The translations under genes and the position numbers were made by a program. This document shows, piece by piece, positions 1 through 64,000 of a stretch of DNA of 64,000 nucleotides (position 1 is its first letter; each line of letters begins with the position of its first letter). The notes beneath the pieces were generated by a model. The model did not search any database and was not told the origin of the DNA. It saw only the letters and a program-made list of their open reading frames with translations. This stretch comes from Tubiluchus corallicola. Lineage: Eukaryota; Priapulida; Priapulimorpha; Priapulimorphida; Tubiluchidae. The stretch covers positions 432,001 to 496,000 of the forward strand of contig JAQGDQ010000070.1 in the NCBI GenBank assembly GCA_030141605.1, in the 5' to 3' direction.

Positions 1-985
1 GAAAATTTCTCAGGTGGCCGAGTCCCATTACATTAACAATGCACCCAGCAGCGTGTGCATGCGCTGACACCCAAATGTCTTGTATCCAAATATATGGCCT
101 GTCCTTCCTTTCACAAATGCATGAAATAGATGACTGTCAACTATTAGTAACACAAAAAATTTTAAATGAAGCATTAGCAACCTGTGTGCTTTTCAGAAAA
201 AGGGAAGACTTGAAAGTAACTACGGTACTTTCGACTAAAATACTGACGTTAATTTTCAAGACAGACGCCACTCTACCAATTGCCATAAAGGTCACAAGAA
301 TGTGTGCACATGTGTAAATTGCGAATTTTCCAATCTCTAAGTTTACATTAAAATGACTTCTCCTACTGAATGTGCAGTAAGCGCTACTCAAACTGGTGTG
401 CATAAGTGGGTGCATCAAACCTTCCAGATCACAGACACTTGGAAAATTAAGCAACGAGCAAATGTCGTTTTGACCAAACTAGGATAACCTTTTGACCCTT
501 TTTTGCGCTTAAGCTATTTAGGCAAAACTGGTAAAACAAAAGTGAAAACTCACGTTGCATCAATTTATAAAAATTCTTCCATAAAAGTTAGCAGAACACG
601 TAAGCAAACACTCCACAGGCAGAGGGAATAGCCAGGATAATTACTGTGTGTGATGGGCAACTGAGATTAAGCAATGCGTAGCCTGGTCAGTAAATGGATG
701 GTTAACAGCCGGGTTCAAATAATCGTTCTGGGCAGTTTCATCTGTCACAGTACTTGTGGATCATTACCTCAGTGAGACATGTAGTATTCATATTTGTAGG
801 TGTAAATGTGACTAATGCACCTCTGCTATTTCAATCTCATCTAGAAGGATTACGTTTGATAATGTCCTAGGTTCCACTCCCGCCAAGATTATCTACATCG
901 AGTAAGCCCAGTTTGGTGAGTGTTGGATCCCAGCTTGCACATGGTCAAACTGTATGAAAAAATAACTGGATTTTCAACAGCCTAC
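1..985 (-). other. SUMF1 intron 3, incomplete
   Basis: The donor GT after exon 3 is at 985-984 and no exon matching the next FGE segment (expected around a FPWGN motif) was found down to position 1, so the whole stretch is read as intron. It holds no convincing repeat. A GGGTTCAAAT box at 710-719 resembles a tRNA-type B box but has no convincing partner. Confidence 0.6.
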
Positions 986-2891
986 CTGTTTTCTAGGCCA
1001 CTCCTACAGGCATACTCCCACTCGGCTTCAGTTGGTAGTCGTTTCTCAGCCCACTTGCAATATGCTACAGCATCATTCCATGACACATGTATTACAGGAT
1101 GGTCCATCCTAAATTACATGTCAGACTGCTTAGATATCACATTTCAATTACTGCTACGGTAGATATTTACAAGTAAACGGTTTTATAAACAATTTTTGTT
1201 AAGTATTCTAAACATCAGGTTCAAATCATTAGACTTCAATTACTTCAAACAGTGGAGTACCTGAATAATAAGAAACATCATAAAGCAGAAGTCATGTTTA
1301 TAATCTTTTAAAATAAACCTCACAATAATATAGAACCAAAAATCTCACTTGACTGTCTTTCAGAAACTTTACCTGTCACATTAACATATTACAGAAACTA
1401 AAAATTACAATAAGAACGTGAAGTATTTCAAACAGTTTATTTTAAATTTTGATCACCCAGCTTGTGTTACATGATTCGGTATTCTCTCGACTTTCCTTAG
1501 ATACATTCTAAATAATATCTTTGTACATGATGTCATTGTATGCAATATCACTATCATTAAGCTTAGGCACTTAGTTTTACAACAAATAAACAGCAAGGTG
1601 CAGTACTTAGATGTTAAGCTACTGGACAACTTTGTATTGAATGCACCCAGTTCAATGATATTTTAACCTGCTATTACCTTCCAGAAATGTTCGTATCGGG
1701 ACCTTCCGGATGTTTCCAATTGGCATTTTTCACTGGCAACCACCAGGGCGCAGCCTTCACAGCCTGTGTTATGTCCTTCTTTACTTCTTCGCTAATCATG
1801 ACATCAAGTACGAATGTATCACCAAATACTTCTGCCTGAAAACAGAAATGTGAGCATGTAAATGAATTATATTGTTCTCCAGTGTGGACAATGCTTTTTC
1901 TTATAGTTTTGCAAACAGTGAGTTTTTCTACAGTGTGAACATTGTGACAGCCAATGTACCAGTCAAGAATTAAAATAATATATTAAGCGCATGCAATGTG
2001 TGCATTTATGTAACAAATTAAAGTACGCAATTCCGAGTATACGACATTTCTACAAAACAATTTAAGTTAAACCACAAAGGTTTTATGGATCGAAAAAATT
2101 TCTTTTATTCTTTTATGTTAGAAATCTGCCTGTCCAATGTCTACAAGAAACATAATGGACATACGATGATGAATTGTCAGCATAACTGTATAGACGTAAA
2201 CAGCTGTTAAAAATGAATAAACAACTGATGGAACATACGGTAAAACAATTTCTTTTTCAAAGGGGCAAGCTATTAGTCAGTGTGTAGCAATACTTTGAAA
2301 AGTGTCATAAAAAACATGAAAAAGTACATTACTTACCTCGGTCTTATGTCCCTTTGCATTGATAAATAATTCAAATTCAGCATTGCTTACTTCATGCACA
2401 TCCATCCAGAACGAATCCACCGCCGTCCGCCGCTGAGGTCCCTCTCCGTCTCCAATATGGTGCTGCTCATTTGTACCCATTAGAAACTCGCCGCCCTTAA
2501 TATGAACCATCTGATTTGTCCTGGGCCACGGCACGTCAGTACCGGGACCGACTTTCTCTGCCTCACCTTGATGCTTCTCGGTCATAACGGATTCTTGTTC
2601 AACGGTCGCACAGTCTAATGCATCTAAATCATCTATAGAACACTTTTGTTCTTTATTTTGGCTATCAGAAACCTGTTCACTTGAACGTTCTACCTCACCA
2701 GCCTGTTCCTCAAGTGTTTTCTCGGAGAGAACAGACTCTCGACTTACAGAAGCACAACCGCAACCGACTTGGTTCGACTCGTCTTTAGAACAATGCTTGT
2801 CACTTTCTTCATCAGTCGATGTTTTGACTGTTGTTGAAAGTAACACGACAAGCACGAGACACGCAGCAGCTCTTGTATTTAATCTCATCAT
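986..2891 (-). CDS. SUMF1: SUMF1, formylglycine-generating enzyme, 5' three coding exons (partial)
   Basis: SUMF1 works in the endoplasmic reticulum and converts the active-site cysteine of sulfatases to formylglycine. Exon 1 (2891-2337) encodes a hydrophobic signal peptide ([15 protein letters not shown]), a CGC motif like that near the N terminus of human SUMF1, an acidic linker, and the start of the FGE domain ([13 protein letters not shown]...[18 protein letters not shown]). Exon 2 (1835-1678) encodes [12 protein letters not shown] and [19 protein letters not shown]. Exon 3 (1108-986) encodes [19 protein letters not shown] and [20 protein letters not shown]. All junctions are GT-AG and the phases agree (0, then 2, then 2). 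The two cysteines in exon 3 match disulfide cysteines of human FGE. The catalytic cysteine pair and the C terminus lie beyond position 1. The ATG at 2891 follows an in-frame TGA 12 bases upstream. The linker is longer than in human and looks internally duplicated. About 278 residues are in the window. Confidence 0.95.
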
Positions 2892-4520
2892 GATTATCTG
2901 TCAGCGTAACATCTGCTAAAAAAACTACAAAAACAAAGTAAAAACGTGTGTAATTTCAAATCTAAATTACCAGACAATCATGAAAAACAGCTGCAAATAG
3001 CAGTACTGTTTTGCAGCAGTTTTTCATTCATAAAACCAACAATGACCTTCAAAGAGTAACAAAGGTTAAAACAAAAACAAACTTGCAAATACGTTTGTTA
3101 GCTAGCTACTAGTGTATATATAATTTAGCTCATTATATGCCAACTACACAGACATAAGAAACACAGACGGTCACGTATACAAATATGTTACTCAAACACA
3201 TACAAGGGAGCATATATCACGTTCTCAATAAAACATTGGCAAATATTTGCAAAATAAGATACTGGTCAATATTAGACTCAAAGTGCTATGTGGTCTCTAT
3301 TATACGCACACAGTTAAGTGTAAAATTACTACATGTAGGCTACCTTGTGTTTGAACACTGCAGTTTGAAGTATTTTGAGCTTTTGAATACACATCGCAAC
3401 AATCAGTAAGGAAAATAGCTTATGAAAGGAAATTAAATCTATTTGTTCTTTTGATGTGTACTTAATTAAAGTACTTTTGGCACATGTGCTTAACTAAGGC
3501 ACTTGCTGCTTCACATACTTAACTAACAACAGGTGTCTTTTTTCTTTCACTTGCTTTCTCTCTTTGTCTTGAGGTATGCAACACCACACCTATTGCAAAG
3601 TGCTGTAGCATTTTTGTGCGCATATGCAACACCACCAAAAAAACAACCAGTCCAGTATATGACAAAATTACCTTTAAATCTGTATGAAACTAAAGTCACT
3701 AAACCAAATTCTCTTCAAAGTCAAAGTCAAAAGTCAAACAAAACATGTTAAAGAGAAAAAGTCATTTACTTAACTAAGAGTTAAATATAATAAATTCATG
3801 GCACTGCACAAATAATGGTTGATTAAAAATAGACAGTTAAATAGTACTAACTGCTTTAAATGTATGTAAAACTTACAATTATTATTTTGCAAAATACAAA
3901 TATAATTAAAAAAGTAGCTAAATACGTAGGTAACAACTGAACAAAAACTTTTACGTACTTCACCATACATACAACAAAGTTAACAATTTATTTCGATATA
4001 CAGCACGCGAAATTAAAGTAAAATAATTGCTATAAACAACAATCCCCATTTTATTTTTATTATGGCAAATAAAAATAAATGTTATTATTATTAAGGCACA
4101 TAAATAAAAATACATAAGTATGTGTGCAAAACCAAAAGAATCAAATGATGACAGTACATCATGTTCTGGGAAGTTCAAACTTTAAAAACTGAAGTAATTC
4201 GAAACCATACTAGTAAAATCACCAAAATAAGGTATGCATTTTCATTCAGAGCAAACAATTAAAATGTTTACTTGTCTACAAAACATACGTAAGGTTTTTA
4301 TTTACATTTTAAAACTCAAACGAAAACGTATTATTTTAAAACGCCCAAGTCAGTAGATATCAAACTGCACAAGGATTTGTAAACATGGTAGGTTTTAAAA
4401 ACATGCATTTTGTACACCAGCTTATACGCGAAATTTGTCCAATGGTACTTTTTGCATTGACGTTTTAGATCAGAATTAATAATAACATAATTTTGTTTCA
4501 TTTGTTTTGGAAGTCATAAA
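2892..4520. other. Intergenic region between SUMF1 and CATIP
   Basis: AT-rich DNA with only short chance open frames. It separates the SUMF1 start (2891, minus) from the CATIP 3' end (minus), so it should hold the SUMF1 promoter. No clear TATA box or repeat was recognised. Confidence 0.5.
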
Positions 4521-4526
4521 TTTATT
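4521..4526 (-). terminator. Candidate poly(A) signal of CATIP
   Basis: AATAAA on the minus strand about 390 bases downstream of the CATIP stop codon. It is the nearest canonical hexamer I found. AT-rich surroundings make chance occurrence likely. Confidence 0.3.
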
Positions 4527-4911
4527 TTATTAATTTATCGTTAAATTGTAACTTACGTAAAAAGTGTGTCTAACAATGAAATAACTACAATGTAACATTA
4601 AAATAAGATCAAGTATTGTGCGTTATTTTATCGGTATGTTTTGTCGTTTGACTACTGCATGTAGAAATTTAAGAGGCACTGACACAATAAGTGCACAAGC
4701 AAGACATCATGTTCGTTCGCATAGCCACAAATCACTTGTAAGCATCATCTAGAAAACTATGAGATCACTCTTGAGCTCGGAAGTAAATGTTGTAGTGATA
4801 TTAAATTCACCATTTCACACAAGAACGTGAAACTATTGCTGTTGAACAGCAGAATAATTGCTTCTAATTTTGATAACTGTATTGTTTTCTTACAACGTTC
4901 ATTGCTCAGTC

Positions 4912-6027
4912 TTAAGTTGAAACATCTGCACCGCTAGCAGACTGCGCTGAACTGTCACCCGCAGATTCGCTATCTGGGTAAGTTGATGAGAAAGATGCAA
5001 AATAATCAGCTGCAAAGCTAAAAGTTTCGTCAGGCTTCCTTAGCAAAACAAACTGTAAGAAATCAGCGAGTAAGGCTCTCAGCTCCGGGTGAGCTCGAAG
5101 GTACGAGGCGTGGTCGGATTTCAACTGTTCCTTTCTGTCCAAATAAGCCGAATGCACCTGCATGTCCTTTTCCCACTCCATTGGATTCACCCCGGATCCA
5201 CCTGACCGTGTTGGCATGCGGATGAGTTTCATAGCAACTGGCGAGCCAACTTGAAACCAACGAGCCATCTGTCCATCCGGTAGGTACCAAGCCTTCCAAG
5301 ATGTCGGCTTGTCATGCTGCGAGTATATTGTTCTTTCTATACCAAACACAGTCTGTTCTTTGTTACCGACCACCTGCTCTTCTTCCCCAAGTGATACGTA
5401 CGAAGTCGCGCAAAGATTCACTTCTGAGTCCAGAGACAAAAACGTCAGATCGTTCTCTAACCAACTCCGATCCAACACCAACAAGCGCTGTAGTAGCATA
5501 TTGGCACCTTCAGAGATGAAGCCTTCAATTTCCTCGTGCGTGAACATGCGCTGTTGCTTAGTAACCTCGTCTCCTTGACTTACAATTCTTCTGACCACTA
5601 GGTCAGTGCCATCTTTTGTCACAAATGTTTTTCTGTGTAATGGATTGCTATCAAGACGCACATATTCATGATGCTGCTGATTCAGTGTTTCCAGTGAAGT
5701 GGTAACATGAGCAACAACCGAAGTGCCACAAGGAACACTGTCTATAACACCATGACTGTTTGCATGAACCACGAGGCAATCGTGGCCTTGAAACTTTGAA
5801 CGTTCTACACATACTGTAAATTCCCCAAGTTCTTTGCCTGTATCAGAATAAGTGACCAATGCATCCGTGAATAAAACAGAAGAAGGGTCTTGCAATGGAA
5901 TGGAATGGAGGAAATTCTTGGCGGCATCACTTGCAGTAGGTGGAGTGACTGGCTCTGAAGATGTAGCGCATGACTGGTCATGAGTCAATTGTGCCGAGGG
6001 GCTCACCAGTGGAGAACCAAAATCCAT
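4912..6027 (-). CDS. CATIP: CATIP, ciliogenesis-associated TTC17-interacting protein
   Basis: A 371-residue protein, close to the 387 residues of human CATIP, which binds TTC17 and supports actin-dependent ciliogenesis. Shared stretches with the human protein include GFISEAAN/GFISEGAN, FLTLDTEG/FLSLDSEV, VGSP, WEEDMELYS/WEKDMQVHS, LDRKE, HASYLR.HPE and F.LLR.P....FAA.FF/YF. The C-terminal segment, about residues 304-345, resembles an RIIa-type docking fold. The open frame extends to 6045 only through a GTG; the ATG at 6027 is the better start. A consensus 3' splice site sits at 6058-6057 (pyrimidine tract then CAG), 29 bases upstream of the ATG, so a noncoding 5' exon probably lies further right. 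The coding sequence has no intron, unlike human CATIP as I recall it. The tail after residue 345 is Ser/Ala-rich and unrelated to human. Confidence 0.93.
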   Translation of the reverse strand: MDFGSPLVSPSAQLTHDQSCATSSEPVTPPTASDAAKNFLHSIPLQDPSSVLFTDALVTYSDTGKELGEFTVCVERSKFQGHDCLVVHANSHGVIDSVPCGTSVVAHVTTSLETLNQQHHEYVRLDSNPLHRKTFVTKDGTDLVVRRIVSQGDEVTKQQRMFTHEEIEGFISEGANMLLQRLLVLDRSWLENDLTFLSLDSEVNLCATSYVSLGEEEQVVGNKEQTVFGIERTIYSQHDKPTSWKAWYLPDGQMARWFQVGSPVAMKLIRMPTRSGGSGVNPMEWEKDMQVHSAYLDRKEQLKSDHASYLRAHPELRALLADFLQFVLLRKPDETFSFAADYFASFSSTYPDSESAGDSSAQSASGADVST

Positions 6028-6056
6028 GTTTTTGTATTTGAGCACAGAAATTTGGC

Positions 6057-9000
6057 CTGGAAAAAATAATGTGTTGGTTTAGAAGTATATTTCTGACTGA
6101 TTATTAAAAACATCAAGTAGTCAAAACTTGTCTGTAACATCTATACCTCTGAATGTCTCAATTTTTTCAAAAAGGAAAAGATAAAATTGAAAAAATCTTT
6201 TCTGTACCACTCCAAAGTCTTCTAAACATTTGTAGCAATAAGATTTAAATAAACAATGTACATATTAAAGTCAAAATGCAGAACAAGAGCAAAGCATTTT
6301 GTTTAGTCCCAGATCTGTCTATCTGTCTAAATATGATGGTATATGGTCCATTACATCGGTTACTTCTAGATGTGATTAGTGATCCTAAGCTTCACAATCA
6401 GGCCCGTTAGGACAAATATCTTAGGGATGATTATGTTTTGCATCTTTACAAATACCCATTGTGTTGAATGGGTTTTAAAAATTGCTAACAAATATCCCCC
6501 TAGTTTGTTTCTAAAAACATACATGAAGAATTTTTAATGTATCTTGGGTTAAGTGTAATTGCAAAGCTAGCTATTACCAGTGGTACAATGAGCAACACAC
6601 AGCAAATATTTTCTCTCAAAGTTAGGCTAAAGCACTTTTAGACCTGCTTAACAGTGCTACCCGTTACACATTTGCCTAACAGCAAGTGATACCGCCAAAA
6701 ATCTACCGCTATATGATAAATACGAATAAGCCACTCCGTACAAATTTAAACAATGATGACCAATGTCAAAAAAGACGAGATACGATGTAAGAGACAAATT
6801 AATGTACGTCACAGATGTCTTAACAGCATTATATGCCCCCAGGCAGAACAGTGTACTGGGGCCCCTACCTACGCAACCATTCAGAGGAATAAAAGTGTAA
6901 ATGGTCGATAAATTTAAACATATATTTATTGTACTAGTATTTACAACAAAATCAGTATTTAAACATTAAAAAACATGCTGCACAGCCAAGATTAATCAAC
7001 ACAAATGTCTGAACAATTTGTAGCATGAGCCTTAAAAAATAAAATACATAAGATTATTTATGTATTTGTTGCATTTGTTGGTGATCTTACCACCACTCTT
7101 TCAAATTATTACAGCCTAAAATTCGACCAGTCTCATAAAATAATTGAAATGTAGAGCAGGAAGTTGTTCAGCAATGCAAACTTTGTGGAAAAAATGTCAA
7201 CCTTTTTGAACAAATTCAGAAAGAAAAAACTGTTTATTAAGGTTCACGTATTGAGTCAGGCATTGAAAATTTTTGCGATGTTAGTTTTTGGGGTCTACCA
7301 TACTGCCAGATTTTTATTTAATTATCTGTAAACCACACCATCACGTCCTGCTGCTTGTTACTGCTAAAAAATCCAATGATTTGTTAGTAGACTGTGGTCC
7401 TTCGTTGCAGTGCACTTCATCAACATAAATCTTAAATCACCAGCCTTTCTATTTTCGTGCCCAAACTGCCCACTACATATATTGTCAACAACTATTTCGA
7501 TAATATAATATAATATAATATAACTGGCAATCAATTGTGCCTCTTTTTATTTTATTCTTATTTTGGCTATATTTATGCTTTGAAAATATTATCATGACTT
7601 AATCGTCGTCATAACATCATCGTACTAACAAGTGTCATTCATGTATTCCTCATCAACACGCTGAATTTCTACCTTTTGCACCTTGTCCTCACTCTGCAAG
7701 AAAGTGTGTGTGTGAGCGAGTGAGTGTGTGAGACTGAGTGAGCATGAGAGAGATCAGTTAATGCACTTCCGTATTGTTTCTTAAATTTTAAATTTACCAT
7801 TAATCTGGGCAGCACCACACAAGATTTTCTTCCTGGTGTTGTCCAGAGGCATACCAGTAGTCTCAATAAAAATTATATATCAATGTTTTTTTGTAATATT
7901 TGTATTGATTTAACGCTTTTTGTAAAAATTATCATGGTATTCTCATGGTAAATCTTAGCAATAAATTCTAAATTCTAAATAATAGTACGATATTTCAGTC
8001 AGGCAAAATTTATCGCAAAAGTACTTTGACAATTGTGGACGAATTACGGTCTATCCCAAGTACAATAGGACAATACAGGAAAACGGCCAACATGCATATA
8101 CTTTAAATGTGTGCTTGCGTACCAAAACCGTCCATAAGTCGGCATAGTTAAAACTTCGTTATGATGCTTCAAAGTAGAAAGACCCAAAAATTTAGTCAAA
8201 TGTCCATTTTTCTTATTTTATAAAAACCAGCGCTAAATATATTGGAATTTCATATTTTAGCATCAAATTATCAAAAAAGTGTTCGAAAATACTAAAAATT
8301 TAATTTTATAACTCCTTACCTACTTTCCTGTCTAGAAACTAGTAATGCAAATATAAAAAAACTCCTATTTCCAAGCTCCGATTGTAACTCGTGGAAGTTG
8401 TCATTTTGCTTCGGATATTTTCTGTTGCCAAGCCCAAATCTTCATCAGGGAGAGCCATCTACCGGACTTAAACATAACTTCAATGTGCCTCTGAAAAGTC
8501 CGTAGCAACCAAAGTTTGCACGGTTATTAAGTGCTTTGAAGAGACGCAACAAAAAACAATGGTTGACTTTAACAGCGATTTTCTTAAGATTACGTTTTTC
8601 AGTGCATAGCTTGCACCTCAACTTCAATGTGGATTATCTCAGCTTAGAAATAACATAAAGCGATGAACTTGGTATCAAAATGATCCTCATGGAATGGAGA
8701 TTCAGAATATGTGAATAACTAGAAAAGCTTAATTGCCGACTTATGCTTGGACGATTTTGCTATGCAAGCACACAAATTAGTTATACTATAGTTATACATA
8801 ATTTAAGTTACAATAAATTAGTTCAGCTTTAGGATCTCACTCATTATGTTACTTTAGGAAACGGCTAGAGTAACTCTACCTTTATTAAGTTCGTGAACTG
8901 CTTATGACGTCCATAAATTACTTATTAACAACATAGTAACAAAAGTTCTGAAAACCTATGATAAAAACATTTAACACACACGTCTTTCGATTCAACGTTA

Positions 9001-9335
9001 TGGCCATGGTTGGCAAAACCGCAAAACCACAGATGTTGATTATCTTTGCATGCATCACACATAGCCGCCGCCAGAGCACACTTATTTTAAGATTTAACTA
9101 GAATCCGTGCTTCCGCATAACCAGGGCCCCTGTAAATATAGTAAATGATACAGTAGCTCTGGCATAATTTAAGGAGAAGACACAATACACTGAATCATTT
9201 TTCCACAGTTGATGACTTCGCGATATTTGGCAATGGTTGAAATCTGAGCTTATATTAAGTTATAATTATTACTGTTAAAATTCTCGAGAAAATTATAAAT
9301 TATCATTGTAAATAATACTGTACTAAGCATATAAC
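6057..9335. other. Upstream region or 5'-UTR intron of CATIP
   Basis: No coding sequence was recognised. Short repeats are present: a pentanucleotide ATAAT array at 7499-7523, a GT/GA-rich run at 7700-7755, and a short ATTCTAA tandem tail at 7963-7983 that resembles a LINE 3' end. The first exon and promoter of CATIP probably lie here or beyond, but I could not place them. Confidence 0.4.
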
Positions 9336-9344
9336 ATGCCTTAC

Positions 9345-9760
9345 TATCAATATAGCTTTCAAAGAAATTGCGCTTGTTTTGCACAAATGCTTGAATGCTT
9401 GTGGTACTGGACAAATTCATTTGATAAACCAGGTGTTGGCATGGACATGATCTATACAGATCTTGCAGAAGCTTTTGAATTTATTCCACATAAGCGTTTA
9501 CTATATAAAATTATATAATTAGTAAAATCATATTACTAGCTGGCACTCTTTAACTGGATCAAACCTTTACTTCCTTGGGATGTCAACATACAGTTTTAAA
9601 CAATGTTCAGTCAGACTCAACATCTGTGATTTCCAGTGTTCTTCAAACAATTATTCTGGGACTAATTTTATTCATTTTATTTATAAATGATTTACTGATT
9701 GTTCTGTGAGTACAACCAATCTTTTTACGGTTGACTGTAAAATTTATAAGAAAATCACTA
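9345..9760 (+). mobile_element. Decayed non-LTR retrotransposon reverse transcriptase fragment
   Basis: Three pieces in shifted frames line up with a CR1/jockey-type reverse transcriptase. The first (9345-9518) reads FQRNCACFAQMLECLWYW then MDMIYTDLAEAFEFIPHKRL, matching the usual HGF-K-SC-TQLLE and Y-D--KAFD-VPH--LL blocks. The second (from about 9610) reads VISSVLQTIILGLILF then LFINDLL, matching the GVPQGS-LGP-LFL-FINDL block. The third (9721-9756) reads LFTVDCKIYKKI in place of LFADDTKIYRKI. The catalytic FADD box is mutated to FTVD, PQGS is lost, and frameshifts and stops are present, so the copy is dead. Ends and family could not be fixed. Confidence 0.75.
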
Positions 9761-10554
9761 CAAAATCTGACTTATGTTCACAGTTTTTACTTTTGAATGC
9801 TAATAATTGGAATTGTACCTGTCAGCAGTGATTCAGCACGTGGTATGTAAGTCTATTAGAATAGAATGCAAGCCTACCTATCAGTGAAATCTTAATATAC
9901 TGCGATTTTTCCTTTCTCCTTTAAAAATCCTTCAAAAATTTAACATCTTACAAAATATATTACGTAAACTGACCTGTTTTCGATTTTAACATTTGCATTT
10001 TGCCCACAAAAATTGTTTTGAAATGCTTACCAATTTTTTTAACTCTTTAAAAAATGGGCTACGTATCGATTTGAAAAAAGGTTTTAAAAATTGCAAACGT
10101 TCATAATGGCCGTCAGTTTTCAACATCTGGTGAACTAGGATTTTATCCACCTGCTCAAGAAGAATCTGTTTTCTGTCAATTTTTTCTTTTCGTAAATCAA
10201 CTCTGACACGGAAAATGTAGGTCGTACGGTTGCCATAGTTGATGACATATCGGTATCTCTAGTGTGAAACCCTATGAAGAGAATTTACTATTCTTAAAAC
10301 TTTGCTAAATATAAAAACCACTGCACATTATTTAAACATCAATGGGTTATCAGAATAAGCTTTTGCTCACTATTAATAACGGCACTGTGCAGATGTATTT
10401 CACTTGTTGTTCACCAGGGTAATATCCACATTAAAATTGCAAAAAATCCTAGATTAGTATTATCGCCGGGGAATCGGTCACTATATGTTACGTCATGGTA
10501 TGCGCGTCACTAAATGAAGACAACAATTGTTACCATGACTACGAATGTTGTAAG
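9761..10554. other. Unannotated stretch after the LINE fragment
   Basis: AT-rich sequence with no recognised gene. The first part may be more of the LINE fragment, too diverged to read. Confidence 0.3.
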
Positions 10555-10560
10555 TTTATT
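10555..10560 (-). terminator. Candidate poly(A) signal of the orphan exon
   Basis: AATAAA on the minus strand, 45 bases after the TGA of the reading frame at 10844-10605. The short spacing supports that frame as a genuine last exon. Confidence 0.4.
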
Positions 10561-10604
10561 GTCATTGCATTGACGTAAAAAACGTCAGACTTTCTTGTTT
10601 TACC

Positions 10605-10844
10605 TCATTTTTCTTCCACTGTAGCGACTGGAAGGATTTTTTTGTTCTTGACATTGGTTGTACAGACGCCGGATGAATATAAATTAGGATTCAGAGCATT
10701 TGGACCAACGTCGTAGGGCAGCTCCGATGCATTCGTCACAGCCTTCTGTGGTTCTGACCAGGAGCAAGAGTCTCCCATGGCTGACTGAGGAGCTGTCCTA
10801 CAAGTGGATATTAGTGGTAATACTTCGTCGTTTGATTTACTCAA
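10605..10844 (-). CDS. Possible terminal coding exon of an unrecognised gene
   Basis: The frame reads 79 residues beginning SKSNDEVLPLISTC and ending KILPVATVEEK, then TGA. The middle part, SELPYDVGPNALNPNLYSSG, has protein-like composition and no low complexity. There is no ATG at the left end. The frame opens just after several closely spaced AG dinucleotides (10854-10845) behind a weak pyrimidine tract, as expected for an internal 3' splice site. A poly(A) hexamer follows 45 bases after the stop. I do not recognise the family. Its upstream exons would lie to the right, between 10860 and the 3' end of the HMG-box gene, but I could not identify any. Chance open frame remains the main alternative. 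Confidence 0.35.
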   Translation of the reverse strand: MSKSNDEVLPLISTCRTAPQSAMGDSCSWSEPQKAVTNASELPYDVGPNALNPNLYSSGVCTTNVKNKKILPVATVEEK

Positions 10845-10859
10845 CTGCTACACTGTAAT

Positions 10860-13800
10860 CTGACACCACACGCGCTCTCTCATTGACCTCAGATTGCATC
10901 TTTGTGCTTCAGTTTTCCCGATTTCGACACAACACGATGCCTGCAGCACCAACGGGATGTTACTGGTGTTCATATTCAGTTTTTCGATTACAAGGAAGAT
11001 GAAATTAATGCAAGTGTACATTGAAAGAAATGTGTTGAGCGATTAGAATCTGATGTGAATTTGACTAATGAAGGTTGTTAAATTGAGTCTGACTGTTTGG
11101 TGTACATGACAACGTTTACAACATCTACATGGCTGAGAAAAGTACTAACAAATTATTATGAGCCAAAAAAATGTACATTTTCAAGTTATGTTCAGAATGA
11201 AGCTCTGACACAGAGTAAGATGACTATATTACAGATTTACGTCAGCTGGCAAATAATTTAGCTGTAGACAAAGTTGGCACAGCACACAGGATTTTCCTCT
11301 AACCGAGTGCTGTGCGCTCAGTGGCTTATTGTACTAATTAAGTGAGGTAAGCAGTGTAAGTGAGGAGGTAGACCTGTATAAAAAAGAAAAATAGGTTCAT
11401 TAGGTAGTCACCATTGTACCTGGAACAGTCTGGTAAATGGAAATTGCAAATGGAAAACCTGAGCTCATCCAGGGCAACAACTTTTGTGCCTGGGAGAGCC
11501 CGGTAAGAATATGGGGGATCTTAGCATGAGGGAAATCTGAGCTCATCCAGTACAGCGACTATTGTAGCTGGGATAGGCCTAAGTAAAAACGTTGCTCATC
11601 CTGGACGATCACTATTGTATTTAACAAAATGAGGATTTTGAACAATGGGGAGGGGGACTGGTCTCATCCAGGCATAACTTGTCAGGATGAAAATTTCAAG
11701 CTTGGGGAAATGGCAGGGGCAGACACTTTTGTATCTGGGAGAATCCTGTAAGCTGGTAGGAAAAGCCAGGTTCATTCAGTGGAGCCATTGTACCCGGGAA
11801 GACACAGAAATTTTAGTTTTTGTTATTGTTCATCTTTTTACTTTTCTAACATTTTGATCACTTTTAAATCTTGGTACTATTAGAAAAAGTAAAAGCTACA
11901 TACTATTTTGCAATGACGAAATTTTTTGCTTACAGTAAAGGCACAACAGCATCAAGAATATGTGCAAGAATAGCTATAATCATTTTAAAGTGATTTTACG
12001 TAAAAATATTTTTAGCCTTCGACAACGGATTTTATATCCATACAATGAAGTAATACACCGTTTTATTTTTAATACTGATGTACTTTTAATTTCAAAACTT
12101 TTGCCTATTGAGAATATGCACTTACTAACCTTTTTTAGTATTTAGCTTACTAATCCTCTGTTCTTTGTGTAAATATTTATTTTATTTGTTTTGTAATAGT
12201 ATTTTTAAATAGTGGCTTTTAATTTTATTATATTTACTGTTCTACGGTACCTGTCATATTGATATAAACGTGACTTAAATGAATATATCCTTTTGCTAAT
12301 GTTAGTCTTAATTAGTGCAGTTTGCAATTAAGACCTTGATAAAATCCCGATTAATGATCCAAACACTTACTGAAAATTACTATTGTTTTCACGGTAACGG
12401 GGAGAAGTTTCTGTGCATGGGTTATTCTTTTATGATAATGCAGATTAAATTGCTTTCAAAACTCTGTGAGCACCATAGATTCTAGCTGACATACGTGCAT
12501 CAATCGTCTACTATGGAAAGGGCCAACCCCTGCTGTTTTCTGTACGATTTTAGCTATTCAGATTTCCTGGATGTTACTTTTCAGGTGATCCAAACGTCTA
12601 GTAAGTCGTAAAAGATTTTTAAAAGTATAGGTGTTGTCCAAGACTCTTAGAATCTAAGGCTTTCCTGTAAAGGAAAGGAAAGCCAGCATACAACAGAAAA
12701 CTTTCACAAATTTACACATTCACGGAACAGTAGTCATTCGTTATTTTCACACACTAAAGTTCGTGCATTAATTTCGTGTGTTAATGGGGGGAACTTTTCG
12801 AAACTTTGGTATAAACACCAAAATTAAATATCTATTTGATTTCAGCTATTCAAATTGACTTTGTGGCAAGTTTAGTGATCATACTTAATACATTTGACCA
12901 AGGTGTAACATTCTAATCGTGGCACGACTTGGTGTAACGATAAATGGTCAATACCATGTTACGTTGGTGATTAAGACACGACAGGTACTCTAATTAAAGC
13001 TAAGCATATAGAACCTCATTAATTACTAACTAGTGACATTCTCAAAAACCTGATTATGACCAAAAAATAATACTCACTAAATGTTAGTATGCTCATCGTT
13101 TTGTATAATACATTTAACGAAAGTAAAGTGATAATGTAATAACCAATCGTGACTTGGTGGAACGATGCTGTCGACGCATAGGATATGACAGGTAATCAGC
13201 AACAGCAGCTAATCTTGTCAGAGTATAGCACTTCTGGTGAGATTCATTGGCGATATCACTCATGAGTTTTCAAGTGATTCAGACAGAAGTTTTAAATCTA
13301 CAAGTCAAATAAGTGAATGCCGAAAGAAACTTCGTATGCTACTATTATTATTATTTATAGCAATTGCTCAATGTGACCACCATTTTCAATGCAGCCTAGA
13401 TGAAAGCGTTTCTTCTAACAGGGCAACAGCTGATACATTTCTCACCTTAAGGGGAAGGCCTGCTTGATCACAGTACTCGACAGCTTTTGCTTTTTAGTTC
13501 CTCTGCTTTGTTCGGCCATCATGCACTCTTTTTTCCTTAGGGGAATTCCAGATACCGTAATCCACAGGATTAAGTCCCAGTTTTTCTTGACAATTATCGG
13601 TGCTTTATTTTCTGTAATGTAGACCATGATACGTAGTTGAAACACAGTGTAATTGATTGATACTTTTTTACTTTGCTGACATTTATACATGCACGAACAT
13701 ATTAGTACTTTCTGCAATAGTTGGCTTCGTGACTTTTTGCTTGTAATTCAATAACCCAAAACCATTATTAAGCCTGTACTGCTGTTGACCTAGCTATTGA

Positions 13801-14254
13801 CATCGTGTAGCAATTAACATAATAGCGACAGGTCGTGCTGGTGATGCATAGTATCAGTGTAATTCTAACACCTAGATAGAGATTCTTGTGAGATTTGATT
13901 GGCTTGTTGTTAGCAGTTTTACCATCACTGTCAAAAACTATCATTGTGTCTACACAGTAGCCACTATCAAAAACATAAACTGCAAAAACACAAGTTAGGC
14001 ATTTATACAAAATTTGAAGTCTATTGAAATAATAGCAAAGGTTATGAAATAATAGCAATGGTTACAATTAAGTATAAGAAATTCAGCGATTGCAAAATTA
14101 GGCGTAAAACATAAATATACGTGTTCTACACTTATGCTCTCGATTGCCGATTCCGTCACCTGATCATGTCGTCTCACCATTATTCTTGTTTCTATAATCT
14201 TTCTCAGAAATTAAATTTAATAGAACTGAGTGATTAATGTTATAATTACGCACA
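10860..14254. other. Intergenic region with a degenerate minisatellite
   Basis: No gene was recognised apart from possible unseen exons belonging to the terminal exon at 10605-10844. The stretch 11390-11805 is a diverged tandem repeat. Several short open frames at 13237-14180 have no protein-like features. Confidence 0.4.
11390..11805 (+). repeat. Degenerate minisatellite
   Basis: At least six imperfect copies of a unit containing GCTCATCCAG, then ACTATTGTACCTGGGA, then a G/A-rich stretch. Recognisable copy starts are near 11396, 11462, 11542, 11592, 11662, 11713 and 11770. Spacing varies from about 50 to 80 bases, so copies have gained and lost sequence. Confidence 0.6.
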
Positions 14255-17200
14255 CTATGACATGTCACAATGAAGCAAGTCTGTCAAAAAACAAGAAGAG
14301 CAGTCAAGAAAACAACAAAGGCTGTCATCGATTTTTTCTTTCACCATATCATTAAAAGTTTCAATATGTTTAGTAGTATCTGCTTTAGCGAATTTCTCTT
14401 GCAGCGGCGCACATTTCCAGTGTTCGTGAATTGTTTTTTCAGAACGTAGTTCATGTTCCAAATAGTGACTAATGTCCGAGTCAGCAAGAAAATCGTTACT
14501 ACTCTCTTCCAATGCTTTAACAAGTTCATTTTCACTAAGTACTGGCACATCGACAATTGTTTCACCAGCATTAAAATCTCCCACATTACACTTATCCTCG
14601 TCTTCCTTCAGGTATTCTATAATGGACTGTAGTTTGTCGTCACTCAAATCCTTATCAACAGCACTTCTAGCGATTTCAACTTTCTCTATGGATGTGACAG
14701 AATCTAGAACATTGGACAAAGGATCACTATGGCCATTTGCGTCTGCTACTAGTACATCGTGTCCTTGTATTAACTTCTCAACCAGATTGTCATACTTAAT
14801 TTGAAATGTTTTTAAATACTTGTTATGCATAAAAGTACCAATCGCGGAAACCTGTGACTCTTGCGGTAGCGGAATCTTGCCATCTGGTTGACTGATTTTA
14901 GTACTGAAGCTTTTGAGGACTCGCTCTTGCTTTTTAGACATGTGTTCCCAGAATACGTCATTCTCTAGTTCTTGCAGGTATTCCTCATTTGATTGACCTC
15001 GTGTTTGAGTAGCCTTAAGGTACTTCAACTTTCTTCTGTCTGCCTCACGATTAATTGGCTTCAAGAAGGCTTCTTTCTGTTTCTGATTGAAAGCACTGTC
15101 AATTATAAAATGCCAAACACTAGTAAGATGACGCTTCCTTGACGTTTCCACGTGATTCCATTTGGAAAAACGTAAACAAACTGCAAAAATTTAAATAAAT
15201 TTTATTACTGTACTAAATCATGGCAAATTCATTAGACAATCGCGTTTTGCAGCTTTTGATATCCATAAATCGCAATTACCTCTACCGTCAGAAAGTTCAA
15301 ATAACGGAATATTAAACACCAACTAAATGTATATTCATTAATAGACAGAGATTCGGTGTAATTAATGAAAAAATCAAAAGCAAGGAGGGTCTTGTTGCGA
15401 ATTTTTTCATTTGTATTCAAATCGTGGTCAGGCACACATGAGATGCAGTGAAATGCAAAAAAAAACAAACTCTATAATAAACAAATCTCCAAACGTACAA
15501 AAATGCACTCTCCTGATCATTATCATGGAATACATTTTGTATGTGATAATCTGTTGTTTATCTGCAGAATTTACCTTCTTGAATTCCGTTATGTTTCACT
15601 CCCGCCTGTCGCCGATTTTAATATGAATCAAAAATTTGAATCTAAAATATTTGCATTTGATTTTTCCATTAATTACACTGCATATCAGTTTTTACTGAAT
15701 AGCAGAGCCATCTTTATAATATTATTGTGACAAAATCCCACTTGATAAAGCAGCCAATGTTTACTGACAATACGTAAAATTGTAATGTTTATGCTCAAGA
15801 AGCTTCTGACCTTGTCCAGAAGGTGAGGATGCATTCGGTCTGTATCGATGACCATCTCTTGCACGTTCAATGTAAATTCTTTGTTCCGAGTCACACAAAT
15901 TGTTCCACTTTTCTTTCATTTTTGCGATCACTTCGTCTGTACTTGCATCGGGATGCAACTGCTGATAATGCCTGCGATTCTCCCTTAAACAATATAAAAA
16001 GCCATAATTGTTACAGGCAAGAAAATCTGCGTAATAAAACGGACATATCAGTTATTGCTATGGCACGCACAACTTACCTTTGCCAAAGCTGAAATGCATC
16101 AACAACAAGTTTAGGTTTTGATGACGCCACGTGATTTGAAAGAGATGGCCTGCAGGTTTCAGTCTTGCTGTTCATTTTACTTGCTGTAGAGATCTTCTTC
16201 TTTTTCGACTTAAGACTGTACTTTCTTGATTTCGGTCGTTTAGCTGTTACGCACTTAGTTTTGGAAAGTTTCTTCCGTTTCAAGAAATCACCTAAACAGG
16301 AGCAAAATTCTTGTCGTGAATCAGTCAGTTGCTTCACATCATTGCGCTGAGCCATTTCTCCCTCTGTGACAGTTTCGGAGTTTACAAGTTTCTTAGCACA
16401 CTGCTGTGAATTTCTGCTTTCAGTTTCTGATTCAACTTTTGGGGAATCAGGTTTGAGTAGTTTGTGAGAAGATGACATGCTTTGATTTAATAGCGACGGT
16501 GTTGAGTTCTCATTACCCGATGAATTCGCTGCAGAAGTCTTGTTATCCATGTTAACAGATGCGGTGGATGTATCAGTTTCGAGTGCTTGAATATGTGCTA
16601 CCGATTTGTGGCTTGATAAACTTTGGTTTGGAAAAGCCGCTGCAAACTTGTCGAAAATGTTTTCGTGTGCTTTTGCACAAGGATTCTTTGTATCACTTGC
16701 TGATGATGTGCTTCTCCAAATTTTTGAAGGTATGTGACCAGAAGTAGAATCACATTCGCTGGAGGAACAGTTACTTTTGTTGACATTTTCTATAAGAATT
16801 GTCGGTGTTGATTTTATTTGAGCTTTTGCAGTTTTCCTGCTTTCCAACTGTTTGACTTTCTTGCTTTTCTTGTGACTGCTTGATTCATTTATGGAAACAT
16901 GATTGAGAAAAGCTGCAGTTGCTATTGATGATACTTGTTTAACCTCAGACACTTTCAACTTTCTCCTTGTGAAGGAAATGTCAGATTTGATTTTCTTTTT
17001 GGAAATTGGTGTTTTGTTCTGACACGATGTTATTGACAATGACAAACACCCGTCCCCTGACATGAGGTTCACTCGACATCTCTTAGTACTAGGTTGATTT
17101 GGAATAATAGGTGAACATGTTTCTTCAGAGTTTGGCATATTTACTGATTCATCTTTGCGATCTAGTTTGTCTATTTGCAGTTCTGATTTTAACTCATTTA

Positions 17201-17684
17201 AATAAACGTTTTTACTTGAGAAAGTTTCTAACCAAGTTTCGCGATCAGTGCATTTGTCTTGTTTCTTGAAAGCACCGTTCAAATTATCAGCCGACTTGTT
17301 TGGTGGTTTACAAGCAGAGAATTCCTTACGTATTCCAACACTTCGTAAACAGTAACTGACCGTAGAAGATCTCAAGTTAGTACATTTTGTTACTTTCTCT
17401 TTCTGCAGCAGAGCGGCAGCATGCTCTGTTTTTGCTGAAATTTTCGTACCTGCCATACAGTCTCTTTCCTTTGTTGCCGCTGTGCCCTCTACACTATTTG
17501 CGCTATTATTATGAACGTCAGTAACGTTTCTGCTTTTGCTGTGTGTGGAACGGTTTGTCTTGAGCAGCTTCTTCGCGCGACCTGTCTTAAGTTGCTTCTT
17601 TTTAGTAAGGTTACTTTGTTTCAGACATCTTGTTATTTTCTTGCGCTTTGATTTCGTTTTCTCAGCTGTTGTGCTTTTAGCCAT
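14255..17684 (-). CDS. HMG-box protein, three coding exons, 901 residues
   Basis: Exon 1 is 17684-16078, exon 2 is 15983-15811 and exon 3 is 15180-14255. The donors are CAAAG/GTAAGT and CAAG/GTCAGA and the acceptors end TTTAAG and TTTTTGCAG. Phases 2 and 1 agree across both junctions, giving one 2,706-base coding region. Residues 1-525 are basic and Ser/Lys-rich with nuclear-localisation-like clusters (KSKRKK near residue 11; SLKSKKKK). An HMG box spans about residues 526-580: DAFQLWQRENRRHYQQLHPD, then KMKEKWNNLCDSEQRIYIER, then ARDG. Its FQLW-xENR start recalls the HMG box of WDHD1, but no WD repeats are present. Residues 592-901 form an acidic, partly helical region that I do not recognise (LKYLKATQTRGQSNEEYLQE). 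Nuclear DNA binding is inferred from the HMG box. The ATG at 17684 has an in-frame TAG 18 bases upstream. The gene's identity is unknown. Confidence 0.8.
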
Positions 17685-19168
17685 TTTTGCTGTTGTGATC
17701 TAGATACGTTCGGCGCGAACTTTTCTATTGTAGAACATTTTTGGTGTCACAATAATACATAAAAGTATTGTTACGCTAGCAGAAAACACTAAATTTTGTC
17801 ATGGAGACCAAATGTTATTTTATAGTGTGCCAATGAAGTACGTACCGATATGTCACCGCATTTATTCCATATAAGGGTATGAAAGAGCTGTAGCCGAATA
17901 TTAACACTTTCTTGTCCACTAATTTCAAAGTTCTTACTCGCCGTACCGAAAATTTGCCTTTGGATATACTAATTAAATTTATGCACAAAATAAGAATGCG
18001 TAGTTTGTCGAAAGCATGGCGGCTCGAGTATCCTTAATATATGTAATACATTGTTTATTGACGAGCATTTGCGAGAGGACCCTTTGCAGATATTTATCAT
18101 CCAGGTCCTTATTTCTTTGGATAAGGTATTTTTTGGATAAAGTACTCCTTTTCAGGTTTAAACGTTAATCCACGAATAAATTTGCAGTTGTGGCAGTGTT
18201 TTATGTTGTGGTAGTGTATCATGTTTTACCAATAGGATTAATTGTAAAATAAATGGAGACTTAACTAAGCTGCAGTTGACAGAAATATTACGTGTATTTT
18301 ATAATGTATGTAGTACGTATATGAAAAATTGTGAGTTTATCAAATGGGTGCAACAATCCCTGATTTATCCGATTATTGTTAATATTTTATGTTGTTACAT
18401 CATGTTATGGATGCCCGGTGCTGGGTTACAGTTGACAAATGCATAAGCGTACGAACGTTTGGTGTTCTTGAAAAATTGTGTATTAGTTTATATTCGTGAC
18501 ATATTTTAGCTTTAAAGAGTGGGTTCCCTGTCCTTTTAACTGTCGATTTTCACTGTTCCTCACGTCTTGTCAACTCTAGTAGGCGCATGAACAAATCTTG
18601 CTTTTGTTGTTCATTATTTTGACCAATGTTTGTGAATCGATTCAGCCTTTCCACTTAAAGGACAAGAAAAGGAGCACCTGAAGTAGATTTCAGAAAAATC
18701 ACCTTAAAAATTATACTACTTTACAGCAATTTTATGCACATATCGTATTCGCGTCGAAAGGAATTTTCGTTTGTTTTCATTTAAATCTCCCGCAATACTG
18801 TTCCGACGGCACCATTACGAGACGTCACTACGCCACATAAATCAGGGGAAGAAAAGGCAATGTTAAATTACGTCCCAAAGAACTTTGCGTGCAATCTATA
18901 TTACTTAGCATTTCACTTACCTGCTGGAAAAACTTATCTAACTAGACCAATAATTTAAAATGTTTGTGCCAATTGGTAAAATGTCGCTGACTCACCCTCC
19001 ACGGTGCGCCACTCACTAGCCAAAACGTATTTTTAATCTTATTGACAAGGTACAGTAATTTAAAATTTTACTTACTTACCAACATGCATGTTACGAATGC
19101 TCTTAATGTTACTCAATGTTACCAAACTTAATATTGTCAAAATTTGTTTCAAACGATCTACCATTAAA

Positions 19169-19262
19169 ATGGCTGCGCCTAACGGTCAACGCGGGAATTT
19201 AAATTTACCCGTTTTATACAGCGTTACGGCTGATGTAAGCCATGCATACGAAAATATAATAT
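19169..19262 (+). CDS. Weak candidate first exon on the plus strand
   Basis: An ATG in a good context (AAAATGGCTGCG) opens MAAPNGQRGNLNLPVL and continues to AYENII before a consensus donor (AT/GTAAGT) at 19263. The composition is protein-like, but no second plus-strand exon was found and the downstream DNA is occupied by a minus-strand gene. I do not recognise the peptide. Confidence 0.18.
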
Positions 19263-19495
19263 GTAAGTGGTATAAAATTTTGAGACGAATTTTTTAAGCT
19301 TTGTGTAAGTGGAAGGTTTTCTTGTGCTTTACTAAAGCTTCAGTATTATTCGTCTAGATACAACGCAACGCGATCAATACGTGCACTAATTAAAAGTGTG
19401 ACAATAAAAATGTCTCTAAGATCGCTACATAACATCTGCAGATCACTACATTTAGCGATTATTCCATAATAGTTACAAAGTAACTATAATCAATT

Positions 19496-19501
19496 TTTAT
19501 T
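19496..19501 (-). terminator. Candidate poly(A) signal of the Gly/His-rich gene
   Basis: AATAAA on the minus strand about 330 bases after the stop codon at 19832; a second copy lies a few bases further right at about 19513-19518. Either could serve. Confidence 0.35.
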
Positions 19502-19831
19502 TCAAACTTATTTTTATTATAAAAACAACAACGTGTGTAGTCAAAATTATAACAATATCAACATCAACAATCTCAAACAGGCCACAATTCTACAACACGA
19601 CTGAATGAGCGACTAAAAAGTTGTCGAGAGAGATGACTACTAAGTCGGATATCTATGGTTAAACGTGCAAAAGACTCACAGGTGAATGCTCAGCAGTGCC
19701 AATGTAGGAAACATTATTAGGCATAGTGCTGCTAGAAGAGCACCAAGCACGAAAAGTTGGAAGTACGTTGGTGATCTCAATGAATGAAGAACTGGAAATA
19801 AATATCACAGAGCGTTTCATGAGAGTGCATT

Positions 19832-21505
19832 TTAATGGTACTTGCTACCATAGTAACCACCTCCTCCTCCTTTGTTACCATGGAAGAAACCGCCATCGTA
19901 GGTGCCATGACTGCCATGGCTACCGTAATCGCCGTGTTGACCGTGACTTCCGTATCCGTGAGCTCCATAGCCGGAGTCGTGTCCGTGTGCGCCGTGGCTT
20001 CCACCGTGTCCATATGCCGCTCCGTGTGAGTAGCCGTGTGCATACCCTGCACTGCGTGCATATTCGTCTTCATGTCCAGTGCCAAAACCGTCTCCATAAT
20101 GACTACCAAATCCATAATCTATAAAAAATAGCAAAACAACATAAAAACCTCTAGTAAAAACTACAGCTAAATAAAATTTTGAACTTTTAAACAAAAAATC
20201 CCAAGTTCCGAAAGAAAATAAAAAAGAAAATGAATGAAAAAAACAAAAAACACGATGTTTCATCCCACCACTAATTTTTTGCTCATCAAAAGAATTAGTT
20301 GTTAGTCATCTTTTGCATGCTCAATTTTCTTCTTTTATCTGAAGATAATCCATAGTAGTTGTCTGAATTTTTCTCTTTCCTTTCGTTTTCTTTTCTTTTC
20401 TTTCCTTTCCTTCCCTAACAATGTCCTCTCTCCTTTTCTTTATTGTTGTATTTTTGGTTATTATTTAAATTAATTCTTGTCTTTAAAAATCATCCAAAAG
20501 TTTTTTGGAATTATTGACACTCAAAATGTACGGCCATTTTCTTTAACTTTTAATGGACTACCTAACCCATATTCCATGATCTATGATCTTACCTGATCCG
20601 TACTTTCCATGTCCGGAATGGTGTCCATGTGCACTGTTCCCATGCGATCCATAGGAGTCGTGAGATCCATGTGAACCATAAGAATCATGGGAGCTGAAAG
20701 GTCCCTTGCCACCGTAGCTCGCAAAGTGTGGAGCCTTGAATGATCCACCATGGAATGATGGTTGATAATGATTCTTTCCATAGCCAAACGCCAGTGCGCT
20801 TGCTGCACACTAAATAAATTATTTTTTTGGATTCAATACAGTGGATATCTAGGCACGTACATGTATCTATGTGTAGGCCTATATAAATTGTACCATTTCT
20901 TTAGCCTTACCAGAAAGGAGCTATAGCTTGGGTAAACATTACTTTATATAAAAAGCTCATTCTCCAGCTTGGTTTCATAAAAAAGGCTTAAAAGCTTTGT
21001 ATTATTGGACAATTGTATATGGACCAATGTTAAAAAAAGGCTCGATTTATTAATTGCCTACTTTTGGACCTGCAACATGCTGGCTTACAAAAGTTGGCGT
21101 ACTTAAATATTAAGTAATTAATTAAACTGAACAATATTTAGCAAATTCACCCACACTTGTCAATGTCAAAAGAAAGAACAGGGCCCTAAGTAGCAAAATT
21201 GTATTGCACCCATTAGTATAACTGATCAGTTATACTGTGATATTTGTGTTTGTTTGTTTATAACTTATAAGTGATCAGTTGTACTCATGGGTAGCAATGC
21301 AAATTTGTTACTTAGGGTCCTACTTTCTTTCCACATTGACAAGTGTGAGTGAATTTGCAAAATATTATCAGATATAAAAAATGTGGTGGAAAATCCAGGT
21401 TTACCAGACTGGTGTTAAGCACATATGATTGTACTAAAAGTGATTTAGAACTTATAATGTACCTACAGCAAGCAGCACACTGACTCCAAGTAACAGCTCC
21501 TTCAT
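19832..21505 (-). CDS. Secreted Gly/His/Tyr/Ser-rich protein, three coding exons, 179 residues
   Basis: Exon 1 (21505-21463) encodes MKELLLGVSVLLAV, exon 2 (20802-20593) continues ASALAFGYGKNHYQPSF, and exon 3 (20118-19832) ends GGGGGYYGSKYH. Both introns are GT-AG and phase 1 and the total is 540 bases. A signal peptide of about 19 residues (cleavage after SALA) leaves a mature chain of about 160 residues with about 26 histidines and abundant Gly, Ser and Tyr. Short units recur: DSYGSHGSHDSYGSHG in exon 2, and AHGYSHG, GYGAHGYGSHGQHGDYG and GSHGSHG in exon 3. There is no cysteine in the mature chain. Such composition is known from structural matrix proteins such as His/Gly-rich annelid jaw and squid beak proteins, where His can bind metal or cross-link. 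That function is only an analogy here. A splice acceptor just before the ATG implies an upstream 5'-UTR exon. Confidence 0.85.
20371..20415 (+). repeat. Polypyrimidine TTTTC/TTTCC tract in intron 2
   Basis: A run of C/T only, apart from one G, within the second intron of the Gly/His-rich gene. It is most simply a decayed simple repeat. Confidence 0.6.
21133..21366. repeat. Fold-back (long inverted repeat) element in intron 1
   Basis: The left arm (21133-21230) and right arm (about 21272-21366) are inverted copies of each other: GCAAATTCAC, CACACTTGTCAATGT, CCTAAGTA and CAACTGATCA/TAACTGATCA recur in reverse complement, with a loop of roughly 40 bases. A perfect 22-bp palindrome centred on TGATCA lies at 21215-21236. 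The arms differ at a modest number of positions. The layout suits a MITE-like or fold-back insertion, or an inverted duplication. It lies in the first coding intron of the Gly/His-rich gene. Confidence 0.75.
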
Positions 21506-22436
21506 CTTCAACCTGCTAAAGATTAAATAATCATTTACTACATTACGTCTTAAGTTTTATACTATTTAATAAAAAAATGTCTGGCAGAGTGTAATATGTG
21601 GCAACTTGTAATGGAATATCAGCGATTTTGCTGCAATGCCTTCTTTTTATAAAGGGAGGATTTTTTTTAAATGAAAGACGTTAAGACGATATTCTGAAAC
21701 AAATAAACAATGCACTAAAAGAAGAGACAAGCTATGTTGAGTGACATGAACAATGTGTAGAGAAATAACACTGATTGGTAGGAACAGTGTAAAGAGAGCC
21801 ATGATGAAGGCGTAAATGCCTGACATGAAGGGAGTCAAAAAGAACAATGTTCATTAGCATAAACATTGTGAAGAAGATCACTGATGGCTGAGTTAGCAGC
21901 GTAAAAATAAACCACGTTAAGTGCCATGAACAACGAAAAGAAAACTATGTTGATCAGCACAGTCAGCAGAAGTAAGAGACAGTCTACAAACTAGAAAATG
22001 TTCAGTAACCAGAATACAATACTGTTTTTTTTTCGTATAAACAAAGTAAGAAAATAAATTCATGATTAAGTCATTATAACAGTGCGTGCGAGAAAGATGT
22101 TTCTATCAAATTCAGCGAATCACGATCCCTAAGATGAAGACTAGTCAAGAAAAACATATTGACATCAGGTTTCGTGAATAAAGAAGCGATGGTTAGGCTA
22201 ATGATTGTCATGAACATCACGAAAAACTAACGACAAAAAGCTTTTACAAGTCCATATATCTCTCGATTTCAGGCTTTTTCGAAACCACAGACCACCAACT
22301 TTCAACTTCCAACGTCACAGAAAATAAACTCGCTTTAGAGAAACTTTTATGTTGATCACGTCCCTTGATATTACACGATCGTTAAGCAGTTTTTCAAATT
22401 TCCAACATCAAGACACTAACACACATGCATACTAAC

Positions 22437-22498
22437 CTTATTACTAATATCACAGTCACCTTTCAGACTCTCCTCCTAACAACATTAGCTATTATATC
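22437..22498 (-). promoter_or_regulatory. Possible TATA box and 5'-UTR exon of the Gly/His-rich gene
   Basis: On the minus strand GATATAAT lies at 22498-22491, and about 55 bases further is an exon-like end AATAAG/GTTAGT with the donor at 22436-22435. This could splice to the acceptor just before the start codon (21517-21516 or 21514-21513). No transcript evidence; it is the best-placed candidate I found. Confidence 0.3.
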
Positions 22499-23814
22499 CC
22501 TTTAGCGTCCCTGTGACCTGGTGGATAATACTCAATTGTTTTTTTATAACATAAATGGGTCAGCGGCCATTTTAGCTGCAGCCAACAATAGATCGATTCC
22601 GCTGAAATTAGTTTGCTTAAATTAAGCATTTTGCTGATATTAACACTGAAACGATCATGGCGCAAGCAGACTTGGACGAACGTTCATTTTGCTTGAGGAC
22701 TTATCTAAGTCGACTCATTTTAACACATGAAATCTCTACTTTAATACCTCAAACCAATTATTAAAAACAATAACGAAAACTTATAAACTTAAAGGTTTCA
22801 ATTTTAATTATTCATATTTCAGCTCGATTTGAGTGTTGTATTGATATTGTGTTCTACTTTTCTAGAAGTTTTTATTTGTTTCAGTTAAAATTAACATTGA
22901 GTTTCCTTTGCAGATGAAATGTGAACACCTCCCAACACGACCGTAAAAACGGCAACGCGTTCACTCGATAAAATATGAATACAGCCTTATGTGCACAACT
23001 ATTAACGGGCAACTTGGCAAAGACCGGCAGTTGTCGTAATCTGTAGGTGTCCTGACAATCCATGTAAATTGGCTGTGGTTATCGCCGTTCTTGCGTCATA
23101 TGTATCCATCAATCCCTCCAATTTTTCTTTTCCGCTGTCTGACGAAATTAAACGAAATTCGCTTGATTTCACAAGTGGTGGCCAAGCAAAAAATTCTTCA
23201 GTTTCAACTTATCCTAACTTCATCAAACAATCTCTTTGTTGAGAACCGTTACTACTAACTATTTTAGTTTTTAACAAACGCGTGATTAAATCCAACTTTA
23301 ATTTTTGAATAGGCTAGTAGGAGGGTTACATTTTCATTGTTTCAAATGCCAACAATGAAAAATTTCGTTTTTTATTCCGTCCCGTCTTACGGAGACACAG
23401 TCTGGCGAATTTTCTGCAAATTCCCCAAATCGGTACACGGATAATCCTAGGAATTCCCATGCTCTTGTAAAATATTTGTTTACATTTTGCCTTTCACTCA
23501 AAAGCTGTCTGTGACCCAGATGCGCTAATTATCTTTTGATTAATAGTAATTGAACAGTATCTGCACTTTAATAGGTTTACTGTATTAATCTGTTTGCCAA
23601 AATATAAGTAGCTGTGGTTGTGAGTAAACTTTATTCTCAAGGTTATCACAGACAAGACACGTTTCGTAATTAGCCCATAAACCAGGACCAGGTAAAGTAC
23701 TTCTTGTATAAAAGTAATGCATTATTCCATTTACCATGCGCTTTGCAGCATGAAGCGTTAAAAAATTTAAGGGCAAGTTATGGCGCTTTTACAACCGATT
23801 TTAAAACTGTTTCC

Positions 23815-23908
23815 GTAGGCCACTACTAGACCACAAAATTTTGCTTTCGAACAATAAGGACCCTCTGGGCTTTTTGCAGGAGCCCCCAAAAGTATAGCTA
23901 CGCCACTG
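23815..23908 (-). mobile_element. Terminus of a hAT-like DNA transposon
   Basis: Read on the minus strand from 23908 the sequence begins CAGTGGCGTAGCTATACTTT followed by a G-rich GGGGGCTCCTGC and AGGGTCC. A CAGTGGCGTA start with a following G/C-rich stretch is typical of hAT-family nonautonomous elements. I found no matching second terminus, so it is a fragment and its inner end is a guess. Confidence 0.4.
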
Positions 23909-24070
23909 CCGTTGTAAAATTAAGTAGGGTTCATTATGTAAATTACATGTACTTCAGTCGCAACCTCTTTGAAATAGGACGTATCATCTATGAACTAGAA
24001 AAGGTGCTCAAAACAAGTTATTTTTCAGATTTATTTTCAATATGCTTCAGGCTGCCAACTCGGTAGAGGA

Positions 24071-24265
24071 ATAATAAACTTTTTGCCAATAATTGCGCAA
24101 TGCTCAATATCTCAAAAGTTTCTCTTGCGAACAGTGTTATCAATGTAACTCTATTCGCAATGATAACAATAAACTTTTTACCAATAATTGCGCAATGCTC
24201 AATATCTCAAAAGTTTCTCTTGCGAACTGTGTTACCAATGTAACTCTATTCGCAATGATAACAAT
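24071..24265 (+). repeat. 95-bp tandem duplication
   Basis: Two adjacent copies with a period of 95 bases (AATAATTGCGCAATGCTCAA at 24088 and again at 24183) differ at only a few positions. They create twin short open frames that are not genes. Confidence 0.85.
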
Positions 24266-25504
24266 ATTGTTTACAGAATTACAACCTCCATCATGAGGTT
24301 TCCTTTTAATTTATATCTGACGTTTGCGTACAGAGCGATGATTGTCATCTTAGACTCTTATGAAGCTTAACGATTAGGTTCTGAGTATCGCACGAAATAA
24401 AATCTGCAGTAAGTAAAATAATATATATTTACATTTATATATTTAATATTTATTCGCAAATTTTTGTGCACAAACACAAAAAATAACATACATTTGTATG
24501 TTATATTTTATCTTTTGTATTATTAGGCCTAAGTACTGAAAGCATATGTTTTAACTAAGACTTGCAGATTTAATTAGACCTGCGCAAAAACGTTGATTAT
24601 TTATCTTAAAAATGGCAAATTCTACGGTTTATTTATTACAAAAACGGTAAATTTCACGGTAATTTCTCTCCAATTTCTGCTACTATTGGTCGTATAATGT
24701 AAGAAACTGTGTCAGAAACGCTTAGATTTATACAAATTTCACTTTTACAATGGCTACTTTTGTGCTCAGCTGTTTAATAGAAAAACAAAATGATTGGTCA
24801 ACAATTATGGGTCTATATGCTCTTCGCTGATTGCTTTCTCATTCATGAGTGCATAGATGAGACACTATATAAAATAAACATAGTGTAAAAAAATCACCGT
24901 TACCACTCATTATATATCAATGGCTATCAGAAGTAGCTAGTTTTTTGTTTGTTATTTTATTGACTATATTTCTACATAATTCTAGACTAATACATTGTAA
25001 CATTGGGTAACTAGACAAATAACTATAGTCCACAAGGATATTATCAAAATGTCACATCGAGAACAGACAAAGATAAAATGATTGCAATGTGCTATATAGT
25101 TAAGTAAACCAAACCAATGTCAATACATTACTGTCATAAAATACAATGCTAAACATAACAAGCCAGAGAATAAACTCCACTGAAAGATAAATTTTTGCTT
25201 GATGAAAGTCATTTTACCTGCATACCATAAATACTTATTGTAGCTATACACTCTTGACAACTGCATAAAGTAGCAATATTTGGTCTTTACAATGAAATGC
25301 AGGATTGGAAAATTATACATGAGTCAAAGAACTAAATCGCTGTTTATGTTTTTCATACGTTTTATGGTTTCTTTCACAAACGGCGTGTTGTTTAAAGGTT
25401 AGCAGGTAAACAATTAATTATTTTTACATTTCTAGGCTACATTTTAGTCTACAAACAGTCACATTTTTAGGCTAACTCAGTTCTCTATACGATATTATTG
25501 AAAA

Positions 25505-26573
<1,069 letters not shown>

Positions 26574-28756
26574 GTCATATTTCTTTGTAGTTTTTTTCCA
26601 AGAGAACTGCAGCTTCTGCATGGAGCTTTAAATCCAGCATCGTCCAACCATGAATAATTTAAAAAATGTTTTCGCTGTATTCCCAGCGTGATGGCAACCT
26701 AAGACTTTTTTCATTTGTCCATTCATTCACTCATTCGTCTATTCATTCATTCATTTCTTCATTCATTCATTCACTCGTTTATTCATTTATTCGTTCATTC
26801 ACTCACTCATTCTCATTTTATTTCGAAAATAACGCACACACATGTTCGTCTCTGCATCATAAGCGAGCTTCAATTCCCTGAGTTTGTCAGCGGTACCCCT
26901 TGGCCTGCGCTTAGAGTAGCAAACTTTTTAACAAGCGTTTAAAAGATGTAAATATTAATAATCATTTATCTTTTAACAGGCATATGTAAGTAGACTTGGC
27001 TTTTTGTGCTTTTATCCGAAATCTTTTAAATAGCCATTTTTATCTGTAAAATTCATATATGTGCTGTATGTACGTTTATTCTGATCATATTTTATACTTT
27101 CTTGTAAATATTTTAATATTTTTTAATAAAAATAAATATTAAACTAAACTACATGTATTTATTTTGAATACGTCTTCCGTACCTTACATGTAACTACAAA
27201 TTATTGTTTCATTAAATATCTCGTTTTGTAGCAGGGTTACCTACTACACGCGATAACTGACTGTCCTTTGAAGTTTCTGCTTCAGCCCTATACAAAATAG
27301 TATCAATATTATGTAATATATGCCTATTTGTAATATTATATTGGGAATAACAAATAAATACGGAATACCGTTGCCTCTTAAAACAGTAACCCTTTCTTGC
27401 ATAGATCTATTGGCAAGGCATGCCAGCTGGCATAACCTCTCGGATCACAACTTCATAGTTTTATACAACACAACACTCAAAAAATTAACAGTGATTTGAC
27501 TATATCAAATCTACCAGTGCAAAAAACATAAAAAGATAAATAAATGAATAAAAAGCAAGACAATATTATGTCGTATGTACAATTACAACACTATTTTTGT
27601 CAATAATTACTTTTTATTTTTCCCACACTAAGAATATACAGAATGTCTGGTTAGTAACTAGTATAAGGTCTCACTAGATTAACTGAGCAAAATGATAGTT
27701 AACCTTTGAAGTTTTCTGCTATTTAGATCATTGATTTTGAATTGGAGAAGAGCTCCTATACTTATACAACTTAGACAAGTTTTTAGACTTGAAAAGTTGA
27801 AGACCTTATACCCCGTAAGCGTATCAAATTCGGTACGTGAGATAATCACGCGATCCTTATCTATTACAGCTGCAAAAATAAGACGTTATACTAATACAAA
27901 CCCATAAATCTTTCACAAAAATATAATGTGCTGTACATTATTATAAAAGTGCAAACAATATCATTTAAACAGACTGTTAAGCAGTATGTACAAAAATAAA
28001 GACTCTGTCTAAGATGATAAAAACATTACTTTTACAAAAACAGTATCAAAAAAAATTTCATGATCTACTGTTTATGTTATAAAAGGAGAAGCACCACACA
28101 ACCATTTTTATGAACAAAAACATTCAAAGTACTAATACTAGAAGACTGATTAGCCTTTGCAGTCCAGAAAACATTCAACAAACATCGTAACTTATACTAA
28201 CGTCTAAACATTTTGTGATGTTCACGTACGTAAAACTACAAAAAGTATTTTAAACAAACAACAATTTTTAGCGGTACAATACTAGTTAAACAGCAGCTTT
28301 AATAATTCCACAAAGACGCTGATGGCTTTATAATTTTAAACACTGTTCTAAGAACATAGTTTCAGCTAGAAATTAGGTTTGATTGTGCACCTACGTATCT
28401 GTGCCCTGCAATTATTTTTTAGGTAACTTTCAAATTTTAATAGTGTTGAGCAATATGTGAATTGTGACGGTTCTAATGAATCTAAATGTTACGTGTGTAT
28501 TTGCATAAGCATGTTAAAGAAAGCCCTAATGGAAAAGGCCATCAAAAATGTGAGATGTTTACAATGATGATTATTAGTTTGTGGCGATTTTTCCCTGTAA
28601 ATTATCTAGCCCTGCATTAAAATGCTATAAATTCTTAATTAATTATTACACTAGCTCACGGCTGTGGTGGTTTGGAGGAGCGATCGGAAATATATTCGTT
28701 GATTTAATTTTAATTTTTAGAACCCCATTATTTCAAAAATTAGTTAACCTTGCGAG
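26574..28756. other. Region downstream of the mucin-like gene
   Basis: AT-rich, no gene recognised. It contains a TTCA microsatellite (26719-26815) and an AATAAA-plus-TAAAC tail near 27127-27151 that resembles a LINE 3' end. Confidence 0.4.
26719..26815 (+). repeat. Imperfect TTCA tetranucleotide microsatellite
   Basis: TTCA units with scattered substitutions. Open frames reading FIHSFIH come from this repeat. Confidence 0.9.
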
Positions 28757-28762
28757 TTTATT
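28757..28762 (-). terminator. Candidate poly(A) signal of the mucin-MAM gene
   Basis: AATAAA on the minus strand about 265 bases after the stop codon at 29025. It is the first canonical hexamer I noticed downstream. Confidence 0.4.
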
Positions 28763-29024
28763 TCAGAATACTTTTGACTTTTGAAAAATAACTTGTTTCA
28801 GATCCACATCTCACGCTAAAGCTGACAATAATTAAAGAAAAAGTCATAGCGCCCACTGTGACAAGCTATTATGAGGAACAGTTCTTAAAACACTATAGTA
28901 CGTAGGCATGAATGAATCACCGGATTTTCACATTCGTGTCTACAGATGGCAGCAGCGTGCTCAATCGCACGCGCTCCTTGTGTGAGACTGCGAGATTCAG
29001 TTCATAAGGATGGAATTCATCCAC

Positions 29025-29192
29025 TTATCGCCGAAAAAAGAAATTTCTGAATCCAGCTCGTACAGAAGTAGGAAATTGCACATGTGAGCCATCAGTGATT
29101 GGTTCTAAAGCTGTACATCGTGAATTATGCACAATGATGTCGTCGACTAGTATCTGCCCTCGTTGACCGATCACATAACCGGCAAATAATAT
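29025..29192 (-). CDS. Mucin-MAM protein, exon 5 (end of MAM domain, stop)
   Basis: Fifty-five residues and a TAA stop follow the acceptor TTTTTAG at 29194-29193. The reading is ILFAGYVIGQRGQILVDDII then VHNSRC, which matches the closing MAM pattern (F-g-G, g-i-a-DDI, then a final Cys). A short basic tail ends FRNFFFRR. Phase 0 fits exon 4. Confidence 0.88.
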   Translation of the reverse strand: MLFAGYVIGQRGQILVDDIIVHNSRCTALEPITDGSHVQFPTSVRAGFRNFFFRR

Positions 29193-30016
29193 CTAAAAAC
29201 AAATAAAAAAATCATTCGTATAATTATCATGGTCGTCACCAGCAGCAACGGTGGCAACAGAATCAACAAGAAAAATTATAACAGTGATGACGGGGATGAT
29301 AGAAAAGATGATAATAATAATGCTGCTCCTGTTGTATCATCAATTCATTATCCTCATCTTTGTCATTCCGTACCTTGGTTTCTTTTGGTTAAAATTTACA
29401 TAGGATAATATAAGATGAGACAATTTATTTATATTATCTTGTTTTATTACAATTTTGTTATTATTTAGTAATGGTAATAATAATTTTTATTTAAAGTCGG
29501 ATTTTGGATGAACATTAACATGAACAAACCTGCACCTAGATAACAGAGACTATTATTACTCCGATTTTACCCTAAATACCACGCGTCAGACAGAACAACA
29601 ACAGTTTTTAAAGTCTTTAGTATGACTCGGACTTTAGTATTTAGTATTGAACTCACGACTTCCCAAACAGAGAGTGGATGCGTTACCACTCATTTGGTCA
29701 ATTAATCCAATACCTTGTCACACCTTTTTAGCCATTATTAAGTGAGGCATGACAAATTGTTGTAAATAGGTGGAGTTTTAGGTTTTTTGGAAAAATAGTA
29801 TCGCCGCCTTCTTTAGGTCAAAATGGCGAATAAAAAATCCCGCTCTGTCAGTCAGTCTATGTAGAATTCATTCTAGTACATTCGTCTGAAGTTTTATGGC
29901 AATTGAACTAGCAGAGCATAGGACGTTTTTCAAAAAAGTCATCTCCCAACGGCAACAACAGTAAGAACGACATCCAGACGAGTAGATCAAATGTTTCTCT
30001 GCCAAAATGAACTTAC
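29193..30016 (-). other. Intron 4 of the mucin-MAM gene
   Basis: GT-AG intron of 824 bases. It contains interspersed GAT-rich sequence around 29280-29320 and no recognised element. Confidence 0.75.
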
Positions 30017-30160
30017 TTTGTAGTCATAGAATGCTCGAATTGGCAATCGAACAATCTGCCAAATACTTTCTTGCTCGTTAGATGCCGCTTGTGCAGCCCA
30101 TAACTGATTGTGCTGCGGCAAGCCATCCTGCTGCAACATTACCCGTAAACTACGCTGACC
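30017..30160 (-). CDS. Mucin-MAM protein, exon 4 (middle of MAM domain)
   Basis: A 144-base exon, phase 0 at both ends, with acceptor TTTATTTCAG and donor AAA/GTAAGT. It reads GQRSLRVMLQQDGLPQHNQL, then LW at WAAQ, then ESIWQIVRLPIRAFYDYK. This matches the MAM stretch that gives G-L-V-L, the W of lW, and W-V-lp before the last strand. Confidence 0.88.
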
Positions 30161-31159
30161 CTGAAATAAAGAATGTGATAATTAATGCTTAAAAACTTTT
30201 AAAAGAAATGAATAAAAATAGAAAAGACCTACTGGAAAGTAAAAGAAGAAATGACTGATGATGATGATGGCAACGATTTTTTATACAATTCGATAGACTG
30301 GAATTGTGATAAAAGTGATGAAGACAATGATGATGCTGATGAGCATGGCGACAACAATGATGCTAATGGCAACAATAAAAATTATGCTGATGGCGAGGCA
30401 ATGATGTTGATGCAAAAAGTCAAATTGCGAAGAAGAGAAGACAGGAAAAGACGAAATGATTAATTCACAAAGTGTTCTAGTAAAGACGTAGTCACTCATG
30501 ATTAATATACAGCAATTACCTCTTCAACTTGTTAAATTTTAATGTTATTCGCAAGTAGATAGATTTTACTATATCAGAAAGATTAAGTTTTAACGCAGTA
30601 ATGTTCATTTTGATTTATTCTGAAAAATTCTGCATAATGCGTGCGTGCTTCGACTCCCTCTATTCTGCCTGAACAATATCACGGTGTCATTTACGAGGTC
30701 ACGGCGGTATGGCTTTGATCGCGAGAAGTACAAGGTTATCAATAAGAATGGATCAATTAATTACCTATGATCAATGCGTTGAAGCAGAGGAAGTGTTATA
30801 GAAGTGAGAGGAACGGCGTGAATGAAGCTGGTGGGACAAAGAAGAAGGAACACAGCAGGAGATGAAAGAAAGTAGAATCCAAATACTGTGAATGCTTGTA
30901 AAATAAAATAAGTTAAAACTGCGGAAAGCACTCAAAAATGACCCCAAAATTAATATTTAGCAAAAAGCAAAAGTGTTCGGAACTGCACGCTCTAGTGTCA
31001 ATTTTAGAATCTAAAAATAAATAACTGCAAAATATTTCATCAGTTTAGATTAACACATATAAGGACTTCTTAAAATTTACTCCTATTTACATGCTATTTG
31101 CTTTTAAATAGTCTAGAATTAGAAAAGAAATATGCAGTTTGTAGACAACTTTTGATTTT

Positions 31160-31424
31160 AACAAAAAACAAACATATATACATACAAACATAAATACATA
31201 CAAACAAAGAAACAAGCATACAAACAGACAAAATAATTGAGAAAACTTCATTTTAGCGGAAATTCAGTAACCTGGCAATTGGTGAAGTGGACAAACAAAC
31301 ATACACACATGCAAACAAACAGACAGACAGACGGAACAGACAGACAGATAAAATAACCTAAGAAAACTTAACTTTTAGTGAAAAATTCAGCCTCCAGTAA
31401 CCTAGCAGTTGGTGAAACAAAAAC
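31160..31424 (+). repeat. 130-bp period duplication with ACAA/CAGA simple repeats
   Basis: Each copy has a run of CAAA or CAGA units followed by AAAACTT, TTTTAG, AATTCAG and CAGTAACCT-GCA-TTGGTGAA. The last block starts at 31265 and again at 31395. Copies have diverged. Confidence 0.6.
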
Positions 31425-32740
31425 CAAGATTGCTCAAGTTAAACATTTATACGGTAGAAAAATAAAATCGAATCGCGAGTTTCACATTTGATGCTCTCTT
31501 ATGGATGCTTAACTGTATTAACTAGACTTGAATCAAAATGAGCAGGCCAGATAATCGTGGAAGAGATAAAGCTATAAAGTCGTACAGGCATGTCGTCAGT
31601 CCAAAACTACAAATTTGAGTCCTGCGTCTATCTTTTGATTCTTTCTGTGCCGCAAATATTTATTTTTCAAAAAAGGAAATAATATTGGCTTGGTGTTCTG
31701 TCGTAATAATCAATTATCAAATGATGTGACATTGAATTATAGATTTTGATAGATTTATCAGAATCTATTGTTGTACAGCAGAACTACTGCGCGAATAATG
31801 TACGCCGATTATCTTACTGCTCTAGATAAACGAGATCAGATAAAAGGGAAGCACGAGCAACGAAGCGCCTTAGATATTGCTCTAGATTTCGATAACATTG
31901 ACCGAATATCACACAATTCAGTGTTAATCTTAACAAAAATATATAATTAACAAATATTATAAAGCAAAACTCTGATCAGTTAACAGTTTGCTTTGCGGCA
32001 CTTTCCAATCAGCCGAGCAGCATCACTTGGGGAAGTTCAAGACAATGTCCTCAGAAAAACCAGGAGATCTGTTACTTTAGGGTCTCCTTTTTCGCTCTTT
32101 TGAATAATGTGTTCTCACGATTCTTTCTCACTCGAGTCTAAAAATATCGATGGGTCTACGCACACACTTCATGAGCACCACGTACGACATAGTATAAACG
32201 TTTATTTTTTTATTCATTACAAGTTATTATTATAAGCTTGTAGAATGGTTAAATAAAATTTTAAGGGTCAAAAATAGTAACTGGTACCATTACGTCATAC
32301 TATCAGAGATTCTGTTATTGCATACAATCCTTCAAATTACTCATTATTTTACGCTTACCTTTAGTTAGTGACGGCTTCGCATTTACTTTAACCCTTAGTA
32401 CGCTAAGCTAGAACACATTAATGTTTCAAAGTCCAGTGATTTATTTTTTGGTGATTATTCCAGTGACTGGGCCTATCTTATTTTTTCCTTCTACTAATAT
32501 TAAATAAAAGTACAGCGGCCTTGAAATTTTCAGTTGCGAAAAAAGAAGAACTAACTAGGCCCATAAATTGATTGTTAACAATTTTGATGTTGTCAGGTTG
32601 CAAAACGCCATACCAGTAATTGTTGTGAACTGTCAACTACATGCCTTTCTAAGCTAATTTCAACTCAGTGTCTGGTGGAGAGACTCAGACGAGACTGTAG
32701 TGACATAATCTACTTAACTACCTTTCATCTTTTTCAGGGG

Positions 32741-32872
32741 AGGAATTTGCGTTATCTTCGCACAACCAGGAGAAGATTACCCATATTGTGCGTAGACACG
32801 TCAGGAAGGAATTTATGTTAAATTCGCACAACCAGGAGAATATTACACATATTGTGCGTAGACACGTGCGAA
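32741..32872 (+). repeat. 66-bp tandem duplication with internal hairpins
   Basis: Two copies start with AGGAATTT at 32741 and 32807 and carry CGCACAACCAGGAGAA then CATATTGTGCGTAGACACGT. Each copy has a 7-bp inverted repeat, CGCACAA/TTGTGCG. Confidence 0.85.
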
Positions 32873-33302
32873 GTTTGTCAGCTGTCAGTAGCAACGACAA
32901 GAAAATGAAGAGACGGTTTACATGGAAAAAATTGTCAGGAGTAAGCTCGTAAGTTCTTATTCGCAAGACGCAGCTGAAAAGACACGTTGGCCTAATTTTG
33001 CTTGGACGTCGCGAAAGTACTTATTGTATAGACCTAATAACAAGGAGTTTTTACTAATTTAGTGAATCGTTGAGCACGTAGGCTTGCCAGAGCAGCCCTC
33101 TGCGCTTATTAAAACAAAGTGGGATTGTTGTTAGAAAGAAACAAGAAATTAGAGCAGACAGATTGCAGATTCTAAAGCAAAACCACGATTAAAGTACATA
33201 ATCACGACAATCTCTGAAGAAGGTACATTGCATAACATGATATATCTCGGCAATGGTACACATTAAAAGGTGCAGATCTGTGTAATATCTCACAATACTT
33301 AC

Positions 33303-33427
33303 CGATATTTTATAAGCAAACTGCAAGCATTGCTCTTCGTGAGTTCTCCTCACGTCTGGTGAGCTTGCTACTTCATATAATGTGAACTGGCACCCAGGCG
33401 AAGTAGTGTCCAGACTCAAGAAATGAC
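33303..33427 (-). CDS. Mucin-MAM protein, exon 3 (MAM domain)
   Basis: A 125-base exon, acceptor TTTTACAG at 33429-33428 and donor TCG/GTAAGT. It starts in phase 1 and ends in phase 0. The reading is GHFLSLDTTSPGCQFTLYEV, ASSPDVRRTHEEQCLQFAYK, IS. This is the MAM block G-Y-L-D, then -L-SP, then CL-F-Y. The exon had to be found across a 10.4-kb intron from exon 2. Confidence 0.88.
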
Positions 33428-33734
33428 CTGTAAAATTGAAATCGCAGTATTAAGAATCTTACCTTTTCCTTACTTTTTTAATAGAAATGAGTATTGCTCT
33501 AGAAATTAAAACTTAAACTATGTCGTAAAATAATCGCCTTTGGCCTTTTTCACTATCATCAGCACTTTCATCATTATCAGACTCGTCATTGGCTTCATGA
33601 CCTTCGTCGCCATCATCAACTTGTCAACTTCCGCGGTAAACTTGGAACAGCATAATTGCTGCAACAAAGCCAAACCAACAAACTACAACTGCCATTACTG
33701 CTATATTGTAAGGAATATCTTCACCATAATCAGG

Positions 33735-34030
33735 GCTATTATCGTCATCACCATCATTATCATCATCGTCGCCGCCGCAATCACCGTCACCATCATCATC
33801 GTCGTCGTCGTTATCACCACCATCACCATCATCACCGTCATCGTCACTGTCATCATGACTGCCATCTTCATTATCTTTGTCTTTTGTCTGCGTTGTGGTA
33901 ATGTTATCATTACTACGTTAAATATCATTGTCATCATCGTCATCATTGCTATCACCTTTATTATATTCATCATCTTTCTCTTTTGTCTCCATTGTCGTAA
34001 TATCGTCATTACTACCGTTATATCAGTTTT
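33735..34030 (+). repeat. CAT/ATC trinucleotide-rich repeat
   Basis: Imperfect CAT/CGT units in two blocks (33735-33860 and 33925-34030). The 166-codon Ile/Val/Thr frame over it is a by-product. Confidence 0.85.
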
Positions 34031-34736
34031 TTTATTGTAATGGTTCAATTTGCTATCCAGCTGAAAAGCAAAAGAGAATTCCAGACATCGGTTCATGCAC
34101 CTCCTAGACTACCCTCATGGGTTAATCCTCCTTATGATCACACATCAATGCTTGTTTCTTTGTTTGTCTTGACAATTTTCGCTCTCGTGTCATTGACAAC
34201 TCGTGGGTGTTGGTTTAGTGACTCACGGTGGCAAAAAACTCACCCCAGAACGTCCTAAACCACAGGGAAATTGCCGGGAATGGAATGCAGGCCCTTTATC
34301 CCATTAAACCTCTTCACGAGTAATTACCAACACTTATTTTGTGTGCAGCATCATTTCTGATCTTGCTGGAATTTTGATCTCTAGAAGCTGTCGGTCAGTA
34401 CCTGTCGACATGGCGGCCTAAAACAACCTCCTAAATTGAGGTTTTATATACATATAGAAAATGTATTTACAGCTTCTTTTGAAAAGCAAAGTAGCAACCA
34501 TCTTACAATTATTATTTCACTCAAAACGACCACGTGTACAATTTTCAGAATAAAAAATTTAAACTTGGAGCGTAACTGGGAAGATCATTATACGCATTTT
34601 TGCTACAGTAAGTGCTTAATTTGTACAGTCTTTTGTATGAAATTACTGTGATTATGACAATTTTAGTAACGCCATATTTTGGGGATGAGTAATGTGCCAT
34701 TGTACTTCTCTATGTCATTGTACTTCTCTATGTCAT

Positions 34737-34738
34737 AT

Positions 34739-34781
<43 letters not shown>

Positions 34782-34782
34782 T
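34737..34782 (+). repeat. TTTA microsatellite
   Basis: About eleven perfect TTTA units. Confidence 0.95.
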
Positions 34783-37578
34783 ATGTGAAACATATGCAGC
34801 AAGGGAACTTTAGTAAGAAATATGCGTCAAAGAGATAAAAGGTATAGTTGAATGATAACAATTTATAAAATTTAATGACATCAGGTGCAAAAATCGTAAT
34901 GTTGAAAATGTGATAATTATCATGGCATAACTCGACGTCTATCAACAAAATGCTGAAATTGTTTTTGGTATAAATGTTCGTAAGACTCAATGTGGTCACA
35001 AAGCTGAAGTCGCCGACTGGCCAAAGCTGACCACAAAAAGTGACCAGACCTGCAATTAAAATGACCATTCTAAAAAACTAATCATTTGAAATGTTTCCGA
35101 GGCACGTCTTTGTGACTAAACCATGTCCCAGCATCTTTCTCCATTACAAAACTCTCGCTGTCTTTACTAGACAATGCAACGTGTCACAGAATGGATTTAA
35201 TTCTGTGGTCTAGTGCCTGTTAGTTATTGTAAGACACGTACAAGGTATTTGCGCGTTGATGTTTTATTCGATTAACCCATGAAAATCTGCTACGGGGATC
35301 CAACGAAACCCGACCAGACCGACATAACTTTTGGCGATTCGCTGAACCGCGCAACAGCTAACACTTTTTAGGTGAGGAAGAACAGGTTAAAATTATTACA
35401 ACTTTTAACGATAACGCTTTTAGAAAACGAAAATATTCAAAATCTGTAACTCTTCTGACCGACTCCTACAACAAGTACATGAACTTATGACAGCCAAGCT
35501 ATTGAGTATTTGGAAGAATTCGAGAATCTTCCCAAGTGCCCAGGTTGGAGATAGACACCGAAAAGATTTGCCAATGTGAATGCCGTTTTAAAGTTCATTC
35601 TTGGGCTTTTCGATAGAAACAACTTTCAATTATTCAAACATTAATGTCTTTTTTTATCAGATCCTAATTTATAATAAAGTAATTAGGCCAGTGCATCATT
35701 ATCAAACATTGTCCATGGGTGGGTCACGAGCAATTGTTGAACATGAAACTCGTTACTATCATAAATTACGTCGCATAACAGAGGATGCACAAAATACAAC
35801 AGCACGTAGTTGCCGTCGGATTTGGTGACGCTGATGCTAGGCTTAGCTTTCTGGAGATTTCCGTTAAGATTCCTGGAAGCTGGGAGTTTTCCGCTATCCC
35901 GGTAGCAGAAAACGACGATTACAACTTTCGTTTTCATCCAGAACATCCCGGGTTTGATCACAGCAATAAGTAAACACGGCGGAGGTTTTGCGTTTTCTTT
36001 GCCTACAATGAGAGGAGGTGAATCACCCCAGCTCTGCACACATTCACCAATATGCAAGGTTTTTTTCAACTGCAACCTCTGACACTACTTTTGTCTGATG
36101 AGCTAGGACCCATTGTTCGCCTCACTAAACTGTCTTGGCAAACGTTTTCTTCTAAACTGACTGTATCAATACGATTGTTCCGTCCATTATGTGGGGAGGT
36201 GGCAACAGTGGTGAACGCCCGCAAGATTCATCTGCCTGGCTTATCTATCAAACAAATTATGTTCGCATTTTTTCTTAAAATGTTTGTGCTTTTTTCACAC
36301 TTCCCTACATTATGTTGCTCCATCTTATTATACTAGTCTTTTAAATATTCGTTTCAAACTGCTGCATATTCTCGACTAGACAGCCCGTCTAGCATTATTG
36401 TGGATTAAGACGTCAAGCCGTTGTTATGATAGTAAAAGCCAAACGAAAACAGCTTATTAAATCTACTGTTAAGAAAATACACATAAGAAAATACGCATAA
36501 CTTGTAGTAGTTGCAAGTTAAGAAAGGCTAAGCCTCTTCATTCAGGCCCTGGTCATCGGCCTGGGAATAGACAATGTTCAGTCTATGTCTTAGTTCGTGG
36601 CATATCCGCTAGGGGAGAAAATTAACATCTTTCAAAATTTCGCAGCATGAAACTAAAACTCTCGGTCTAAAGGAAAACATTATCAGCCAAACATTTACAC
36701 AAATTGAAAGGTACACACAAAGAAACAGAACGATCGGAGAGGAAGGTTAAAGGAGTAAATAACAACAGTAAATTTTCTGAAAATTCTGATTGTAATTGGT
36801 GAGGCAAAAAAATCGTCTGCTTAATGACATATGAATTACGTTCTGAGACTTTGTCGAATTTCTAACGAAAAGGCAGTTAATCAACTTCTAACTGCACCAT
36901 TGACAATACATAGGCCTACTCACTTTTCCACTTTCTTACTATTTTCTCACATTTTTTATTTCAAGCATGCTCAAGAGGCTCATCACATTCAGTACATTCA
37001 CTCATTACAAAAGGGCGCATTGTTGTTTAACATGGATTTATTTGAAGAGGAATGCAGTTAAACCACCGTTGAAGAAAGTTCTATAGCGACATTAGCTTTT
37101 AACAATCTGTGAATAAGCAAATTGAACAATTAACCCTAGAACATCAGACGCGGGAGACCACATAGTCTAGTGAAAAGCGGAAATTTACAAAGTTTTCAAA
37201 AACTGAAATCTGACAAGTGACGACTCAATTGAACCAGTCAAGTGCAAAATGCAGGTTGATTTAACAACAAACATGATTTATTAAAAAAAGACTATATTAC
37301 TTGTCAGATATCTGATGTAAACACAATAGATTTCTTGAGCAAGTCAGACTACAGAAAGCTGGAAAACACTTTCTACGAGTGAAGCGATCAGGGAGGTGAA
37401 AAAAGAGGGAAAGAATTAATGGAGCAGCGATGCAGCAGCTGATGTTGCATCCTCTACTACGGCCATTGCTCCCACTGTGTGACTGTTTGGCTGCTGTCAG
37501 TGGCAAGGTCTTATTTTCTGATACCACTAATGTTGCTGTTATTGCTGTTGCCATTGCCGGTGCTGCTGTAGCTCCTGT

Positions 37579-37660
37579 CATTGTATGATGATGATGATGA
37601 TAAAAACCGGTTACATTCACATTGATGACGATGATTGACGAATGTGATGAGATAATGGTA

Positions 37661-37713
<53 letters not shown>

Positions 37714-37766
37714 TGACGATGACGATGACGACGACAACGACGACGGCGACGATGATGATGATGACG
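37579..37766 (+). repeat. GAT/GAC trinucleotide microsatellite
   Basis: A perfect GAT core at 37662-37711 is flanked by GAC/GAT mixtures. Poly-Ser and poly-Ile frames on the minus strand derive from it. Confidence 0.92.
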
Positions 37767-40700
37767 CAGCCACTTACTGCTGACGTTGCTGTTGTTGCTA
37801 CAACTAATACTTCTGCTGCTTATACAGGTTCTGGGTAAGATTTCCCACGCAGTTTGCCACGCTACACTCCCTTATCCAAATACCTGCTTGCATAGCCTAC
37901 TTATTACATTTATAGTGGAGGCAGGACCGGATCCTAGTTTTTTGTCAAAGCGAGTTCTCTAATATACGATGCAAACACGTAGAGTTACCCTAGCCAGATT
38001 CGGATGTATACATAACTACCTTAATCAGATATACAGAGCGTGGCGTATTAAACAACAAATGGGTTAGAAACGGATTTCCTGACCATCATCCATCCATTTA
38101 CTAATCAGGCTATACTTAGTTTCACTCACTAAATACACACTCCGTGACTACTGGGTTAAATCCCTCACACTTAAGTCAAAGAAAAATTAGTTTCATTAAA
38201 GTTTTCTTTCTTTATCTGCCTTCCAATAACTTTTATAGTAGTTTTCTTTCGTTGTTTGCACTTTAGTGGTAATTAATTGGCGTTGTTTCTGTCAGACAAT
38301 ATAATATCAAATTCAACAAGTTTAGGAATAAAAAGATTTTGGGAATTCCTATTGTTGCTTTCTTATCAGCTTGCTTGTAGCAAAACCTTGAATTAACCCA
38401 GATACCGTGAGGCGATACCTTGCCAATAGATTATTTCTGGCTTTTTATTGTCCGCACGCGTACTTAACTCTTTACCAACTTTTAAATTGTGAAATCTTTA
38501 ATCTTATTATAACATAGGCATTCAATACTGTCTCGTGTAACACCTCAATAGCGTGATCAGCTGGTTGGGGTTTGCATAAGGTTGGTATGGTGCTCACGTC
38601 GTATAGTTAATGTAGAAGTACTTACACCCCTGACAATAGACGAAATTGCACCTATGAAAAGAAACAGTAATTGCACCTACCTAAAGTATTTTATATTAAA
38701 TAATGACCTAACTATATATAATCTGTAATTCTCAAACAAACAAAGCTGCGTGATTCTAGGTGCATAAAATACATTTTAACATAATGTATGGTAGCCAATA
38801 CTAGTCATGTGTCATACAAGAACGAAGAAGTACTAAGGCTGTTGTCCCTGGCATGACTCCATACTGATTTTGCAGTAACTCAGCTGATTGATCTACTTCT
38901 TGTTTATATTCTCATGTAAATCTAATCTTCATTTCGTCATCATCACATTCACTTTTCATCGTCATTTCTTTGCCCTAGTATTTCATTCTCCTTAAATATT
39001 TTATTTTGCACATCCTATATCCTTTCTTTCCATTCTGCATTCTGCTTCGGTCTGTACAAATTTACCTTCTTGATCTGAGCTGATGTCCGAATATCTTGTA
39101 AATTTATGAATTTTTTGTTTGTTGTAGGAATTGTGTGTGTATTGTAATGTATGTAACAAGGAACGTAACGTCATGGCACTTTGGGAAAATAAACTAAAGT
39201 AAACTAATAATCTGAACTAATCTAAACTAAACACGAAAATCATTACAAAGAAAACCAAAGTGGTATGCGAGTAGTGTAACTGTTGTGAAATCTTCCACCT
39301 CCTATTATCTATGCAAATAATTTTGAACGATCTGCCTAATTAACCCGTGAAGGATAAGAAAAGCACATCGATCAATCACAAAGTAAAAACAAACCTCAAG
39401 AGCAACGTCCTAAGTAGAAACAAAAGCAACTGAAATAACAAACCAAGAGGAGTCAATTGGAAAAGATGGTCTTTTAAAAGTAGGTTCAACGGTGTATATG
39501 GCGGGGAACTGAAATGGATTGAGAGCAGAAATAAAATGACACTGAGTGAAGCTACCGTTTTCTGTACCGTACGGAAAAAATATCACGCGCGGCGAAGAGG
39601 AAATAATACTGAAAACTCACTGACGGGCATACTACTATGATTGGCACCCCATTTTGTGCAAATGGAATAATAACGGTTTGTTGCGTGCAAAACGGCTGCG
39701 TGTTCTGAGAGATTTGTTCTAACTGTATGGAACTTGATTGCTTTTACCTGTGAGAATACCAGTTGTAAGCAAAATGTTGAAAACTTTCCTTTAATTATTA
39801 TTGCCGCCACGGCAAAGAAAAATCTGCTATGTAATCTGCTGTTGATAGTTAGTATTAATGCTAAATATTTTTTATACAATTCAGTACCATCGATCATAAT
39901 CCAGCGTTTATTAGTAGTTTGAATAGTTGTAGCAAGACCGAAACCTAGCTCATTATCAACGTTGCGCATTTAAAATGAGGTACTGAACCGACAGAGGTCA
40001 GATGTGCCTTAGGCGTGTTCAAATGTGACTGCGTCATATTTCTGCTAAGCAAACAGATAGGACCAGTATGGCGAATAAAACTTCCCAGGGAAAGTACTGA
40101 ACCAAATGCAACCCATCGTTTCACTGACTAGCATTCATAATGTTTGACTTCGGTCGCCAAGCACACACTGTGACTACTCGGATATTCTCTGACCTCAAAA
40201 TGAGCACTGCTAAAAATAAGTACGTTTTAGAGGAAAAGCACAAGTTGTCGAAATGACAGTTAATGTTGTTGCACCTTAGTGCCTAGTTTTGAGTGAGTAG
40301 CAGCTGAATGAATTAATAATATAAGAAAAACAAAAAACATACAATTACTATGAAGATAGGACAGTAACAGTAAACGACGCTGGAATATGCGACACCTATG
40401 TGCGATTTGGTACAGTTAAACATCAATTTTCATTTCTCAAAAAGTAACGTTTACACAATACACTTCTACACAGTGCCGTAGGTGCAATGTGAGTTTTCAA
40501 ATTTTAATCACTAACAAAAGAAAGCATTAATAACGTTTAGTCAGTCGTAAATATAACCCTAGCTATAAAACTTGACAGAAATACAGCTGTAATAATTACA
40601 CATGGGCTTATTATCATACTGAAAGCTTGAGAACGGGTCAAAAGTTTGTTAAAAGCAAAAGCCGCACAAATGTCAAAATAGCCATTCCGAACACAAATTA

Positions 40701-43324
40701 AAAATTCTGAGCACGTTAGCGTAGCAAATATTTTACTAAACGGAGAAAAGTGTGTTGAAACATTAAGTTGCAGTAACTGACGTTAAAAGTTCGGCGGGTG
40801 TATTGTACATTGGATTAATCATTTACTTTTTACATCCCAGAATGGGAGCTTGCGTTGTTGTCCTGGTTCTTGTGGACAGTTTATTTTCAAAATCACAGGG
40901 GTTCACGCTGCACTTGAGTTTTTTTTAATTAATCTGGTTCACATCACGACTGAACAACATCAAACATACACGTGTGACTCCTTAAGAATAGCAAAAATAA
41001 ATCATTAGACTTTCCACGTGCCTATAATAGTTGCTTATAGTTTAGTTGCTTATACTGTGAAATCGGTAACTTAAATACTAAATAGTTGCTATCCACTTGG
41101 TGGTTACAAACTTACAGTAATTGCTGCAACCTCTCATTCGGTAACTTTTGAACAAGGCCTTTCAAAAAATACCCAGTATTAAAAAAGTTGCCCTTGACCA
41201 ATTGAAATTTTCTTCTGTTAACATCTATAGTTTTGCTGGAATTGCAGTAGTTATTGTTCTGAACTTGAAAAGGGCCATCATGTCGACACTCCTATAATGA
41301 TGTCACAAAAAAGTGCAGGCAAATTTCAGCTCCGCCCACAAAGTTATTGGCCATTATCAACGGGGTCGCGGATTGCATTACTTAAAGTTATTGAGAACGT
41401 CATAGACTTTGGACATAGGTCATCGGGTGCCTAACTAACACTGACCAATTGATCTAACTCTGTATATTGCAAAGGAAGAGAGTTCTTTTTAGACCTAAAC
41501 CAGCGAAAACCTTCATTAACTATGACAAAAATGCACTGCAAAACCGCTCATTGTATCAGCGGCTCAATTTTATGCTACAATTCGCGTGTTAATCAAAGGT
41601 TTTAACCACGCTGTAGCTTATTTTCCCTCGCCAATGAGCTGCTGTTATTGCAAGCGACCTTCAAATAAAACAAAAGTGATCATTAAATTGACTGGATTTA
41701 GACAGCTCAGTTGCCAGAATGAACGAAATTAGTAGTATAATTTGACTAAAGAATGCAGCCTGGTCACCTGGCGGATGATGTGTGAACACCACAAACAAGT
41801 AAACTGCAATATCAAAAGTTATCTATAATCAATAATTCTTTAATTATTACATGCAAAGTAAGCCAAAAGATGTGATAGTTATAGTTGACTTACACACAGT
41901 ATTTAGGAAGCAGCAGTACGTGGACGGACAGGTTGTATCCCTATCTTAGTTCCGCCACTTGATTGGGAAATTAATGAATTATCAACAACAATCTAGTGTG
42001 AAGGTCGAGAAAGCCGCCTTAGTGCATCTTTACCTGCTATTCTGGATAAGCAGGCATAATTAGACTTCAAGTGCTGCCAATAATCCATCCAACGACAATA
42101 AAACGGCGAATATTTCTGATGATATGTTGTTGTGAAAGAAGTTTATATGAGATAAAATGAAATATTTGGGGGACAAATTTCTTCTTAAAATTTAGTGTTG
42201 AAATTAGTGGGAGAACACCCATTTTGTCATTAATTTGAAGACTCGCTTCCTGTAATAAAATCCAGAAGGGTGGGTTGGGAATAATATCAACCCATGCCTT
42301 CAAACTTTGTCTGTAATCCTTAAAGCACACAAATAGTTTCGCCACTGCTAAAATAGACTGCAGTAGTTTGATAAGCTATTTACTGATAAACTGTAGTTAC
42401 CTATTGCAAATGAATTAAGAAACCGAACACTATGATCAAGTTAAAACAGTCCAAAAGTAAATATGGATTTGATTTTTTTAATTAAAACACGATACAAAAC
42501 TCTAATTTGCCTAAGTGAATTATGGTTTTATGTCTGTGCGTCTGTGGAGGAAAAATTACGAAATACACTATGCGTCTTAAAATCGTCTGACATAATTACT
42601 GAAACATTTAAATTTAATAGGTTACCTGACCATCACAATGAAGTTGTGCTTACACTAATGAATTTATTTCTGCCTTTTAAAAGAGGCCTAACGGTGGAAA
42701 GTTGTTTACCGATATTCAGGCCTACATGTTTACGATTTCACTTTGTATTTAAAATAACATGTTTATCCTCCGTTTACATTGCTGTATTTTAATTATACAC
42801 GTTTCGTAAGGAAATATGTTTGTATGTCACAAAGGTTTCGCTTTCAGACTCAGCCAGTAAAGAAAGTGAGAATGACGGAACGCCACAACGCGAAAATAAC
42901 AGTAATTGTTATTTTAGCATTAGCATTCCCTGCCTGAAGGACGAAAGTGAGACCGACAGGGCTTTTAATAAAAATCCTGAGCTAAACATTTATCCCGAAT
43001 GGACAGAAAGACGAATAGGTGCAGCCATTTTAGGAGAAAGATTTGTCACTTGTGTGCAGTGTTAAATAGGAGTAAAGAAAAGACGATATAGATGCGCTCT
43101 ACAAAACGAATTAACGATTACCACTTAACCTCGTAAAGATCTAAGAAAACTGGTAACCGGAAATGGCAGAGCTTTACATAATTCTGAACGCGATAAGTAT
43201 GGTAAATGCTAAATTCAATGGCCTATACCCTATAGCCTTGGCATTGAACTTGTATCATTGAGGCTTGTAAAGTCTGGATACTGTGGTCCACAAACTTAAT
43301 ATAAATCACAATTGTGTTTTATTT

Positions 43325-43378
43325 ATATGTATATAATATATATATACATATATAGTCATATATATATATATATATATT
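43325..43378 (+). repeat. TA dinucleotide microsatellite
   Basis: Interrupted TATATA runs with a perfect block at 43358-43377. Confidence 0.92.
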
Positions 43379-43784
43379 GCAACTTGTATCATTGTGTGCG
43401 CCGATTTTCTTTTGTCTTGTGTCACTTGGTAGCATCACAATAATCTGATAGATGTGCCTCACCACTACACAGATATTACAGACTTATCTAACACTTTTTG
43501 CGTCAAGTTGGCTACACCAAACTGTCATAGCCTTTTTCTGGCTACCCCAAGCTTCACTAAACCTAAGACTTCAGGTCCGGACCTAACGGTAACCCTATAG
43601 ACGTTTTAAGAATTCTGAAAAATTTTGCAAAAAAATTACAGTTTTAAGACTTTTTTAATTAACTGTAAACAGCGTGTTACGATTCTCTTTATATCCTTTA
43701 TTGCATTTCAGAAGGCCTCTTCATTCCCAGTCGTTCTAAAACGAGATCGGAACAAAAAGCAAAAAAAATAACAGAAGGACCTAC

Positions 43785-43910
43785 CTGTGTTGCTCCTAGT
43801 TGTATGATCCGTGCAACCGGGTCTGCCATTACACCCTGACTGCATCCAGCACCTGTAAAAGGTTCCATTCTCAAAACCACATCCGCCGTGTTCGAAATCA
43901 CATTCAAATG
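43785..43910 (-). CDS. Mucin-MAM protein, exon 2 (start of MAM domain)
   Basis: A 126-base exon, phase 1 at both ends, acceptor ATTTTTTCAG and donor ACAG/GTAGGT. With the last base of exon 1 it reads SFECDFEHGGCGFENGTFYR, then CW, MQSGCNGRPGCTDHTTRSNT. The opening C-DFE---CGF and the later DHT are hallmarks of a MAM domain. Phase-1 entry is usual for shuffled extracellular modules. Confidence 0.9.
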
Positions 43911-44524
43911 CTGAAAAAATACAGAACTTGATAAAAGATGTACATAGACATTTACAGAAATTAAATAATGCATAACTTAGTAACGGGTAACTTATTACAG
44001 CATGGACGGTTATTAACAGACGGCAAACGAAGTCTGATTAAAAATATGAAAACTAAGTTCATGTCCATGTTTTTAAATTTCTAATGGGAGGGTTTTGTGA
44101 CACTCACTCATCACTGGAAAGCAGTTATACAATGGGCTAATATTATCTTCACTATGTATGATTATATTACTTCAGAAGGTATTTAGTCTAAAGTTCTAGA
44201 AACCTTAGCATTATAGACACGAAGCAAGAGTAGCAAACCACGTTAAATTAAATTCCGTTTCTTCCTAGTTACTGCTCACACAGAAGTGCCCCTTCTCCTA
44301 AATACATAGCTTATCCAATTCAATTTTCATGCTTTCCACACTTTACAGCTATTTAGACCCAACTTGCTTTTCCACAGGTTCCCCATCAATTAGCTAATGT
44401 ACATATGTCAAACCAGCGGTTAGTGAGAGTTGTGAAAAAACTAAAACTAAGCAAATAAGAAACCATGTAATGTAAAAAAAATGACTCCATTCAAATAAAC
44501 AGTTACGTAATGGTTAATACTTAC
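43911..44524 (-). other. Intron 1 of the mucin-MAM gene
   Basis: GT-AG intron of 614 bases with nothing else recognised. Confidence 0.8.
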
Positions 44525-47500
44525 ACACTGCTTCATCTGCAACTACGACATTATCACTTATCGCAGTCCTTGTGGCTTCATTAATTTTCTGCGTCAAAAG
44601 AAGATCTGCAGCTGATGCATTGTCGTCACTAGCTTCTTCTTCTTCATCGTCATCGTCGTCATCGTCATCAGCGGTATCGTCATCGTCGTCATCGTCATCA
44701 TCGTCATCAGCGGTATCGTCATCTTTATCGACCTTCACAATTTTCTCTTTCTGTGTCGTCGAGGGTTCAGTAGATCCGGAAGTTCCAGGAGTGGCATCTC
44801 TCTGAAACACTTGGTCTCCCTTCTGCACAAACGTAGTACCTTCAGAAGAAAGTGTTGAGGTTTCAACTGGCTGTGTGGTGTTTTCAACAGATTGCGTAAC
44901 GCCTTCTTCAGAATCAAGTAATCCTAGAAAATTGAGTAAAGCTTGAAGTCTGCTTGAAATGGTAGTCTTTTTAGGTGCCTCTGTTTTCGGAACCGGTGTA
45001 ATTGGCTGTTTACTGGTAGTTTCAGTACTGTCTATCTGCATGGTGCTGGTTAGCTGGATAGTGGAAGTTTCTGCAGTGGTGCCTGAAGAAGTCTGTCTTG
45101 TAGTGTCCTCAACTAGCTTCATTGTAGTTTCTGTTGAAAGCTGTGTTGTAGTTTCCTCAATACGCTGCACTGTTGTTTCTGCTGAAGGATGAGTGGTAGT
45201 GCCATCAACAGGCTGCGTTGTAGTTTCTACTAAAGGCTGTGTTGTAGTGTCCTCAACAGACTGAGTGGTAATTTTTGCTGAAGGCTGTGTTGTAGTGTCC
45301 TCAACAGACTGCACTGTAGTTTCTGCTGAAAGCTGTGTTGTAGTGCCATCAACAGGCTGCATTGTAGTTTCTACTAAAGGCTGTGTTGTAGTGTCCTCAA
45401 CAGACTGAGTTGTAATTTCTACTGAAGGTTGTGTTGTAGTGTCCTCAACAGACTGCACTGTAGTTTCTGCTGAAAGCTGTGTTGTAGTGTCCTCAACAGA
45501 CTGCATTGTTGTTACTGCTGAAAGCTGTGTCGTAGTGTCCTCAACAGACTGCACTGTAGTTTCTGCTGAAAGCTGTGTTGTAGTGTCCTCAACTGACTGC
45601 GTTGCAGTTTCTGCTGAAGGCTGTGTTGTAGTGTCCTCAACAGACTGCGTTGCAGTTTCTGCTGAAAGTTGTGTTGTAGTGTCCTCAACTGACTGCGTAG
45701 CAGTTTCTGCTGAAAGTTGTGTTGTAGTGTCCTCAGCAGACTGCACTGTAGTGTCCGCTGAAAGTTGTGTTGTAGTGTCCTCAGCAGACTGCACTGTAGT
45801 TTCTGCTGAAAGCTGTGTTGTAGTGTCCTCAACAGACTGCACTGTAGTTTCTGCTGAAAGCTGTGTTGTAGTGTCCTCAACAGGCTGCACTGTAGTTTCT
45901 ACTGAAGGCTGTGTTGTAGTGTCCTCAACTAACTGCGTTGCAGTTTCTGCTGAAGGCTGTGTTGTAGTGTCCTCAACTGACTGCGTTGCAGTTTCTGCTG
46001 AAGGCTGTGTTGTAGTGTCCTCAACAGACTGCGTTGCAGTTTCTGCTGAAGGCTGTGTTGTAGTGTCCTCAACAGACTGCGTTGCAGTTTCTGCTGAAAG
46101 TTGTGTTGTAGTGTCCTCAACTGACTGCGTAGCAGTTTCTGCTGAAAGTTGTGTTGTAGTGTCCTCAGCAGACTGCACTGTAGTGTCCGCTGAAAGTTGT
46201 GTTGTAGTGTCCTCAGCAGACTGCACTGTAGTTTCTGCTGAAAGCTGTGTTGTAGTGTCCTCAACAGACTGCATTGTTGTTACTGCTGAAAGCTGTGTCG
46301 TAGTGTCCTCAACAGACTGCACTGTAGTTTCTGCTGAAAGCTGTGTTGTAGTGTCCTCAACTGACTGCGTTGCAGTTTCTGCTGAAGGCTGTGTTGTAGT
46401 GTCCTCAACAGACTGCACTGTAGTTTCTGCTGAAAGCTGTGTTGTAGTGTCCTCAACAGGCTGCACTGTAGTTTCTACTGAAGGCTGTGTTGTAGTGTCC
46501 TCAACTAACTGCGTTGCAGTTTCTGCTGAAGGCTGTGTTGTAGTGTCCTCAACTGACTGCGTTGCAGTTTCTGCTGAAGGCTGTGTTGTAGTGTCCTCAA
46601 CAGACTGCGTTGCAGTTTCTGCTGAAGTCTGTGTTGTAGTGTCCTCAACTGACTGCGTTGCAGTTTCTGCTGAAGGCTGTGTTGTAATGTCCTCAACTGA
46701 CTGCGTTGCAGTTTCTGTTGAAGGCTGTGTTGTAGTGTCCTCAACAAGTTGCATTGTAGTTTCTGCCGCAGTTTGCAAAACTGTCGTGATTTGGCCTGCT
46801 TGCGTTGGCTCAGAAGTAGTCAAACCAAAAAATTTCATGGTAGTTTCCAGCAAAGACGTAAGTGTACTAGAAACAGTAGTTGCTTCAGCTTGTTCTTCCA
46901 CAAGTGGCACGTCTGTAGAAATGACTTCGGCTACAATAGTTGTTGGTGCATCAGTTGTTTCAACTGCAGTGGTTCCTGGTGCTGGAGTTGTCTCTGCAAT
47001 AGTGGTTGTTGGTGCTACAGTTGTTTCTGCTGCGGTAGTTGTCGGTGCCATGGTTGTTACTGCTGCAGTTGCTGTTGGTGCAGTTGCTTCTGCTGCAGTC
47101 GTTGTTGGTGCCACAGTTGTTGTTGGTGCAGTTGTTTCTGCTACAGTAGCTGTGGGTGCTACTGTTCTTTCAGCTGCAGTAGTTGTGGGTGTCACAATTG
47201 TTTCTGCTGCAGTAGTCGTTGGCGCCACAGTTGTTTCTGCTGCAGTTGTTGTTGCTGCTGCAGTTGTTTCTGCTACAGTTGTTGTGGGTGCCACAGTTGT
47301 TTCTGTTGCAGTAATTGTTGGCGCCACTGTTCTTTCAGCTGCAGTTATTGTTCTTGCTGCAGTTGTTTCTGCTGCAGTAGTTGTGGGTGCCACAGTTGTT
47401 TCTGCTGCTGCAGTTGTAGGTGCTACAGTTGTTTCTACTACAGTAGTTGTGGGTACCACTGTTGTGTCTGCTGCAGCTGTTGTTGGTACCACAGTTGTTG

Positions 47501-50500
47501 TGGGTGCTACAGTTGTTTCAGCTACTGTAGTTGTTGGTACCACAGTTGTTTCTGCTACAGTTGTTGTGGGTGCTCCAGTTGTTTCTGCTACAGTTGTTGT
47601 TGGTGCCACAGTTGTGTCTGCTGCTGTTGTTGTTGGTACTGCAGTTGTTTCTGCTACAATAGTTGTAGGTGCTACAGTTGTTTCTACTACAGTAGTTGTG
47701 TGTACCACAGTTGTTTCTGCTGCAGTTGTGTCTGCTAAAGCAGTTGTAGGTGCTACAGTTGTTTCTACTGCAGTTGTTGTTTGTGCCTCAGTTGCTTCTG
47801 CTGCTGTAGTTGTTGGTGCTTCAGTTACTTTTTCTGCAGTAGTTGTGGGCATTACAGTTGTTTCTACTGCAATTGCTGTTGATGTAGCAGTTGTTTCTGC
47901 TGCAGTAATTGTTGGCGCCACAGTTGTTGTTGGTGCAGTTGTTTCTGCTACAGTAGGTGTGGGTGCTACTGTTCTTTCAGCTGCAGTAGTTGTTGGTGCC
48001 ACAGTTGTTTCTGCTGCAGTTGTTGTTGCTGCTGCAGTTGTTTCTGCTGCAGTTGTTGTTGCTGCTGCAGTTGTTTCTGCTACAGTTGTTGTGTTTGCCA
48101 CAGTTGTTTCTGTTGCAGTAATTGTTGGCGCCACAGTTGTTTCTGTTGCTGCAGTTGTAGGTGCTACAGTTGTTTCTGCTACAGTAGCTGTGGGTGCTAC
48201 TGTTCTTTCAGCTGCAGTAGTTGTTGGTGCCACAGTTGTTTCTGCTGCAGTAGTTGTAGGTACCACTGTTGTTTCTGCTGCAGTTGTTGTTGGTACCACA
48301 GTTGTTTCTGCTACAGTTGTTGTGGGTGCTCCAGTTGTTTCTGCTGCTGTAGTAGTTGGTAACACAGTTGTTTCAGTTGCAGTAGTCGTTGGTGCCACAG
48401 TTGTTTCTGCTACAATAGTTGTAGGTGCTACAGTTGTTTCTACTGCAGTTTTTGTTTGTGCCTCAGTTGCTTCTGCTGCTGTAGTTGTTGGTGCTTCAGT
48501 TGCTTCTTCTGCAGTAGTTGTGGGCGTTACAGTTGTTTCTGCTGCAATAGTTGTTGGTACAACAGTTGTTTCTGCTACAGTAGTTGTTTGTGCTGCAGTT
48601 GTTTCTGCTGCTGTACTTGTGGGTGCTACAGTTGTTTCTGCTATAGAAGTGGTGGGTGCCGCAGTTGTTTCTGCTGCAGTAGTTGTTTGAGCCACGGTTG
48701 TTGGAGCTGCAGTTGTTTCTGCTATGGTAGTTGTGGGTTCTACAGTTGTTTCTGCTGCAGTGGTTGTGGCTGCCACAGTTGTTTCCGCTCCAGTTGTTGT
48801 TTGTGCTACAGTTGTTTCTGCTGCAGTTGTTTCAGCTGTGGTAGTTGTTGGTACCACAGTTGTTTCTGCTACAGTTGTTGTGGGTGCTCCAGTTGTTTCT
48901 GCTGCTGTAGTAGTTGGTACCACAGTTGTTTCAGCTGCAGTAGTCGTTGGTGCCACAGTTGTTTCTGCTACAATAGTTGTAGGTGCTACAGTTGTTTCTA
49001 CTACAGTAGTTGTGGGTACTACAGTTGTGTCTACTGCAGTTGTTGTTTGTGCCTCAGTTGCTTCTGCTGCTGTAGTTGTGGGCGTTACAGTTATTTCTGC
49101 TGCGATAGTTGTTGTTGGTACCACAGTTGTTGTGGGTACTACAGTTGTTTCTGCTGCAGTGGTTGTGGCTGCCACAGTTGTTTGTGATCCAGTTGTTGTT
49201 TGTGCTACAGTTGTTTCTGCTGCAGTTGTTTCAGCTGTGGTAGTTGTGAGTGCCATAGTAGTTTCTGTTGCAATTGTTATGGGTACAGTTGCCTCTGCTA
49301 CAGTTGTTCCTGCTGCAGTTGTTGTTGGTGCAACAGTTCTTTCTGCTGCAGTTGCTGTTGGTGCCACAGTTGTTTCTGCTGCAGTTATTGTTTGTGCTGC
49401 AGTTGTTTCTGCTGATGTAGTTGTTGGCGCCACAGTTGTGTCTGCTGCAGTTGTTGTTGGTACTGCAGTTGTTTCTGCTACAGTAGTTGTGGGTGCCACA
49501 GTTGTGTCTGCTCCAGTTGTTGTTTGTGCTGCTGTTGTTTCTGCTACAGTTGTTTCTGCTGCTGTAGTTGTTGGTACCACAGTTGTTTCTGCTACAGTAG
49601 TTGTTGGTGCCACAGTTGTTTCTGCTCCAGTTGTTGTTTGTGCTGCAGTTGTTTCTGCTGCAGTAGTTGTGGGTGCTACAGTTGTTTCTGCTGCAGTTGC
49701 TTCTGCTGCAACCGTTGTTGGTGCTTCAGTTGCTTCTGCTGTAGTAGTAGTAGGTGCCTTTATTATTTCTACCGTAGTTGTTGTTTGTGCTGCAGTGGTT
49801 TCTGCTGCTGTAGCTGTTGGCGCCACAGTTGTTCCTGCAGCAGTTGTTGTTGGTGCCACAGTTGTGTCTGCTGCAGTTGTTGTTGGTACTGCAGTTGTTT
49901 CTGCTACAGTAGTTGTGGGTGCCACAGTTGTTTCTGCTCCAGTTGTCGTTTGTGCTGCAGTTGTTTCTACAGCAGTTGTTGTGGGTGCTACAGTTGTTTC
50001 TGCTGCAACAGTTGTTGGTGCCACAGTTGTTTCTACTCCAGTTGTTGTTTGTGCTGCAATAGTTGTGGGTGCTACAGTTGTTTCTGCTACAGTGGCTGTT
50101 GGTGCTGCAGTTGTTTCTGCTACAGTTGCTTCTGTTGCAACAGTTGTTGGTGCTGCAGTTGTTTCTGCTACAGTTGCTGTGGGTGCTGCAGTTGTTTCTG
50201 CTGCAGTTGCTTCTGTTGCAACAGTTGTTGGTGCTTCAGTTGCTTCTGCTGCAGTAGTAGTTGGTGCTTTTGTTATTTCTTCCGTAGTTGTTGTTCGTGT
50301 TGCAGTGGTTTCTGCTGCTGTAGTTGTTGGCGCCACAGTTCTGTCTGCTGCAGTTGTTGTTTGTGCTGCAATTGTTTCTGCTACAGTAGTTGTGGGTGCT
50401 GCAGTTGTTTCTGCTACAGTTGTTGTGGGTGCTACAGTTGTTTCTGCTACAGTAGTTGTTGGTGCCACAGTTGTTTCTGCTCCAGTTGTTGTCTGTGCTG

Positions 50501-53500
50501 CAGTTGTTTCTGCTGCAGTTGCTTCTGCTGCAACAGTTGTTGGTGCTTCAGTTGCTTCTGCTGCAGTAGTAGTTGGTGCCTTTATTATATCTACCATAGT
50601 TGTTGTTTGTGCTGCAGTGGTTTCTGCTTCTGTAGTTGTTGGTACCACAGTTGTTTTTGCTACAGTAGTTGTTGGTGCCACTGTTGTTTCTGCAGCAGTT
50701 GTTGTTGGTGCCACAGTTGTGTCTGCTGCAGTTGTTTCTGCTACAGTAGTTGTGGGTGCCACAGTTGTTTCTGCTCCAGTTGTTGTTTGTGCTGCAGTTG
50801 TTTCTGCTGCAGTAGTTGTGGGTGCTACAGTTGATTCTGCTGCCGTTGCTCCTGCTGCGCCAGTTGTTGGTGCCACAGTTGTTGTTTGTGCTGCAGTTGT
50901 TTCTGCTGCAGTAGTTGTGAGTGCTACCGTTGTTTCTGCTGCAGTAGTAGTTGGTGCCTTTGTTATTTCTACCGTAGTTGTTGTTCGTGCTGCAGTGGTT
51001 TCTGCTGCTGTAGTTGTTGGCACCAAAGTTGTTTCTGCAGCAGTTGTTGTTGGTGCGACAGTTGTGTCTTCTGCAGTTGTTGTTGGTACTGCGGTTGTTT
51101 CTGCTACAGCAGTTGTGGATGCTACAGTTGCTGTGGGTGCTACAGTGGTTTCTGCTACAGTTGCTGTGGGTGTTACAGTTGTTTCTGCTGCTGTAGTTGT
51201 TGGTACCACAGTTGTTTCTGCTACCGTAGTTGTTGGCGCCACAGTTGTTTCTGCTGCTGTAGTTGTTGGTGCCACAGTTGTGTCTGCTGCAGTTGTTGTT
51301 GGTACTGCAGTTGTTTCTGCTACAGTAGTTGTGGGTGCTACAGTTGTTTCTTCTACAACAGTGGTTTCTGCTGCTGTAGTTGTTGGTGCCACAGTTGTGT
51401 CTGCCGCAGTTGTTGTTGGTGCTGCAGTTGTTTCTGCTACAGTTGCTGTGGGTGCTGCAGTTGTTTCTGCTGCAGTTGCTTCTGCTGCAACAGTTGTTGG
51501 TGCTTCAGTTGCTTCTGCTGCAGTAGTAGTTGGTGCCTTTGTTATTTCTACCGTAGTTGTTGTGTCTGCTGCAGTTGTTGTTGGTACTGCAGTTGTTTCT
51601 GCTACAGTAGTTGTGGGTGCTACAGTTGTTTCTGCTACAACAGTGGTTTCTGCTGCTGTAGTTGTTGGCGCCACAGTTGTTTCTGCAGCAGTTGTTGTTG
51701 GTGCCACAGTTGTGTCTGCTGCAGTTGTTGTTGGTACTGCAGTTGTTTCTGCTACAGTAGTTGTGGGTGCTACAGTTGTTTCTTCTACAACAGTGGTTTC
51801 TGCTGCTGTAGTTGTTGGTGCCACAGTTGTGTCTGCCGCAGTTGTTGTTGGTGCTGCAGTTGTTTCTGCTACAGTTGCTGTGGGTGCTGCAGTTGTTTCT
51901 GCTGCAGTTGCTTCTGCTGCAACAGTTGTTGGTGCTTCAGTTGCTTCTGCTGCAGTAGTAGTTGGTGCCTTTGTTATTTCTACCGTAGTTGTTGTGTCTG
52001 CTGCAGTTGTTGTTGGTACTGCAGTTGTTTCTGCTACAGTAGTTGTGGGTGCTACAGTTGTTTCTGCTACAACAGTGGTTTCTGCTGCTGTAGTTGTTGG
52101 CGCCACAGTTGTTTCTGCAGCAGTTGTTGTTGGTGCCACAGTTGTGTCTGCTGCAGTTGTTGTTGGTACTGCAGTTGTTTCTGCTACAGTAGTTGTTGGT
52201 GCCACAGTTGTTTCTGCTCCAGTAGTAGTTGGTGCCTTTGTTATTTCTACCGTAGTTGTTGTTTGTGCTGCAGTGGTTTCTGCTGCTCTAGTTGTTGGCG
52301 CCACAGTTGTTTCTGCAGCAGTTGTTGTTGGTGGTACCACAGTTGTGTCTGCTGCAGTTGTTGTTGGTGCTGCAGTGGTTTCTGCTGCTGTAGTTGTTGG
52401 CGCCACAATTGTTTCTGCAGCAGTTGTTGTTGGTGCCACAGTTGTGTCTGCTGCAGTTGTTGTTGGTACTGCAGTTGTTTCTGCTGCAGTTGCTTCTGCT
52501 GCAACAGTTGTTGGTGCTTCAGTTGCTTCTGCTGCAGTAGTAGTAGGTGCCTTTGTTATTTCTACCGTAGTTGTTGTTTGTGCTGCAGTGGTTTCTGCTA
52601 CTGTAGTTGTTGGCGCCACAGTTGTTTCTGCAGCAGTTGTTGTTGTTGGTGCCACAGTTATGTCTGCTGCAGTTGTTGGTACTGCAGTTGTTTCTGCTAC
52701 AGTAGTTATGGGTGCTGCAGTGGTTTCTGCTGCTGTAGTTGTTGGCGCCACAGTTGTTTCTACAGCAGTTGTTGTTGGTGTCACAGTTGTGTCTGCTGCT
52801 GTTGTTGTTGGTACTGCAGTTGTTTCTGCTACAATAGTTGTGGGTGCTACCGTTGTTTCTGCTGCAGTAGTTGTGGGTACAATTGTTGTTTCTGCTGCTG
52901 TTGCTGTTGGTGCAGCAGTTGTTTCTGCTGCAGTTGTTGTTTTCGCGTCAGTTGCTTCTTCTGCAGTAGTTGTTGGTGCCACAGTTGTTGCTGCTACAAT
53001 AGTCGTGGGTACATCAGTTGTTTCCGCTGCAGTAGTTATTGGAACTGCAGTTGCAATAGTAGTAGGTGCTGCTGTCGTTTCTGCTGCAGTTGTTTCTGAT
53101 GCCATGGTTGTTGGCGCTTCAGTTGCTTCTGCTGCAGTTGTTTCTGCTGTAGGAGTTGTTAGAGCAGACGTTGTTATTGCTGCTGCAGTTGTTATTGCTA
53201 CAGTTGTCTCTGCTAGAGTTGTTGCTGACACTTCAGTGTCTTCTGCTGCGGTAGTTGTTGGTGCTACAGTTGCTGGTGTTGAAACTACTTCTGCTGCAGT
53301 TGTTGTTGGCGCTTCAGTTGCTTCTGCTGCAGTTGTTTCTGATGCCATGGTTGTTGGTGCTGCAGTAGTTGTTTGTTCTTCAGTTGCTTCAGCAGCAGTA
53401 GTTCCTAGTGCCTCAGTTGCTTCTTCTGTAGTTGTTGGTGCTGCAGTTGTGTCTGCTGCAGTTGTTATTATAGCTACCATTGTTTCTGCAATAGTTGTTG

Positions 53501-56500
53501 GTGCTTCAGTTGCTTCAGCAGCGGTAGTTGTTGGTGCTACAGTTGCTTCTTCTGTAGTTGTTGGTGCTGCAGTTGTGTCTGCTGCAGTTGTTGTTGGTGC
53601 TACAGTTGCTTCTGCTGCAACAGTTGTTGGTGCTTCAGTTGCTTCTGCTGCAGTAGTTGTTATAAATGTGGTTGTTTCAGCTGCAGTTGTTGTTGAAGCA
53701 GCACTTGTTTCTCTTGCCGTAATTGTTAAAGCTTCAGTGGTTTCTGTTGCAGCAGTTGTTGGTAATTCAGTTGCCTCTGCTGCAATAGTTGTTGGCGATG
53801 CAGTTATTTCTGCTGCAGTAGTTGTTGGTGCCATAGTTATTTCTACCATAGTTGTTGTTTGTGCTGCAGTGGTTTCTGCTGCTGTAGTTGTTGGCGCCAC
53901 AGTTGTTTCTGCGACAGTTGTTGTTGGTGCCACAGTTGTTGTTTGTGCCACAGTTGTTTCTGCTGCAGTTATTGTTGGTACTGCAGTTGTTTCTGCCACA
54001 GTAGTTGTGGGCGCTACAGTTGTTTCTGCTGCAGTTGTTGTTTGTGCCTCAGTTGCTTCATCTGCAGTAGTTGGTGGTGCCACAGTTGTTGCTGCTACAA
54101 TAGTTGTGGGTGCATCAGTTGTTTCCGCTGCAGTAGTTACTGGAACTGCAGTTGTTTTTGCTGCAGTAGTGACTGGTGAATCTGTTGTTTCTGTTGCAGT
54201 TGTTATTGGTGATCCGGTTATCTCAGCAACTGTAGCTATTTTTGTTGCAGTTGTTGTAAGTGCTTCGGTTACTTCTTCTGCAGTAGTAGTTTGTGCTGCA
54301 ATGGTTTCTGCTGCTGTAGTTGTTGACGCCACAGTTGTTTCTGCAGCAGTTGTTGTTGGTGCCACAGTTGTGTCTGCTGCAGTTGTTGTTGGTACTGCAG
54401 TTGTTTCTGCTACAGTAGTTGTGGGTGCCACAGTTGTTTCTGCTGCAGTAGTTGTAGGTACAACTGCTGTTTCTGCTGCTGTTGCTGTTGGTGCAGCAGT
54501 GGTTTCTGCTGCTGTTGCTGTTGGTGCAGCAGTTGTTTCTGCTGTAGTTGTTGTTGGTGCCACAGTTGTTGCTGCTACAATTGTTGTGGGTACATCAGTT
54601 GTTTCTGCTACAATAGTTGTAGGTGCATCAGTTGTTTCTACTGCAGTAGTTATTGGAACTGCAGTTGTTTCTGCTACAGTAGTTGTTGGTGCCACAGTTG
54701 TTTCTGCTCCAGTTGTTGTTTGTGCTGCAGTTGTTTCTGCTGCAGTAGTCGTTGGTGTTGGTGCCTCAGTAGCTTCTTCTGCAGTAGTTGTTGGTGCCAC
54801 AGTTGTTTCTGCCACAATAGTTGTGGGTGCATCAGTTGTTTCTACTGCAGTAGTGATTGGAACTGCAGTTGTTTTTGCTGCAGTAGTGGTTGGTGAATCT
54901 GTTGCTTCTGGTGCAGTTATTGTTGGTGCTGCAGTTGTTTCTGGTGCTGTTGCTGTTGGTGCAGCAGTTGTTGTAGGTGCTTCGGTTACTTCTGCTGCAG
55001 TAGTAGTTGGTGACTCAGTTATTTCTACCATAGTTGTTGTTTGTGCTGCAGAGGTTTCTGCTGCTGTAGTTGTTGGCGCCACAGTTGTATCTGCAGCAGT
55101 TGTTGTTGGTGCCACAGTTGTGTCTGCTGCAGTTGTTGTTTCTGCTGCCATGGTTGTTGGTGCTGCAGTTGTTGGTGGTGCTTCAGTTGCTTCTGCTGCA
55201 GTTGTTATTGGCGCTCCAGTTGCTTCTGCTTCAGTTGTTATTATAGCTACCATTGTTTCTGCAATAGTTGTTGGTGCTGCAGTTGTTTCTGCTGCAGTAG
55301 TTGTTGGTGCCTCAGTTACTTCTCCTGTAGTTGTGGGTACCACAGTTGTTTCTGCTGCAGTAGTCATTGATGCCACAGTTGTTTCTGCTGCAGTTGTTGT
55401 TGCTGTTGCAGTTGTTTGTGATGCAGTAGGTGTGGGTGCTACAGTTGTTTCTGCTGTAGTAGTTGTTCGTGCAGCAGTTGTTTCTGCTGCAGTTGTAGTA
55501 TGTTCCGCAGTTGTTTCTGCTGCAGTTGTTGTTGGTGTTTCAGTTGTTTCTGCTGCTGTTGTTGTTGGTATAGCAGTTGTTCCTGCTGCAGTTGTTGTTT
55601 GTGCCTCAGTTGCTTCTTCTGCAGTAGTTGTGGGTACCACAGTTGTTTCTGCTGCAGTAGTCATTGGTGCCACAGTTGTGTCTGCTGCAGTTGTTGTTGC
55701 TGTTGCAGTTGTTTCTGCTGCAGTTGTTGTTTGTGCCTCAGTTGTTTCTGCTGCTGTTGTTGTTGGTACAGCAGTTGTTCCTGCTGCAGTTGTTGTTTGT
55801 ACCCCAGTTGCTTCTTCTGCAGTAGTTGTTGGTGCCACAGTTGTTTCTGCCACAATAATTATGGGTACATCAGTTGTTTCTGCTACAACAGTTGTGGGTA
55901 CCACAGTTGTTTCTGCTGCAGTAGTCATTGGTGCCACAGTTGTTTCTGCTGCAGTTGTTGTTGCTGTTGCAGTTGTTTCTGCTGCAGTTGTTGTTTGTGC
56001 CTCGGTTGCTTCTTCTGCAGTAGTTGTTGGTGCCACAGTTGTTTCTGCCACAATAATTATGGGTACATCAGTTGTTTCTGCTACAACAGTTGTGGGTGCA
56101 TCAGTTGCTTCTTCTGCAGTTGTAGTATGTACTGCAGTTGTTTCTGCTGCAGTTGTTGTTGGCGCTGCAGTTATTTCTGCTACCGTTGTTGTTGGCGCCA
56201 CCGCTGGCATCGCTTGAGTTCCTACATCGTCTGGTATTGGGGTCTCAGTAAGCCTCACTGCTGCAGTTGTTACTGGGGCTCCAGGGGAAGCTACGGTAAC
56301 ACCCGCAGTTTCAAGTGGTTCCCCTGCTGTTTCGGTTTCTGGTAATTCGGTAGGTGGGGCTGCAGTAGTTTCTACTACATCTTCAGCAGACGTAGTTTCT
56401 AGTCCCACTGTCGTCTCTGGCATGGTGGCACTAGTTTGAAAACTGAGTGTTGTCGTTTCTTCTGCATCAGTTTTGGTAGTTTGCATATCTATCGTGCTTG

Positions 56501-57200
56501 CTTGTGACATGGTGCTTTTATCTGGCGCCTGTGATGTAGTTACGTCTACCCCCACGGATGTATTATCACGTTTTTCAAAAGAAAAGTCGTCTGTATCAGT
56601 AGGTTTTGCAGTGCTTACGCTTTCGTCAGGTGTAATATCGCTTTTTGCAGTTGTCGATACAGTTGTTGGGGGTTTTGCTGTCCCAAATAATTTCTGCAGT
56701 TCTCGAATTTCGTTATGTAATTTACGTACCGCATCCTTTAAGTACTGAATTTGTTCTTCGTGGTAATCCGTGGAAGCCTCTAACTGGGTTTGCAAGTGCA
56801 CATTTAGCTGTTTTTCATTATCGAGTTGCGCCTTTAAAAATCGCAACCAAATTCTGGCGTTGTTCACCGACAGATCTTTCACTCGAGTCAAATTAAAAAA
56901 CGCCGTTTGATTGCCTACGTTTTCGACGACCGTTTCATTATCACTCACCATACGATCCTTGAGATCAGTGCACAAATTCACCAATTCTGCATATCCACTT
57001 TTGGCCAGCGCGTCAGTGGCATAATAATTCACAGTTATGTGCGGTTGTTCCAGCCAAAACTCACCGCTGATTTCCTGAGGATTTACGGAATAATAAGAGC
57101 CCGTTTCTCCTGGGTCCCTCCACGTGGGCGCCCCTTGAACACAGGAAAGCGCGCAGAGCAGCCAAAACCACGGCAGCAACACCGGCACCATTTTGGCCAT
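44525..57200 (-). CDS. Giant secreted Thr-rich mucin-like protein, exon 1 of the mucin-MAM gene
   Basis: One 12,676-base exon encodes 4,225 residues and ends GTG T/GTAAGT in phase 1. Joined to four MAM exons it predicts 4,412 residues. Residues 1-23 are a signal peptide (LLPWFWLLCALSCVQG). Residues 24-175 form a unique domain with three N-glycosylation sequons (about residues 88, 97, 103) and a likely coiled coil (about 117-172). A Ser/Thr-rich linker follows. From about residue 330 to 3,420 runs an 11-residue repeat with consensus TTTAAETTVAP. From about 3,480 to 4,020 runs a 16-residue repeat with consensus SVEDTTTQLSAETTVQ. An Asp/Glu tract follows near residue 4,160. The repeat zones lack cysteine and should be heavily O-glycosylated, as in mucins. 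Export to mucus, cuticle or matrix is inferred. No named orthologue is recognised. Repeat length may be affected by assembly. Confidence 0.88.
44635..44732 (-). repeat. GAC/GAT coding microsatellite (poly-Asp tract)
   Basis: In-frame GAT, GAC and GAA/GAG codons give two long Asp runs separated by TA and ending in Glu. The tract lies between the 16-residue repeats and the MAM domain. Acidic runs of this kind can bind calcium; that role is inference. Confidence 0.85.
45140..46765 (-). repeat. Coding 48-bp tandem repeat array, about 34 units
   Basis: The 16-residue unit SVEDTTTQLSAETTVQ repeats with few substitutions and no frameshift. Blocks recur at exact multiples of 48 bases: 432 (45696 and 46128), 576 (45881 and 46457) and 768 (45501 and 46269), which shows nested block duplications. 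Confidence 0.93.
46940..56205 (-). repeat. Coding 33-bp Thr-rich tandem repeat region, about 9.3 kb
   Basis: The 11-residue consensus TTTAAETTVAP repeats with many shortened or variant units and always in frame. Longer blocks have been duplicated again, most clearly a 432-bp block at 51351-52192. The region accounts for roughly 280 units by length. Confidence 0.9.
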
Positions 57201-57330
57201 GTCATAAGCACATATGAACCACTAAAATCATCACAGTATAAATAATAAAGTGCACTTTTTCACAATCACCTGAGATAACGACAATGACGACAACGACACC
57301 TGTAAAACTCTGCGCTGTCGGCTGCTATGG

Positions 57331-57336
57331 TTTATA
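57331..57336 (-). promoter_or_regulatory. TATA box of the mucin-MAM gene
   Basis: TATAAA on the minus strand at 57336-57331, about 130 bases before the ATG, which suits a start of transcription near 57300-57306 and a short 5'-UTR. It is flanked by a perfect 8-bp inverted repeat, CTCTGCGC (57308-57315) and GCGCAGAG (57341-57348). CACCTG E-box motifs lie at 57267, 57297 and 57574. Confidence 0.5.
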
Positions 57337-57850
57337 TTTTGCGCAGAGCGCTTATTTCTGCTTTAGAAACACAAGCGCTAAGTGAAGCAATGCATGAATT
57401 GTCAGATCTGCCCCGCCTACCTTGATTGACGTGTGGTACCGTTATGCACTCACTGTCTCCCCGTCACTCTCCCCTTCAGGCCATGAACTTGCGCGAAAAC
57501 AGCTTAACATAGTGAGAGTTCATATTGCGCGAAATTGCTCAGCAAGCAACTAATCGAAACGGCTTACCTGTCTCACCTGAGTACTGTTTACCTGTCTTAC
57601 CTGAGTGCTGTGCGCCTGCAGCTTTTTGACTTTCTCCAAAAGTTGTGAGCAGCAAAATTAAAAACGAAAGAATTTATTTGTGTGAAATGAAGTATGTAAT
57701 TTTTTTGCATAATATGTTATGTATGACAAAAGTTCAATGTACAAAAGAGTGAATGACTGAGTAAAGGTGTAACGGGATGAGCGTAAGAGTGAATGAGTAA
57801 GTATGCGAATGAATAAAGTAAGAGAAAAAACAAAAAGAATAAGTGAACCA

Positions 57851-58028
57851 ATAAATGAATGAATGAATGAATGAATGGATGGATGGATGGATGAATGAAT
57901 GAATGGATGAATGAATGAATGAATGAATGAATGAATGAATGAATGAATGAATGAATGAATGAATGAATGAATGAATGAATGAATGAATGAATGAATGAAT
58001 GAATGAATGAATGAATGAATGAATGAAT
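57851..58028 (+). repeat. GAAT tetranucleotide microsatellite, about 178 bp
   Basis: GAAT units with a short GGAT block near the left end. The FIHSFIH open frames on the minus strand are its translation. Confidence 0.96.
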
Positions 58029-58608
58029 AAACCAACAACAAATAAATCAACTGTCAAAGAAATTAGTCAATACGCAAACCATTCCTCCGAGACTTCTTTG
58101 AACGCAGTCTTGACTTTTTCTAGAAAATGACATATTTTTATCTCTGCTTTTTTTGTTAATTTACTAGGACTCCTTCACTACTCCCTAAATCATTTATTTG
58201 TTGCGGTATGCACGGAATTTATTATTTTAATTTATATCTCAGCTGGATTTTAGTGCAACAAAATTATCAAAGTTTTAGTGGCACAAACCAAACATTTGTC
58301 CCCATTTCAGATCCGGCTGTGTTAATTAGCATTAATTGGCCAACCGCTTGACCTCTGAATGGACTTTGTCACCAACGCGTTTAATATCTCTTGTAAACTT
58401 TCTCATCAAGTTTTAATAACAACTTTGCACTTCAATTCAGTGATTCGTCGAAAACCCCTATTGTTACCGAGTTTCATAACATTGTATTCAAAACTGGACC
58501 AGACAGAAAAAGAACAAACAGGACAATGGCAACCACGACAGCGTTGACAATGAATAAGATGATGATAACAACGATGGTGATGGCAATACTCAGAATGACT
58601 TTAGTAGA

Positions 58609-58716
58609 ATGATGACGATAGTGATGATGATGATGATGATGATGATGATGACGACGACGATGATAATGATGATGGCAGTGACGACGACGGTGATGATGAT
58701 GTTGATGATGATAACA
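58609..58716 (+). repeat. GAT/GAC trinucleotide microsatellite
   Basis: A perfect GAT core near 58624-58650 is followed by interrupted GAC/GAT units. Confidence 0.9.
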
Positions 58717-60435
58717 CTGATGACTATAACTGTGATAATAATCGTATAAGCAATATTGCGAGTACATGTGTTTTTTCACTGCTTTGAAGTACAAAAGTAA
58801 TGCGTAAGTTTATTCGATGATCAGTTCTTTCCATCTTACCGCCAGCCCTGTAGAATTTACCGTAAATTTCAAATGTAGTCTCCTGATTACTTAGCTTTCT
58901 GCAGACGAGGAAGGCGCATAAATAGGGGAGTTACATTGACAACAATGGAACACCCAAAGCGCACACTAATTCTAAATGCATTGTGGGTACTTACACTACG
59001 TACGCTTCAGACTGTCAAAATGATATTATTGTACGTGCGAGGCGAGCTGTTCTTACAGTGAAAAATACGACCGTTTTATGAAACAGCGGCATTGTTGTGT
59101 CAGCAATGAAACTGAAAGTTTGAGAAAATTCTTTTGTCTATAACATAAAAAACTAGACTAATTACCATGCCCATCGCGCAGCCCCTGGCATTTTTTATTC
59201 TCCCACTGTGACACCAAAACTAATGTGAAGTTTTCGCGTCTCAGTTTTTCTTTACATTCACTTTCTTCTAATTTCAGTTTCGTTTGACAAAGCGACGAGG
59301 ACAATCATTATAGTTAGGTTAATAGGCCAAACTAAAAGTGAAGTAAAAGTTGCACACGCCACAAGTCATCCTAATAATGCCACAAGTCATTCTAATAATG
59401 CCTCTAATTTCTTTGTGTTACATTGATTTAGAATTCGCCCCGAGGTAAAGTTTCACTGTATGGCTGCTGGGACGTGTCTTGACAACTTACGAGAGTTGTT
59501 TTGGTGGTTTAAAACTTTCAATTTTCATAAGTTAATCGATTTTTAAACTTTGACTTCAGCATCGTGTTTAACGTACTTATTAGGCCTGCTGAAGCGAATT
59601 GACATTGTTTTCACATTTTGTGAAATTTGTTGAAATTTGGCATTTTTTGCTAATTAAACATGTCAAAAGAAAACTTTATTAAATAAACCAAAGTGTTTAA
59701 GCAATAACGCAGTCTGTTGGAGAGCATAACTGTTCAGGAAGTGCACATGTGTATTACAGGCGTATTGCAGGTGTGCTCAGGTGATTTCAGGGAGCGGAAT
59801 GCAGATTTATGCAGCTTAAATCAAGCATAACACATTAATTTGACGTAGTCAACGCTTTGGAATTCGGAAATGCGTTAATTCTTATTAATAATGATCAATA
59901 AGTTGGCCACGCCCATATAAAATATAGTTTTATCTCGTGACATCTGGTCTTTTATGCATTGCTTCGTTGATTAAATTAATAAGAGTCATGGATTGACGAA
60001 CACCTTGAATCAGAATCTAAGTCTGGATGGTGTCGTATAATAATTATAATTATTTCATCGCCAGGTGAAAATTCAGCAGGGTCGGCTTGAAATGCATGCA
60101 CAGAAAACGTAAGAAATATGAAAGTTTTAAACTGGAACTTTGAAAAATTAACACATTTATCAGTATCAAAATTACAGACCTAATGAAAAAAATCGCATTC
60201 CAAATACTGGAGGTGTACAGGCTATAATAGAGGTGGTCACTAAAAGTTTGTGGTTGCTGATGAAGGATCCTACATATTTGAAAGGTAGCATAAACATCGG
60301 TGTTTCAAAAGTTCCCAATTTTTTAAGAATTTATTAAAAATTAATACCAATTGCAACAAGTATCAAGCAACACTATGTGGGTCCAGTCTCCGATTCGCGA
60401 GAATTATGATGTCATCAAATTCGGTTTCATAAGTC

Positions 60436-60662
60436 TATTATTATTATTATTATTATTATTACTATTGTTATTAAAGCCATTTATTTTCGACCCACCCCTC
60501 TATAATGTGGTGGTCTCGTCTTTGCGAAGCCGTTGTATAGTGGTGTTGAATACCTGGTATGAAACCGCCGCCATGGAATGGCCTTGTCGGTTCAGTGGGT
60601 GAACGGGCAGATGGGTTTTCCACCTCAGCACCTGTTCCGTAATGACAACCGGCATGGAGCAC
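60436..60662 (-). mobile_element. Possible SINE or LINE 3' fragment with a TAA tail
   Basis: Read on the minus strand, a non-AT-rich stretch (frame fragment IQHHYTTASQRRDHHI) passes through GGCTTTAATAACAATAG into TAA repeats (60470-60436). A unique body followed by a TAA microsatellite is how local LINEs end. The family is not recognised. Confidence 0.35.
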
Positions 60663-63044
60663 AATGGATTAGATATCTGGCGAGTTTCTCAATTCTGTAA
60701 TTTCACTTTTACTCCTCCTTTTTTACGCTTCTTCACAAATACGCCGTATCAGCGCATCAGCATCATCCGCTTTTCGTTACATTATTATTATTACATAATA
60801 TAGTCCCAAATATATAAAAATACTCAGTTGCGATTTGTAACCACCGATCTTACAAAGCCTAAAATAAATCATAAAACTATATGCACTATAAAAAGCCTTG
60901 AAAATTTAAGTTAAAAAATCTACTAAGGGATTCTAATTTACATCTTTATACTTACCACTCTTTACTGCATATATACAGGTGATCTTACATAGTATACAAT
61001 CAGCATAGTAGCAGAAGAACAATATACATGTAGAATCAAGGAATTCTCGACTTTTAAGCAGTGGCGGTTGAGCTTATGTATATGTGGTTTGGTACTGCAG
61101 CACCCCAGGGCTTTCACTCATTATTATTAATAATATTCAATATAACAAGTCTTTTTTTAGTTAACTCGTTCTTTATACTTGTGCGAAACCGGATCTCGTA
61201 AGGGAAGTACAATTTGCTTCACAGCCCAAGCAACGTGGTGTTTGGCTGCTGTGCGCATGCGCACACGTCTGAGATATGACGCTGTACATTAGGTAGAAAG
61301 AGTACTGTCGCTCACTGCAGTACGTGTTGTCAGTTCTCACATGCTTAAAAGCCGTTTACGGCACATTCTTGAACAACGAAAATTTAATCTATACGTAAGA
61401 AAACAATACTTTTGTTCAGGAGTTTATCAAGGTTATGTTTAAATCAGTTTATTTGTTTAAAATTACAATTACAACATTATAATTACATAAGTTTGTTTCG
61501 TTTTACACAGTATTAAAACAATGGCTAAAAAATTATTTTTGCAGCACCCCCACTAAATATAGCTGCCAGCCGGCACTTCTTTTGAGTAACAGTTTAGCGC
61601 AAGATGAACGTTATTAGTCAGTAGCTGCACAAAACTGAAAATCAAATTAGCGAAAGGACTTATAGAACACCCATCTTTCTGAGCAACATGATAAAATGAT
61701 ACTATCATTATATATTTTTGTTACTCTATATTTATTTGCTTGCTTCTTTGTTTGTTTGTCCGTCCGTCAATTTTTTTAACTGAATAACTTTTACGTCATA
61801 CAAAAGCATACTACAAACTGCTCAGATTTCCCTTTTTCCAATGATCAGCAAGGCAAGGAAAATCCACGCGCATCGTGCATAGTAATTAGTCTTTTATTGC
61901 TTTCAAGAACAGTAATTACAGTCATACCTATTTGTAAGGAATGCAAGCGGAAATAAATACTGATATACCTCTGTAAGGCCGCGCGTGTAGTACCTTGCTT
62001 TTGTTATAGTTGACCACATAAATATTACAAGTTGTTTCTTTTATAGTATTTTGCTCATACTAAGCTTTATTGAGAACGTAAAGACAAGTAATTCAGTTTG
62101 GGGCAGAGTGACATAAAAATGATGTCGTTTGTTTCTTGATTTGTCTGTTTATATTAAAATTTTGCAAATAATTAAACTATTTCTTTTAGTTTTTTCCTAA
62201 GGAGTTCGGTTTTCGTCAACATGTCACAGCAACCTGAATGAGTCACTAAGAGCGAAACCGATTAACATGTCGTTAGTGGAGGTCCTTATGCGTTACAAAC
62301 TTGTAACATTCGACACCAACGTTTTCAAAAAGTGTACATCTAACCGCATCGCAGGTTTTACTATCGATAATTCTGTCCTGCAATGACCTTCAAAACAGCC
62401 CCACCCAAACAGGGAATTTAAGAAGAGGATGTTCCTGGAAACGGCAGCTATTACTGTAATATTTAGCATAAAGTCATTTCGGGTGCTTACGTGAGGTGTC
62501 TGGGCTCCAGGTACAAATTTATGGCACTGTGTCAAAAGTACGTGTACTCCATTTAAAATATAGTCTGACATAAAAACTGTTAGCCAACTCCTACCTGAAA
62601 TGGATTTGTAAGGATGCACAAAATAGAATAATGCTGCTGATAACGTTTTTTGCCCATGGATAAAATTATGGAAAAGATGTTTAATTATTATTGGGTTTTG
62701 CTTTCTCTTTTTACTCGGCATAAGACAATTCAATTAATTTGGCCCAGTTACTAACTGTAACTGTTGACAACCAAAACTGTAATATTTAATTCGAGAAATA
62801 GCAAATAACATTCTAGAAAATCTTTTCCAAGGCGGCTCTTTGAGAACATCCTCTACCCATAAATTTTTTTTTGCAACTATTTTAATTTACAGTTATCATA
62901 ATAATGCAGCCTACTTGAAAATTCCAGCTAAGACAAAAAAGAATGGGGTACAAATTATAGCAGTAGTGTACATTGCATTTACATATTTCTCAATTTAATA
63001 ACAGTATAGATAGTTTGTTAAAGACTGGAAACTGAATCGAAATA

Positions 63045-63120
63045 ACGAAATCGGGAACTGAACCAGAGATCGTGTGTTTTAAAACACTCAGGCTACGCCA
63101 ACTGAGCAGCTTGAGGCCCA
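63045..63120 (-). repeat. tRNA-like sequence, possible SINE head
   Basis: Read on the minus strand, GCTGCTCAGTTGGCGTAGC resembles a tRNA D arm with its A box, and GGTTCAGTTCCC 33 bases later resembles a B box. The acceptor stem does not pair well and the anticodon arm is irregular, so a tRNA-derived repeat is more likely than an active tRNA gene. Confidence 0.35.
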
Positions 63121-63514
63121 AGTGGTCAGTCTGTCACGCGTCGTAGTCGTCAAAAATCAGAATACAGGAAGCTGTCCTGTCGTCCGTCTTGCTGATTTTA
63201 TTCAACAAAGTACTAAGTAGCCGTTAGATCATGAATTTCAAGCTGTTAGCAATTAAAATCTATTGTTATACGTAAGAGCATAGGTAATAACTTTCGCTGC
63301 TGGAAAGAGATTATGATGATATTATACAGTGTACCTTAAATATGGCTTGGGCAACTTAATTAATATCATCAGACTTAAAGTGACTTGCAAATTGCAATCT
63401 ATTGTTACGTGTAATACTTCATCTATGTATATAATTTTTGTTGGTTTATTAATTAGTTTTGTTTACTAACTCTCATTCATTTTTTATCATTCACTTTATG
63501 GATACCTTTATGTC

Positions 63515-63545
63515 TGAAATAAATAATTTGAATTGAATTGAATTG
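63515..63545 (+). repeat. GAATT-type tail of a probable LINE 3' end
   Basis: GTCTGAAATAAATAATTT is followed by three GAATT units. Many non-LTR elements end with AATAAA and a short tandem tail of this sort. The body of the element could not be recognised. Confidence 0.4.
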
Positions 63546-64000
63546 CTCATAAATGCACAGTCTTCATGAAATCTCAAAAATCAGCTGTACAAAAAGTCAC
63601 TGTAACACTTTGTTGTTCCAACTAATCATCCATGGTATCGCATAGAAACAGCTACCTACAATAAATTCGTTGTTACAAATTTAATTAGGCTTCTTCGTCT
63701 AATTGCTTTAATGCCAAAGCAGCGGATGAATGGGTTGCCAATAATCAACTCTTGTGTGGCAACTTTTCTCGAGGCAAGAAGCCAAGTTTAGTAAAGAAAG
63801 GTTAGTAAAGATACATCACTAGCATGATGTCACTCTACACATTCTCTTCCATTGTGCACACGTTCTGACTCTGAAAGGAAACTTTGCCGCCGTTTGTGTA
63901 AAAAAATCTTTATGATCAAATCAGTGTTAGGTTATGATGCTCCATGAGACTTATAAATCTGTAGAGTAACGTTTTCCATCACAAGTAACGATGCAGTTCA

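Follow-up and report, generated by a model that had tools for sequence, protein, structure and literature searches.

A 28-kb gene that probably encodes a giant Thr-rich mucin-type protein ending in a MAM domain

One open frame probably continued by four small exons

A long Thr-rich open frame on the minus strand of this locus either ends at its own stop codon at 44514 or is spliced to four small, distant exons, and the question is which. The sequence-only reading had proposed a single 28-kb gene in which a Thr-rich mucin ends in a MAM domain divided over these exons. We followed this up in the window, that is, the whole stretch of 64,000 nucleotides. The frame opens with an ATG at 57200 and contains 4,225 codons when unspliced, while the five coding exons, joined over 28 kb, are translated into 4,412 amino acids with no internal stop. 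The proposed coordinates turned out to be exact to the base, with matching phases and a full MAM profile. We give a probability of about 0.85 to a single animal gene with five coding exons, whose product, 4,412 residues long, would be a secreted glycoprotein of the mucin type with a MAM domain at its end. The parts of the gene model are as follows.

57331..57336, minus strand: TATA-like box (TATAAA), about 135 bases 5' of the ATG, a consensus match only
44525..57200, minus strand: exon 1, coding part, with signal peptide, N-terminal region, Thr-rich repeats and acidic linker; ends in phase 1
43911..44524, minus strand: intron 1, 614 bases, GTAAGT...CAG, with the rival stop codon (44516-44514) near its 5' end
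43785..43910, minus strand: exon 2, first MAM part (C-DFE---CGF ... DHT), phase 1 to phase 1
33303..33427, minus strand: exon 3, second MAM part (GHFLSLD ... CLQFAYKIS), phase 1 to phase 0
30017..30160, minus strand: exon 4, third MAM part, phase 0 to phase 0
29025..29192, minus strand: exon 5, final MAM part (VDDI ... C), then some 28 residues of C-terminal tail, then the TAA stop
28757..28762, minus strand: poly-A signal AATAAA, the first one past the TAA stop, a consensus match only

Splice sites agree with frame and domain

Exon 1 ends in phase 1 at the donor TGT/GTAAGT at 44524, 8 bases ahead of the frame's own stop codon; the unspliced frame would end in VCKY followed by that stop. An AG acceptor precedes each of the exons 43910-43785, 33427-33303, 30160-30017 and 29192-29025, and the donors after the first three are GTAGGT, GTAAGT and GTAAGT, respectively. 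Candidate sites on the minus strand of the window were ranked with a generic splice matrix. Among 3,996 AGs, the four acceptors take places 8, 67, 29 and 25; among 3,593 GTs, places 10, 26 and 49 go to the donors at 43784, 33302 and 30016. The donor at 44524, on which the join depends, comes only 221st of the same 3,593 owing to three poor exon bases, though its six intron bases are GTAAGT. This hexamer occurs 21 times on the minus strand of the window, and a frame is expected to have about 0.01 of them in phase 1 within its final 90 bases. Splice sites, frame and MAM domain agree better than chance would allow. The earlier claims that the repeat exon ends in a phase-1 donor instead of the stop, and that the four small exons carry proper splice sites in matching phases, were thus both upheld, the former with the poor exon bases just mentioned, and we infer from indirect evidence that mucin-to-MAM splicing takes place in the cell.

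The joined exons cover a complete MAM domain

A search of the joined C-terminus with the Pfam MAM profile PF00629, which had been put forward as the check, gave 77.1 bits (E 1.7e-21; cut-off 26.4) and covered the profile from 1 to 158 of 158, while the MAM exons taken singly reached at most 18.5 bits. The closest relatives of solved structure are meprin A alpha (3.7e-6) and neuropilin-2 (1.8e-5). MAM domains have four conserved cysteines, and Cys 4229, 4236, 4301 and 4383 align with those of meprin A alpha; four additional ones are present at 4246, 4252, 4258 and 4280.

The warning that the last three exons would easily be missed proved justified, since a whole-genome search with PF00629 gave 62 matches at E <=0.001 and none of them lies within this window. 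The profile does find other, distant MAM exons in the genome, and when the sequence of the MAM end itself served as the query, the sole hits at E up to 1 were its own four exons. No close genome copy of either end of the gene was found. An exon-by-exon domain search overlooks this gene, and the adhesion head of a giant mucin can vanish in annotation or pass for a separate gene.

Short exons are hard to spot in introns as long as these, and the low single scores of the MAM exons illustrate it, so the join could be real and more small exons, in the introns or beyond, could still add extra parts to the protein. We consider this quite improbable. The four exons span the MAM profile from end to end, which makes extra exons inside the domain unlikely, and a Pfam scan of the minus-strand frames in 29193-33302 and 33428-43400 gave nothing above cut-off.

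The MAM exons lack a start of their own

The stop only 8 bases past the end of exon 1 also allows the mucin to end at 44514, whether by absence of splicing or by alternative retention of intron 1, with the MAM exons forming a separate small gene; given the position of this stop, retention would cost the mucin only its MAM domain. The weak exon bases of the donor at 44524 speak for such an arrangement, and so does an ATG in intron 1 at 44111, which has a right-phase donor (GTGAGT), though it codes for Met alone. Against it, no in-frame Met lies ahead of the first MAM exon, and the 19 combinations of an ATG with a phase-1 GT in the 614 bases of intron 1, among them a nine-codon one at 44307 with the donor GTGAGC, make only weak alternative first exons, none with a signal peptide as judged by eye. 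Moreover, no AATAAA or ATTAAA was found between 44514 and 43910, the first AATAAA past the TAA stop being at 28762, 263 bases from the stop at 29025, and the phase of the mucin donor is the one that the MAM acceptor requires. Two separate genes are thus unlikely, and the single five-exon gene is preferred, with the check for first exons upstream of 57200, which would skip exon 1, covering Pfam domains at 57300-63000.

A predicted signal peptide and a repetitive Thr-rich zone

The part of the protein ahead of the MAM domain is made of the following elements.

57132..57200, minus strand: signal peptide, residues 1-23, MAKMVPVLLPWFWLLCALSCVQG
56670..57131, minus strand: residues 24-177, N-terminal and free of repeats; the single Cys is residue 77, and residues 112-172 or so may form a coiled coil
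46926..56195, minus strand: degenerate Thr-rich 11-residue repeats, consensus APTTTAAETTV, in a 33-base unit and its multiples
45093..46766, minus strand: 35 tandem repeats of 16 residues, of the type AETATQSVEDTTTQPS, in a 48-base unit
44619..44729, minus strand: poly-Asp/Glu linker, approximate limits

The signal peptide of the earlier reading is supported at residues 1-23, its cleavage place being a guess from the -3/-1 rule: on the Kyte-Doolittle scale, no 19-residue window in the whole protein is more hydrophobic than the five that start at residues 1-5. The putative coiled coil is suggested by a heptad count, by a low-confidence predicted structure (mean pLDDT 37.9) and by seven Pfam matches, every one below cut-off. 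The N-terminal 178 residues found no close copy in the genome: they matched themselves, and the next match, at E 0.48 on C215, is to a coiled-coil-like frame that presumably resembles citron kinase.

About 3,900 Thr-rich residues lie between the N-terminal region and the end of exon 1. Residues 191-4150 contain 38.1% Thr, with low Ser (2.9%) and Pro (6.7%), so that a long tandem-repeat zone of the kind that marks mucins is present, though it is poor in two of the residues (Thr, Ser, Pro) in which such zones are rich. From Cys77 to the first MAM cysteine, Cys4229, 4,151 residues are free of Cys.

Repeats of 33 and 48 bases raise the question of whether the frame is a non-coding satellite that is open by accident. 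Long open frames occur on both strands, the one on the plus strand having 2,508 codons, which we take to be a probable side effect of the codons used in the repeats, and the 16-residue units show no visible constraint (dN 0.139, dS 0.149; 595 pairs). However, the signal peptide and the non-repeat region share the frame, and the 11-residue zone has 0 in-frame stops against a mean of 10.8 and a minimum of 2 in 200 runs of a neutral simulation (290 units). Between the 11-residue units, dN (0.161) is also below dS (0.395), although dN is lowered because the units were chosen by amino-acid likeness. An accidental frame is therefore highly improbable, and we keep the coding reading. At gathering score, Rfam had no match in the window.

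Known parts in a new combination

In secreted gel-forming mucins a signal peptide is combined with a very large zone of Thr-rich tandem repeats, encoded in one giant exon, and this gene shows a general similarity to them. Their marks are VWD, CysD or cystine-knot domains; the first 216 and last 187 residues gave no Pfam match to any of these, and none can lie between Cys77 and Cys4229, since that span holds no cysteine, so the gene was not assigned to this class. Nor does it look like a membrane mucin: 19-residue Kyte-Doolittle windows over the whole protein indicated no transmembrane segment or hydrophobic anchor, and the highest window starting in the last 80 residues scores 0.95. By sequence, the MAM domain is the same as in meprin A alpha, a protease, and neuropilin-2, a receptor, but here it stands at the end of a mucin and contains four cysteines more.

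Zonadhesin and zonadhesin-like proteins are likewise extracellular, and each carries MAM domains together with mucin-type repeats (PMC1325057). According to the same source, zonadhesin proper in fish genes has two MAM domains, then mucin, then several VWD domains, while the zonadhesin-like order varies, with VWDs, two MAM, mucin and VWD in salmon, and three MAM, the first between short mucin-like stretches, then VWD in zebrafish (PMC1325057). In contrast, the MAM domain of the present protein is single and last, it follows the mucin zone and is followed by the stop, and no VWD was found in the scanned minus-strand stretches; the gene was therefore rejected as a zonadhesin. In coral skeleton and octopus skin mucus, MAM/LDL-receptor proteins and mucin4-like proteins share the same secretion or matrix, but there the MAM proteins and the mucins are separate and have other domains, none being given as a MAM-ending mucin in the available portions of the sources (PMC4890752, PMC10138644). 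At the level of titles and abstract openings, with most subscription journals outside this scope, we noticed no mucin ending in a MAM domain in the literature, which is weak evidence. The gene is made of known parts in a new combination, a mucin with a lone MAM domain at its end and without VWD, rather than being a new kind of system.

A possible extracellular tether

The product is likely, to judge from its predicted domains, a secreted mucin-type glycoprotein whose MAM domain serves in tethering or adhering, and we see an even chance that it is a long molecular tether, located in mucus or extracellular matrix. The Thr-rich zone, putatively dense in O-glycans, would form a stiff, extended rod; glycosylated rods are spaced at 0.2-0.25 nm per residue, at which its length would be near a micrometre. 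The lone N-terminal Cys and the possible coiled coil may join chains, the Asp-rich linker may bind calcium, and the terminal MAM domain may bind the same or another surface protein. We suggest, only tentatively, a lineage-specific secreted tether with a disulfide-linked coiled coil (in an N-terminal region with no Pfam family above cut-off), a rod of about a micrometre, a calcium-binding acidic hinge and a MAM head, which would act as a bouquet-like multivalent adhesive in protostome mucus or matrix. The animal is probably a protostome, as suggested by a match to the microRNA bantam, a protostome marker, that is full length (55.9 bits, E 1.2e-8) but falls short of the gathering score of 61. 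COX1 gave no match in the assembly, in a search whose control succeeded in 8 of 14 named genomes, and the molluscan haemocyanin family gave none either, which does not demonstrate that it is missing. Should tethering be demonstrated, the protein would be a candidate for a structural role in the mucus or glue of an invertebrate.

MAM introns partly shared with other exons of the genome

The middle one of the three introns within the MAM domain (at profile position ~82/83, phase 0) has no counterpart among the genome's other MAM exons read, which counts against the gene model; the nearest are a phase-1 intron of C1080, some 6 residues further on, and an acceptor of L018 at ~75 in phase 0. The other two speak for the model, as they recur, alike in place and phase, in part of those exons. 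The intron at ~43, phase 1, is common to 5 of the 8 C1737 exons read, both of C1080 and both of C457, while the remaining three of C1737 appear to be in phase 2. The intron at ~131, phase 0, is shared with L002 and L005 (C1737) and with L016 and L017 (C457); L001, L003 and L007 have no intron there, and L006 and L008 seem to stop earlier. As a separate observation, the possible N-terminal coiled coil with its lone Cys, the 16-residue repeats, the poly-Asp/Glu linker and the four additional MAM cysteines go beyond what the sequence-only reading had described.

Four distant exons encode one MAM domain

A single 28-kb gene encoding a Thr-rich mucin that ends in a MAM domain split over four distant exons had been proposed by the sequence-only reading. 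Joined in order on the minus strand, exons 2-5 (43910-43785, 33427-33303, 30160-30017 and 29192-29025) indeed gave a stop-free, complete MAM domain made of consecutive pieces, and the Pfam MAM profile (PF00629), run on the joined C-terminus, scored 77.1 bits (E 1.7e-21; cut-off 26.4). The splice sites described as clean rank high, with acceptors at 8, 67, 29 and 25 of 3,996 and the three donors at 10, 26 and 49 of 3,593, as scored by a generic splice matrix. Tested singly, one of the four exons reached 18.5 bits and the other three gave nothing. The window is correspondingly missing from the 62 matches listed at E <=0.001 in an exon-by-exon MAM search of the genome (343.5 Mb, 2,344 contigs); those matches are spread over five other contigs, with contig C1737 accounting for 52.

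The mucin exon probably ends at a GTAAGT donor

The frame of exon 1 (57200-44525) meets TGT followed by GTAAGT at 44524, in phase 1, with the stop codon 8 bases further on. Three of the 11 GT sites in 44760-44514 are in phase 1, and only 44524 among them reads GTAAGT (the other two are GTGACG and GTGATA); the chance expectation of a phase-1 GTAAGT within the final 90 bases of the frame is ~0.01. The minus strand of the window holds 21 GTAAGT, three at exon ends of the gene model, and the donor at 44524 ranks 221 of 3,593 GTs.

It is unlikely that the MAM exons are instead part of something other than the mucin gene. Intron 1 (44524-43911) contains 19 ATG-to-GT combinations in phase 1, candidate alternative first exons, including one with a GTGAGT donor (ATG 44111, encoding Met alone) and one with GTGAGC (ATG 44307, nine codons); no signal peptide was recognised by eye in any of the 19. 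Reading upstream from exon 2 in frame, no Met occurs before a stop is reached, and no AATAAA/ATTAAA was found from 44514 to 43910. A poly-A signal lies at 28762, 263 bases past the TAA at 29025. Minus-strand frames of 29193-33302 and 33428-43400 matched no Pfam family above cut-off, and exons upstream of 57200 that skip exon 1 were checked by Pfam at 57300-63000 only. Splicing of the mucin exon to the MAM exons would join both parts in the cell.

Intron positions differ partly from those of other MAM exons

We compared the best 8 of the 52 listed C1737 exons (L001-L008), 4/4 on contig C1080, 2/3 on C457 and 1/2 on C1772, leaving out contig C1691. An intron at profile position ~43 precedes all eight C1737 exons, in phase 1 as in the mucin gene in five and apparently in phase 2 in three, and precedes both C1080 exons beginning there and both compared C457 exons, all four in phase 1. 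The phase-0 intron at ~131 is common to the mucin gene, L002, L005 and both C457 exons; L001, L003 and L007 are uninterrupted there, L006 and L008 apparently end earlier, and the reading of L004 is ambiguous. The middle intron (~82/83, phase 0) was not found among the MAM exons compared; on C1080 the nearest equivalent is in phase 1 and sits some six residues further on, and MAM exon L018 begins after a phase-0 acceptor near position 75.

The C1737 region (G000:C1737:199203-305531) spans over 100 kb with its 52 of the 62 listed matches, and the frames of L001 and L003 also contain what we take to be LDL-receptor class A-like motifs; it is perhaps a giant MAM/LDLa gene or gene cluster.

Protein architecture

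Two features of the mucin locus:
57221-44514, minus: open frame, 4,235 codons stop to stop
57336, minus: TATA-like box, consensus match

A hydrophobic leader, MAKMVPVLLPWFWLLCALSCVQG, begins at the first ATG (57200), and the top five hydrophobic 19-residue windows of the whole protein start at residues 1-5. About 150 non-repeat residues follow, with a single cysteine (residue 77). A single-sequence structure model placed helix at residues 112-142 and 148-172 with a mean pLDDT of only 37.9, heptads are 62% hydrophobic at a and d in the best register, and the first 216 residues hit seven Pfam families, every one below cut-off and several named as helical or coiled-coil proteins; the region may possibly hold a coiled coil. 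No close copy of it was found elsewhere in the genome by search.

The central zone consists of two repeat families, degenerate 11-residue units (consensus APTTTAAETTV) and 16-residue units of type AETATQSVEDTTTQPS, of which 35 stand in tandem, and residues 191-4150 are 38.1% Thr and just 2.9% Ser. The 11-residue zone has no stops, versus a mean of 10.8 per 290 units simulated neutrally (minimum 2, 200 runs), and its units gave mean dN 0.161 and dS 0.395 (3,000 random pairs, 172 units), values biased to low dN by picking units on amino-acid likeness. The 16-residue units are without visible constraint, since dN is 0.139 and dS 0.149 (595 pairs). Antisense to the repeats, a 2,508-codon plus-strand open frame (48691-56217) is read as a putative by-product of their codon make-up. 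A poly-Asp/Glu stretch lies C-terminal to the zone.

The protein carries a leader of the secreted type, then a Thr-rich zone devoid of Cys, and a complete MAM domain at its end; no hydrophobic anchor was found at its C-terminus. Its most likely role is that of a tether in mucus or matrix: the Thr-rich zone would be O-glycosylated and rod-shaped, Cys77 and the N-terminal helix might link chains into oligomers, the acidic linker could bind calcium, and the MAM domain would mediate adhesion. A gel-forming mucin is unlikely because the cysteine-rich domains are missing. The closest known architecture is zonadhesin, where MAM domains precede mucin and VWD stands at the end, whereas the arrangement varies among zonadhesin-like genes (PMC1325057). 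Unlike zonadhesin, the present protein has a single MAM at its end, and VWD was not found. Among the open-licence papers listed, we found no published mucin with a terminal MAM domain.

Other features of the window

4915-6078, minus: CATIP_N (ciliogenesis-associated TTC17-interacting protein, N-terminal domain) frame, E 2.7e-83
2280-2900 and about 982-1134, minus: FGE-sulfatase (sulfatase-modifying factor) domain in two pieces, covering profile 2-63 and 80-130, with a leader-like start on the first frame
16077-17699, minus: Lys-rich frame, 541 codons, no Pfam match at E <=1; GTAAGT at 16077
19835-20305, minus: frame of 157 codons, part of it rich in Gly, His and Tyr; Pfam gave no match at E <=1
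24073-24266: tandem duplicate, two copies of a 95-base unit, 96% matches
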